Of a stretch of DNA of 64,000 bases, positions 1-64,000 are shown one piece after another. Source of the stretch: Halichondria panicea. Taxonomy: Eukaryota; Porifera; Demospongiae; Suberitida; Halichondriidae. The stretch is taken from the NCBI RefSeq assembly GCF_963675165.1, contig NC_087393.1, positions 3,539,502 to 3,603,501 on the forward strand, in the 5' to 3' direction. The notes under the pieces are model-generated. The model made no database searches and had not been told where the DNA came from. It was given only the letters and a program-made list of their open reading frames with translations. Every line of letters starts with the position of its first letter. Positions within the stretch are counted from its first letter, which is position 1. The position numbers and the translations under genes were made by a program.

Positions 1-243
1 CATTTAGAATAGAGTGTACGAGCGTTATAAAATACATTCATTTGAGAGCTGGGATACTTGTGTGCATAAGAACATTCTAGCTACCCTTTGTTGCTTTAAC
101 ACTGATTATAGTTGGAACGTCTAATACAAGTGTGCTAAATACATGTACATTTACTAGAATGCCTGATCTACATGTACATGTATACAGATAATTATATCAA
201 AGAAACATAGGCCTAAGTGTACACTGTAAAAATGTATTCATAG

Positions 244-1005
244 AGAGAGGGATTGGCAAAGGAAGTGGTACACGTCATGCTTCTACATTGAAGTCTACGT
301 GGCCTGAAGCCATCCCAAGCATGCTATCCATGTTTCGCTCTGAAACTCCCACGAAACCCGGGAAACCTATTGTATCCAATGCATGCTTCTCAAAGACCCC
401 TCCAACACTTAACCTAGTGCCCCCTGATGGTGAGTAGCATTTGGAAGAGAAGAAAAATGATTGTCTGTCGTGAAGTAGCTAGAGGTACACAGAATACCTG
501 TATACCTATAGTACCTATGATATAGCTAAGGCTGTGTAAGTAAGTAGTGTTCTGTGTCCCGAATGGCCATAAGCGATTGGCAGCAGAACTGCTCGTGGAC
601 GTTTTACAGACAGAAAAATTGAATTAAATTCCCACGTTAGAAGTAAGCCTCGATTAAAACTGTGGGAAACACGGATCGGAACTCGAGGTCGCTTCCGTTG
701 CCTCTACTGTATCTATTGTATCTATGGTGTATTTAAATGCTTGCATGCTTCATAATTCTTTTGTAATTCTTTTGTTGAGGCTGCTTATAGGCATGTGTCG
801 TACGTGTTTTTAATTCATTGGTTATTTTTTAGGTACCCCCATTCCTGGTCTGCGTCAGAAGCCTCACATTCACCACCACAGACACGCCCACTCTGTACAT
901 GGGGGGCGGGGAAAAGGCCGAAGAGGGAAACGAAAAACAGGACTGCCTGGCAGTATAGATAGAAGCACAGCCTCTGTTGGTGTGTCTAACACAACACAAA
1001 CATGA
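244..1005 (+). CDS. 3' end of an unidentified plus-strand gene (last two exons)
   Basis: Two exons fit together in frame: 244-429 (acceptor TAG before 244, donor GTGAGT at 430) and 833-1005 (acceptor TTTTTTAG), ending in TGA at 1003-1005. The first exon ends in phase 1 and the second restores it. The visible part encodes about 119 residues. The first exon reads as a Ser/Thr/Pro-rich segment with KPGKPIV and NLVPPDG; the second has a His-rich patch (HIHHHRHAH) followed by a basic, NLS-like stretch (GRGKGRRGKRK) and a Ser/Thr tail. No domain is recognised. The gene must begin left of the window. It converges on the LOTUS gene, whose 3' end lies about 640 bp away on the other strand. The minus-strand open frame over the second exon is a shadow. 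Confidence 0.6.
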
Positions 1006-1647
1006 TAGTTTTGTTTTTGACAAATTTGCAGGAACTATATAATTATGGTATAGCTGTAGTTCACTTCAAACTTTCATTAGTTACCCTATATAATTATATA
1101 CCCCTCGTGCATTTTTTGTGTTTTATATTTTATATACACGATAATGAAACATTATTTAACCCTTTAACCTGCCTTTGACTCGTTATTGTAAATTATTGTT
1201 AGAAAAATATAACCGGTTTTCTATATATCATTTCAGCATTTATAAATTTGCGTATACGTACGTATAATTATACAACTTAGTTTCATAAAACAATTTTTAT
1301 ATGTATAGGCATGTAAATGAACACAATTCATACAGCGGGAGTTCATTAAAGTCTGTAATAAGAAAAACAAATTAACAGATGTAAATTTAAGCAGTTCGGT
1401 AAAGCTTAATTATAAGAGTATTATAATATAAACAAAAATTATTTGCTAGTGAAATCCGGCCAGTTCAAGGTACTATCTGCCCACTAAACAAACAAAAACC
1501 AATATCCACATTGGAGGGCATAATAATTAAACCCAACCAATGCTACTAGTAAGTCACAAAAAATAACATAATTATATAATTATAGTAAGAATGAGCATAA
1601 CAGTTATAACTAAGTTATACAGCGTAATGGTGCATGTGCGTAAAGTT
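1006..1647. other. convergent intergenic spacer
   Basis: AT-rich spacer between two convergent genes. It should hold both 3' UTRs. I see no other gene, no repeat with clear ends and no canonical AATAAA close to either stop codon. Confidence 0.5.
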
Positions 1648-3954
1648 TTAATCGACATCAGATACGGAATCGGTACTCTCGGAAACAGACTCCTGAGCAC
1701 CAGAGGATACGGCTTCTCGGTTCGGTGTGTAGTCGACAGCTGCCAATAAAAACGGACGCCAGTCGGACACCGACTTCTCCCGAATCGAAGCAATCTTTGA
1801 TGACGACCCTACCGAAATATTTCCTTTCAAAAATTGAGAAGTATCACCCACGCCAGGTTTCTGTGATTCCGAGATAGATTCCGGCTCAGTCATGTGACTA
1901 GATACCACACCCATTTCATGAGAATGCTTGTCACCATGGCCTTCGTCAGATCCAGAGTTCTGAGAAAGACAAACCCCAGATGAGCTTGAGAAGGAGCTCC
2001 TGTCATTATCACTGCTAATTGCAGCAGCAGTTGCAGACTGACTTGCGCTAGTACCCAAAGGAGGTTGGCCTGGAAAACGTATAGCCATTGTTGGCTTTTT
2101 CCTAGGAGCCTTCTTTGGTTTTTTCTTGCGCTCTTCAGCCTCCAACTGCTCAATGGCCTGTCCAGAAAGCTCGCCAAAATATGTCAGAAACGGATCCATC
2201 AAGGATGGCGTGAGAGCTCCTCCTGACCGTTCCTTGGCTTTCTTGAACTCTTCTAAAACTTGCTCCGGATTCATACCAGTCGTCAGATAATCTATTGGTT
2301 CAATAGAGTCGTCTAAAACTGTTCGTTCAACCTTTTCTTCTTCCTCTTTACCGAACTTTGGAAGAGGCTCCCCCCTAGCCATAGCTTCAGAAACTAGTAT
2401 CAGTTTCTCAAGCGTGTCATCGAGAGAAGGGTCACTTGGGGGTGGAAGGTCATCATCGAGATAGTCAAAGAGGTCTGGTTGACTCTCAGAGGCAATATTA
2501 TCGTCAAAAGAGTGGGCGTTGGAGATAAGTTCAGCCATCAATTCAGGACCTAATTCTTTCTCAAGGAACCCATATGGAGAGGGATCTACCGTTACCTCGA
2601 GAGGGGGAGTGACAGGTGAGTCACATTTGGTAGCTTCTAACAAAGATCTGAGCTCATCAAAAGTTGAAGGAAGATCGGTAGGATCTGAAACTTTGCTAAT
2701 TGTTGACGGAAAAGAGGATTCAGCTAATGCTGTAGTGAAAGTGTCTTCCTGTATTTCGTCCTGATTATTTTTTATTGCAGAATCAATGGGCACCAAAGTT
2801 CGAGGAGCTGGTATTGGTTTGTTGCAAATCAGCAGAGGAGGTGGTCCCTCCATTGTAATGGGCGGGGTAATAGATGTGGCCACAGTACTAGTTTGTGTTG
2901 TTGTGACAACTGATACGTCCACAGGTGAGTGTTTTGTTGCGGGTGTGGCCTGAGCGACAGAGTCAAAACATGGCCATTCAACACTATTTCCTGCATTCGG
3001 TAATTGGCCGTTGTCTGTAGTGGATACGTCCACAGGTGAGTGTTCTGTTGTGGGTGTGGCCTGAGCAACAGAGTCAAAACATGGCCATTCTACACTATTT
3101 CCTGCACTTGGTAATTGGCCGTTGTCTGTAGGGGGTAATGCATGAGCCCTACGATGTGGGGGGTAGGGTCGACCACTGGGAGCCCACACAAGCCACTTCT
3201 TATTGCCAGCAAAGTTAACTACATTCGAAGCAGTTTGTACTAAAGTCTTTCCAATTTTTTGAATGTCAATGCCGTCTTGATAACCGAAGGATTCTTCGTA
3301 CTTGGCCTCCAATTCGTTGAATGGCAGGCGTCCATTGTTTATTGTCAAGAGGTGTCTCAACTGCTCAGCAGCATAGTTAGGAATTCGTAGCACTAGGGTG
3401 GAGTTGGATGAATCCAAGGAAATCTGTGAGGGAGATATGTTACTTACGACACTGGATGGTTACCACTACATAAATCGATGCAAATATTATTATTCTAATT
3501 GGTGCATACAAAATTATAAGTAACGTCAGTACGTCGCTGCTTCATACATTGAAATTGTAACGTGAATGCATCAGGCTTATTTTGAGAAGCCAGCTGACCA
3601 TAGCTATATAAATGATGCCTGCAACATGCAACATGTGATCGTACCACCATGCATTGTTACCTACACCTACACAATCATTTATAATTATGTTTTCACTCAC
3701 ATAAATATCTAAAAATTCCACTCACGTTTTGTTTAACTTTTAGTAGCTGGAACAGAGCTACAATTTTTTTCATTCCGAAGCTGCTTGGACTGAGATGACA
3801 TCCAAAGTACTCCCGATACAGTTGGGGTAAACCTGTGAGCGGGAGAGTTCTGTTGTGGCCCTTAACAAAAATCAGCTCCGAAAGAAGAAAGACCAGAACC
3901 AGCTGTCGACTGGTGTCAGTGAGAGAGCATTGTTGAGTAGTTGGTTCAAACTGT

Positions 3955-4004
<50 letters not shown>

Positions 4005-7000
4005 ATAATGTGTACATCATTATAGTTGGTGACCAGTGTGTCAGTACATGCTGCATAGCAGATAATTTTCCTTGGTGCAACATTTCGTATTAACCACCCA
4101 GTAAAAATTTACAGCTCAAAAATTGTCCTACAGTTTCCACCACACGAAAATGGGGTACTTGCTATTATCAAGGGCGTATGAAGAGAAGAGGGCATGCAAC
4201 TACTATCTATCAGAAAACAAATGGGCGGGGTCTTATATCTAAAAATAGTAAAGAATGCATTGCACGTGCACCGTTTTTGTGCGTGCACGGTGAAGATATA
4301 CGGAAACTTACAGAGAAAGTAGCTATTCTAGCTAAGCTAACATACTGCAGATGATTGTAGCTCTCTATGCTAGTAAATGATGCTAGTAAATGATGCTAGT
4401 AAATGATGCTAACAATGCTCAGTGACACTAGAAAGTGAGTAGCATAGTCGTACTAGAAGCAACAAGCCAGAAACCACAAACTTTGAGTTGTTGCCTCAAA
4501 TCCTTGGTTTCTTTGACTCCTGTCTTGATGTAGCAGGTATAGCAATCATAGTGTTAAACTACTACGACTCATAAACTAACAGGAGATGTTATACAAGAGA
4601 GATAAACGAGCTAATGGAAGAAAGTAGATAAAAAGTGCCGACTCAGCAGCTTGGATGGGTTTGGAGTTTTTACATAGAAAACATAAGCTCACGTGAATCT
4701 TAATTAATCGTGACCAGCCTCCTCTAGTGGGCGGTTGGCTAAATATAGCATATCCTGCTGACTCATCAGTTTTTTGACGCATACGCAGTTTACATTTTGA
4801 GTTGCATGCCCTCTTCTCTTCATACGCCCTTGCTATTATGGTATACAACACAGAATTCAGTTGGAATCATCAACCATGCAAACACTTCACAGAGAATAAC
4901 GGCTTAAGTGTAGCCAACCAACATGTATCTATTGTAAATTTGTACGTACGTAGGTCTCACCTTCACTACATTCTTAACTGGCTGGTGGTCAAACAATAGC
5001 TCTACAGTGGGCGACCCGTATACGGCACAGCTGAGCTTGTGCCCAAAGCAATCTGCATACAAGACTTCCAGTTCAGAGAGTGGCATGGAGTGCGCTGACG
5101 AAGGACAGTGCACAAAGAGATATTGGAGGTCCAAGGAGAGCTTAAACAGGCAGTCCTGTCGATTGAGTTGAACCAGCGAGTCCCCAACAGACCCTTTTAT
5201 GTATCCAATCTGAAATGAGCAGTCAAGTTTAATGACATAAATAATTATGAAATGACAGAAAGTACATAGGACAAGCGCAGATTATCTAACTAAGATTCGA
5301 TCTCCTTCAGTACGTCTGTATCGTTTTAAAAAGCAATTCTGACCAAGTTAGCTATACCAGTGACTAAAAACAAGGACAAGATTCTATTGTAGATGGCGAC
5401 AACAAAAATAAATCCACATACTACTCTAAGTATGATGGTAAGTCCATACGTATCAGTATATACCTCGAATCTGTCGGTCCTCTTACACAGGCTCTCGTAC
5501 ATGGTCTCTACTGTGGGATGGGCGGGGTCCCGTGCCTCCCTAAAGCACGCCGCCAGCTCTGACAGGGTTTGAGCGTGTTCACGATGCCGTAGCAATAGAC
5601 GCTTGGTCTCCGAGGCGAGTCTCTCAGGATCTTTCTGAGGTGATCCAAAAGGTGATTCTGTGGTCTTTGCTTTAGATGGACTTGCCGAGATTAAAGCCGG
5701 CATTTCATCGAAATCGATTTTACCCATTTGAATATCTGGGGGGCTGGGAACAGGTGGTGGTTTGGTAGCACTTTGTTTCTTAGCAGGAGGACTGGCCAAT
5801 TGTAACCACTCAACTTGTGTAGCCGTAACCTGTATATAGAGTAGATATGATTATTGACACTCGCAGTGCACGTGGAAAATTTGTTACTTAAGCAGCACAC
5901 AGCTACACAGTATATTAGGGTATTTCTTGAGTTTTTAATACCTTAAAGTTGCTCAGTTGTTTGAGAGCCATTTGCAACTGACTTGCCTCTACAGGCTGGT
6001 TGTTGGGGAGACGGAAGGAGTCATTGTACTTCTTAGTGAGGTTAGAGAGGGTCATTGTGTTGGTGTTGCGACTGACCATCAAAGCGGTGACCTCGTCAAC
6101 TAGCACGTCCATTTCGGGGAGCATGGAGACAGCAGGTGCTGTGTATGCGTGTAATTGTTTTGTGTGTGCGTGTGCGTGTGTGTGTGTGGGGGGGGGGGAG
6201 GTATGAATATCCAGATACATAATGGATGGGTAAAGGGGTATGTATATACTGCACAGATATAAAGGGAGTGGTAGACTATATACTTACCATTGGCTCTGCC
6301 TCTGCTTCTGCCTCTTTGAGGTTTAAGGTGAACGGTTCTAGAAGCTCCTTCCCCTTTAAGCTGCAAAATTAGAGTTCAGAGTGAGATACTTGTCAAAGTT
6401 ACATATTAAAACTCTACCATTTAAACAACTCACCTCAATAACATCAGTGATGGCCTCCAGAGCTTTGATCAGTTTGGGGACACCATATTTTGAGATCTGA
6501 AAGCTTTTGCCAAATCTTTCCTTGTAAGTGGGTACCACAGCATTGATGGGTAAGCCATTAGGGTGCGCAGAAAGTAGGTCCTCTATCTCATAGCCAAATA
6601 GCGTTAGTGGCGCAAGAAACACTTTTCTCTGGGCACCCTCACCTTCAAACTGAAGTAAAAAGGGGGAAATGTATTAACCACTGTTGCAACTGAGCTGAAA
6701 CGTTGTCATAAAGACGAAAGCAAGGGACACAAGTAACTTAACCTGGGCAATTATTTTAACAACAAAATTTTATGAGTCAAAGTCAGATTCACAGCACCTG
6801 TAGTGTGGAATTCGGAAGGTTTTCAAGGAGTTTGAGCAGTTTAGGATGCCCATAGAATTGAAGCCTTTCTCCATAGCAATTTTCGTATGAAAACATGAAA
6901 CGATCCAACGTGATCTGATGGTCGGGAAGACTGTACAACAATCGTTCTATTCGTTTCTCACATAAAGTGATACTATCTGTGTTAGTGGCTTCTGGAATAT

Positions 7001-10000
7001 CAATAAGCTCAACCAATTTCAGGTCCCTATCTCCAGTAAGCTGCAAAAAATGGTATTTGATAATAAGATGAAGCCTAAAAAAAGCAAAAAATATGCGTTG
7101 GCCGGGAGTCGAACCCGGATCTATTGCTTGGAAGGCAACAATGCTGACCGTTACACCACCAACGCTTTATTGAACAGTACCTACATTTCATACCTTAACA
7201 ACATCTGGTATTGCTTGCATAAGGTGCACTAACTTCTTTGCATTGTATTTGACCAGAGAAAACTGCTCCTGTTTAAGTTTTAAATATGCCACTGGGTATT
7301 TGGTAAGCAATGTCTTCCTTTCTGGCAGGGAGCTGAGAACTTCAATGCAGTCTTTCTTGAAAAGCTTCACAGATCTTTTGGGGATCTCGTCAATTGCAGA
7401 CGTGTCTGTTTTTTGAGGGGAAGCTGAAGCTGTTAATGGAGGCTCTGTAGATACACTGGCAGCACTAGAAAGTGAGATTTTCTGCTTGGGCTGCATTTTT
7501 ACCTGCAAGGTTGTACAGAGTAGGAAAAAACTGAGACTGCATGGAGTAGTCTAACCGTATAGCAGGTAATTTTCCTGGGGTAAAAAATTCGCTTAACTTG
7601 AACAGCGATAATATTAATTGCCTTCATTACGTACGGGTAAACTATGCCTGCGGTTAACATTTTTTGTAAGGGTCCGCTTTCCCACGAAAATAACAAATTT
7701 TACTCCATGAAATTCTAGCTATACAGTATTCTCCAATTCTCATACTTTTACCTTAGTGAAGTCAAAGAGAAGCTACAAGAAAGCATTGGACTAAATAGGA
7801 AGCAGAGTAGAGAACTATAAAGTTGCTACTTATTTCGGAAGAGGCAGTAATATGTTCAAAATGTGGAAAGAGCTTACCATGGTAGAGAGTCGGACCATAG
7901 TTTCTGTCTTCCCATCTTGGAACGGAACTTCCCGCAACTGAAATTGAGTCACACACCACATTAGTACATTATACTCATCCAGGTACAATGCACATGGTCT
8001 TAAGGCCTATATATAGCCTATATAAGGAGCATTTAATAAGAGAAGTCTGGAACTCTCACCGTGACGCCTGGACAAGCCTCGATCAGCTGTCTTGTACTGT
8101 TGCTTTCTGGGAGATAATCTGACACTCTGAACCCAGACCTGTGATAGAAGGACTGGTACTTCTGCTGGAATGTCCTGTACAAGAAACACAAATTATTGGT
8201 TGGGGTTTGATGGTTTAAACACGAGTAAGGGGGGGAGGTACTAAGACAATACTTAGGAAGATAGATTGGCAAAGGGCCATGCAGTTCTGCGTGGCCAGGT
8301 AACTACTCCAGACATGTACAGTAGGGAGTTGTTGACAATAGCCTAGCTGTGTTGTCAAGAATTGTGCTCGCTTTATTCTCCCCGCCCTTACAAATGATTA
8401 TGACTAACTGCGGAAATGAAGTATCACTAAAATGAGAGTATAGCACTAACCTCAGAGGTAGTTCATTGTTGGGAGTTTGCTTCAAGAAATTGACAAAATC
8501 TTTGGAGAGAGCTGAGATGTCCTTGGGTTCATTGAGTCGAACCATAGTTTCTGTCTTCCCATCTCGCAACTGAAATTGAGTCACACACTACATTAGTATA
8601 CTGGTATTATAGTGCACATGGTCTTAACTATAGCCTATATATAAGGAGCACTTAATTAGAGAAGTCTGGAACTCTCACCATGACGCCTGGACAAGCCTCG
8701 ATCAGCTGTCTTGTACTGTTGCTTTCTGGGAGATAATCTGACACTCTGAACCCAGACCTGTGATAGAAGGACTGGAAATTCTGCTGGAATGTCCTGTACA
8801 AGAAACACAAATTATTGGTTGGGGTTTGATGGTTTAAACACGAGTAAGGGGGGGAGGTACTAAGACAATACTTAGGAAGATAGATTGGCAAAGGGCCATG
8901 CAGTTCTGCGTGGCCAGGTAACTACTCCAGACATGTACAGTAGGGAGTTGTTGACAATAGCCTAGCTGTGTTGTCAAGAATTGTGCTCACTTTATTCTCC
9001 CCACCCTTACAAATGATTATGACTAACTGCGGAAATGAAGTATCGCTAAAATGAGAGTATAGCACTAACCTCAGAGGTAGTTCATTGTTGGGAGTTTGCT
9101 TCAAGAAATTGACAAAATCTTTGGAGAGAGCTGAGATGTCCTTGGGTTCATTGATCACTGTCTTAACAGGTGTTGTGGGACGAGGTAAGAGAGGTTCTCT
9201 CTGTGCAGTCGGCTGTGGACGAGGTAAGAGTGGCTCCTTTTGTGGAGTCGACTGTGTGTGGGGGTGGGGGAAAGGTTGATGAATAACCGCATAGTGCAGT
9301 AAAATATGCAGGTTTTGTTTATGGTTTAACAGTAAATTGTCCCATGCCTTAATTTGTAATTGATGTACAAATAAGGTTAGGACCACTATTTTCCTTTACG
9401 GACACTTGCAAATGTTCTCTACCAGCAAATGCTCTTTACCACAACAAACCAATGGAAAGCAGTATCAAAGAATCCTAACTCTCTAATAGTGCTACAGCCA
9501 CTCACTTCGAGTTGTTGCCGCACCACCATGGTCTCTCTTGCACCACTGGGCCGGAGAACATCCTTCAGCTGAATGCAAATGACAGAAAATAATTATGAGA
9601 ACAGCAGCTGAGTTATCTTAACGACAGATATATTTGCGTAAATAATGTCCAGAAAACTGATATGTGACAAGTAAACATAATTATTATGATAAAGCTTATA
9701 AGACACGAAGGCCCAAAACAAGCTCTGTGCCCTCAAAGAACAGCAATTCCACTCACCGTGATTCCATCACAGGCGAGGATCAGGTCACGAGCAGTGGACC
9801 CGTCTTTCATGTAGTCTGCCACTCTAAACGACTTGTGATAGAAAGTCTGGTACGCCTGCTGGAACTGACTGTGGAGGGAAGGTAAATATTGTAACTAGAA
9901 AAATCATGCACTGTATGTAGGTAGCTATAAATTCGTGAAATAATAACATAAGGTGTCACTCTGAGAATTGAATGTCACAAATTGAATTGTCTTTATGAAT

Positions 10001-10907
10001 GTCACAACACCCATTGTTTTGTCTTCCAAAACACATAGGGACATTGACATAGACCAACCATGGAGCCCCGAAGTAACAGTGTAAATTTATTGAAAAATAG
10101 GTGTGTTATACACATACTTTTGTTGATTCATAATTATGGTCACATACCGCTAATGTAGACTAAACTAGTACTGTAGTGAAACCTGTCGGCCAGTCTGCCC
10201 TTGGGTGATTGCTACAGACAGGTTTTCCTGTACATACCAAAACAGCTCACCTGAAAGGTAGCTCAAAGTAGGGGGGGCTGTGCTTGATGAGGTTAAGGAA
10301 AGCGGCTGAGATTCCTGACAGATTTTTAGGTGCCTGTGCAGGGGGCATAGATTGCGGGACACCGTGCGGTGAGAGGACCACGGAAATGGTGGATGGCCGA
10401 CCCCCAACGAGGGATACATTGGGGATGCTACCGAGGAGCTCTTGAAGAAGCTTCCCACTCGTGTAATGGGGCAGACAACCACCACCAGAGTTTACAAACT
10501 CAAGCACAAAGCTGCAAGAAGAGAATTAATAATTGTAAATTGCAGACAAAACACTTGAAGGGATACAGGAAAAAGACTTCAGGCATGAGTGTCTTGCACT
10601 TAACTTCTAAAAAAGACCACCTCTGCACGTATAAAGGCTACTCCAAAGCATGCAACTCACTCAAGTAGCTTCACTTTATTGTCTGGTAGAGAGTGCAGGA
10701 ATGTCTCGAACTTCTTTCTGAGCACCGAATGGACTTGACGGTTCGTGCCCAATTTGAGCAGGGGACTCAGTTCGTAGAACACGATCACCTGCACAGTGAA
10801 ATAAAACCAATAGTAAGTGCTAATTTATCACACGCACGTATGCGTGGATCATTTGCACAACACATGCAGTGAACCTTTGCAACAGCTGCATAACAAAGTT
10901 GAGCCAT
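1648..10907 (-). CDS. LOTUS/OST-HTH array protein (MARF1 C-terminal-half-like), about 1604 aa
   Basis: Exons on the minus strand: 10907-10875 (weak candidate start), 10788-10661, 10511-10251, 9868-9757, 9568-9506, 9251-9070, 8793-8679, 8569-8451, 8174-8060, 7937-7878, 7772-7752, 7502-7194, 7040-6798, 6649-6434, 6360-6288, 6138-5942, 5829-5464, 5209-4961, 3902-3726, 3423-1648. Phases agree throughout (4815 nt). About 12 LOTUS-like modules can be seen, near residues 30-90, 110-178, 235-298, 311-376, 445-506, 520-580, 595-658, 690-749, 815-871, 885-954, 955-1013 and 1020-1085. They are recognised by the pattern LLxxxPxxxLPLxxLxxxYxxxFG...LxxLLxxIPxVV. LOTUS domains bind RNA (G-quadruplexes) and Vasa-type helicases; vertebrate MARF1 has eight. 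The C-terminal 500 residues are acidic and Ser/Thr-rich, with a KKKPKKAPRKK patch. Exon 1 (MAQLCYAAVAK, donor GTTCAC) is the least certain part; the gene may instead be spliced from further upstream. Confidence 0.82.
2912..3133 (-). repeat. 111-bp coding tandem duplication in the last LOTUS-gene exon
   Basis: Two adjacent 111-bp copies (37 codons each) repeat the protein block TTDNGQLPxAGNSVEW...HSPVDVS. They differ at only a few bases, so the duplication is recent. It lies in the linker after the last LOTUS module and keeps the frame. Confidence 0.85.
3952..4002. repeat. (GT)n microsatellite
   Basis: About 50 bp of GT on the plus strand. In the host LOTUS gene it reads (AC)n and lies about 50 bp upstream of the acceptor of the exon ending at 3902. 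Confidence 0.95.
4169..4832. mobile_element. 664-bp non-autonomous DNA transposon with about 33-bp TIRs
   Basis: The left end CAAGGGCGTATGAAGAGAAG continues to GGGCATGCAACT and is matched by its reverse complement at 4800-4832. Flanks at 4162-4168 and 4833-4839 are both CTATTAT, a likely 7-bp target duplication. No transposase frame is seen. It sits in a LOTUS-gene intron. Similar ends occur near 17521-17557 and 59715. Confidence 0.75.
7095..7165 (-). tRNA. tRNA-Gly (anticodon TCC)
   Basis: The minus strand reads a 71-nt cloverleaf: acceptor stem GCGTTGG pairs with CCAACGC, the D arm contains TGGTGTAACGG (A box), the anticodon loop is CTTCCAA with anticodon TCC, and the T arm contains GGGTTCGACTCCC (B box). 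A T-rich run follows on the minus strand, as for a Pol III terminator. The sequence closely matches animal tRNA-Gly-TCC. It lies inside a 153-bp intron (7041-7193) of the LOTUS gene, on the same strand. Confidence 0.95.
7549..7715. repeat. dispersed repeat with ATAGC-GGTAATTTTC-type ends
   Basis: It starts near TATAGCAGGTAATTTTCCTG and ends with the inverted form TTACTCCATGAAATTCTAGCTATA. The same pattern recurs at 25820-26070, and one-ended copies lie near 21445, 24240 and 40615. It looks like a small inverted-repeat (MITE-like) family. It is intronic here. Confidence 0.55.
7886..9153 (-). repeat. tandem duplication (about 620-650 bp) of a LOTUS exon pair
   Basis: Copy 1 is about 7886-8534 and copy 2 about 8534-9153, with near-identical exons and introns (CCTTGGGTTCATTGA at 8521 and 9140, 619 bp apart). 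Each unit holds one LOTUS second-half exon (8060-8174, 8679-8793) and one first-half coding stretch. The breakpoint lies inside exon 8451-8569. The duplication adds one whole LOTUS module in frame. Confidence 0.9.
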
Positions 10908-11003
10908 TAACCCAAACACCATTCATATGAGCATTGTTATGGCTGCAGATTTTATGTACGTAACTGAATAGTTGATTAACTATAACGACACAATTGATAT
11001 TAC

Positions 11004-11080
11004 AGTGGAACCTCGATTATCTGGCTCTCTATTATCCGGAATCTCGATTATCTGGCTAGGCAATTTTCTCTGAAAATGTG
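11004..11080. repeat. fragment with pogo/Tigger-like termini
   Basis: ACAGTGGAACCTCGATTATC, then two more copies of the TCGATTATC phrase, resembling the ends of the complete elements at 24315 and 52798. No matching right end is seen, so this is a degraded fragment. Confidence 0.5.
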
Positions 11081-11201
11081 CATATTGGATATATATGTTA
11101 TAAATACATGCAGGCTATCAGATTAAAATTCACCTGGCACTACGGAACAGTACCAGTGTGTTTATAGATAGCTATCATAGGTGGGGTTAAGAGACAAAAT
11201 C

Positions 11202-11238
11202 ATGGATGACCCGGCCAACAGACCAAGGTAGGTACGAC

Positions 11239-11286
<48 letters not shown>

Positions 11287-12103
11287 GTTTCACATGTTAT
11301 CATATGCCAAACCTCTACATAAATATAGCTCCAAAAGAGGACGAAGATATTGCATTGGATCAGTACTCATCAGAGACAGACAAGCAGCCCCTTATAGGAG
11401 CAGAGCCACCAAGGCCAATGCTAGCTGCTGAAGTGCACCCCCCACCCAGGTCACTGATCCCCCACAGTATAATCAACAAGTAAACCCATGAATTCGGTAC
11501 TACATATACCTTTAGGCCGAAAACCTTTCATTAACATAACTTGCCACCACAATGTATGGCTGCCACAGCTACAAATAGGAAGTGAATTAGCAAATTATTT
11601 TACGCAGGCAAGGCAAGCTGACACTGCTGTCGTGGTTACACAACTGACAAACTTTGTCTACGAACACGACATTCCATTTTGGATCGGGTCAGATCTGTTT
11701 ATTTACTTATCACTGATCACCGTACTCTGCTGTCTAGTGTTTGGAATTGTTGCAACAATATTCGCATGTGAGTTGAGAAAAATGCTACAGTGCAGCAGTC
11801 TTGTAGATCATACATGACATCAAATGTTTGGATGTTCTTGTCAGTGGGGAATTGTCCAATGTACCAATTAAAACCTTAAGTGAGGGGTGATTCTCTTTGT
11901 AACATACCATAACTCTCTTTCCCTATACTCATAAATATCAAACACACCAGGCTCGCTACAAGAGGAAGAATGGACAAATTGAGGAGGCCAAATACTCAAC
12001 CAAGGGCTCCATTGTCTGCAGTATACTTGTTGTTGTACTGTGTGTCGTTTCCACACTGATCTACTTAGCCGTAAAATACATTCCTCGGAAGAAACTTTTT
12101 TAA
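11202..12103 (+). pseudogene. CD225/dispanin array gene 1 (probably degenerate)
   Basis: Paralogue-style exons are visible: exon 1 11202-11227 (MDDPANRP), exon 2 from about 11329, exon 3 11608-11778, exon 4 11951-12103 ending TAA. Against the array pattern exon 1 has one extra base (26, not 25), which shifts exon 2 out of frame. The usual ATG in exon 2 is TTG. Exon 2 runs into a stop (AACAAGTAA) where siblings have a donor, and the exon 3 donor GTGAGA has become TTGAGA. Exons 3 and 4 are still open: the membrane segment has the double-Cys motif (TVLCC), and exon 4 keeps ARYKRKNGQIEEAK and a second hydrophobic segment. Unusual splicing could rescue it, but the accumulated changes favour a dying copy. 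Confidence 0.6.
11239..11282. repeat. (CA)n microsatellite
   Basis: About 22 CA units in intron 1 of array gene 1, directly after its donor. Confidence 0.95.
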
Positions 12104-12944
12104 AAAACACAAATGGGATTTTGATGATACTATAGTATACGTACTGTATATGAACTGACAAATACATGTATATAAAGCTTGTATACTGAACCCTTGTATA
12201 CTATCAAACAATTTTGTAGCTGGAGTTTGTATAAAATCTGCGTTACTGTATTAATTTCTCAGTGTAAACTATAGATTTTGTTGCTCGGCCCAGATGCTCG
12301 CTTATGAAGTAAAAAATGCTAATGTATGATTTCACTTTCAAAATACGTTTGACCATTAATTAAATGACATGCATGAATTCAAAGCCTGATAAAAATCAAA
12401 GCCTGATAAAAACAACATTAATGAAAGGAGTTGTTGACCATGACTGAATTAATGTTTGAGTGGATCTAATCAGTGGGAAATTGACATCCATACAAGCGCA
12501 GCAATAGCCTCCTTTGTCTGCCTATTCATGATGCCATAGTAACAATCAGTGTGCAATATGGCTTCAAAGTCATTTTTGATTGTACATGTACTAATGAAAT
12601 GTGACCATGCTGTATAATTATTGTTGTAGCTACTCTTGCTACTATGCATTGCATTAACTTTAACTTTATGACACGTTCTGTTTTATGACATGTTTGATTG
12701 TCACACTACTCAGTACACAAAAACAGTTTATGTATAAGTGACAAAGAAGGCACTTACAGCATCAGTATTATAAGTTTAGAAAGCACTACAATCATTAATG
12801 GCCTACAGGAGGTCCGACATACGTGCACGAATCACTATACAAGTGCTAGTGCATTGGCCTAGATGTTATCACGTGATCGAAATGACTGAACTCGTAGTGA
12901 TTCGTGTAAGTACATTGTGCAGCTCATCATACTTTTGTTAATAT
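12104..12944. other. intergenic, array genes 1-2
   Basis: No gene seen. The stretch 12800-12912 contains an imperfect inverted repeat (AGGAGGTCCGACATACGTGCACG and a partner), a small MITE-like relic whose inverted counterpart recurs near 17300-17340. Confidence 0.4.
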
Positions 12945-12954
12945 GGGAATTTCC
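12945..12954 (+). promoter_or_regulatory. NF-kB consensus upstream of array gene 2
   Basis: GGGAATTTCC is a perfect fit to GGGRNNYYCC, 180 bp upstream of the gene 2 ATG. It lies at the start of a block (CAATGAATAATGTGGCAGCC...) that is repeated upstream of genes 3, 4 and 6. Confidence 0.55.
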
Positions 12955-13124
12955 TGGACAGGCAATGAATAATGTGGCAGCCAGCCAAGTGTCGGTACAC
13001 AGGCATGTTATCAAATTACAGCTACTAGTACTGTGTACAGAGCAGTGTTCAGAGCAGTGTTTAGCTAGCTAGCTATAGACTGTTACAGCTATATCTATAC
13101 ACAGGGGTATAGAAAAACAGTATT

Positions 13125-15328
13125 ATGGCTGACCCAACAGAATACCAAGGTAAGTATACAACACACTATTACTGTATAAAGCAGCATGTCTACTTATAAT
13201 TATGCTTTCACATCAGTTGGCTGCACTTGCACTACAGGCATTCAATATTAACCTCATGGATTGTTACTGTCTCACTATGGCAGTTATTGACCTGTTATTT
13301 ATTTTGTTGAGATACCTCCTGCATGACAAACTGAAAGAATAACTATATATATATACATGTCTACATAAACAAAATGCAATTGTCATACTTCAAAGCAATC
13401 AAACTTCATTGATCTATACGCCCAGCTCCAGAACTAGACCAAGAGAAGGCAATGGATCAGTACCCACCAGAGACAGACAAGCAGCCCCTTATAGAAGCAG
13501 AGCCACCAAGGCCAATTCTAGCTCCTGAAGTGCACCCCCAGCCAAGATCACTGGCTCCCCCTGGCCCCCAGCAGTACCCCCCACAGTATGGACAAGGCCC
13601 ATTTGGCAATATCAATGTGAGTATCTTTAAGTTTCAAGCCAAGGAAACCAGGTGCATGCATGGGTTTCCAGACTAATTAATTACTGCTAACAGTATAATT
13701 ATGTGAATTAAGAGCTACTATTTCTAGACTGGAGGTACATTATAGCATACTGCTACTATAATTATCACCCACCACTATAATTATAATTATAGCAGTGCAT
13801 GGCTGCCAAAACTACATACGTCAAGTGTAATTATTATCCTATTTTAAAATTATACTTGCAGGCAAGGCAAACTAACACTACAGTGGTGGTTTCACAACAA
13901 CCGACAAGTGTTGTCTACCAACAAGATGTTCCAGCTTGGGTCGGGTCAGATTTGATTATTTACTTCTCAATATTCACCATGCTTTGTTGCGGATTACTGC
14001 CTGGAATTGTGGCCTTGATGCTCGCTTGGGAGGTGAGAAAATGCTACACTAAAACTAGTGTTCAAGCTGGCGCTGTGCTAATGCCTCTCGCCATGTTTTT
14101 GCTTTCGCTCAAAAGTATTAGAGTGTTATCTATAATGAATTTTATATTAAAGTTAGCTTATCTATATAAAGTCACTGAGAAGAAAAGACTTATTTACATG
14201 CATCTATTGTAAGTTATTATTTTTTGTATTATGTGGCTTACCAGGACATCAAGAAAGAAGAAAATTGATTCTTCCAGGATCTGTAGTTCAGTGTATATAA
14301 TATCTAAGAAGAAAAGACCTGTGTACATGCATATTGTTATCTATATTGTTATATGGTAGTGTTTTGTGGCTTACCAGGCCCTCAAGACAAAGATGATTCT
14401 GCCAGGAGGATCTGGATCTGGATCTTGGATATTATTTTCTCACACATGGGGAATGAGCGCGCATGCGCATTACATCCACAGGAATAATTAAAGGGTGTGT
14501 CCAAAGAGATCAATTTTACAAATGGCTACTGTACTGCTAGCTAGCTGTTTTAACAGATATTTTCTGAGTATTGTAGCTAACAAAAAGCTAGCGCTTTAGT
14601 GCAAGGCTAACTCATATGTTGAATAGAAAGTTTGTGCGGACAGATGATGCTATGAAAGATTCTGAAGAGACTGCAACAGCCTTCAATGTGAGTCAAACTA
14701 GCCATAACTCGAGAAAGAAGCTTTAGTTTGCTAATCCACGAATCAAAATCCAAGAGAACGTGGCTAGAAGCCTATAGAAGCTGTTAGTTTTCGTCGCATT
14801 GTAACCGTTGAGCAGTTATAGCTGGAATACACACACACACACACAGACAGACACACACACAGTCAGCTTTACCGTATCCCTCGTGCGGCTACGCCTCGAG
14901 GCATAATAAATGTATAGCCTGCACACACAGGCTTTTAGAGCATCACTTTTCTTGGCAAAACTATATTTTAATTAGATGACATTCTATGGTGAAAACCCAT
15001 TATACTGTGATATGTAGGGATTCCTTTCCTTACCATATTAGGTTGACTTATCAACATTTTGGGTGTACTCTAACTGGTAGTTGTCTAAACAGACGTAGAT
15101 TGCTGCGGTATAGAGATAATACCCCGAAGCAACCCCATACCACCCACCCACTACTCTAATTATATATAGGCTCGCAGCAAGAAGGAGATTGGACAAATTG
15201 AGGAGGCCAAATCCTGGTCTCTGGCTGCCATTGTCTGCAATGTACTCGCTGCTTTACTGGGTGTGGCTGCCATTGTGTCTGTCTCTGTGTACTACGGCGT
15301 CACAATCAGCAGTGTTTACATACGTTAA
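13125..15328 (+). CDS. CD225/dispanin (IFITM-like) membrane protein, array gene 2
   Basis: Exons 13125-13149, 13426-13616, 13862-14032 and 15170-15328 give 181 residues. The start is the 25-nt exon MADPTEYQ, shared with genes 4-6. Residues 1-72 are a proline-rich cytosolic tail with DKQPLI, an acidic dileucine sorting motif. Exon 3 holds the first CD225 membrane segment (SDLIIYFSIFTMLCCGLLPG) with the CC pair that is palmitoylated in IFITM proteins. Exon 4 starts with the conserved cytosolic loop (ARSKKEIGQIEEAKSW) and ends in the second membrane segment. Family members restrict membrane fusion (IFITM) or act in vesicle traffic. The role here is inferred. Exon 3 is identical to that of gene 3. 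Confidence 0.88.
14050..14920. repeat. insertion in intron 3 of gene 2 with a CA-rich tail
   Basis: Gene 3 lacks this roughly 870-bp block between intron positions that otherwise match. Its right part carries TAGAAGCCTATAGAAGCTGTT, TTGAGCAG, a short CA tract and CCTCGTGCGGCTACGCCTCG. Related text (TAGAAGCCTATAAAAGCTCTT ... TTGAGCAG ... CA repeat) lies at 50550-50640. This suggests a dispersed element carrying its own microsatellite. Confidence 0.55.
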
Positions 15329-17570
15329 TAACGGAACTTTGCTGTCAGCTTGAACCTGAATAACCAATGTAGTATTTGTACTGAACCTTGCATGTATACT
15401 GTACTAGTGGCTATTAGCATTCCATATAAATATGTTTGTTGATTGTTAACACGATTAAGATACAAGATGTTCTATAGTTATATAATTATATACTTCATGT
15501 TTACATATAAATATGTTTATTGATTGTGCTATTCTCAAGATACAAGATATTGATGAGAACACTGAACAAATCTCCTACATTGCTCGGTGTATACACCTCA
15601 CTGCATGCATGCATGCTTGTACATACATGACTGCATGTGACGGTGTTACTGGCATATATATATATATATCAATCAAAACATTGCAATGTGAAATGTCAAA
15701 TTAAAATTGTTACCGCCCACTCAATATTTGTGACGTTTTCGTGTCATAACTTGTCATATTTGTCATTTCCTCTTCATAATAAATGATAAAAGAGTACTGC
15801 AGTGTAATTAGCAAACAAGGTAGCATATATAGATTCAAGTTAGCATCTATACCTTTCTTCTGCAGACCAGATTATACTTTAATCTTGGTTCCTAACTCAA
15901 AATACAATGAAAAAGAGAATAAACTAAGTCTGTAATCAGGTGTCAAGTGTCACTGTTCGGACTTTCATCCAGTCCATCAAGTCTACCAGCTATTCTCTCC
16001 ATTCATAATTACTCTACTCATCATCATATCCAATATATGTATGTTAACTATCTCTTGATGGATGTCAGTGTCGGTAAATCCCACCAGGAGAGAGTTTCTC
16101 AGGGGCTTTCTTCAGTTCCTGGGCACTGTCTTTGCTTTGCCTTGCTTGTCTTGGAAACTTGACATCAGCTCTATGTTACAGTAGTATACCTTGGCTGTTA
16201 CCTTGGCTGCTACTTGGGCTGATCTGTCATCCTCAGAAGGTATACTGTAGTCTAGCTGGCACAATAAACTTTAGCTAGCTCTACTTACATGCACTTATGC
16301 AAAATTAACGCTGCTTAACACTAACAGGAAACTAGGCAACCCACATTCATATGAATCCTTAGGAATTACTTGTGCTGCCTAGCACCGAACTAAAGGTAAA
16401 TACCCTTCCCACAAAAATTTATGATGTAAAGTGTGGGACAGTCCCTTTCCAATCACTGCAATTCAATGGTAAAACTGTCATCACTGTTATATTTCAAACC
16501 TGAAAAACACTGTATGCAGCTCATGTAGAAACTGCATGTGAGGTATCATTGGAAAGAGTAATAGCTAGATTATACAATAGAGAGCAAACTAGAATTATTT
16601 CTAGGTAAAATTCCTTCTTTTTTAGTGTTTAAAGTACAAATTGTGTGTTTTTGTCTCACTTTTTACTGCATTTGTATACTTGTAGATTAAATGTTTGATG
16701 ACAACTTTTACATATTTTTTACATTCATTTGACAAAATGTTTTGATATGATATATATACATAGAATCATAATAGTCTGGAAAACAACTCTCGATAGGAAT
16801 AAAAGCATGTGGATGCAAGGTTTAGAAACCTTCCTATTATTACTTTCAGTACATAGAATCACAATAGTCTGGAAAACAACTCTCGATAGGAATAAAAGCA
16901 TGTGGATGCAAGGTTTAGAAACCTTCCTATTATTACTTTCAGAATATATATACATGTCCATGGGAAACACACAAAACTTTTAGGATGATCCTATGCAGGT
17001 ATACAATCATCATAGCAACAATACAGGGTTAAGCAAAAATTCAATTCCTATAAGGAAGTCCTAGAAAGAAACTACACCTGAGATATACTAATTCATTTGT
17101 CATTTATTGAGAAGGCAAGTTAACGCTGTAGAGCGGTGACTGAGTGGAGAAAAAAATCCAGGTTATTGTGATGCCTTACTCCACTTCCAAAATTCCGTTG
17201 ACCATAATTATTAGAATAAACTATCAAATGTCTGGGTGGATCCGATCATGCATGCAGTGGGAAATTGACATCCATAAAAGTGCATCAATGCACTGAACAT
17301 GTATAGTGATTTGTGCACGCATATCGGACCTCCTGTGGGCTACATGTACATGCACTATTATACCATAATTATAAAAAAAGAGGGCTAGGGCGCATGCAAA
17401 AGAAAAATCCCCAACGTGGTCGAATGAATGTGCATAGAAATGTCTATTTTTAGCACTTCATGCAAATTCTCATTCATCTGCCCACATGGTGAATTCTGCT
17501 CGCCACGTGTACTAGAGTGAGTTGCATGCATGCCCTCTCTTCTTTTATACGCCCTTGATTATTGATACTG
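15329..17570. other. intergenic, array genes 2-3
   Basis: No convincing gene. It holds the 93-bp tandem duplication at 16758-16942, the short conserved block at 17124-17192 and a MITE-like end near 17521-17557. Confidence 0.45.
16758..16942. repeat. 93-bp tandem duplication
   Basis: Two near-identical adjacent copies begin ACATAGAATCAYAATAGTCTGG and include CTCGATAGGAATAAAAGCATG. Single diverged copies lie downstream of genes 3, 4 and 5 (about 19005, 25430, 28150), so it belongs to the ancestral array unit. Confidence 0.9.
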
Positions 17571-17580
17571 TGGAATTTCC
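17571..17580 (+). promoter_or_regulatory. degraded NF-kB-like site upstream of array gene 3
   Basis: TGGAATTTCC differs in the first base from the GGGAATTTCC found at the same place in the blocks of genes 2, 4 and 6. Confidence 0.3.
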
Positions 17581-17942
17581 TGGATAGGCAATGAATAATG
17601 TGGAAGCCAGCCAAGTGTCAGTACACATGCATGCTATCAAATTACAGCTGCTTTGTACAGAGCAGTGTTTAGCTAGCTATAGACTGTTATAGCTTTAGCT
17701 TTACAGGGGTATAGAAGACAGTATACAGTTGACCCAACAGAATACCAAGGTAAGGTACAAAACACACACATCTTACTGTATAAAGCAGCATGTCTACTTA
17801 AACATCAGTTGGCTAGCTGCTACCTGACAAACTGTATATATATATGTCTACATAATCAAAATTGCTATTGTCATGCATGCTTTAAAAGCAAGCTTTATTG
17901 CTCAATATTCCCAGCTCCAGAACTATAGACCAAGAGAAAGCA

Positions 17943-18829
17943 ATGGATCAGTACCCACCAGAGACAGAAAAGCAGCCCCTTATAGGAGCAGTGCCACCGA
18001 GGCCAATGCTAGCTCCTGAAGTGCATCCCCAGCCAAGATCACCGGCCTCCCAGCAGTACCCCCCACAGTATGGACAAGGCCCATTTGGCAATATCAATGT
18101 AAGTATAAGTTTTTAGCCGAAGCTACATACATCAATGTATATTATTATTATCTTATTTCATATACTTGCAGGCAAGGCAAACTAACACTACAGTGGTGGT
18201 TTCACAACAACCGACAAGTGTTGTCTACCAACAAGATGTTCCAGCTTGGGTCGGGTCAGATTTGATTATTTACTTCTCAATATTCACCATGCTTTGTTGC
18301 GGATTACTGCCTGGAATTGTGGCCTTGATGCTCGCTTGGGAGGTGAGAAAATGCTACATTTATAGCCATGCACACAGGCTTTATGGCATAACTTTTTTGG
18401 CAGATGACATTCTATGGTGAAAACCCTACATGTATGTAGGGATTCCTTTCTTTACCATATTAGGTTGGCTTATCAACATTTTGGGTGTACTCTAACTGGT
18501 AGTTGTCCAAACATATGTAGATTGCTGTGGTATAGAGATAATATCCCGAAGCAACCCCATTAAATCTGCAATGCAGCAATATCTTTTACATATAGAGGGG
18601 TGATTAAAATAAACGTACGCAAACCTATGAACACAAACAACCACCCACCCACCACTATAATTATATATAGGCTCGCAGCAAGAAGGATATTGGACGAATT
18701 GAGGAGGCCAAATCCTGGTCCCTGGCCGCCATTCTCTGCAATATACTCGCTACTCTACTGGGTGTAGCTGCCATTGTGACTGTTTCTGTGTACTACGGCA
18801 CACTCAGTGTAGTTTATTATAATAACTGA
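17943..18829 (+). CDS. CD225/dispanin protein, array gene 3 (first exon lost)
   Basis: Exons 17943-18098, 18172-18342 and 18671-18829 give about 161 residues if translation starts at the internal Met (MDQYPPETEKQPLIG). The homologous exon 1 (about 17725-17750) has lost its ATG (GTATACAGTTGACC in place of GTATGGCTGACC). Exon 2 has a 2-bp insertion (GAACTATAGACC) that would shift the frame before this Met, so only internal initiation keeps the protein. An in-frame ATG at 17898 in the former intron is an alternative start. The rest is intact: EKQPLI dileucine-type motif, LCC membrane segment, ARSKKDIGRIEEAK loop and second membrane segment ending LSVVYYNN. Exon 3 equals that of gene 2. Confidence 0.72.
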
Positions 18830-21127
18830 AAAAATGGGACTTTGCTGTCAGCTCGAACCTATGTCGTATTTGTACTGAATTTTGCATGTATATATACTGT
18901 GGCTATTATAAATATGTTTGTTGATTGTACTATTCTCAACACAATTAAGATGTTGTTAGTTTGATGAGGAAACATGAAAACATTGAACAGATTTCCTACA
19001 TTGATCGATAGGAATAAAAGCATGTGGATGCAAGGTTTAATGACAATAGAAACTTTCCTATTATTAGCCCATTACTTTTGGAATATATATTATACATGTC
19101 CATGAGAAACACACGAAACTTTTAGGACAATCCTATGCAGGTATAAACTATATACAAACATCATAGCAACAATACAGGGTTAAGCAAAAATTCAATTCCT
19201 AGCAACCAATTACGAAAATTACTAATCCGAGGCGCGTGGGCGGCCACGGGTTATAGCAGTTGTTTGGTTTGTTTGTCTATTTGTTTGTAATATCTGAGTC
19301 TACCTCATCTAGATATCACGGAATCTATTGTCTAGCCTTAGAAACAACTTTCACCATGTGATATACTCAGAGTGTTAGCGACACTACTGTTGAGTTGGCT
19401 AAAGGCAACATCTTCTTGGTTATCCATTAGCAGAGCTCACACAATAAGTGCTATTATGAGGCCACTTTTGTTATCGTGAACTTATCATAGCACTGCGTTT
19501 ACAGCATAGATAACCTCCAAGCCTCCACACAAGTTATTATAGTTATAGTGTCAGATTTTGGTGCTAAATTTAAGACTGTTGTCGAATAAGAACGAGCAAA
19601 AGCTAAGACGCTTGAACTTGCACATCGGCTGCATGACTGCCTAGGCTATAGCTACATGCGGCCTTCATTTGACTTTACCAGGAACAATGGTCCCTAAAGT
19701 AGAAAGCTAGAATTGTGGTTTTGTTGCTTCTTTAGTCCTAAAACATATCAGGAGCCATAATTACATCTAAAACTCCATTGCTTTGATGTGATCCTAGTCC
19801 ATAGTGCATGCCTCAGACATGCATGCACCCACTAAAACTCAGTACTCAGCACGCCTTTAATTTTATTGCTTCTGTTACTTGCACAGCCAGCGTCCATGCT
19901 CATGCATACATAAATATATATCTGCATTTAGTGTGTAACACTCTTCCGGTTTTTATCGGTTCATATCAACAGCCGAGGGTTAGCACTTCAGTGCTCTAGT
20001 TATCCTAGTTTAGCCCACTTGAAAAATAATGTGACACATAAAATCTTTGAACGTTGCAGATTTATCAAATTCTATACTTCTAAGTAGGTGTACATTCCAG
20101 TTAGCAAGTGATGCATGCAGTGATTAAAAGTGAACAAAATAGCAGATAGGATATGCGGAAACTATGCTAAGGGCGGGAAATGGCTGTATACTCTACACTC
20201 TACACTCTAATAATAACTGTATAATACTGTGCATCTTGTACAACACGGCTATAAGAATAGATGTTTGTGTAGCCTTCGCCAAGGTACACAATATCTCTAA
20301 GTAAGCAAATGGATTAAGCTGCATGGAATGAATGGCTATAATTTTATGATTTGTGACATCCAGCACAAGATTCTCGTGACATACCTCTACTAAACTTTGT
20401 GAGAACATCGAACAAAAATTAAATCTGATTCAGGCCATCACTACTAGTTACAAGTTCAACTGCTGTAGAGCGATGACTGAGTGGAGAGCCTTAGTGGGAG
20501 AAAAGAAATCCAGGTTATCGTGATGCCTTACTCCACTTCCTTCCAAGTGTGGTGAGCAAACTAAACCAGACTGGAGGCATGCTGAAACATTTGAGAACAG
20601 GTAGTGGTACTACAGATATATGCACTGTGGATTAGGATCCCAGAGTCAGCTATTAACAGAGACACTGGCTAAGCAGGAGCTATAATTCTAGCTTTCTACT
20701 TTAGTGACCCTGTTCCATTGTTCTACAGTACAGCTTTTTATTGCAGTGACCCTGTTCCATCATAGATTGTTCCTGGTACAGGATCACTTCAGTTGTAAAT
20801 AACCCATGTGCCAAGTTCTGTTCAAGCTACATTTTGCTCGCTTTTATTAGACAACGAAGCTTTAACACCGAAAGCTGCCACTATTAGTCTCACGTTACTT
20901 TCCAATACACATTATACCTACCTTCGACACTCTCTCTCTATTATATAATTATACTCTTGATAACATTGACGATGATTATCGCCTTTCCTTTTTATAGCTT
21001 GTACCTGAAGTGGTTGCGGTTACAATAGTGATGTAAGTCTGGCAATATGCCTCCTGTGCACAGTCTATTGGAGTTACGGTGACTCCTCCTAATGAACTCT
21101 CTTGTGTGTGCATACTTCTGTTAACAT
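18830..21127. other. intergenic, array genes 3-4
   Basis: No gene recognised. A dispersed repeat starting CCGAGGCGCGTGGGCGGCCACGG lies at about 19225-19330; related copies are near 28350, 33040, 40980 and 41045. The 462-bp block at 20091-20552 is shared with the region after gene 5. Confidence 0.45.
20091..20552. repeat. 462-bp non-coding block, copy 1
   Basis: It matches 28568-29026 over its length, including GAGAGCCTTAGTGG and CCTTACTCCACTTCC. A 69-bp core (TGACTGAGTGGAG ... ACTCCACTTCC) is also at 17124-17192. It belongs to the duplicated array unit. Its GAGTGGAG...CTCCACTTC ends could pair, so a structured RNA is possible but unproven. Confidence 0.75.
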
Positions 21128-21137
21128 GGGAATTTCC
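21128..21137 (+). promoter_or_regulatory. NF-kB consensus upstream of array gene 4
   Basis: GGGAATTTCC lies 223 bp upstream of the gene 4 ATG, in the same upstream block as gene 2. Part of that block (CAATGAATAWTGTGGCAGCC) is doubled here. Confidence 0.55.
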
Positions 21138-21350
21138 TCTTGGACATGAGGCAATGAATAATGTGGCAGCCAGCCAAGTGTCAGTACACATGTTACTACT
21201 GGGCATGCAGGCAATGAATATTGTGGCAGCCACTAGAAAAGTGTCGGTACTTTCAATGTTCAATCGAATTGTGTGCAGAGCAATGTTTAGCTGGCTTTAG
21301 ACTGTTACAGTTTTACAGCTATACATAGGAGTATAGAAGACAGTAAGTAT

Positions 21351-24300
21351 ATGACTGACCCAACAGATTATCAAGGTAGGTATAAAACACACAAATCTTA
21401 TTGTCAAAATAATTCTGAAGCATAAATTAGCATGTCTATAAACCGCATAGCAAGAAATTTTCGAGGGGGCTTTTTTGTGGGTTAACAATCCTACACGAAA
21501 ATGATTCCACAAAAATTGTTCTTTAAGTGTGTGCATGTGTGTATGCATGCGCATGGTGTGTGAATGTGTGTGAAGATGATGGTGTATAGAATAAACAGAG
21601 GGCATACGTTGCAACTACTTTCGCAGCTCTCCACACAGTCAGTATCAGAATTATCCGCTATAACGTGCAAAGATTTAAGGTGTGGTCTGTGAGTGCTTCC
21701 AGTAAACAGTCACCCATGAAATTGACGAAAAGCTTTTTTAGAGGTCATTCCACGAAATTGAAGGACCTCGAAAATTTCGCGCTATAGGGTACTTATAATT
21801 ATACTTTCACATCATTTGGCTGCACTACCTGACAAACTGAAAAAATAACTGTATACATGCATGCATGTCTACATGGTCAAAATGCCATTGTCATGTTTTA
21901 AAAGCAATCAAGCTTCATTGCTCTATATGCCCATTTCCAGAACTAGACCAAGAGAAGGCAATGGATCAGTCCCCACCAGAGACAGACAAGCAGCCCCTTA
22001 TAGGAGCAGAGCCACCAAGGCCAATGCTAGCTCCTGAAGTGCACCTCCAGCCAAGATCACTGGCTCCCCCAGGCCCTCAGCAGTACCCCCCACAATATGA
22101 ACAAGCCCCATTCGGGACTCTGAATGCGAGTATCTTCAAGTTTCAAGCCGAGGAAACTAGGGTATAGAGAAGCCTCTTTTCTGCTTTCCAGACTAATTAA
22201 TGAACCATACAGAATTACAAACAAAAATTACTGCGTTTACTTTAGTATGTGAATTAAGAGCTATTCTAGACTGGAGATATATCATAGCTTTTTTAAGCAT
22301 GCACTACTAGTATACTACATGAATGGCTATACATAGATTAAAAAAAAAATTTTTTTTTCGAACAATTAGTATGCTTATCATAATTATACTTGCAGGCAAG
22401 GCAAACTAACACTACTGTGGTGGTTACACAACCAACAAGTGTTATCTACCAACAAAATGTTCCAGCTTGGATCGGGTCAGATTTGCTTATTTACTTATCA
22501 ATATTCATCATGCTTTGTTGCGGATTACTGCCTGGATTTGTGGCCTTGGTTTTCGCTTGGGAGGTGAGAAAATGTTACAGTAAATATATTTATAGCCATA
22601 CACACAGGCTTTTATAGCATCATTTTTAAGGTGGACTTGCAAAATTAGCTTTATTTTAAGATGACATTCTATGGTGAAAACCCATTTATATGACTGTGCA
22701 TGTATATGGAGATGCCTTTTAGTACCAATATTATTAGGTTGGCTATCAAAAAGTTTAGGTGTACTTTTCAGGGTTCTCCCCAGAAAGTTTTGTCAGAGTG
22801 GTGTTGTGCAGCGTGTGTAGCCAAAAGAGATCAACATGTCAGTCTGAATCACTCTTGATGCATTTCACACCAAATTTTTCTGTCAATAATAATTATTCTA
22901 TTTTTGAATCTTGTTTTTAGTTCAGCATGGCATCATGGTCTTCTGGGCACTAAAGTTCATCTTCTGAGGAGTTTAGGGGGTGCTTCCCTAGTGAAAAGCT
23001 GCAGCTTGAACTTAGAAAGAGAACAGTGACAGAAGCTTTGTCTGCTTATCTATCAATCTGCCACATGGCATAAGTAGCCCCACCTACAAATAATTCCGAG
23101 CGAAGTGAGGTTATGTTTGGGTCCTATTCCGAGATTTTCCGTGGCAGCAGTGGTGGATGACATCGAGGCAAAAGGAGCTTTACCTGGACTGCTGGTGAAC
23201 ATGTAGACTTTGATACTTGGCGTGGAGTCTTGGCAGATGCTGAGGGATGTCGGCTCAAAGTCTTAGGCCTCAGCTACAGCCAGGAGTAGCTAAACCGGAG
23301 CCTGGATGGACAGTTGAACTTAAATCTAGCTTTCTTGTGTGTCGATCATTATGACGTCTTTACCAGATTGAATGCACATAGACCTAGCTTTCTTATGTGA
23401 CGATTATTAGGTCCAGATTTACTTTGATATTTGATTTTACTGAGCCAAGAGTAGATAATACTCTTATCTACTCTTGACTGAGCGAGGATTTATTGCATTT
23501 AACGTACCCCTAGTAATTATTGCTGGGCTTCTATTGAAACAGCTAGTAGCTAGCAGCTGAGTTTAGTATAGCTAGCTAGCTATGAGCTAGCTGCTGATAG
23601 CTGCCTCAGAGTGGCGCTGCGCAACTCTAATATACGCTTTAGGGAGAACGCTGCTTTTAACGGTAGTTGTCTAAACAGAGATTACTGTCTTAACTGTGGT
23701 AGAGATAATATCCTGAAGCAACCCATTACAGCTGTTTGCGTAGACCTTGCAAAATACTAAATCATTCACTGCATTACCACAAAACCATCATACAATGTTG
23801 CTATGCAGTATTAGATACGTGTGTACATGTAAATAAAAAGTGAGCAATGATGGCTTCTAAAACTAGACTATGGAAACTCATAGAACCGGGGAGGATTTGA
23901 TGTAGAAAATGGTCTACCAACGCCTTATGCTGAGACTTGCATGCTGTACAAAAAATAGTTACGCTAAAGAACCTGCAGATGGCTGACTCGCTCACTGCAG
24001 TATACCGGTTTTTGACCAACAAGTCCAAACGTATAAGCAACAGGTTTTCCAAAACAATCTTTTGTGATCTGTCAGTGTTTGAGGTCCTTTGCAGTACTTT
24101 GTACCAGTTTTTTCAGCCTGAAACTTCTTCACACTGCTTTCCATACATGCAGTGGACAGATTAGTAGCTATAATTAATCAGGTATGCAAGTCCCAGCCCA
24201 TTCTCCACTTCAAATCCTCACCATAATTTGTACCACTTTATAGCGGGTAATTTTCGCCGGTATAATTTTTTCTTGTAGATTAGCCATTTTGTTATTAGCA

Positions 24301-24968
24301 AAAAGTACCTGTTACAGTAGAACCTCGATTATCCGAAACCTCGATTATCCGGCTTGGCAGTTTTCTTTTTAATCAGATTAAACAATTCAGAAAATGGGCG
24401 TGTCCCTCAAATGCGCATGCGCGTTGCAGCTGTTACCATGGAGACATGCCTGCTTATCTTCTGCGCATGCACAGACAACCATGTGGCACTGCTGTTTATC
24501 AATAAAGTGGGTGGATTAAGGCGTGGTTTATCTATTCGATTATCCGGCATATTCACTTATCCAGCCTCCTTCTGGAACCAAGGTGTCCGGATAATTGAGG
24601 TTCTACTGTATACAAGTTCTAGAAGCCATCATCGCTCAGGACTACATGTTGTTAGCATAGACATTGTATATGGTGATTTTGTGGTAATGTAGTGAGCTGT
24701 TAAAATCTATGCAAACAGCTGTAGTCTAAAAAGCAATGCAGCAATTTCCTTCACGTATATAGAAGGGTGATTGGAACAAACCAATGCAAACTTTAAAAAC
24801 AAACAAACAACCACTCACACCACACTATAATTATAGGCTCGCAACAAGAAGGAGATTGGACGAATTAAGGAGGCCAAATCTTGGACACTGGCTGCCATTG
24901 TCTGCAATGTACTCACTGCTCTACTGGGTGTGGCTGCCATTGTGTTTGTCTACAGATGTTATAACTGA
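21351..24968 (+). CDS. CD225/dispanin protein, array gene 4
   Basis: Exons 21351-21375, 21941-22125, 22396-22563 and 24837-24968 give 169 residues. Start exon MTDPTDYQ. The exon 2 acceptor is 6 bp downstream of that in gene 2, dropping two residues without changing frame. The exon 2 donor is GC (AAT|GCGAGT), a rare GC-AG intron or a decaying site. The protein has DKQPLI, the IIMLCCGLLPG membrane segment, the ARNKKEIGRIKEAK loop and a short C terminus (VYRCYN). Intron 3 is 2.27 kb because it holds two transposon relics: a CAGGG-ended element and a pogo-like MITE. Confidence 0.82.
22769..23653. mobile_element. 885-bp hAT-like non-autonomous element
   Basis: Ends CAGGGTTCTCCCCAGAAAG and, inverted, CAGCGTTCTCCCTAAAGCG. 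Both flanks read CTTTT (22764-22768 and 23654-23658). Paralogous introns lack the block and read straight across (ACTCTAACTGGTAGTTG), which confirms an insertion. No transposase frame is visible. CAGGG-type ends suggest hAT; a 5-bp duplication is unusual for classical 8-bp hATs. Confidence 0.75.
24315..24608. mobile_element. pogo/Tigger-like MITE, copy 1 (294 bp)
   Basis: Inverted ends CAGTAGAACCTCGATTATCC are flanked by TA on each side. It is about 90% similar by eye to 52798-53047, including the internal GCGCATGCGC and GTTACCATGGAGACATGCC. The open frame across it is not a transposase. Confidence 0.88.
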
Positions 24969-25280
24969 AAAATGGAACTTGACTGTCAGCTTGAACCTAA
25001 ACTCTTATGTAGTATTTGTACTGAACCTCGCATGTATACTAGTGGCTATTAGCATTCCATATAAATACTTCATGTGAGATAATAACATGCATGTTTGTTA
25101 ATTGTGCTATTCTCAACACAAGATACAAGATGTTGTATATAGTTCGATGAGAACACTGAACAGATTTCATACATGCATGATGCTTTACTTAATGCTCTAA
25201 ACAGAATGTGCATGTATACAGTTCAATGCATGCTTGTACATACATGTATCTGTATAATTATGGTACACACTGCATGCAAC

Positions 25281-25402
25281 CAGAGGAGACAAGTAATTAG
25301 CCTTTGATTACTCTCAGCAAAAACGTACGACGTGGGCGGATCATTATTGTTCGATCAAAGGCTAATTGCTTGAGCTGCACCGCGCCTGTCGTACCTCCTC
25401 TG
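25281..25402. mobile_element. Mutator-like MITE, copy 1 (122 bp)
   Basis: CAGAGGAG...CTCCTCTG ends with a palindromic body (AATTAGCCTTTGATT / AATCAAAGGCTAATT type arms). The flanks on both sides are GCATGCAAC, a perfect 9-bp target duplication typical of Mutator-like elements. A longer copy is at 52010-52152. Confidence 0.8.
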
Positions 25403-25819
25403 GCATGCAACAGTGTTACTGGCATAATGTAGAATCACAATAGCCTGGAAAACAATCTCGACAGGAATAAAAGCATGTGATGCAAGGTTTAATGACAACA
25501 GAAACCTTTTCCAATTACACAACTTCTTAGATGATCCTATGCAGGTATATATTATACAATAATCATAGCAACAATACACGGTTAACAATTCCTTGTATAC
25601 TATAGGCTAGGGCAAGCATTGCGAACATTATTATCCTAATCAATAGCTTAACCCACTTGACAAATAATGTGACGCATAAAATCTTTTAACGTTGCAGATT
25701 CATTAAAATTCACAATTCTATATCTATAAGTCAGTGTACGTCTATACATTTCAGTTTAACAACCAGTAATTAAAAGTGAGCAAAATAGCAAACGCAAACG
25801 CATTTTTCGTTATTGTAGA

Positions 25820-26070
25820 GCAGCATATAGCATAATTTTCATGGGGTAAAAAATTCGTTCAACTCAAAAACGGTGATTTTCGTGAGCACAAATGTCGTTT
25901 AACTTCATTGCCTGCACTGCACTGCATTGCATGTGTTCCGGTAAACCGCGCCTACGTTTTCGTGGGGGAAATTTTCTTTGAGGTCAGCTTGCCCACGAAA
26001 TTAACAAATATTTTTCCCCATGAAAATTAGCTATCATCCGAAAATTAAAACTGCGAAATTATTCTACCGC
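25820..26070. repeat. dispersed inverted repeat with GGTAATTTTC-like ends
   Basis: Starts near CATATAGCATAATTTTCATGGGG and ends near CCATGAAAATTAGCTATC, with CCCACGAAA inside. Same family as 7549-7715. Confidence 0.55.
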
Positions 26071-26553
26071 ACTCAGTATAGACAAGCAGTAGTGAACAAT
26101 TGTTGATGAAAAACAACTTTCTAGTAAGTCAGATGCTGTGAGCTGTTGCAGGTGGCCTGTGTGACCTCACGAGTGTCCACCAGAGCTGCTCTGACCTGCT
26201 TCAAGCGTGCCTATGTTGTCAAGAGCTCTGTGTCCCATCTCCTCAAGAGCTCTCTGCATTGCCTGGTTATTGTACGCATGCGCAATAATCACGTAGAAGT
26301 TGGTAAAGGATCATGAGCCTCAAAACCAAATTATCGTGCCGGTCCATGACTTACATACATACATACAGAATTGCGACTATGTAGAGACTCGCTTTGTTCG
26401 CCCTCATTAGTACCATCAGGTGTTCTGGTACCGTATATATAGCTGGTTATTTTTGAGGCACTAAATTAATTACAGCTACTGTGTACTGAGCAGTGTTTAG
26501 CTAGCTATAGACTGTTACAGCTTTAGCTTTACAGGGGTATAGAAAAACAGCAT

Positions 26554-27856
26554 ATGGTTGACCCAACAGAATACCAAGGTAGGTACAAAACATATACATC
26601 TTAGTTTGTATAAAGCAGCATGTCTACTTAATTATAATTATGCTTTCACATCAGTTGGCTGCACTTGCACTACCTGACAAACTGAAAAAATAACTGTGTA
26701 CAGTCAAAATGCTTCAAAAGCAATCAAGTTTCATTGTTCTTTACATGCATGACCAGTTCCAGAACTAGACCAAGAGAAGGCAATGGATCAGTACCCACCA
26801 GAGACAGACAAGCAGCCCCTTATAGGAGCAGAGCCACCAAGGCCAATGCTAGCTCCTGAAGTGCACCCCCAGCCAAGATCACTGGCTCCGCCTGGCCCCC
26901 AGCAGTACCCCCCACAGTATGTACAAGGCCCATTTGGCAATATCAATGTGAGTATCTTTAAGTTTCAAGCTGAGGAAACCAGGTGCATGCATGGGTTTCC
27001 AGACTAATTAATTACTGCATGCTAAGTGACTGAGAACGTTCACTTTTAGTGTGTGAATTAAGACTAGAGGTATATATATCATAGCTTTTAAGCATGCACT
27101 ACTAGTAACTACTATAGCAGTGCATGGCTGCCAAGCTACATACACATCAATAGTGTAACTATTTATATACTTGCAGGCAAGGCAAACTAACACTGCTGTG
27201 GTGGTTACACAACCGCCAAGTGTTATCTACCAACAAGATGTTCCAGCTTGGGTCGGGTCAGATTTGATTATTTACCTATCGATATTCACCGTTCTTTGTT
27301 GCGGATTCCTGCCTGGAATTGTGGCCTTGATGTTCGCTTGGGAGGTGAGAAAATGCTACTCTATAGCCATGCACACAGCATCATTCTTCTTGGCAAATTA
27401 ATTAGCTTTTATCAGTATTCTAAGATGACATTCTATGGTGAAAATCCATTTATACGTGTATGTAGGGATTACTTTCTTGGCCATAGTAGGTTGGCTATCA
27501 AAAGTTTGCTAACCGGTAATTGTCCAAACAGACGTAGATTGCTGTGGTATAGAGATAATATCCCGAAGCAACCCCATTAAAAGTCTAAAAAGCAATGCAG
27601 CAATATCTTTTACATATAGAGGGGTGATTAAAACAAACCCACGCAAACCTATGTAATCAAACAACCACCCACCCACCACTATAATTATATATAGGCTCGC
27701 AGCAAGAAGGAGATTGGACGAATTGAGGAGGCTAAATCCTGGTCCCTGGCCGCCATTTTCTGCAATGCGATCGCTGTTCTACTGGGTGTGGCTGCCATTG
27801 TATTTGCCTTTTTATACTACAGCATCAAAATCAATGGAACTTGGCTATCAGCTTGA
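26554..27856 (+). CDS. CD225/dispanin protein, array gene 5
   Basis: Exons 26554-26578, 26763-26947, 27177-27344 and 27695-27856 give 179 residues (two more if the acceptor CCAG at 26756 is used; both keep frame). Start MVDPTEYQ. The tail carries DKQPLI. The first membrane segment has VLCCGFLPG, followed by ARSKKEIGRIEEAK and a second membrane segment. The C terminus reads through IKINGTWLSA, sequence that is 3' UTR in sibling genes. All splice sites are standard. Unlike genes 2, 4 and 6 it has no GGGAATTTCC upstream. Confidence 0.88.
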
Positions 27857-28567
27857 ACTGAATGTTGAACCATACTAACTAGTGGCTATTATAGCATTCC
27901 ATAAAACAATATACTTTCTGTGAAATAATAACATCATTATGCTAATATATTGTAAGCTATTCTCAAGATGTTGTATAGTTCGATAAGAAAACATGAAAAC
28001 ATTGAACAAATTTTCAACATGACTTTTTCCTTAATGCTCTAAAAGGAAGGTGTATAATTATACAGTTCACTGCATGCTTGTACACACATGTATCTGCATA
28101 TAGTACACACTGTGTCCAGTGTTACTGGCATATAGACATAATTACCGTACAATCAAAGCATGTGGATGCAATGTTTAATGACACAACAGAAACCTTTTCC
28201 AATTACACAACTTCTAGGACGATCCCATGCCGGTATAATAACTATATACAATCATGCATCATAGCAACAATACAGAGTTAAGCAAAATTCAATTTCCTAC
28301 TTTATATACTATAATTATAGGCTAAGGGCACCAATTACGAAAATTATTAACCCGAGGTGTGTGGGCAGCCATGCACGGGTTATAGTTATGTAGTCGTTTG
28401 TCTATTTGTTTGTAATAGTAGTTGTTGGCTTTTGACCTCCGAGATTAAAGGAAATGCAGTGCCAATATATAATAAAATTATGGCATATTGCATGCACTCT
28501 GGTCAGTTCTGTATAATAATTATGGCAAATATGACCTTTGGGTGAAGTTTCCCACCTATAAATTATA

Positions 28568-29026
28568 TACATTCCAGTTAACAAGTGATGCATGCAGTGG
28601 TTAAAAGCTAATAAAATAGCAAACACAAACAGATCAAGTATGCAGAAACTACTGTATACTCTACACTCTATTTTAAGGTATTAAATACACTAGTTGTGCA
28701 TCTTGTACAACACAGCTATAAGAATAGATGTTCGTGTAGCCTTCGCCAAGGTACACAATATCTCTATGTAAGCGGATGGATTAAGCTGCATGGAATGAAT
28801 GGTCATAATTATGATGTGTGACATCCAGCACAAGATTCTCGTGACAGACCTCTACCAAACTTAGTGAAAACATCGAACAAAAATCAATTAGAGCTAAATC
28901 TGATTCAGGCCATCACTACTAGTTAAGGTTCAACTGCTGTAGAGCAGTGACTGAGTGGAAAGCCTTAGTGGAGAAAAGAAATCCAAGGTTATCGTGATGC
29001 TTTACTCCACTTCCTTCCAAGTGTGG
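28568..29026. repeat. 462-bp-type non-coding block, copy 2
   Basis: Counterpart of 20091-20552, in the same position after a dispanin gene. It confirms that genes were duplicated together with about 1 kb or more of 3' flank. Confidence 0.75.
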
Positions 29027-29212
29027 CGGCCAAACACCCACTCATGCACCCGTGGAAACTGGTGGCGGTTATAATTTGACTGGTCTCACACCCAAAATGG
29101 AAATTTGGCACTGCTGAGATAAGACTAGTGACTGGGGTACCACTATAGAAAGTGAGAGGATTGAGGTCCAATCATGCAGAATATGTGGTCCAGTTTTATA
29201 TCTTCTGAGTAA

Positions 29213-29690
29213 CAATGGATGGTGATGGTATTCAGTTTGCTGACAACAAGAACAATGACCTCTTAATTACGTGAATAAGGCTGTTTGGTGTGCTACTGAC
29301 GAGCTCCCTACTGGCCCCCCCAATATGCCCATTTCCAGTTGGCCCAGAACGTACACTCAGCTCTTCATTAACTTAGCTCTATTCATCACTGCAGCTGTCT
29401 GTGAGTGCATGCTAACAACATCATCATTGGTAACCGTTACAAAATCTCTACTAAAATTGCAGCTACAACTCTCTGTCCCGAAGCTACAGTGATGACAACA
29501 GCAATCAGCACATCCACTCCTCCGACTATTCCATACACCACTTATTATGATATACTCCACCAAAATATCCCCCATGCAACACACCCACCAACAACAAAAC
29601 CCCACCTAAGACCACATTTCAAAATAATTGCTCTGGCCGCCATAATGGGTGTGGTTGTTTGGACACTGACAAAGAACAAGTAACAAAGAG
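29213..29690 (+). other. unexplained open stretch
   Basis: Unlike other spacers, this has two overlapping plus-strand frames. One, from 29271, has a hydrophobic run (LFINLALFITAAVC). The other, from 29405, is Thr/Pro-rich and ends IALAAIMGVVVWTLTKNK with TAA at 29681-29683. A possible start at 29213 (MDGDGIQFADNK) closes after 19 codons. It might be a wrecked membrane-protein gene, but I cannot join the parts or name a family. Confidence 0.25.
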
Positions 29691-29734
29691 TGGAGGTAAG
29701 AAATTTACTGGAAACTACTTACAGACATGATGGT

Positions 29735-29872
29735 TTTTTTTACTACTTGGATAACCGTGGTAATTCTAGAGCTAATACATGGCATGCACATAGTCCCGAC
29801 TCTTCAGAAGGGATGTATTTATTAGAGATCCAAAACCAATGCGAGAGTCTCTTGGTACAAACCCTCCGGCAT
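29735..29872 (+). pseudogene. 18S rRNA gene fragment
   Basis: TACTACTTGGATAACCGTGG and GTAATTCTAGAGCTAATACATG are the highly conserved 5'-domain text of eukaryotic 18S rRNA (roughly positions 130-180). They are followed by a diverged GACTCTTCAGAAGGGATGTATTTATTAGA and CAAAACCAATGCGAGAG. Only about 130 bp is present, with small insertions, so it is a displaced rDNA fragment and not a working rRNA gene. Confidence 0.85.
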
Positions 29873-30719
29873 TTAGTAAACTGTGTGTGTATAATACGTG
29901 CAGTAGATTGCGTTACATAAGAAAAAGATCGGCGTGATGTAAAATAAGAATCGTATGCTTTGTGTAGATGAGTGTCCACGTGCACTAGTTTTAATTTAAC
30001 TGCGCTTGATTGTCAGTTATATGTGATTGGTCACAGGAATAAAAATCGGGCCTGCCAAATGCTTATAGCCTTCTTTGTCTGAAATGTCAATTTTATTGGG
30101 TTTGGATCCCATACAATCGATGTGTATATATACTCAGGCTTCAAAGCCAATGATAAAAGGAACTTGTATACGACACTAATTATTGACATGAACTGTCAAT
30201 ACCATGCATTTGTATTGTACTATGGTTGCAGTGAAATAAAGAAATGTTTGGCTGTACGTTACACTAAGCTCCAATAATAATTAGATACACAGCAATCAAA
30301 AATATCTGAAAAGTTTCTGAAACTTTGTTGGGAGGCCATCAATTTATACTTGCATAAGCAACAAAAGAAGAACGCTTACCAAATCAAAATTGTAAGCTAT
30401 TCAGCCTTCACTTCAATTATCACATTAGTATTAATGTCTTTAGTAAATACAGTAGACTATCGCTATTCCCCCTCTCTGAAGTACGGCCACCTCGATATAC
30501 CGGCCATTTGGTTTGGCACGGATTGCTAGCAACTATAGACAAAACTCCACGTGAAATGTGACCACTCGCTATTCCGTATACTGGCCAGTGCTGGCTGCCC
30601 CAAACATAGGTTTTCAATGTAAGTTTATTACAGCCAGATATGACGTTTTGGGTGTGGTTTAGCAAATAAAATTGGATTACACTTTAAATACAGTATTAGT
30701 AATAAATACTTCTGTCATG
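29873..30719. other. intergenic before array gene 6
   Basis: No gene seen. From about 30448 there is ACAGTAGACTATCGCTATTCCC and repeated cognate phrases (ACTCGCTATTCCGTATACTGGCC), probably a decayed transposon end. Confidence 0.4.
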
Positions 30720-30729
30720 GGGAATTTCC
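30720..30729 (+). promoter_or_regulatory. NF-kB consensus upstream of array gene 6
   Basis: GGGAATTTCC lies 197 bp upstream of the gene 6 ATG, at the head of the same upstream block as in genes 2 and 4. Confidence 0.55.
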
Positions 30730-30916
30730 TGAACACTGAATAATGTGGCAGCCAGCCAAGTGTCAGTACACATGCATGCTATCAAATTACAGCTGCTGTG
30801 TATAGAGCAGTGTTTAGCTATATATACGTATTCATAAACTCCTGACGTAGCTATATAGACTGTTAAAGCTTTACAACAGCTAAAACTAAAGTATACGAAG
30901 GAGGATAGAAGACAGT

Positions 30917-32806
30917 ATGGCTGACCCAACAGAATACCAAGGTAGGTGCAAAACATCTTCATTGTAACGCATACGTATATCAATTATGCTGTCACAAAAC
31001 TGCACTGCCTAGACCCACAAACTGTATACATATACATGTATACATGCATAGTCAAAATGCCATTGCCATGCTTTAAAAAGCAATCAAGTTTCATTGTTCT
31101 ACACATGCATGACCAGTTCCACAACTAGACCAAGAGAAGGCAATGGATCAGTACCCACCAGAGACAGACAAGCAGCCCCTTATAAGAGCAGAGCTACCAA
31201 GGCCAATGCTAGCTCCTGAAGTGCACCCCCAGCCAAGGCCAATGCTAGCACCTGAAGTGCACCCCCAGCCAAGATCACTGACCCCCCAGCAGTACCCCCC
31301 ACAGTATGGACAAGGCCCATTCGGGACTATGAATATTCGTCTAGGAAACCACTGGCAGGTGCACGGTATAGAAAAGTTTTCACGATTGTAGTATAAATAA
31401 ACAATCATATCCTCCGCTAGTTAAGCAACATGTCATCTCCTACAGATGCTCAGGAGCTTCCTAGGTCCAAGCGTTGTGCATTCAACGTCCTTTGCTGCAG
31501 TTATAAGCTCTTCTTCGCTAAAATGTATCTAAACCACTCCCATGGACTCATGGAGGCTTATATAGCCATCTTATTAGAGAGCAGCTTCCGTGATTTTGCC
31601 GTCGCTTTGGAGTCTTAGTACCGCCAACTCTGGAAAGCATGGCTTCTTTTTGTTTGCTTACTTTCCTGAACAAATGGAAAACACCTAGAAAACTGTGCAT
31701 GCACAGGGCTGTATATCATATAGCCGTTGACCAATGAATCGTGACGTAAGTGCGATATAAGTAATAATTATACCATGGGCAAGATGTACTTATATGTGTT
31801 CTTAGTGTCCCAATGACCCGATCAAGGGCTTGCCTGAGGGATACTATAACCATAGTTACCGAATGCACATGATCTAACTCATTTAGCTCCCACTATTTAT
31901 TCATTGGCTAAACCAGACAATTCCTCAGAAAAATTGTCTTTTGAATCAAAGACTTAGCAGCAGCTTTATGTCAAAGTTTTACTCCTACTGAACACGCTGA
32001 AGGAGTTCTGAACACTCCCGTTGCCCGGTTCCCTGTATAGTTAGCCTGAACCTATATTAGCTAAATTAATAGCTACCATGCACTGTACGAGTCAGCTAGC
32101 TCAATGTTGAATTCCAATGCAAAAACCCACCAGTAAGTATATGCGTTTATACGCTTATAATCCAGTAAGCGCTAATAATCTCGTTTCTATGGTATTCATA
32201 TATAATTATGCAGGCAAGGCAAACTAACCTACAACCGACAAGTCGTATCCACCTACACAATTTTCCAGCTTGGATTGGGTCAGATGAGCTTGTTTATATC
32301 TCCGTATTCACCATGATTTTTTGCGGAATTGTGCCTAGATTTGTGGCCTTGCTGCTCGCTCATGGGGTGAGAAAATTAGTGCTACAGTACAATTATAACT
32401 GTACGACCACACCCACACAGGCTTTATAGTATCACTTTTAGTGGTGGACTTTGACATATTCTATGGTGAAAACCTATTTACACAGAGGTATTCTTTTCTT
32501 TACCATAATAGGTGGGTTATTAAAAGTTTGGGTACAGCAGTCTTAATCGTGGTAGAAATAGTGATACAGCAATTTCCTTCATGTGGGGAGGCATGGGGTG
32601 ATGTGATTCAAACACACCCAATGCAATTGAACTAAAACAAACAACCATGCACCCACCACACTATATAGGCTCGCAAACTGAGGAGGGCTGGACAAATTGA
32701 TAAGGCCAGATTATGGACCAAGGACGCTATTTCCTGCAATGTACTCACTATTGTACTGGGTGTGTTTGTCATAGTTATCCCTATTGCAATACATGCACAT
32801 ACATAA
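30917..32806 (+). CDS. CD225/dispanin protein, array gene 6 (diverged)
   Basis: Exons 30917-30941, 31117-31358, 32214-32366 and 32669-32806 give 185 residues. The start MADPTEYQ is kept. The usual acceptor is mutated to TTCCAC; the upstream GACCAG at 31111-31116 keeps frame. The Pro-rich tail has a 12-residue duplication (PRPMLAPEVHPQ twice). The sibling donor after exon 2 is lost (AATATTCG), so the exon probably runs on to CAG|GTGCAC, turning intron into coding. Exon 3 has compensating indels and keeps IFCGIVP with one Cys, not two. Exon 4 is open (ARKLRRAGQIDKAR, then a second membrane segment). Intron 2 contains an unrelated 62-residue frame (31430-31618), not interpreted. Confidence 0.7.
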
Positions 32807-33260
32807 TTATATAACTGTTGTAAAGTAACTTAGCTGTCAGAACCATCAGTAAAGTTTGTATTGAACCTTGTAAGTATAATTATTTGCATTGAGAACGGCC
32901 TTCATAATGTTGCCATAACTTTGTTATAGTTTACTCCATTTCAAAATGTCATATACCATTGGATTCCTTAATTGTTAAAATGCACTTCAATCTAGAGGTG
33001 CTAAGTTCCAGAAGGTAGCATCATTTTTACCCGAGGTGCGCGTGGGCGGCCACAGGTATAGTTGTCTGTTGGTTTGCTTGTTTGTTTGTTTGTTTGTGAT
33101 GGGATTTTCTACTCACCTGGATGCCACAGCACTGCGTTTACAGCATGGATAGCCTTCACACAACAGTATCTTGTTTTAAATAGTGGAAGATTTTGATGTT
33201 AAAGCTCCTTTGTCTAATAAAAGCGAGCAAAAGCTAAACTTGCTCGTGGCCTTGAGTCAA

Positions 33261-33335
33261 GGTACGGGATCACTCCAGCTGTAAATACGTAGTCAAGGCT
33301 TCATTACGTATTTTCAGCTGAAGTGATCCCGTACC
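33261..33335. repeat. 75-bp hairpin repeat
   Basis: GGTACGGGATCACTCCAGCTG pairs with CAGCTGAAGTGATCCCGTACC. Single arms of the same sequence occur near 20771 and 42259, marking a dispersed fold-back family. Confidence 0.75.
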
Positions 33336-34703
33336 AGGAACAATTGAATAAGCCTACGGTCAAGAAAGTAGAATTGTGACTGGTTGTTGACTGACTCTGG
33401 ATCCTATACTCCAGCCTATAGCAGGAGCCATACTTCTCTTAGTCTAAGACTCCAGGCTTCTTTGCTGTGATCCCAGTCTACAGTGCATGTCTCATGTAGT
33501 TGTACGTTGTTAGTTTGCTCTGAGTTGCTGTGCTAGTCATAGGCATGCTGCATTATAATTATACAATTCCTCTGGTTTCTTTATAGTATCATGTCACCAG
33601 CCGAGGGTTTGCACTCTAGTGCTCTAGTCTATGTAGAAGTCTTATGGCATACAAACAAATTATATATATAAATAGGTATAACATTTGAAAATTGTTACTG
33701 AATATATATATACATCGCTATTCTTGATCACATAACATACATGATGTTGTTGATGAGAACATAAAATTGACAACATGCATGACCACATCCTTAATGTTTT
33801 AATTAAATGAGTGTACACTTCATGCGCTGCATGAATGAATACATACACGTATATACATGTGACGACCTTTTTTTTAGGTAAAATGCAGAGTCCGTCCCGC
33901 TTGAGCCCTGCCTTGCCACTGGAACCCCCCTGACAAGAATCCTAGATCCGCCAATGTACAGCTATATAATTATGTTAAATCACACAGCAACCCGAATATT
34001 CTCACAACTGCATGGTAACCCATGCAGCATATGGTGACATTATAAAGAGCTTGGGCAGCAAACTACCGACTAAAAACAACACAATGACTTGACCTATAAG
34101 AGACTAACTGAAGATTCTGAAACAGCTATAATCAATTAATGACGACTATATAATTATGTCACCAATTTGCAGCTGTATAGCTGGTGATCCACCCACAAGA
34201 AGCAACCCAGCTGTCGACCTTGAGGGTAGCAAAGCCCTCACTGCAACAAAAGATGACCATAATACTATGTTATTCGGGTTGGTTGAAATAAAGCGGCCAC
34301 TAAAATGTTCTAAGAGGAGTGGGTGCAAGCTAGGTAATTTAAAAATGAAATTGACCAGAAAACAATCCTACATTGCATGGAGTAAGACATTCAAGTTCTG
34401 ACAATGACTCCTCAATACCCACCACAGAGAATGAGGCATACACTAGTGTGACTGCTAACACGGAGGTTAAAAGTTTCTAGCTATGTCATAGAGATTATCT
34501 CAGTAATGGGTTTTTCTAAAGAACATTTAGATCTACTTAATCACTAAACAATTCTTTGTTCTTTGATCATTTACTATAATAACCCTGTTAAGTTTGTTTT
34601 GAATACAATCGTCAATGTACATGTAGAAGCATGTGTAAACATGATATTATATCGGAAAGATAGTCTTTATAGTTTCATAATACACAAGTTACTCGAGAAA
34701 GCT

Positions 34704-35741
34704 ATGATGGAAGGCAACACTGTCCCAGAGAGAGAGAAACAGCCGCTGTTACCAAAGAAACAACACCCCCAGGCAAGACCACAGGCTCCCCAGCTGTACC
34801 GCCAACAGGTAGGAGAGCAGAATAACTTTTTACACGGAAAATCCATCCCAATACTATAACAGTAGCTGAAATTAGCAGTTAGAATGATGTAGTAATACAA
34901 ACATGTAGGATATCCTGAAACATACATTACAATTAGACATTTGCATGTGTGTACATGGCCCTAGTAATAACTAAGCGGCTCAATCTTACTATCGCTATAA
35001 TTGTACAGCTGTAAAAATAAATGATAAATAAATGTAGCAGTCTACATTTATCTGTACATGTACATGTATAATGTTCAAAAATCACATAAATGAGTTAATT
35101 ACACAAGATACGTAGTTCACAATAGACTCTACACTCACACGCATGCATACGAAACATACATGCATGTATATATACAGGTGAGAGAGACTGTGCTGGTGAC
35201 AAGAGAGCCTATAGTTGGCGTGTACACATACAGACAGCCTAACATTCCCACTTGGATTGGGTCCGAATACGTTGTCTACGCCTCAGTGCTCACTATGCTC
35301 TTTTGTGGCATTCTGCCAGGAGTTGTGGCTCTGCTCTTAGCATGGGAGGTAAGGCGCAGTAACTATATAATTATTGCTGTAAGCCTGCGTAACTTGGCTA
35401 CAATACACATGTACATTTATTGCATAATGGACTATTCAGTCAACTTGTCAGCGTTGCAGTCGGGGACTGTTTTCACATTTCTACGTCAAAAACCGTACAG
35501 AATAATTTATTATGAAACATGCATGCAAAAATAACTTGGTACGTACACAAATTCCAGCTACCCACGTACACACACACTATAATTATAGGCTCGTAGCAAG
35601 AGGGAGACTGGACAAATTGAAGAGGCCAGATCATGGACCGTGGGGGCCATTCTCTGCAATGCACTTGCTTTCACACTGGGTTTGTCTGCCATTGTGTCTA
35701 TCTCTGTGTACTACGGCTTAAAAGGACAACACATTCAATGA
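34704..35741 (+). CDS. CD225/dispanin protein, array gene 7
   Basis: Exons 34704-34808, 35178-35348 and 35589-35741 give about 142 residues starting MMEGNTVPEREKQ. The frame is open further upstream, so a short extra 5' exon is possible. The tail carries EKQPLL, an acidic dileucine motif. Exon 3 encodes TWIGSEYVVYASVLTM with a single Cys (LFCGILPG). Exon 4 encodes ARSKRETGQIEEARSW and the second membrane segment, ending YYGLKGQHIQ. A deletion of about 48 bp relative to gene 8 removed the old stop and recruited 3' UTR as a new C terminus. Confidence 0.83.
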
Positions 35742-36167
35742 TTTGTACCATGCACACATAAGTATGCAACGTGCAACAAGGACTTATTACTACAGAATAC
35801 ATACATATACTGTATACTGTATACAACGTAATACATACTAAAGTTGTGTACAGTGCAGTTGTTGCTTATAGTGCATGCCAAAGATTTTCTAAACAATTAC
35901 AACTACAGAGGAGTTATTAACATAAAGTTTTTAGACTACGTATGCACTTATGCATGCCACCATTCAACATGCAGCAGTTACAAAACACAATGTGTTGCAG
36001 CTGCACAACTGTAAACATTGAAAAGTGAACACTGCAGCATAATAATATTATAGAACCTTTGCATGCGTGAAACTTGTTGTACACACCACACACCTTCTGC
36101 TACATTTATCTGTACAATGTATAATTATATTGCTATAGCAAGCTTCTAGGTTTGTACAAGCCTTCTG

Positions 36168-38740
36168 AGAACGGCCTTCATTATGTTGCCATAACTTTAT
36201 TATAGCTTACTCCATTTCAAAATGTCATATATCATTGAATTCCTTAATTGTTAAAACGCACTTCTATCTAGAGGTGCTATATAAGCTCCAGAAGGTAGCA
36301 TCATTTTCTATGTAAAAAGTAAAAAAAGTATAATATGTGAAAATTGTTACTGTCACATGCTATTCTCACATAACATACAAGATTTTGTAGTTCGATGCGA
36401 ACATAAAATTGACAACATGCATGACCACATCTTTAAATGAATGTACACTTCACACACTGCATGTGAATGAATATATACATGATGTGTATACTTGTAGTAC
36501 ACACTACAAGACAAACGTACATAGATTCACAATCGACCTGAGTGTCTGGAAAACAATCTCGATAAAAATAATTTAATGTGTGTGTAAGGTTAACATTCTT
36601 CTACAGCTATATAATTATTGCAACCTGAGTATTCTCACAACATAATTATTGTGACATAATTATTATAAACAGCTTGGGCAGCAAAACTACCGACTAAAAA
36701 CAACACAATGACTTGACCGCTAACTACAAAGAATGAAGCCTATGAGAGACTACCTGAAATGGCTGTAATTAATTAATAATTCATACATCACCAATCTTGC
36801 AGCTGTATAGCTGGTGATCCACCCACAAGAAGCAACCCAGCTTATATGTCGACCTAGAGGGTAGCAAAGCCCTCACTGCAACAAAGGATGACCATAATAC
36901 TATGTTATTCATTGAAATAAAGTAGCCACTGACATTTTCTAAGAGGAGTTGGGTGCATGGTACTTTAAAATAAAATTGACCAGAAAAGAAGCCTACGTTG
37001 GAGTGAGACAGTCGAGTTCTGACAATGACCCCTCAATACCCACCACAGAGAATGAGGCACACACTAGTGTGACTGCTGACACTAGGTTAAAAGTTTCTAG
37101 CTATATCACAGTAATGGTTTTTTCTAAAGAACATTTAGATCTATACTTAATCACTAAACAATTCTTTGTTCTTTGATCATTTACTATAATAACCCTGTTA
37201 AAGTTTGTTTTGAATACAATCGTCAATGTACATGTAGAAGCATGTGTAAACATGATATATATCGGAAAGATAGTCTTTAGATTCATAATACACAAGTTAC
37301 TCGAGAAAGCTATGATGGAAGGCAACACTGTCCCAGAGAGAGAGAAACAGCCGCTGTTACCAAAGAAACAACACCCCCAGGCAAGACCACAGGCTCCCCA
37401 GCTGTACCGCCAACAGGTAGGAGAGCAGAATAACTTTTTACACGGAAAATCCATCCCAATACTATAACAGTAGCTGAAATTAGCAGTTAGAATGATGTAG
37501 TAATACAAACATGTAGGATATCCTGAAACATACATTACAATTAGACATTTGCATGTGTGTACATGGCCCTAGTAATAACTAAGCGGCTCAATCTTACTAT
37601 CGCTATAATTGTACAGCTGTAAAAATAAATGATAAATAAATGTAGCAGTCTACATTTATCTGTACATGTACATGTATAATGTTCAAAAATCACATAAATG
37701 AGTTAATTACACAAGATACGTAGTTCACAATAGACTCTACACTCACACGCATGCATACGAAACATACATGCATGTATATATACAGGTGAGAGAGACTGTG
37801 CTGGTGACAAGAGAGCCTATAGTTGGCGTGTACACATACAGACAGCCTAACATTCCCACTTGGATTGGGTCCGAATACGTTGTCTACGCCTCAGTGCTCA
37901 CTATGCTCTTTTGTGGCATTCTGCCAGGAGTTGTGGCTCTGCTCTTCGCATGGGAGGTAAGGCGCAGTAACTATATAATTATTGCTGTAAGCCTGCGTAA
38001 CTTGGCTACAATACACATGTACATTTATTGCATAATGGACTATTCAGTCAACTTGTCAGCGTTGCAGTCGGGGACTGTTTTCACATTTCTACGTCAAAAA
38101 CCGTACGGAATAATTTGTTATGAAACCTGCATGCAAAAATAACTTGGTACGTACACAAATTCCAGCTACCCACGTACACGCACACACTATAATTATAGGC
38201 TCGCAGCAAGAGGGAGACTGGACAAATTGAAGAGGCCAGATCATGGACCGTGGGGGCCATTCTCTGCAATGCACTTGCTTTCACACTGGGTTCGTCTGCC
38301 ATTGTGTTTATCTCTGTGTACTACGGCGCCATGTACAGCTGAGCAAACTTGAACTTAACACTACATTCAGTAGTTTTAAAAGGACAACACATTCAATGAT
38401 TTATACCATGCACACATAAGTATGCAACAACAAGGACTTCTTACTACAGAATACATACATAATTATACTGTATACAACGTAATACATACTAAAGTTGTGT
38501 ACAGTGCAGTTGTTGCTTATAGTGCATGCCAAAGATTTTCTAAACAATTACAACTACAGAGGAGTTATTAACATAAAGTTTTTAGACTATGTATGCACTT
38601 ATGCATGCCACCATTCAACATGCAGCAGTTACAAAACACAACACTTTGGGTTTGCATGTGTTGCAGCAGCACAACTGTAAACATTGAAAAGTGAACACTG
38701 CAGCATAATAATATTATAGAACCTTTGCATGCGTGAAACT
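36168..38740. repeat. segmental duplication, copy B
   Basis: Tandem counterpart of copy A. Coding exons, introns and flanks are nearly identical from about 37110 to 38340, with a handful of substitutions and small indels. Similarity ends shortly after GCGTGAAACTT. Confidence 0.88.
37312..38342 (+). CDS. CD225/dispanin protein, array gene 8
   Basis: Exons 37312-37416, 37786-37956 and 38199-38342 give about 139 residues. It is almost identical to gene 7, with the same EKQPLL tail and LFCGILPG segment. One difference in exon 3 changes LLLAWE to LLFAWE. It ends YYGAMYS, without the extended tail of gene 7, and this is probably the ancestral ending because the sequence gene 7 deleted is still present here. 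Confidence 0.83.
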
Positions 38741-39166
38741 TTAATTGTCCAAACATGACATGAAACTTAACAGTAGCCATAAACATTGCAGTGACCTGAA
38801 CCTGATAATAGCTAGGTTATTAACCAACATGTATAATTATAATAATAACCTCTTTTGTCAACAAAATTTTTGCAAGCCAACAGTTGGTTTACATTGTACA
38901 TTAAATGGTATCTTATACCTGTAACGAATTATGTTGTGCCAATAATAAATTATTATAAGAATAAGAATTCAATATGGTATCTGTATCGCAAAGATATGCA
39001 GAAAGGAAGGGGGTGTTGGTGTGTTGAATAACTTTCTACAAAATAAAATACCATTGTTCCTGTGGGAGCATGGTATTATGTACAGTTGATCTATACATGT
39101 ATCAACTACAACAATTACTGTAGGAAGCATAACTAGCCAGAAAAACTGTTTGTAGCTAGTGAAAGA
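38741..39166. other. intergenic, array genes 8-9
   Basis: AT-rich spacer with no gene or well-defined repeat seen. Confidence 0.4.
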
Positions 39167-40425
39167 ATGGATAACATCCAAGAGCCACCACCATGTAAGT
39201 TAACAAATATATATATAAGAATCTTAGGTCTATACAATCAGTTAATCACCATGTTGTCAAAATCACACACAGCATATGAGTTCATTACAAGAGAGCTTAT
39301 GAAATTGTCAGACCAGCCACCACGTAAGTTACACTGTACTCACTACAGTATATCATTCAAAAAGCTTAGTTTGTACCTTGCATCATGTGTACACGTACGG
39401 CGGTTGCCTTAATTATCACTCCCTATGTTTTACAGCTTACGAGGCCCATGTAGATAAACAAAGGGGCGTGAACTCAACACAGAATGGGCGTGGCATTACA
39501 GACATCAATATTCTAAGAGTTGAGGTGAGTACTAACAGTAACACAAACCTAACACTATCTAGAAAGGTGATCTTTACCATATAAGTACAAACTGTGCAGA
39601 TATATAATTACGTATTTGCAATCTCGTAACCTGTTACTGTTGTGTGTTAGTCTCCACCACTATGTACACACAATTATAAGAAGCACCCAGATACTTAATA
39701 AACACCAGACTCTACATACTGTATTAACCTCCGCAGTACGAGGCCACCCGCATCCAACCAGAGAGGATGATCATAGTGTCGCTAGTGACAACGCTAGTGT
39801 GTCTGCTATTGTGCTCATGGATGTGTAGTTTGGGTGCCCTGTATTTGAGTCACGAGGTAAGGCAACACGTTGCAGTGAAACCTGTCTATAGTGTATAGTA
39901 GAGCATTTTCAATCCCTCTTTCTTTGCATCTATCGGGCATACGGGTGGTTCAACTATACATGTATATACATTATAATTATTATGTGTGCCTGAATGCATT
40001 GATTTTATGTCGAAAAATCGGCCTGCTAGTGCAGATTGAAAACACATGCATGGAGGGAGACATGAGGCTTATTGCTACATCAGGTTTCGAAGTGTCCAAG
40101 TAGTTTTAATCTAGACACATACACATGTACGTACGAATTAAGTATAATTTGTACATTCCTAGTAATTATAAGACACTAAATACTCGTAGAAAACTAATGC
40201 TAATTACATATTAAAATTCCATTGAATAAACTACTGACTATAAGCATGTACATGTAAACACACACGCACATGCAGGCACTGAAGTCCAAGCACAATGGAG
40301 AACACAAAAGGGAGAGAACACTAGTACGCTACGTCACTGTGCTCAACATCTTCTCTCTTGCGTCCGGCGTGGTGATTCTTATTACCATGATTATCGTCAT
40401 GGTGGACCTACCGAAACTACACTAG
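39167..40425 (+). CDS. divergent CD225/dispanin-like protein, array gene 9 (two possible first exons)
   Basis: Exons 39167-39194, 39436-39524, 39737-39856 and 40276-40425 give 128 residues. A second possible first exon, 39299-39323, has the same phase and also fits. With the first, the N terminus is MDNIQEPPPSYEAH; with the second, MKLSDQPPPYEAH, which creates a PPPY motif of the kind bound by WW domains (NEDD4 family). Exon 3 has a Cys-rich membrane segment (TTLVCLLLCSWMCSLG), then exon 4 ALKSKHNGEHKRERT and a second membrane segment. Exon number, phases and hairpin topology match the array, but the CD225 signature is weak. Confidence 0.68.
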
Positions 40426-41565
40426 ATATTATTATGTCAATAAATTAGGCTTAGGAAGCCTCTCACTTGTATACCGTGCATGTGATGCGAAAAACACATT
40501 CCATAGTCATATTACAGCTGATTGCTTCCATAACGGTGGACCTACTAAAACAGTACCAGGTTATGCACATGATACTTAAACGGTTCACATCTCACGGTAG
40601 CCATTGAATACAATATTAGCGCGAAATTTTCGCTGTTTTCGAGAGTAAGTAATCCTCCACGAAAACTGTTGCATGAACATAGCTAACAGCGAAGGAAACG
40701 TGCATCACTTACCCCATAGCGGGAAATATTTTTAGAGGCAATTCCACAAAGGAAGCACCTCGTGCCATGGTATGCGTATATGAAGTACTGTCAGAACAAA
40801 TATCACTATGTTTTAATCCTGTTATGAAGAAATAATTTGAGTAGTGTGATAACAGCACTGAAGTACTAAACTAATAACTTAAAATATTATGTTAAGTTTA
40901 TCAATGCTATATGAACGCACAGCACTCTGGCATCCAGGTGAGCAGAACCAGATTCAACAAACCAACAGACTACTATACCCGTGGCCGCCCACGCGCGCCT
41001 CGGGTAACAAACAAACAGAAAGACACACTGGACTACTATAACCCCTGGCCGCCTACGCATCTCGGGTTAATAAGTGATGTGTTGCTGATACAAATCTGAA
41101 GTATACTTTTCACTGAATAAGATGGGAGGTAAAAAGGTAAAAACTCGTTTTTACCATCTTCTTATTCAACTGTTTATACTATAGAAAAGTTGTGCATTTG
41201 GACAAATGATTCTTTTGCACGGTTGCAAGGTTGTGTAAACAGAGGACACTTTTGTTGCAGGTAGGGCCAACGTAAAATGAAAGTGTTAATCTTGTTTGCA
41301 ACCATTACAGCCCACACAAACACACATTAGCTGTTTACTTAGGTACAAGCCATGTGTGTTAATGAACAGTTTAAGCTCCATTGAGCATCAGTGAAACCTG
41401 TCCACACATTAATTACTGTGACACGGGGGAATCAAACTATTTACTACAATTTATAAGTGTATTGTAGAAAGTATAGCTACATTATTAGACCAAGGGGAAA
41501 ACTGTTGTGCCCTAGAATTACTACACTGTCAATTGAAAGAGCACAAGAAGCAGACGTACAAAGAA
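40426..41565. other. intergenic, array genes 9-10
   Basis: No gene. It holds fragments of the GGTAATTTTC-type repeat (about 40615-40770) and two inverted-orientation copies of the CCCGAGGYGCGYGTGGGCGGCC repeat (about 40970-41070). Confidence 0.4.
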
Positions 41566-43236
41566 ATGTCAGGTAAGCTAGGCTACAGTATCTACACTGT
41601 GTGCATATATCATGCATGCACTCACTCAATCGAGCTAGGGCACAGAAGTGCAAACCCTCGGCCTGATGTGCGGACAAAGGGCACATGTTTCGTAACTAGG
41701 GGAGTGTTGTACGTACAAATTAAACCGATATACATGTAGTGTGACAAAGTCTAGCAGCAACTAACAAGAAACTAAATAACTACTGTATGATAAGAACCAG
41801 TTTCCTGATATGACTCTCACCTATAGAAGGCTTTGAAAACGGTGTTGCTACAGTTTTAGGCACCTTGGGTCAATGAGCTGAACTAGATGCTAGAGATAAC
41901 AATTAATTCATATTTATATCACATGCAGGGCGAGAGGGTGGGGAGACAGTGTACATGCAGGGCTACAGTCGGGGGAACACTAGCACACAACCACTCATGT
42001 CCGATTACAACACACAGTCAACCCAGGTGAGTACAAATACATGTACATGCAGTACTGATGCTAAATGGTACAAGCACACAGTGTATATCGTATAGCAGGT
42101 ATAAATTATATAAACGTTTGCGTTTTTGGATGATCGAGTATGTACGACGAACATTAATTTATACCCACTGTGGCATAGCAAAGTCAGCAAATTCAGCAAA
42201 GAAGCCTTGAGTCTTCGAACTACAATCATAATTCTAGCTTTCTACTTTTCCATTGTTCTTGGTACGGGATCACTTCAACTGCAAATAATGTCTCGAATAA
42301 AGGCCGGGTATAGCTAGCAGCACGCAGCCAACGTGCAAGTTCGCTTTTTAAACGCAGTGCTATGGCAGCCAGGTGAGCAGACTCCAAATACACAAACAGA
42401 CAAACCAACGGACTACTATAACCTGTGTCTGCTCACGTGTCTCGGGTTAATCATCATGCATGCACAAACTGGTCCACCTACATCCATGCAGGGCCTAGTG
42501 ATGACATCCCAGCCTGTAGCAATCATTGGGACCACTATACTAGTCTCTGTTGACGAGGTGATGAATTACAACCCCGACAAGCAGTTGGTCTGGGCTATAT
42601 GTAACCTCCTCTTCTGCTGTTTTCCCTTGAGCTTGATTGCATTCATATTCAGTGTACAGGTATGTAAGTGATTACACAGTTAACATTACATGAAAATTGG
42701 CCTCCACAGCACTATATAACAATGCACACATCTGTACAGTATACGTATAGCCTCAGGCAAGCAAAAAGGATGTTCTAGCACATGTATGTATGTAGGTGCA
42801 AGTAGAGTATTCAGCGTACATGCATGTACATAATTATACAGACAAGATTGCATGAATTTTCATCATAAACTGGAAACTCCAACAAAATAACTCTCTGATT
42901 CTCTGACACTGAATTCAACAGTTTCAGTCCACTATATTTATTTACTGTCCTACACAAAAAATAGTGTATAAAACCTCGGGGTAAATACCTTTACAAAGAA
43001 GAATCTATTACCTGACCTTCGAGCCATCTTGATAAGGCACTAAGCTCCACACACACTCACACATGTACACACAGGCACTGGCCACACAGGAACAGAACAT
43101 CAAAGCTGCTCATAAGTTCAACAAGCTCTCGTGTGGCTGCAACACTGCCAGCCTAGTGATCGGCCTTCTAGGCTACCTGGGCATCCTGGGTGTGGCCATA
43201 TGGCAAATAATACTGGCTGTGGATAGGCAACTGTGA
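41566..43236 (+). CDS. CD225/dispanin protein, array gene 10 (most canonical)
   Basis: Exons 41566-41572 (7 nt), 41929-42026, 42492-42659 and 43075-43236 give 144 residues. The coding part of exon 1 is only ATGTCAG. The tail is Gly/Ser/Tyr-rich (VYMQGYSRGN), not Pro-rich. Exon 3 has the textbook CD225 pattern: DKQLVWAICNLLFCCFPLSL, with the Trp, the CC pair and the following Pro. Exon 4 keeps the Ala/Lys loop (NIKAAHKFNKLS) and a Gly-rich second membrane segment (VIGLLGYLGILGVAIW). Of the ten genes it is closest to vertebrate IFITM/PRRT/TMEM91-type dispanins and may represent the ancestral member. Confidence 0.88.
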
Positions 43237-43648
43237 ATCCGTTTCATTGGGTGAATCAAAGCCGACTAAAGAAGTACGATATTTAAAACTTTCCACGAAA
43301 TATACAAAGACAATTCATAATTATAGAGATACACGAGTGAAAATGTGTGTAATAATTGAAAACACATGCAATAGCACTATCAATCTAATAATTATGTGTG
43401 CCATATAGCTAAACAAGTGACAAACTGGTTGTGTTTTAATGATGTGTGTGAGTTTTGATAATGACATGAACAGACTTCAATTAATTAGCCTGGAAAATAA
43501 TAATAAGCATGGTCAGAGAACTCTACAGACGGACATGCACACAGTCCTAAGTGCAATCTATTGTTCAGGAACACAATCATCTCCAGTTTCGTTTAACAAG
43601 ATAGCACAGGCAAACCAAATCTTACAACACATCTACTTTGTAAACACA

Positions 43649-43694
<46 letters not shown>

Positions 43695-43725
43695 CAGAGG
43701 CATCGCAGGTTCACGCACGCACGCA

Positions 43726-43770
<45 letters not shown>

Positions 43771-44634
43771 CACACTGGCAATGGCCACACACGAGCAGAG
43801 GCATCGCAGGTTCAACACACTCTCGTGCTGGTTCAATACTAATCTACATATTAACCAAAACACTTAAAACTGGTATACTAAGCTATACATGTACTGTACA
43901 TGTACAAGGCAAGTTTGGGGGAAGCAAAACTACAGTGTACCGTGTCACTGCGAGTGGGAAAAACCGGCCTTCACGAACTATTGCAATCAGGCAAGGATCG
44001 TGATGTGATATCATACGTGTTCAAGTACTTGCTTGTATAGCTAGGTCTTTGAGAACTTATTTTTGTGATATTATAACTACTCGCAAACATAGCAGTATTA
44101 CGGTTACCAATTCAGACACACGTTACATAGGAGTTCCCATTGTTAGGGTACAAGCTGGCTCACCTGTGACTGAGTACTGGCCGTGTCCCCTAGTATCTGG
44201 ACCGCCCCCCGACAAGCATTGTGCACCGCCATCTCACTGATTGCCGTTGAGTACCTGCACGCACAATAAAGAGAGACATTGACTACTGACATGTACTGTA
44301 TGTGCAGCCGCAGCGGGTTCATCTAGTAAAGGGGGTGGGGCATGCAGGTGTGAAGCTCTCCTATATAATTATATAATTATACTCTATTATAATTATCATA
44401 GCCACACACACACACTTAGTGTAATGCAATATAAGGGTGTGGTCAACAAAAGTGGGCGTAAACCCTAAATTTTCAGCGTGCACAAGGCAATCCTCCCTCC
44501 CCAAACTACCCTGAGTGTACAAAAAAATTCATCTAGTACTGACTGCCTCATGTTATCTTTTTTCACAGCATATCAAAACCACGGGGAAAAGAAAACAGTT
44601 TAGAGTTGAGATTGAGCGACAACAAACAGAACAG
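43237..44634. other. convergent spacer, array and MARF1-like gene
   Basis: No gene seen. It contains an interrupted (CA)n microsatellite at 43651-43769 and otherwise unremarkable AT-rich sequence. Confidence 0.45.
43651..43769. repeat. interrupted (CA)n microsatellite
   Basis: Two CA tracts separated by CGAGCAGAGGCATCGCAGGTTC, a 22-bp phrase that is repeated again just after the second tract, so the microsatellite and its flank were duplicated. Open frames across it are low-complexity artefacts. Confidence 0.92.
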
Positions 44635-44640
44635 TTTATT
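44635..44640 (-). terminator. poly(A) signal of the MARF1-like gene
   Basis: AATAAA on the minus strand, about 13 nt after the TGA at 44655-44653, followed by a TGTT-rich stretch. It supports transcript termination here, before the dispanin array. Confidence 0.65.
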
Positions 44641-44652
44641 GTTACCACAAAA

Positions 44653-47347
44653 TCAAACATACATGTCCAGGTATCGTTTCTTGAAGTTGGCCCACTTGGT
44701 CCAGTAGGTGGGAACATTTTGTCTGAGTAGGTGGATGACCTTTGACCTCACGACTCGTTCCTCCTCTTCGTCTGGTGTCCAGCCGCACAGAGTGACGTCC
44801 CAGGGGAGGGCCTGGCGAAGCCCCACCTCCAACAGTGAGGCCACACAGTCCTCAAGAAACTTCTTAGCAATCTGCAAATGGTGCCATAATGTCATGTCAT
44901 GTGACGTTAGCATTTGTCGATGAAATCAATGCATGGTTACACATTAATTCTTGCTTTATAATTATATACATAACCTGAGCATAGCATATCAACGTCCAAT
45001 ATTTGAGTGATGGGGCAGTCACAGTTAGCCAGTAAAACAACTCTTTTTCGATATCAAACAATAAGTCCACACAGACATGGCTCAACACACATACATGTAC
45101 ATAGTACACTTTACAAGCTCCTATTGCCTAGTTCTGTGTATGCTATTGTCCCTGTGTACTGTAATTAATACGAGTGCTAACAGACCACACCCACCTCTGG
45201 TCGTAACTCCCCCCTCTCGTACAGTGTTCGTACCATCTCCTCCCTGCGAACCAGGGCGGTCTGGATGAAGTCCACCTTGAGCAGCACCTGCAGCTCAGAG
45301 TAGCTGTGCCACAGAATGAGGTGGGAGGCCTGCATAGTGTGGGTAGTGGGTGTGGTTTAAAGTGAGACTCTTCAGTCACATGTAGACATCGATCATTCCC
45401 AACCATGAATTGTACTAGAATCCACACACACAACAGTGGACTATGACCAGAAGAGGTGAACAACAACAATTAGTTGACCTTTTGGCTGATTATGACCTTT
45501 TAATGATCTAATCATCGCCAGTGATGATTGTCCCATGTCATTATTGTCTAAACTACAACTATATACATGTTGATGCTGATCGAGCTATAGTTTTGTGAGT
45601 AAATTAATTATCAGAATCGTCTATCACAGACAGGCCATTGCTTTGCACTTACTCGCTAAGGCTTGTATAAACTAGAAGCTTGCTACAGCAATATAATTAT
45701 AGTCATAATTATAGATATGACACTCGAATTTCAAATACTGTTATTATGTGCCAGTGGGTATAGTGGTCACGTCATGTGCTGGATTAGACACTTCATTAAA
45801 AGGTCATAATTAACAGAAAGGTCAAGTGGTGGCCACCTCCACTGTGTTACGACAGTAAGGGTTGTGTTGGTATAGTGAACAAGTAAGCGGTATTAGCTTG
45901 AACATTGAACATACTTTATCATAGGCACACCTACATGTACATGTACAGTCACAAGAAGTGTACATTTGTACACAGAGAAGTACATGCATGCATAGCTAAC
46001 TACATTTGCAAGAGACTAGCTTAATACCACATACTCACCTTGACAGAGGCTGCCAGTCTGAACGATACCACATGTCCGTTCAGCTTGTCTATATCAGCTT
46101 CAGGCACTGGCGGGATCTTGTACACCAGGATCTTCCCGTCGGGACGCTTGATCGGACCAGGGGGGAGCTGTAAGCCTAGGGGTGTGGGGTTCCAGGAACT
46201 GGGCGGAGATCCAGGCACACTAGGAGGAAACCTCGGAGCCATATTGATATGGGGGCGTGGTGGTGGTGGTGCATACATGACCCGTGGAGGGGGGAATGCA
46301 TTTGAGGGGTGACCTCTAGGTGGGGGGTAGTGGTCCATTCTTCGTTGAGGAAGATTTGGGGAACGAAATCCGGGGACGTTAGCAGGATGGGGCGGGGCTC
46401 GAGGTGGGAAACTTCTGGCTAGATCGGGGCCCGATATATTTTGCATCTGTTGGATCTTTGTATCGTAGAGGCTCGGTGGCTCCAGCTGTGTTTTTATCTT
46501 GAGGCCAAACACATTTTCACCGTTCATTCTCTTCATTGATCTAACGGGTAGAGGTAAGGATGAAAAGATGCAAGCTACACACAGACAATGCGGCGAGCTA
46601 CATATGCAGGGGATTATCAAAGAAATCTAAGCTGTACTGGTCACAGGTACATTACTCTGACTATACATATACAGTATGCAGGGATGTGCCCACACAGGTC
46701 TGTGGTGGTACCACGCTAAACAAAAAATAAATACTACACGTATACATGTCGTATACACAGACAAACATACCCAGGGGATTATCAGTCAAAATCTGTGGTT
46801 ACAGGTAGCTCTGACTACATATACTGTAACAGTATGCAAGGGATGTGCCCACACAGGTGGTACCATGCTAGACAAAAACTATACTTCCACATTAAAAATT
46901 TGTGTTTCGAATTGAGATAGCCCCCACTTTGAAAATTCTAGGCACATATCACGGAGTACATGTATGTGACTCTTTTAGACCTAGGATCGCCTCCTTATTT
47001 TGACCACTACATGTACATGCCGCCCCCAGGCCAATTACATACACTACCGGTTGTGGGACACAATGTGGTATCAGATTATAAGATCAGAGCGCTTGTTCTA
47101 GAATGCATGCACAATAGAATGGTGATGTGCACACATTCCTCATGCAGACACTTGTGCACTAACTTGACGGCCCAGTCGTTGGTCCGATAGAGGATCCTGG
47201 CGGTCCCACGGTCAGGGTCCACTTTGAGCACTTTGCCCCCGCAATTATCTGACAGCTGGTCCAGACGATTCTTGATCTTAGGAATAGGAGGGCCTCGGGG
47301 GATGTTGGAGACTATCACAATACGGGAGAGGATCGGCTTCAGGGGTT

Positions 47348-47408
<61 letters not shown>

Positions 47409-50400
47409 CGTGTGTGAGGAGTGGGTACAGTCATAATAATATATCACTCGATCCTGATTCTACGTGTAATGTCAGTCTATTGGTGTGTAAAGATCTATCA
47501 ATTTTAGACTACCAATCACTGACCCTTTTGTAAAATGTGACTGAACTCATGTGTACGTGTGTGTGTGTGTGTGTGTGTGTATGCTAACCTGCTTTGGAGT
47601 GTGAGTCATTGAGCCCACATCCGCAATGAAGCTCTCAAAGTCGATCGCCGTGTTAGCAAAGTCCTTGAGAGCCACCGACGCATGTGAGCTATGTAGTAGC
47701 ACAATGGTGATGTTGTGAATGTACCGCAGATCGTTTAACTCAGGCGAGAAGTTGACATCTCCTGAGATTAGCACCACAGTGGAGGGAGGGGGGTAGGTGT
47801 GAGCGAATCGCCTCAGGCTCTGACGTAGTTTGTCGTCAGCAGCATTTTTGGCCACTGCACTCACGTGTACAAGCGTGACCTGGAGGTTGTAAAAAACGAG
47901 TAAAACATGTCAGAAACGGAAGAAATGAGTAAAGGATCAAAGTTGTGACAACACTCAGAAGCTACATGTACATGTACATGTATCATGTGAACAATGTACA
48001 GATAGCCATAAATGAATCAAGCCATTAAAAGGGTGTTTCCTTACCGTATTTGGAGAAGACTAGAGGCTATATCCACTTACTAAAAGTTGTACAACATGCA
48101 GAAGGTCACAGGTCACGTCACATGCGATACAGTTGTACATATGGCATGTGATGGGCAGTTCAAATCAGCATAACCCTTGGCAGCACATGCATGCACTAAC
48201 AATGTGATCTCTAGTGCATCGTGTAACTGTAAGAGTGTCAAACAGAAACTCAGGCATTCGCAGGCAATCATACTATGGGGTGCCGTTTGTGTCAAAATAC
48301 TAATTTTATCCACTTATACACATGCAAGTGGACTGACTTATACACAAGTGCGCTGACTTATAGATAAGTACTCTGACATATACACAAGTGGACTGACTTT
48401 TCTGGCTTACAATCCAAAGCCCACTACCCCCCTCCCGGGACAAGGGGGGCTTTGTCAATTAAGTGCAAAGGACTTTCCCTCTGGGAAATTTTATTTGACA
48501 AACCCTTGGTAAATACCCCTGGGCATGATAGTTGACACAATAATGTTAATTGTAATACTTTAGACAAACAGCTATGATAACCAAAGTTCAAAGCCCTCCC
48601 CATTGCCCCAGGAGGGGGGTATAATGGGGTTTTTAGTAGTATTTGTGTATAAGTCAGCATACTTGTGTATAAGTCAGGGCCCTTGTGTATAACTTGCGTA
48701 TAAGTCAGCATACCCGTATAAGTCAGTGCACTTGTGTATAAGTCGGTGCATTTGTGTATAAGTCGGTGCACTTGTGTATAAGTCGGTGCACTTGTGTATA
48801 AGTCGGTGCACTTGTGTATAAGTCGGTGCACTTGTGTATAAGTCGGTGCACTTGTGTATAAGTCAATGCACTTATCTATAAGTCAGTGCACTTGTGTATA
48901 AGTCAGTGCACTTGTGCATAAGTGGATAAAATTAGCATTTTGACACAACGGCACCAATTATACAATCTATAATAAATTTTATGGGCCAATGTAACCATAA
49001 GTATGTAGGCACATACGTAAATTTGTACTGTACGTCAATTGATAATAACCAGTAAAAACAGCAGGGCATACACTGTACACGTACACACAGCCACATCTGT
49101 TGGCATAGTTACCGCTCTCTACACAGACTCACATGAGCTTTATTAAGGGCGTCCATGACTTCCTTCCTCTCCTTAGTGATGTCACAGACACACATAAACT
49201 CTGCCTCTCGCTTCCCCTGAAAAAAAGTATTCCGAATTTTCCCCGCTAACGAGAATGCACTCTTGTTTTGAGGCACCGGACAATTTTCTATATCCCAGAA
49301 AACTCCCACAGGTTCTAGACGTCCACGAACATGCTCTGAGTGGGCGGGGCTTTTTTTATGGGCCGCCTTACTTGCCTTAGACTCCACATCCCCATTCTCG
49401 TCACTATCGTACATGTCCATCTCATTCACACTCATCAAACTGTTTAACTCCGGTCTATGAGTGCCGTCCTCATTCGGTTCCACGTCGGAATCGGAATCGG
49501 AATCCTCCCTGGTTATTTCATACTGGGAGAAACTCAACCCCCCTTTATTAAGAGCGCCAACAGCCATCGTAAACATATCGCTATCAGTTTTATTGCCGTT
49601 ACTAGTAGCTGATGTATTTGATCCCTTTCTTCCTGCTCTCCGTCCTCTGTGCCTTCGTTTGGCCTTAACTTCGGCACCTGCCGATAGTTTTCGTGGATTC
49701 TTTGTAGGTGACCCTTTCCCTATAGCTTGTGCCGACGACGACCTTTGAACCTCAGAGTGGGTCAGGTATTGACTGCTGGTTAAAGGAGCTTCCTCGTCTG
49801 TTTCTGAAGAATCTGTGAGTTGTTCGATGTCTGCCGATTCACTCGAGCGGTCCGTAGAGTCCGAGATTAGTCTGGCGGGACAGGCCATTTTGTGCTCCAG
49901 GTAATCTGCCTCAGACATGAAGATGGCTCGACACTGTGGGAAGGTGCAAAATGATCAAGAATTAAAGCTATTAGACACACAGAACTATAATATTGCTGAA
50001 AGTACTATTTCATACGACCCACGTACCATGCACACATACATGTAACTGTCAGGGATGTGCCCATGCAGAATGTTCAAGTGTTGGCTATTCAATCATTGAT
50101 TTGCTTTTTTTATGTTCTAACATTATGGTAAACTAGGCCTATGAGGTGGTTATAGTACTGACTATAGTACCGACCATCACAGTGTGGGTACATATCCCTG
50201 ACTTGTAGAAATGACCACCAAAAATGCCGTTGAGGTCTTTTCAGAACAGTCAGTGCATAGAAAACTTGTCCATGGAGTGCTTCTACTCTACTTAGTAGTT
50301 ATTTCTGCACTAGAACGCTAGCTATAAGAGTGAGAAAAGAGCTGCAAAGCTGCACTTAGCTGCAACCATTAATTATTTTATGGTCTTTGAACTTTTGGCA

Positions 50401-50629
50401 TCCTTTTTAGATCATGGTCGATCGTTTCCCACTTTTTGCACCTTCTCTTCTGATTCCCTGCAAGCAAATGCATGCGTGTTTTTAATAGCGCACGCAAAAC
50501 TAGCTAGAGCTTGAGAACGAAGCATTATTTCACAAATCCACAAATCAGAAAATATGACTATAGAAGCCTATAAAAGCTCTTATTTGCACTTCATTGATTA
50601 ATTGAGCAGCTATTAATCTATACACAGAT

Positions 50630-50664
<35 letters not shown>

Positions 50665-50730
50665 TACGCACACACGCACACACACACACGCACACGCACA
50701 CACACACACGCACACGCACACACGCACACG

Positions 50731-50809
<79 letters not shown>

Positions 50810-53734
50810 ATATAGACACACACACACATACAAGCACACTACTGTATACCTCGCTTGAGCATGCATACACCTATACCTATACCTCGCTTGCGCATGCGCA
50901 CGCCAAGCATAATTATCATCAACAATACCATGTACATGTACACCGTACCCATGACCATATACACGTAGGAATGCGGTGGACATGTGACTACAAGAGAATC
51001 CCTAATAAGCAGATTGGCAAAGCTGTACTACATTGATGTTCCAAGAAATGTCACGCAAAAAGTGAGCACGTAAGCGTGTAAACCACAACACCTAGTGCGA
51101 CAGCTCAGCAGGTACATGTTACTGGAAAATGGCATTCACAGGGCAATCAAAGAATATTCACAATTCCAAATGGTGTATACGTATATGAATCAAAGCACTA
51201 GCTCCATGCATGCAACAGCTGTATGTAAAGCTACAAGCTCAGTCATCTCGAAGGTACATTAGCCTACAACACACTATGCTCAGTCATCTCGAAGGTACGT
51301 TAGCCTACAACACACTATGCTCAGTCATCTCGAAGGTCATTAGCCTACAACACACTATGCTCAGTCATCTCGAAGGTCATTAGCCTAAAACACACTATCC
51401 TCAGTCATCTCGAAGGTCATTAGCCTACAACACACTATGCTCAGTCATCTCGAAGGTCATTAGCCTAAAACACACTATCCTCAGTCATCTCGAAGGTCAT
51501 TAGCCTACAACACACTATGCAAATGTACTAGCTTGTAAGTTGGTGTCACTCCCACTAAAACTCCAAGGCTTAGTATGAACAACTCTATATATATACTCAC
51601 AACAGCACACTCACATGTCTGCACTGAGGCTTTCTGGTCAATCGGATGTGGTTGGCCAGATCTTCTTGACTCTGAAAGTGGGCCTTACAGGATTCCAGTC
51701 CACAGCGGCCGTCACATTTAACCAGCTCTCCGACAGTTGCATACAGCGGCTGGGGGGAGGGCTCTGGAGAAAACAAACATGAGATAGCTAGTGCAACAAT
51801 AATTAAAGCCTGGTAATAAGCACTTAGATCTGCCAAGTATCCATTCCTCAGAAGGCTTCCTACCAAAAGACCACTTCTCTAATTGAGACTACCATTTCCC
51901 TGACAAACAATTAAGGAAAAGTAGAGATTGACTATATAGACATACAACAAGGATATCAGTTACACGTGCACCACTGCAACTTCTGATAACATGCAAATAG
52001 CTACACATACAGAGGAGGTCCGACAGGCGCAGTGCAGCTCAAGTAATTAGCCTTTGATTGCTCTCAGCAAAAACATACGACGTGGGTGGATAATTATTGC
52101 TCAATCAGAGGCTAATTGCCTGAGCTGCACCGCGCCTGTCGTACCTCCTCTGCTACATGTACATGCAAGGTGACCTAGCTACATATTATTTGTGACAGAC
52201 TTAATTTACAACAATATTATTATTTTTACACAACAGTTGTCACACAACCAACAAAAACAACTCCCCTATATATGTACTGAGAATATTTCTTAAATCCCTA
52301 AAGAGACATTAATTTAACTATGCAAATCGCAATAAGCTTACCTTAATAAAAACAACGCCCCTACTAAAACTATTTATCCGTGACTCCTCTTTGACAGCCT
52401 AATTTTACAACTTCTAATATACGCATAATTACCGGTGGAGCTTGATTTAGTTACTACTTCTGCTACATGTAAAGAATTTGTAGAATTTACTAAATATTGC
52501 TCAACCACAAAACTTATTTTGACCCCCGGAAATTACCCTATTTTCACATCTTGACGAACCTTTTGACCCCTCCCTCCCCCCAGGGTGTCTGTATACACAG
52601 TCAGCGTTGTAGCAGTTCTTGGCCTGCCACTGTGGACATAAAGGGTTGCTCTCCATATTAGGGACATGGCGATAGGGACACTGTAAAGGTGTGGGTAGGT
52701 GGGAGGGTGTGTGGGATAATACAGCGGGAGAAAAATATACATGTATGACTTTAAAAAGTGGGCTGGATTAACCCCTATGTGCGTATACAGTAGAACCTCG
52801 ATTATCTGGCTTGGCAGTTTTCTTTTTAGAAAATGGGCGTGTCCCTCAAATGCGCATGCGCATAGCAGCTGTTACCATGGAGACATGCCTGCTTATCTTC
52901 TGCGCATGCGCAGACAACCATGTGGTACTGCTGTTTATCAATAAAGTGGGTGGATCAAGGCGTGGTTTATCTATTCGATTATCCGGCATATTCACTTATC
53001 CGGCCTGCTTCTGGAACCAAGGTGCCCAGATAATCAAGGTTCTACTGTACACAGTAAATCAATCTGCTACATCATCAATACACAACATTTCTTATCACCC
53101 AGCCCCACAGATTTGGCGATGATTGCTACCAGGAGTACATTGCTACTCACTTTTTGCCCCTTCTTACAGCTCTGTCCAAACGAACAGTCTGTCAGCGGTC
53201 GGTAATCAAACATTTGACGACCCGAAGAGGGGCTTACATGTACTTGTAAGTGCTTCTCCTCTTTTAGTTTCTTAGGACCTTTTGTTTTTATCGAGTGGTA
53301 CTCGATCTGGAAGCCAGATAGTGAACGAGCTGCCGTCTCCGCTTCATCCTCAGCAAGGAAATTGACATACCCAAAATGTCTGCAAGAACAGGAAGGTGTC
53401 ATAATTATAGATCTAGCAGTTTCACAATAATTATACTGCGCAAATGACATACGCAGATCCAACAATAGCATTGACAGTATAATATGGTACATGGTAGCAG
53501 CAAGGACGTAACTTTGTGAAACCCATGTTCAGGTCGACTATATACGAAAACTAGCCACAATTTTAATCGGACATACTTAGAGACTCCATTTTCGTCTCTC
53601 ATGATTTTGCAGTTAGCAATAGTTCCATGAGGGGTGAAGATTCGAAGAAGGTCATTCTCATTGACATTGTCTTGCAGATCACCCACCCATACAGGGTATG
53701 TGGGCAGTCCTCGTGCCTCCATAGGTGCTGCCAT
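44653..53734 (-). CDS. MARF1: MARF1-like NYN ribonuclease with RRM and CCCH domains, about 925 aa
   Basis: Exons: 53734-53577, 53379-53151, 52680-52560, 51763-51615, 49933-49133, 47879-47589, 47336-47164, 46540-46039, 45329-45195, 44871-44653; 2778 nt, all phases agree. Domains: RRM about 12-95 (RNP2 VWVGDL, RNP1 HFGYVNF); two CCCH fingers about 118-165 (C-x5-C-x5-C-x3-H, C-x7-C-x4-C-x3-H); C2H2-like fingers about 187-240; Ser/acidic linker; NYN domain about 428-575 with the acidic residues of FWDIENC, AADDKLR and SGDVNF; RRM about 584-665; Pro-rich region with PPPP runs; a novel C-terminal segment. The NYN part strongly resembles vertebrate MARF1, which cleaves mRNAs and transposon RNA in the germ line. 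No LOTUS module precedes the stop. The donor after exon 3 (AAAAG|GTTCGT) is weak. The N-terminal RRM-CCCH part is not known to me in vertebrate MARF1. Confidence 0.85.
46609..46882. repeat. diverged tandem duplication, about 140 bp, in a MARF1-like intron
   Basis: GGGGATTATCA...GTATGCAGGGATGTGCCCACACAGG...ACCACGCTA is repeated as GGGGATTATCA...GTATGCAAGGGATGTGCCCACACAGG...ACCATGCTA. Confidence 0.75.
47350..47404. repeat. (GT)n microsatellite beside a splice acceptor
   Basis: On the transcribed strand this is (CA)n ending 13 nt before the exon that starts at 47336, where a polypyrimidine tract would be expected. Confidence 0.95.
47555..47580. repeat. (GT)n microsatellite beside a splice donor
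   Basis: Short GT run (CA on the transcribed strand) within 10 nt of the donor of exon 47879-47589. Together with 47350-47404 it places CA repeats at both ends of a 252-bp intron. Confidence 0.9.
48279..48955. mobile_element. 677-bp inverted-repeat element with an internal 20-bp minisatellite
   Basis: Ends GGTGCCGTTTGTGTCAAAATA continue to CTAATTTTATCCACTTATAC and are matched in reverse at 48911-48955, about 45 bp with few mismatches. The interior holds about 13 copies of a 20-bp unit (GTGTATAAGTCGGTGCACTT) at about 48649-48910, plus looser copies at 48330-48400. No coding frame. It lies in a MARF1-like intron. Confidence 0.85.
50631..50830. repeat. long (CA)n/(CACG)n microsatellite
   Basis: About 200 bp of CA with CG interruptions, in the large intron of the MARF1-like gene. 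The upstream 50550-50630 resembles the element in intron 3 of dispanin gene 2. Confidence 0.95.
51239..51520. repeat. 40/41-bp minisatellite, seven units
   Basis: Seven adjacent copies of TCAGTCATCTCGAAGGTCAT + TAGCCTACAACACACTATGC. The first two units are 41 bp, the rest 40 bp. Units 4 and 6 share the variants CCTAAAAC and CTATCC and alternate with standard units, indicating an 80-bp higher-order duplication. Intronic. Confidence 0.95.
52010..52152. mobile_element. Mutator-like MITE, copy 2 (143 bp)
   Basis: Inverted ends of about 50 bp begin CAGAGGAGGTMCGACAGGCGC and make most of the element a palindrome. Flanks CTACACATA and CTACATGTA match at 7 of 9 positions. It is the full-length form of 25281-25402. 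It is in the intron between exons 3 and 4 of the MARF1-like gene. Confidence 0.82.
52798..53047. mobile_element. pogo/Tigger-like MITE, copy 2 (250 bp)
   Basis: CAGTAGAACCTCGATTATCT end and its inverted partner AGATAATCAAGGTTCTACTG, with TA flanks. Closely similar to 24315-24608 but with an internal deletion near the left end. It lies between exons 2 and 3 of the MARF1-like gene. Confidence 0.88.
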
Positions 53735-53931
53735 GTTAACTCTCTATCTTAGAAGGCATTGCTAGACGGCTGATCTGTTATTACTTGACTGTTTATCTGC
53801 TCTGTTCCTGGTAAAGCTTTACTTATTCATGTTCCCCGTGTGTACGTACATATATGTATGTACACACTATACACACATGGAAAGCTGCTGAGGTAGCTAT
53901 TTCACAATGCTGACGCATGTGCAGAAAAAAC
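53735..53931. promoter_or_regulatory. putative promoter region of the MARF1-like gene
   Basis: The stretch just upstream of the minus-strand ATG. No TATA box or other recognised site is evident; it is bounded by a hairpin repeat from 53932. Confidence 0.3.
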
Positions 53932-54068
53932 GAGAGGGTGTGGCTTGTTTAGTACTGTACAACTTTAGCCTCGATCCCAGGCCGAGTTCCGGTTTATAAA
54001 AGTGAAAACTCGGCCTGGGATCGAGGCTAAAGTTGTACATGTACATACTAAACAAGCCACACCCTCTC
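53932..54068. repeat. 137-bp near-perfect hairpin
   Basis: Arms of about 58 bp: GAGAGGGTGTGGCTTGTTTAG...TTTAGCCTCGATCCCAGGCCG pairs with CGGCCTGGGATCGAGGCTAAA...CTAAACAAGCCACACCCTCTC, with an 18-bp loop. The core TAGCCTCGATCCCAGGCCG is the terminus of the next element and recurs in other hairpins. Confidence 0.9.
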
Positions 54069-54101
54069 AAACTCGGCCTGGGATCGAGGCTAGTACAACT
54101 T

Positions 54102-55425
54102 TAGCCTCGATCCCAGGCCGATCCGTCTCTAATTGAACGCTAGGTCGCCTCCTTGGCCTGGTATTGATTGTATCTGGGCGTGACCGGAAACTGGTAAGTA
54201 TCAGCTATGTACTGTAAAATCTTCAGTTGGCTAAAAATACAGCGATATAATGATATAATGACACTAGAAATTAATACTGTGCACAGCAGTACTGCGTCCA
54301 TAATAAATGCAGATGTTTAGAAGCGAAGATCTCAAACAAGAGCTTCCAGAAAGATACTGCGTTGGATATGCCTGCTAAGCCTTCAGGTGGCATAACAAAG
54401 ATTGTGTGTTCACAGTGCATCAAGAGACAGTAGAATCCTGACGTCACTGGTCAGGATAGCAACTACAAGTGTTGAAAGAGCCATTCCACGTCAGTAGTTT
54501 TAGTGCAGGTAGTTCTATAAGATCGGACCCTTGGGAAGGACACGAGTGGCACTGGGGCATCCTCTTTCAATGAGTTCACACCCATCAGCTAGGAGGAGTA
54601 CGACGGGGGTTGGAGGGGAAGGTTCCATTTTGCTCCTGTATACAAATTAGTATTCATGAACTTAAATTCACCATTCCACTATACATTTTGTAACTCACAG
54701 TGATGGTCCACACAAACTAGCCACGATTCCAGGCCGCACTTCCTTGAAGGCCGGTGAAGGAGGCTAACACAACACCAGTGCCAGTGCCGTAATGTCATAT
54801 CTTGATCCAGATACCAAGGATTGGGCTATAGGCTATAGTGTACAATTTCCAATGATGAAAGGGTATTATTGATTTATATCGCTCACCTTGACAATACATC
54901 CCAGGCCCAGCCACTTGTGGACACCCCTGAGCATAGTATACAAGAGATCGATGACCAGAGTCTGAGGATAGACTCTACCAAGTGTATCTGGCAATCAATG
55001 GTCTAATCAAGCGCTTGTATTAAATTGTGTAGTCAATCAAAGGTAGCCAACTGATAGCAGAAACTTGAGAACCTATGTCTGTTCTTTCACAAGAGTGATG
55101 CTCCTTCTTTCTTCGCACAAGACAGCTCCTCACACTCCAGCTAGCTAAGCCTATATCTATGACAAACTAAACTTGCAAAGAATAGACCTATGACACGGAG
55201 TTCTTTGTGATTTAACGGTGATTTTACGGAGTAAGTATGCTTACATACACTATTAGTGTTCAATTCGCTCCACCTTTCTCTGGTATTCGCTCTTTTTTAG
55301 CGAATACCTGAGCAACCACAGCAACCACAGCACATGCCCAGATACACGCCCAGATACAATCAATACCAGGCCGAGGAGGCGACCTAGCGTTCAATTAGAG
55401 ACGGATCGGCCTGGGATCGAGGCTA
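54102..55425. mobile_element. 1324-bp Mutator-like element with about 80-bp TIRs
   Basis: The left end TAGCCTCGATCCCAGGCCGA continues through CCGTCTCTAATTGAACGC to TGTATCTGGGCGTG and is matched inverted at 55346-55425 with one mismatch. Both flanks are GTACAACTT, a perfect 9-bp duplication, which with the long TIRs points to the Mutator superfamily. No transposase frame inside, so it is non-autonomous. Confidence 0.85.
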
Positions 55426-55472
55426 GTACAACTTCTGCTAAGAGTCACTCAGACTCAAAGTCATGATCACTG

Positions 55473-56102
55473 CAGGGCCGTAAGAACCAAGGTGGCTTGG
55501 GGGGAAACTGCCCCCTCACTCTGAAAACCAGGGGGCAGAGACCCCCTGGTTTTCAGACAGTGAAATGGGGTGAGGCTCCTCTGCAGAGTTTGAGCAAATC
55601 TCACAGTGAGTCCTGATAATTAGTGCCTTTTAATCTAACTACATTGGTTAAATGCATGTGATTTGTTGCAACAACACTGCATGTACAGTAACTAAAGTAA
55701 GTTAATCCACATGCAGCTGAAATTTATATAGCTAGAGCTCACTATGGCACAATATTCATTCTTTTTTCTCTTTAGTACCTCAGCCTGCCCATGCATGATG
55801 AACAAAGTATAGGACCCTCTTCTTACGAAGCTCAATGAATCCCCAGCGTCTATTCTTACTTTATAATTATACACAAGTTGCTAACTGATTCGCTTGACTT
55901 TGAAGCAGTTGCTCGTGACTTTGCTTCCACGTCGAATAAACTATAGCTCTCACATGCAGATTATTTCATTTATCCCTGAGAACATACAAAATGTAAAAAG
56001 TTCACTTCCCCCTCCCGGACCCACCCCCTGCGTCGCAAGGAGAGGGTCTATTCCTTTTTTCTGCCCCCCCCCCCCTACCTAAAAAATCTTCTTATGGCCC
56101 TG
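55473..56102. mobile_element. 630-bp hAT-like non-autonomous element
   Basis: CAGGGCCGTAAGAA at the left and its inverted partner TTCTTATGGCCCTG at the right. CACTG flanks on both sides (55468-55472, 56103-56107). Inside is a hairpin CTGAAAACCAGGGGG / CCCCCTGGTTTTCAG at about 55519-55556. Its 5-bp duplication and CAGGG end match the element at 22769-23653, although the rest differs. Confidence 0.72.
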
Positions 56103-56297
56103 CACTGCATGCACAAGCTAACTATAGTCACTGATTTCAATAACTCTTCAGCCAATCTTTAAAAGTTGTGAGCATCAAAATAATGCAAGAGCTACAAAAC
56201 CTTATACATTTATACTATCTGTGACTGAGGGTGTGCAAAAGCTACAACTCCTTATAAGTAAATAACTAAAGCTAAAACGAGTCAAACGTAAGTTTTT

Positions 56298-58277
56298 TTA
56301 GGCAACTTCATAGCTGCCAGTTTTGAACAAAGGCCTAAAAAAGGCAAACAAAACCCACAGAACAATCCTAACAGCAAATAACACAACTGTAAGAATAAGA
56401 ACTCCTAGAGTGAAGTTCCGATTCACAGCAGTAGGAGATTCGGTTATCTTTCCCAACAGAAGGCACTCGTCAGTATCGGCTTCCCAGTGGGCAGACAGAA
56501 TTCCGGAGAGTGCCCAGATCAGAACCGGGTAGACAATGAACACAAAGCGTAGAAATCTATCAAGAATAGTGTTCTCGAGGACAAAATAGAGTACAATCAC
56601 GACTGTGAGGACGGAGAGAGTTACTGTGGAAGCGATTTGGCTGCTATATTCAAGGTAGTCTTGCAAGAGAATTGCAAAGTTCAACTCAGTAGCAGCTGTC
56701 AGCCAGGTCGTATAAACAAGAATTCCGTTGAGAACCAAAAACCTTGTGATGTACAAATCAACCTTGAAACCTTTCCTTGTCAGTAGGGTTGGTGTCACCT
56801 CGTACAGCCACATAGCTTGCACAAAGACTGTGGAATAAAGAGCAATCGAAAACAACGCAATGATAGGATATCCTACTTGGGCATAGTCGTTACCCCACAA
56901 ATAGGTCCAAATTATGTTGAAAATGCTAGCAATAGTGTAGAAGTTGTAAGTCAGAAACACAATCGATCGTGGAAAAGAGGGGCGAAACACAAAAGACCAA
57001 CCATACACAATCCAGAGGGCTTGCCAGGTGTAGATTACTCCCCAAATTGAAAAGGTCCATCCGGCAGGGGTAATTTCAACACAATGTTCATTTGAGACCG
57101 CAGTGGTGTTATTTCCAAAACCATATTCGGCCGCATTTGGAGAGGCAGCAAGGCCATTCACAATGAACACAACTACTAGAGCAACGGTTGCAATTATCAA
57201 CGAAACGAGCTCTGCAATTCGATAACTTGTAGTTGTAGTAGTATCAGGTTTGAGGCTCTCAAGTCGTTCCATGAGGGGTGATTTTTCACTACCAATTTTG
57301 AACAAAGGCCTAAAAAGGGCAAACAAAACCCACAGGACAATCCTAACAGCAAATAGCACAACGGTAAGAATAAGAACTCCTAGAGTGAATCTTGGATTCA
57401 CACGACTTGGCGATACGGGTATTTTTCCCAACAGGAGACACTCATCACTATCGGTTTCCCAGTGGGCAGATAGAATTCCGGAGAGTGCCCAGATCAGAAC
57501 CGGGTAGACAATGAACACAAAGCGTAGGAATCTATCAAGAATAGTGTTCTCGAGGACAAAATAGAGCACAATCACGACTGAGAGGACGGAGAGAGCTGCT
57601 GTGGCAGCAGTTTGGCTGGTATATCCAATGTAGTCTTGCAAGAGAATTGCAAAGTTTAGCTCAGTAGCAGCTGTCAGCCAGGTAGCATAGACAAAAATTC
57701 CGTTGAGAACCAAGAACCTTGTGATATACAAATCGATCTTGTAACTTTTCCTTGTCATCAGGGTTGGTGTCATCCTGTACAACCATATAGCTTGCACAGA
57801 GATGGTGGAATAAAGAGCGATCGAAAACAATGCAATGATAGGATATCCTACCTGGGCATAGTCGTTGCCCCACAAATAGCTCCAGATGATATTGAAAAGG
57901 TTGGCAATAGTATAGAAGTTGTATGTCAGGAACACAATCGATCGTGGAAAAGAGGGGCGAAACACGAAAGACCAGCTATACACAATCCAGAGGGCTTGCC
58001 AGGTGTAGATTACTCCCCAAATTGAAAAGGTCCATCCGGCAGGGGTAATTTCAACGCAATGTTCATTTGAGACTGCAGTGGTGCCATTTCCAAGACCAAC
58101 TTCGGCCGCATTTGGAGAAGCAGCAAGGCCATTCACAATGAACATTACTACTAGAACAACCGTTGCAATTGTTAACGAAATGAGCTCTGCAATTCGATAC
58201 TTTGTAGTAGTAGTAGCATCAGGCTTGATGATCTCCCGCTGATCCACAAGGGGTGATTTTTCACTTGGAGTTCCCAT
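56298..58277 (-). CDS. TspO/MBR-related membrane protein, two-copy fusion (659 aa)
   Basis: A single exon encodes two complete copies of an 8-TM module in one frame, about residues 1-330 and 331-659. Each copy starts with a SEKSPL sequence, has a first TM, an outer loop with an N-glycosylation site (NGT or NNT) and a Cys (NEHCVEITPAGW), then seven further TMs rich in Trp, including FSIWGVIYTWQALWIVY and ENTILDRFLRF. The TPAGW-FSIWG-IY pattern resembles tryptophan-rich sensory (TspO/MBR-related) proteins; true TspO is 5-TM and about 160 residues, so this is a longer relative and ligand and role are unknown. The second copy lacks its own Met at the junction (KIG|SEKSPLMERL), so this arose by loss of a stop and start between tandem genes. 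It ends FKTGSYEVA like the gene at 60394. Confidence 0.78.
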   Translation of the reverse strand: MGTPSEKSPLVDQREIIKPDATTTTKYRIAELISLTIATVVLVVMFIVNGLAASPNAAEVGLGNGTTAVSNEHCVEITPAGWTFSIWGVIYTWQALWIVYSWSFVFRPSFPRSIVFLTYNFYTIANLFNIIWSYLWGNDYAQVGYPIIALFSIALYSTISVQAIWLYRMTPTLMTRKSYKIDLYITRFLVLNGIFVYATWLTAATELNFAILLQDYIGYTSQTAATAALSVLSVVIVLYFVLENTILDRFLRFVFIVYPVLIWALSGILSAHWETDSDECLLLGKIPVSPSRVNPRFTLGVLILTVVLFAVRIVLWVLFALFRPLFKIGSEKSPLMERLESLKPDTTTTTSYRIAELVSLIIATVALVVVFIVNGLAASPNAAEYGFGNNTTAVSNEHCVEITPAGWTFSIWGVIYTWQALWIVYGWSFVFRPSFPRSIVFLTYNFYTIASIFNIIWTYLWGNDYAQVGYPIIALFSIALYSTVFVQAMWLYEVTPTLLTRKGFKVDLYITRFLVLNGILVYTTWLTAATELNFAILLQDYLEYSSQIASTVTLSVLTVVIVLYFVLENTILDRFLRFVFIVYPVLIWALSGILSAHWEADTDECLLLGKITESPTAVNRNFTLGVLILTVVLFAVRIVLWVLFAFFRPLFKTGSYEVA

Positions 58278-59205
58278 GGCTGAAGCTGACAGTTTAATTT
58301 GGCTAGCAACTTTCTATTGCTCCTTAGGCCTTGCTTCACAATCAGAATGTCAACTAGATCTACGTACTGATCACTTTGTTGATCACACAAATTTCTGTAC
58401 ACTTTGGAGATTATCTTGCCATGGACATGTGACCACCTTGTGCACATTAATAACACCCTAAAGACACTTATGTAACAAGTTAAAAAATACATTCATTGCA
58501 TGCCGCCCCACACAGAGTCATGCAATGAATCTTTTTATAGAATTGCGCTTCATTGTGTAATCATTGATATAGCACTTATCTTGTACATGTATAGGTCTGG
58601 CAGCATGTCAGTAGTCCACGCTAATCCTCAAGGCCGGGAGAGCCAGGATAGTGATCGTCAGCAATCATCGTATGATTTGCTCCAGCAGTGCTAGTTTGTT
58701 CCATTTTGCTTCTATCCATCGGGCTGCTTGCTTTTGAACGTTTTCTAGTTTAGGCCAGGAAAGCTAGATTAGTAGTTTCTCATCAACCCCCCCCCCCCCC
58801 ATTACTTCTAGCCTTCCCTCAAAAGTTCGTTATTTATTATGTTGGGGTGTGGCCGAAATTAATGAGCCATACCCATTGTATATCAGGGAGTGGTCTTAGT
58901 AAACGGACTAATTTACGGTATAATTTACTAAGGTTTTACTACGGTACCGTATTTTACGTTCATAGTACGATTACCCATATTCTGGGTAATTTGAAGCGCA
59001 TGCACACTGTCACCCATGCAATAGTAAAATACGGCCTGGAATCGAGGCTAGGTCTATGCAACAGCTGTATGTCAGGATTTGTCTTTGCTGCAACTATAAG
59101 CCCAATCAGATAGCAGCATTTCTAACGTGGTCAGTGTCATGTCGGGTTGTGCAACCACAAACCCGACCTCCTGTCAGGGACGGTCGGGCCACGCCCAACT
59201 ACCTC

Positions 59206-59269
59206 TAGCCTCGATTTCAGGCCGTGAAGTGAAAGGCGCCTTTCTCTTCATGGCCTGAAATCGAGGCTA
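59206..59269. repeat. 64-bp hairpin, TAGCCTCGAT family
   Basis: TAGCCTCGATTTCAGGCCGTGAAG pairs with CTTCATGGCCTGAAATCGAGGCTA around a short loop (only the arm starts are quoted as family signature). Confidence 0.88.
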
Positions 59270-60049
59270 CTGAGTTAGTGTTATGGGTGGCTGTATAAAG
59301 ATAAGGTTGGAACCACTCGAGTCAAGTATACCTTTAGCTAATTAAACGACTACTTCTAGCCTAGTTTTTAGTTGTCCGGGTCGGTGGCAGTGGTCAACAC
59401 CAGTAGGCCTGTGCCAAATATTCAAATTTGTTCACCTATTATTTATTCGCATTTGATCAGCCTGTTATTCAACTTCATCAACCCTATACAAATTGAGGAC
59501 ACCCTATTCACATACACAGCAGCGAAATAAAAATGGGATTAATTAAGTCAATTTCAGCAGCAAAGTAACAAACTTTAGCACAAACAAAAAATGTGGTCTC
59601 AACATTTATTGGACTAACAATCATAGATTTACTGTCATGTAAAATGTGGGTGTGTTCTGAGCTACTGTGCATGTGTAACTCAATGAATATCATTAAACTA
59701 TTTTCACAGTGCCCCTATTATCAAGGGCGTATACACAGAGAAGAATTTTTGTAAAAAAAAGGCTGCCATTATTCAAAAAATTATTCCAGAATATGCCGAC
59801 AGTTGCTCTAACGCTGACCTGATATCAGGCCGCTCATGGTCTCGAGGCTAGCACAGGAGCACCCTCTCTTTCTATATTAGTTAAGGTCAAGTGATTAATT
59901 CTAACCATAGATCTAGGACTATGTTCTATATTCACAGCCGTCTTAACATAATTATTCGAGGCTACCGCCACCACCAAACCACACTACTACTCTGTAACCC
60001 ACACTACCGTAACCCTCGATAAATTCTAGCTACCCTCAATAAATTCTAG

Positions 60050-60111
60050 CTAGCCTCGAATCCACGCCGATTAAAATATGTATTATTTTTAATCGGCGTG
60101 GATTCGAGGCT
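60050..60111. repeat. 62-bp hairpin, TAGCCTCGAA family
   Basis: TAGCCTCGAATCCACGCCG followed by ATTAAAA pairs with its inverted copy. Same outer 9 bp as the other hairpins but a different inner arm, so the arm interior drifts or is replaced while both halves stay complementary. Confidence 0.88.
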
Positions 60112-60393
60112 ATAGATTCTAGCTAGTACATGAACATGTTACTTACAGTATTAGTTTAAGTAGTGGTTATGACTTATATAGTTGAGCATGCATGTAAAGC
60201 ACATCTGATTTTAACCAAGCGTTATAACTTTAGCTTCATGCAGCCATGCAAGCTTTTGAATTAAGTAGAAAGTTGTCAGCAGCAATGTACAGTCATGTAG
60301 TATGCGAGCACACGAGCTATTATACAACAAAAAAAACCAGAACACAGAAAAACTAAATAACTAAAATCTAAAAAGAGTCAAACAGCAGTTTTT

Positions 60394-61398
60394 TTAAGCA
60401 ACTTCATAGCTGCCAGTTTTGAATAAAGGCCTAAAAAGGGCAAACAAAACCCACAGAACAATCCTAACAGCAAATAGCACAACTGTAAGAATAAGAACTC
60501 CTAGAGTGAAGCTTGGATTCACACGACTTGGAGGTTCGGATATTTTCCCCAACAGGAGACACTCATCACTATCGGTTTCCCAGTGGGCAGACAAAATTGC
60601 CGAGAGTGCCCAGATCAGAACCGGGTAGACAATGAACACAAAGCGTAGAAATCTATCAAGAATAGTGTTCTCGAGGACAAAATAGAGTACAATCACGACT
60701 GTGAGGACGGAGAGAGCTGCTGTGGAAGCAGTTTGGCTGCTATATCCAATGTAGTCTTGCAAGAGAATTGCAAAGTTCAACTCAGTAGCAGCTGTCAGCC
60801 AGGTCGTATAGACAAGAATTCCATTGAGAACCAAGAACCTTGTGATGTACAAATCGATCTTGTAATATTTCGTTGTCATGAGGGTTGGTGTCATCTTGTA
60901 CAGCCAGATAGCTTGCACAGAGATGGTGGAATAAAGAGCGATTGAAAACAATGCAATGATAGGATATCCTACTTGGGCATAGTCGTTGCCCCACAAATAG
61001 GTCCAAATGATGTTGAAAATGCTAGAAATGGTATAGAAGTTGTATGTCAAGAACACAATCGATCGTGGAAAAGAGGGACGAAACACAAAAGACCAGCCAT
61101 ACACAATCCATAGGGCTTGCCAGGTGTAGATTACTCCCCAAATTGAAAAGGCCCATCCTGCAGGGGTGATTTCAACGCAATGTTCATTTGAGACAGCAGT
61201 GGTGCCATTTCCAAGACCATTTTCAGCTGCAATTGGAGAGGCAGCAAGGCCATTCACAATAAACACAACTACTAGAGCAACGGTTGCAATTATTAACGAA
61301 ACGAGCTCTGCAATTCGATAACTTTTAGTTGTAGTAGAATCAGATTTGATGATATCAAATCGATCTAAAAGAGATGATTTTTCACTTGGAGTTCCCAT
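60394..61398 (-). CDS. TspO/MBR-related 8-TM membrane protein (334 aa)
   Basis: Single exon starting MGTPSEKSSLLDR, the start conserved with the fused gene; an upstream in-frame Met at 61428 is less likely because the paralogue lacks it. Eight hydrophobic segments are visible, approximately at residues 24-46, 72-95, 107-130, 140-163, 180-208, 220-244, 249-272 and 298-322. The outer loop has NGTTAVSNEHC. An EKSSLL acidic dileucine motif is at the N terminus. It is very close to both halves of the neighbouring fusion, so the copies are recent. Function unknown; the family resemblance is to tryptophan-rich TspO/MBR-related proteins. Confidence 0.8.
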   Translation of the reverse strand: MGTPSEKSSLLDRFDIIKSDSTTTKSYRIAELVSLIIATVALVVVFIVNGLAASPIAAENGLGNGTTAVSNEHCVEITPAGWAFSIWGVIYTWQALWIVYGWSFVFRPSFPRSIVFLTYNFYTISSIFNIIWTYLWGNDYAQVGYPIIALFSIALYSTISVQAIWLYKMTPTLMTTKYYKIDLYITRFLVLNGILVYTTWLTAATELNFAILLQDYIGYSSQTASTAALSVLTVVIVLYFVLENTILDRFLRFVFIVYPVLIWALSAILSAHWETDSDECLLLGKISEPPSRVNPSFTLGVLILTVVLFAVRIVLWVLFALFRPLFKTGSYEVA

Positions 61399-61848
61399 GG
61401 CTGAAGCTGACAGTTTATTTTCTAGCAACTTTCTATCGCTTCTTAGGCCTTGGCTTCACAATCAGAATGTCAACTAATGATCACTTTATAGATTGCTGCA
61501 GCACTTTGTTTGGAGGTTATCTTGCCATGGACATGTGACCACCTTGTGCACATTAACACCCAAAAAACTTATGTAACAAGTTAAAAAAAACTGATGCCGC
61601 ACAAGTCATACAATGAAGATTGTACCCTTCATTGAGTAATCACTGACCTTTGGCGCATGCTCAATGACCGACACGCATGCTCCCATGGTGTTGTTATTTA
61701 CGGTTATACAACATAAAGCTCCAGGAGCGTGCATTCTTACCGTAATGTATGTAACAGAACCCGTGCCAATGTAAATGACCCACTTACTTTGGCAAACGTC
61801 TTTACAACAGACATAAAAATATTACCTGATCTCTGAACACAGCAAAGA
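61399..61848. promoter_or_regulatory. shared divergent upstream region of two TspO-like genes
   Basis: 450 bp between two head-to-head start codons. The half next to the minus-strand gene is duplicated upstream of the fused gene (58278-58490), including GGTTATCTTGCCATGGACAT, so it likely holds the promoter. No defined factor site is recognised. Confidence 0.4.
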
Positions 61849-62814
61849 ATGTCTAAGATGTCAAACAAAGTTCGATTTATCCCCTTGGAGACAGAAACTG
61901 CAGGGCCACAAGTCCAACAGCGCTCTGTGGTGTACAAAATCACTGAAACAGGAGCTTTAGTTATATCGACATTGGTTCTCCTGGCTACCTTTGCAATTAA
62001 TGGACTATCCTCTGTGCCGAACCATCAGAAATATGGATTTAAATACACCATTGCCAATGTTTCAAGCATGTTCTACACTCAGATAACTCCTGCTGGCTAC
62101 ACATTTGCCATTTGGGGGGTCATCTACCTTTGTCAAATTGCTTGGATTGTGTATGGCTGGACCTTTATGTGCCGTAAATCTGCTGTGAATACAATTTCAC
62201 CTTTCACATACATCGCCTACGCCGTGGCCAACCTCACAAATATCGCTTGGATCTATGTCTGGGACAACCTTTACATCAAAGTCGCTGCTGGGGTGTTGTT
62301 CCTATCCGCTATTTCACTATACATCTCCCTCGGCAGTGCAGCCTACTACCTCTACACACAAACTTCTACTCTTAGCAAGAATGATCCAAAAGACCTCCAC
62401 ACCACACGAATCCTCGTTCTCAACTCTCTTGCCATCTACATGACCTGGGTAACAATTGCTTCTCTCATCGGTCTCACAACTGTCCTCCAGTACTTCACAA
62501 GCATTGGTGCTGTTGCTGCTGGGACCACATCCCTCTCCATACTTGCTGTGATTGTTCTGGTCTATTTCATTCTCGAGAACACTATTTTGGATCGATACCT
62601 TCGCTATGTGGGTATTGTGTACCCTGTTCTTATCTGGGCCCTCACAGGGTCTGTAGTCGCTCATTGGGGAAAGGAAACGGATGGACAGAATCCTGTCATC
62701 ACTGTCGTGCTGCTGGCTGTGTCTATTTTACTGTTCTTGGTGAGGATCGTCTTGTGGATTGTCTTCTCAAAGATTCGCCCACTGCAACAGACCGTGAAAT
62801 CGGTTGTTGTATGA
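61849..62814 (+). CDS. TspO/MBR-related 8-TM membrane protein, divergent paralogue (321 aa)
   Basis: Single exon, ATG at 61849 (MSKMSNKVRFIPLE), TGA at 62812-62814. It shares the family marks with its minus-strand neighbours: ITPAGYTFAIWGVIY, a Trp-rich second TM, TTRILVLNSLAIYMTW, and ENTILDRYLRYVGIVYPVLI before the seventh TM. The outer loop is shorter and lacks the conserved Cys. It is clearly an older duplicate than the other three modules. Transcribed divergently from the gene at 60394-61398. Confidence 0.8.
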   Translation: MSKMSNKVRFIPLETETAGPQVQQRSVVYKITETGALVISTLVLLATFAINGLSSVPNHQKYGFKYTIANVSSMFYTQITPAGYTFAIWGVIYLCQIAWIVYGWTFMCRKSAVNTISPFTYIAYAVANLTNIAWIYVWDNLYIKVAAGVLFLSAISLYISLGSAAYYLYTQTSTLSKNDPKDLHTTRILVLNSLAIYMTWVTIASLIGLTTVLQYFTSIGAVAAGTTSLSILAVIVLVYFILENTILDRYLRYVGIVYPVLIWALTGSVVAHWGKETDGQNPVITVVLLAVSILLFLVRIVLWIVFSKIRPLQQTVKSVVV

Positions 62815-63555
62815 ACTACACTAATAGACAGTATCTTAGCTGTGTTTGTTCATTAGTATACACATGCATGTGTTTTAAATGTTAGAACACTCGATCAATA
62901 GCTATAATTATATGCAAATTAATTAAGGCGACACTGATCTAAGAAAATTATATATAACATAGCATCCCGGGAGTAAAAAAAGGGGTCACTAATTATTATT
63001 AGTGTTCATGCTCAATGTACCTTACTTTAAATTAGCATTTATTAGAACCTTATTAACACCTTACGTTATGTAATATTTACTACTACCTTAACCATGATTT
63101 GATGTTGATGTTGATATCATACTCTTCTCTAACAATCCTCATTGTTAGTGCTCCACTTCCTCCCTTTGTTGTTGTGCGAGCCTCTGGGGCCCCGCTCCAC
63201 GTATTTAAGGTTTTGTTTACCTTTTTTGCCTCACTTCACTTTAACTTAGTTTTACCCTGTATTGTCAGTTGATGTTTTGCTTCTCAATCTAAGAATTCGG
63301 TTAAGCTACACTGTGAAGTCAATTTGTCTATAATTAGTTGTTGTTGCCTATAGCTAGGAGCCTGTCTCTAGCTAATTTGTCTAGCCTGTCTAGAATCCCT
63401 CTACACCAAGATAAGAGCTCAACAATTAGTGAGTGTTCTATCCATGAATTTCGCTTAGTGTGAGACATGCAGAGGATCTATATTAGATAATCTACAATAA
63501 AATCATATCTACACTATAGCTAGCCTCGTCCCCAGGCTTAGAGGATTCTGTTATA
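62815..63555. other. gene-free stretch after the last TspO-like gene
   Basis: AT-rich; no gene seen. Two short TAGCCTCGTCC/AGCCTGTCTAG phrases near 63390 and 63520 may be decayed repeat ends. Confidence 0.4.
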
Positions 63556-63764
63556 CACTTGTCAAACTAATGCTCCACCCCCCACCTACCAGGGATAGAT
63601 GGGGATTAAACCAATCTGTTATCACACCTTACTTTTGGGCATGTTAATCCCCTGGTAGCCCCTAGTATAACATGCAGGGGTTATGTGAGATTAGACCTGT
63701 ATCCGGAAACTCTAAAAGTCTAATCCCCACCTATCCCTGTAGGGGAGGGGGAGTTTGACAAGTG
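63556..63764. mobile_element. 209-bp MITE with about 50-bp TIRs
   Basis: CACTTGTCAAACTAATGCTC...CAGGGATAGATGGGGATTA is matched inverted at the right by TAATCCCCACCTATCCCTG...GGGAGTTTGACAAGTG. The centre has a second small hairpin (CCCCTGGTAGCCCCTAG...GCAGGGG). No coding capacity. Confidence 0.82.
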
Positions 63765-64000
63765 CCGCATTTAATTAGCACGGCACCAATAATATAATTA
63801 ATTAGCACCCACATTACATCTAACACTCTGGTTAAGGTTGTACAAAAAGCACCCACTACTGGGTGGAAGGTGGGCTTTAGGTAACTTCAGCCATACTGTG
63901 CCAGTATCCAGATAGTGGCACAGCTCACCATCTGAACTGTGCAATATGGCACAGTGTTTCCAATCTCAGAGGTCAAATACAACAAAGCCTGATCTAGACT
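63765..64000. other. right-edge sequence
   Basis: No gene recognised in the last 236 bp. Repeated short phrases CAGTATCCAGATAGTGGCACAG and CAATATGGCACAGTG suggest another repeat crossing the window edge. Confidence 0.3.

What the first reader, a model, noticed from the sequence alone, without database searches (positions are those of the whole stretch)
11202..43236. Ten-member tandem array of IFITM-like CD225/dispanin genes in a probable sponge
Ten same-strand copies of a four-exon design are visible: tail exons, a first membrane exon ending in phase 0 at AWE, and an ARSKKE/IEEAK loop plus second membrane segment. The array grades from canonical (gene 10) through distant (9) and paired (7, 8) to fresh copies (2-5). 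Vertebrate IFITM members of this superfamily block virus-cell fusion. A large local expansion in a non-bilaterian would suggest independent recruitment of this fold for defence or vesicle traffic. The defence role is inference.
Basis: partly seen in the sequence, partly recalled or inferred. Interest (0 to 1): 0.87.

Follow-up and report, generated by a model that had tools for sequence, protein, structure and literature searches.

The report
Sponge tandem array of dispanin genes
A breadcrumb sponge carries a row of about ten related small membrane-protein genes from the family that includes the human virus-blocking IFITM proteins; it is a real local gene expansion, closer in gene design to the PRRT1 branch than to IFITM, and what it does is still untested.

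Summary
The array is real. Ten same-strand CD225/dispanin-like genes lie at 11,355-43,236; nine of ten pass the Pfam CD225 cut-off, gene 9 does not. The organism is the demosponge Halichondria panicea: genes 2-5 are four RefSeq 'uncharacterized' proteins. Genes 2, 4, 5 and 6 have four exons; gene 3 lost its first start, gene 1 looks dead, and only two exons were found for 9 and 10. 'IFITM-like' is too narrow: the gene design (intron phases 1-0-0) matches a second array on the same chromosome that NCBI names PRRT1-like, and the genome holds about 38 CD225 loci. The window subfamily was found only in this array, with no named relative outside the species. Its tail keeps an acidic dileucine signal, so endolysosomal sorting and control of membrane fusion is the best-supported mechanism. 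Copies evolve by duplication and gene conversion. The array lies opposite, apparently inside an intron of, a MARF1-like gene. A shared kB-like promoter site hints at inducibility. Expression and defence are untested.

The parts
11355..12103 (+). g1, probable pseudogene: tail remnant 11355-11462 (TTG for ATG), TM1 exon 11608-11772, TM2 exon 11951-12103
   Evidence: CD225 38.8 bits on TM1+TM2; tail donor out of phase, TM1-exon donor reads TTGAGA
13125..15328 (+). g2 (RefSeq LOC135351254): exons 13125-13149, 13426-13616, 13862-14032, 15170-15328
   Evidence: Model identical to P0002; CD225 42.3 bits
17943..18829 (+). g3 (LOC135351257): coding exons 17943-18098, 18172-18342, 18671-18829; exon-1 start codon lost
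   Evidence: Model identical to P0003; lost start; CD225 43.6 bits
21351..24968 (+). g4 (LOC135351255): exons 21351-21375, 21941-22161, 22396-22563, 24837-24968
   Evidence: Model identical to P0004; uses donor GTATAG 36 bases past the decayed GCGAGT; CD225 41.5 bits (with the shorter exon)
26554..27856 (+). g5 (LOC135351256): exons 26554-26578, 26757-26947, 27177-27344, 27695-27856
   Evidence: Model identical to P0001; CD225 43.3 bits
30917..32806 (+). g6: exons 30917-30941, 31117-31358 (donor CAG|GTGCAC inferred), 32214-32366, 32669-32806; open, dN/dS near or above 1
   Evidence: Open four-exon frame with GT-AG at all three junctions; no RefSeq model found; dN/dS; CD225 33.9 bits
34707..35741 (+). 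g7: exons 34707-34808, 35178-35348, 35589-35741
   Evidence: CD225 30.3 bits
37315..38342 (+). g8, recent duplicate of g7: exons 37315-37416, 37786-37956, 38199-38342
   Evidence: CD225 32.2 bits
39734..40425 (+). g9, divergent: TM1 exon 39734-39856, TM2 exon 40285-40425; no tail exon found
   Evidence: CD225 18.7 bits, below cut-off
42492..43236 (+). g10: TM1 exon 42492-42659, TM2 exon 43075-43236; no tail exon found
   Evidence: CD225 44.2 bits; also found in the genome-wide search
12945..12954 (+). kB-like GGGAATTTCC upstream of g2; same site at 21128-21137 (g4) and 30720-30729 (g6), one-base variant at 17571-17580 (g3)
   Evidence: all 7 matches of the surrounding block lie in the array
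47079..53743 (-). Opposite strand: RRM, CCCH-like, NYN and RRM_MARF1-like exons of a MARF1-like gene
   Evidence: NYN pieces match MARF1 structures
3696..7550 (-). Opposite strand: LOTUS/OST-HTH repeats of the MARF1-like gene

Best explanation
This is a species- or lineage-specific tandem array of dispanin (CD225) genes in Halichondria panicea, with about six or seven intact members. It descends from the same four-exon ancestor as the PRRT1-like dispanin array on the same chromosome and has grown by duplication and gene conversion. Each protein should be a small type II membrane protein: a cytosolic, disordered, proline-rich tail; a hydrophobic helix that enters the membrane beside one or two cysteines that could be palmitoylated; a short basic cytosolic loop with an invariant arginine; and a spanning helix. 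The tail's acidic dileucine signal ([DE]KQPL[LI]), with a PPQY in g2-g6, should be read by clathrin adaptors and Nedd4-type ubiquitin ligases and place the proteins on endosomes and lysosomes. There they would modulate SNARE-driven fusion of endosomes or phagosomes, which in a filter-feeding, phagocytic animal means the handling of engulfed microbes and viruses. Shown: sequence, gene structure, motif conservation, mosaic exons. Inferred: topology, location, fusion control, defence.
For: CD225 over cut-off in 9 of 10, in 0 of 8 decoys. Phase-0 intron between the two helices, as in nearly all eukaryotic dispanins surveyed (PMC3282796 passages), with GT-AG ends in 9 of 10. Intron phases 1-0-0 shared with the PRRT1-like array; profile-profile E 9.9e-11 over 73 columns. 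P, E, K, Q, P and L of PExxKQPL are invariant in the 7 aligned members g2-g8, although tails of the g2 and g7 groups differ at dS 0.7-1.0 over 33 codons; a dileucine signal arises in about 3% of shuffled tails. Arginine six residues before the loop glycine in 8 of 10 (g1-g8), the place of IFITM3 R85 (PMC11730294 and PMC7665892 passages). Model of g5: residues 1-90 mostly low confidence and without structure, then helices 101-114, 116-135, 138-180. Conversion: g2/g3 TM1 exon 171 of 171 bases identical within a 198-base identical tract, 20 of 285 different in the other two exons, p 8e-5; g2-g7 dS 1.29 in the TM1 exon, 0.25 in the TM2 exon. Other animals: a CD225 PRRT1 gene is up about 6-fold in symbiotic Hydra (PMC6019070 passages); SynDIG4 and IFITM3 are sorted to endosomes through AP-2 (PMC11798926 passages).
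Against: No expression, localisation or infection data were available. In a clam study the PRRT1-annotated transcript is 148.6-fold HIGHER in healthy than in parasite-infected animals (PMC4769524 passages), so invertebrate PRRT1-like genes are not simply induced by infection. The GxxxG motif (PMC7665892) is GxxxE or GxxxK in g1-g8. PPxY arises in 17% of shuffled g2 tails and is absent from g7/g8. g1 and g6 show dN/dS near or above 1 in the TM2 exon, g6 also in the TM1 exon against g2-g5, so part of the array may be decaying. The model has mean pLDDT 63.7 and its fold searches gave no informative match. P0002 has no significant PDB relative. No ISRE-like enrichment (1 match, 2.2 expected).
Confidence: 0.57

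Rival explanations
1. The array is an inducible antiviral system that works as vertebrate IFITMs do, stiffening membranes to block virus fusion.
For: Same superfamily; cysteine pair at the helix in g1-g5; kB-like site at the same place in the g2, g4 and g6 promoters and as a one-base variant in g3, in a block whose matches all lie in the array; even mycobacterial members give moderate influenza resistance in human cells (PMC4488726 abstract).
Against: GxxxG not kept; hydrophobic moment of the first helix of g2/g5/g7 0.05-0.32, no higher than in the PRRT1-like array (0.09-0.34) or PRRT1 (0.05-0.38), and no IFITM3 value was computed; ISRE-like sites not enriched; kB-like sites no more numerous than chance (3 against 2.5), and the copies share descent; in the PRRT1-like array 1 of 5 first exons has another kB match upstream and none has GGAATTTCC; PRRT1-annotated clam transcript lower in infected animals.
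Confidence: 0.2
2. The proteins are trafficking partners of particular receptors or channels, as SynDIG4/PRRT1 is for AMPA receptors, and copies differ in cargo.
For: The sister array is PRRT1-like; SynDIG4 uses an AP-2 signal to reach endosomes (PMC11798926 passages).
Against: No cargo is known; the one window protein tested (P0002) does not match PRRT1 at E up to 10.
Confidence: 0.12
3. The array is mostly neutral copy-number drift: a tandem family kept alike by conversion, with few members under selection.
For: g1 broken, g3 start lost, g4 and g6 original donors decayed; dN/dS about 0.3-1.3 among g2-g5 by exon and about 1 or more for g1 and g6 in the TM2 exon.
Against: Open frames and GT-AG junctions in g2-g8 and an invariant tail core in g2-g8; g2-g5 against g7/g8 have dN/dS 0.25-0.32 in the TM1 exon; even g1 has 0.42-0.54 against g2-g5 in that exon.
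Confidence: 0.11

Closest known systems
PRRT1-like dispanins of the same genome (C17:662-682 kb; P0009-P0011)
   Same: Four exons with phases 1-0-0, proline-rich tail, one intron between the two helices, invariant loop R and G
   Different: P0009 matches mammalian PRRT1 (E 1.7e-14); the tail scanned has PPVY but no dileucine signal, and GxxxA; the window genes have [DE]KQPL[LI] and GxxxE/K; 31-35% identity to P0001 in A4
Mammalian PRRT1/SynDIG4 (dispanin D)
   Same: Proline-rich tail plus CD225; an extra N-terminal exon (PMC3282796); sorted to endosomes (PMC11798926)
   Different: Uses a YxxPhi signal; not matched by P0002 at E up to 10
Vertebrate IFITM1-3 (dispanin A)
   Same: CD225 domain, tandem array, splice site between helices, concerted evolution proposed for the array (PMC3282796)
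   Different: Two exons; AP-2 endocytic signal of the YxxPhi type (type recalled; signal); GxxxG motif; interferon control
PRRT2 / TUSC5 (dispanin B)
   Same: CD225 with an R-SNARE-like loop arginine (PMC11730294 passages)
   Different: No sequence comparison made here; vertebrate DSPB genes have two exons

Membership tests
Dispanin / CD225 superfamily (PF04505) | CD225 profile match over the curated cut-off | tested here: met
   9 of 10 (g9 below), 0 of 8 decoys
Dispanin / CD225 superfamily (PF04505) | Splice site in the loop between the two helices | tested here: met
   Phase-0 GT-AG intron in g2-g10 (9 of 10); donor lost in g1; rule from PMC3282796 passages
Dispanin / CD225 superfamily (PF04505) | Two hydrophobic helices near the C-terminus | tested here: met
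   Helices 101-114/116-135 and 138-180 in the one member modelled (P0001, g5); block pLDDT 78-88 for residues 101-170, 64 for 171-180
Dispanin / CD225 superfamily (PF04505) | Aspartate flanking the first helix and cysteine(s) at the helix | tested here: met
   D in g1-g6 and g10 (7 of 10), E in g7-g9; one Cys column invariant in all 10 rows of A1
IFITM subfamily (dispanin A) | Two-exon gene | tested here: not met
   Four exons in g2, g4, g5, g6; three coding in g3, g7, g8
IFITM subfamily (dispanin A) | GxxxG in the loop | tested here: not met
   GxxxE in g1-g5, g7, g8; GxxxK in g6; no match in g9, g10
IFITM subfamily (dispanin A) | YxxPhi endocytic signal in the tail | tested here: not met
   None in the g2 and g7 tails (2 window tails scanned); an acidic dileucine stands there instead
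IFITM subfamily (dispanin A) | Amphipathic first helix | tested here: inconclusive
   Moments 0.05-0.32, no IFITM3 reference computed
IFITM subfamily (dispanin A) | Interferon or pathogen induction | not testable with these tools
   No expression data; ISRE-like sites not enriched
PRRT1-like (dispanin D) | N-terminal tail on separate exon(s) | tested here: met
   Phases 1-0-0 as in the PRRT1-like array
PRRT1-like (dispanin D) | Direct sequence match to PRRT1 | tested here: not met
   P0002: no PRRT1 chain at E up to 10 (one member tested); linked only through the sister array
CD225 R-SNARE-like proteins | Central arginine in the loop | tested here: met
   8 of 10 (g1-g8); SNARE binding itself not testable here

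The most novel reading that the evidence does not exclude
Halichondria panicea has independently built one of the largest dispanin repertoires known (about 38 loci against 14 in human, 17 in mouse, 12 in amphioxus and 4 in Nematostella in the 2012 survey). The window array would be a new, sponge-lineage subfamily aimed at endolysosomes by a dileucine signal, switched on through a shared kB site, and used to control fusion of microbe- or virus-bearing compartments: an IFITM-like use of the fold invented separately in a non-bilaterian.
Probability: 0.26. Interest if true: 0.75.

Novelty: new member of a known kind. Interest (0 to 1): 0.5.

Why it matters
The main text of the founding dispanin survey holds neither 'sponge' nor 'Amphimedon' (PMC3282796), and the listings I saw in six searches showed no paper on sponge CD225 arrays (some matched far more papers than were listed). 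A sponge Dispanin C1 (Oscarella carmela) is mentioned in PMC7653359 (passages). Several arrays in one sponge would show that this fold is repeatedly amplified outside vertebrates and would allow a direct test of whether membrane-fusion control by dispanins predates interferon. The genes are short, cloneable, and four already have RefSeq models.

Tried and rejected
Rejected: 'IFITM orthologues' (exon number, GxxxG, sister array PRRT1-like). Rejected: chance hydrophobic match (decoys). Revised: I first took g6 as broken because its tail donor is lost, but an in-phase GT donor lies 24 bases further on and the four-exon frame is open, so I leave it open. Revised: the g2/g3 identity is not exactly exon-bounded; it runs 11 bases up and 16 down into the introns (198 bases), so ordinary gene conversion suffices. 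Corrected on checking: I had read the clam PRRT1 transcript as induced by infection; one search shows that it is higher in healthy than in infected clams.

Led nowhere: Foldseek and VIA-align on the model listed only general helical bundles; this neither supports nor excludes a dispanin fold. The tree of 28 rows, from a chosen part of the loci, puts the ten window genes on one side of a branch with weak support (68/70) and long branches for g9 and g10, so I do not use it to place them. ISRE scan: no enrichment. kB scan: not enriched in number; kept as a lead because of position. A script was meant to print full gene models and printed none; one search then built and checked them. The census counts exon matches: by TM2 exon 12 + 6 + 2 + 1 + 1 + 7 outside the window, by TM1 exon 11 + 6 + 2 + 1, plus 10 in the window. 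It may miss divergent members and it includes copies with stops, so 38 is not a count of working genes.

Not done: no expression data, no other sponge genome, no proof that the MARF1-like halves are one transcript.
Full report
WHAT IS THERE. Six-frame reading and tblastn with exon peptides show ten + strand units between 11,355 and 43,236. The spliced proteins were scanned against Pfam: CD225 (PF04505) is the best family for all ten and passes its cut-off of 27.1 bits in nine (g1 38.8, g2 42.3, g3 43.6, g4 41.5, g5 43.3, g6 33.9, g7 30.3, g8 32.2, g10 44.2); g9 reaches 18.7 bits only. Eight decoys, reversed or shuffled in blocks of ten residues so that hydropathy is roughly kept, gave no CD225 match at E up to 0.1.

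THE ORGANISM. A protein search with the g5 model returned a 100% identical RefSeq protein, LOC135351256 of Halichondria panicea, and LOC135351254, -255 and -257, which are g2, g4 and g3. All four are named 'uncharacterized protein'. The taxonomy is Porifera, Demospongiae, Suberitida. The window is C17:3,539,502-3,603,501 of a 131.5 Mb assembly.

GENE STRUCTURE. RefSeq proteins P0001, P0002 and P0004 begin with an eight-residue exon (M.DPT[ED]YQ) found at 26554, 13125 and 21351, and g6 has one at 30917. It ends in phase 1; the tail exon and the TM1 exon end in phase 0. Models of g2-g5 translate exactly to the four RefSeq proteins, and g6, g7 and g8 give open frames with GT-AG at every junction. 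g3 has lost the first start and RefSeq begins it at the next ATG. g4's original tail donor reads GCGAGT and RefSeq uses GTATAG 36 bases further on. g6's is lost, with an in-phase GT donor 24 bases further on (my inference; no RefSeq model of g6, g7 or g8 turned up). g1 has TTG for ATG, an out-of-phase tail donor and TTGAGA for the TM1 donor, so I call it a probable pseudogene. g7 and g8 were found with three exons, g9 and g10 with two.

THE REST OF THE GENOME. A CD225 search of the same assembly gave 37 exon matches at E up to 0.001, two of them in the window. I fetched 16 stretches around the others and scanned them with two profiles built from those matches. Outside the window: C17:662-682 kb, minus strand, 11 TM1 and 12 TM2 exons; C14:2.15-2.21 Mb, 6 and 6; C14:45-48 kb, 2 and 2; C6:6.25 Mb, 1 and 1; C17:99.7 kb, one TM2; C17:852-885 kb, 7 TM2 exons, some with stops, and TM1-like frames found by eye. 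With the ten in the window this is about 38 loci, not all of them working genes. For comparison, the 2012 dispanin survey lists 14 in human, 17 in mouse, 12 in amphioxus, 9 in sea urchin, 4 in Nematostella and 1 in Monosiga, and reports loss in Trichoplax (PMC3282796, passages); a 2022 study lists 10 in Aplysia (PMC9334734, passages).

WHICH BRANCH. A search with one protein of the C17:662-682 kb array returned three H. panicea proteins that NCBI names 'proline-rich transmembrane protein 1-like' (P0009-P0011), and P0009 matches mammalian PRRT1 in the PDB (9zks and two more entries) at E 1.7e-14 over 73 residues. The gene read in full there has the same four exons with phases 1-0-0 (TM exon ends of the others). 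The window profile aligns to that array's profile, PRRT1 included, at E 9.9e-11. The window protein tested, P0002, does not find PRRT1 itself. Searches of the window subfamily in the genome return the array itself plus one weak hit on C14 (E 2e-4). A profile search of 5.8 billion proteins returned eight proteins: the four RefSeq proteins and four unnamed fragments of the same or closely similar genes, whose source organisms are not given (P0005-P0008). So this is a divergent dispanin subfamily with no named relative outside H. panicea; the search tool needs shared five-residue words, so distant sponge relatives may be missed.

TAIL AND LOOP. In the alignment of seven members (g2-g8) P, E, K, Q, P and L of PExxKQPL are invariant, giving [DE]xxxL[LI] in all seven, a classical adaptor signal (recalled). 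It is found in about 3% of shuffled tails. g2-g6 also have PPQY, but PPxY appears in 17% of shuffles, so that part is weak. The loop keeps an arginine six residues before the conserved glycine in g1-g8; in IFITM3 that place is R85, the centre of an R-SNARE-like motif needed for antiviral activity, in a protein that binds syntaxin-7 (PMC11730294, passages). The second glycine of GxxxG, needed for IFITM3 oligomers (PMC7665892, passages), is E or K here, A in the sister gene and S in PRRT1.

HOW THE ARRAY EVOLVES. g7 and g8 are identical at 1581 of 1641 aligned bases. g2 and g3 are identical over all 171 bases of the TM1 exon, in an identical tract of 198 bases, while the other two exons differ at 20 of 285 and the next stretches of intron are 81% and 75% identical (Fisher p 8e-5). 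g2 and g7 have dS 1.29 in the TM1 exon and 0.25 in the TM2 exon. These are signs of gene conversion. dN/dS runs from about 0.3 to 1.3 among g2-g5 by exon, is 0.25-0.32 between g2-g5 and g7/g8 in the TM1 exon, is around 1 or above for g1 and g6 in the TM2 exon, and 1.1-2.0 for g6 against g2-g5 in the TM1 exon. I claim no positive selection: the counts are small.

PROMOTER LEAD. The kB consensus GGGRNWYYCC has three matches in the window against 2.5 expected, so no enrichment. But all three are GGGAATTTCC at 180, 223 and 197 bases before the exon-1 ATG of g2, g4 and g6, and the core GGAATTTCC occurs four times in the window, the fourth before g3. All seven genome matches of the block around it lie in this array (that search gives lower bounds). 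g5 has no site in the 420 bases scanned, nor have g7, g8 and g1 in 800. In the PRRT1-like array 1 of 5 first exons has a different kB match. The copies share descent, so this is one observation, not four.

SETTING. On the minus strand, RRM, CCCH-like, NYN and RRM_MARF1-like exons lie at 53.7-47.1 kb (two RRM and one NYN piece over cut-off, the rest below), and the NYN pieces match MARF1 structures 6fdl and 5yaa at E 1e-21 to 1e-29. LOTUS repeats lie at 7.6-3.7 kb: one over the Pfam cut-off, three below it; a profile trained on the window's own repeats finds six strong ones there, weak pieces up to 10.8 kb and none beyond 44 kb on that strand. MARF1 has NYN and RRM first and LOTUS repeats after (recalled). 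The array therefore seems to lie inside one intron of a MARF1-like gene, on the other strand. No transcript was available to show that the halves are joined.

MECHANISM. The simplest reading is a set of endolysosomal dispanins that tune membrane fusion. Support from other animals: SynDIG4 and IFITM3 both use AP-2 endocytic signals (PMC11798926, passages); a CD225 PRRT1 gene is raised about six-fold in Hydra with algal symbionts (PMC6019070, passages). Against simple induction by infection: a PRRT1-annotated clam transcript is 148.6-fold higher in healthy than in parasite-infected animals (PMC4769524, passages), which the authors' section treats as a set of resistance candidates. These are other genes in other animals, so they bear on plausibility and no more.

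VERDICT. A true, previously unnamed tandem expansion in a known superfamily, in a sponge, with several features that make function testable. Not IFITM in the strict sense; defence untested.

Noticed in passing
56301-62811: Tandem family of multi-helix proteins: a 671-aa open frame made of two copies (56301-58313, -), 60397-61455 (-) and 61837-62811 (+); no Pfam family at a usable E-value.
   Followed up: partly
3696-53743, minus strand: MARF1-like gene whose NYN/RRM and LOTUS halves flank the array; exons around 8036-8587 are repeated at 8655-9395.
   Followed up: partly
7094-7165: tRNA-Gly (tcc) on the minus strand inside the MARF1-like region.
   Followed up: no
L034-L038 (C17:852-885 kb): Another CD225 array: seven TM2-like exons a few kb apart, several with stops, beside TM1-like frames with five successive cysteines.
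   Followed up: partly
L039-L041 (C14:2153, 2179, 2199 kb): Three nearly identical CD225 genes spaced about 20-26 kb, so that cluster is also recently duplicated.
   Followed up: no
P0005 (protein found): A 100-aa fragment from a 5 kb contig resembles the TM1 exon of g2-g5 but equals none of them: an allele or a further copy in another individual.
   Followed up: no
29405-29683: Open frame on the + strand ending in a hydrophobic stretch, between g5 and g6.
   Followed up: no
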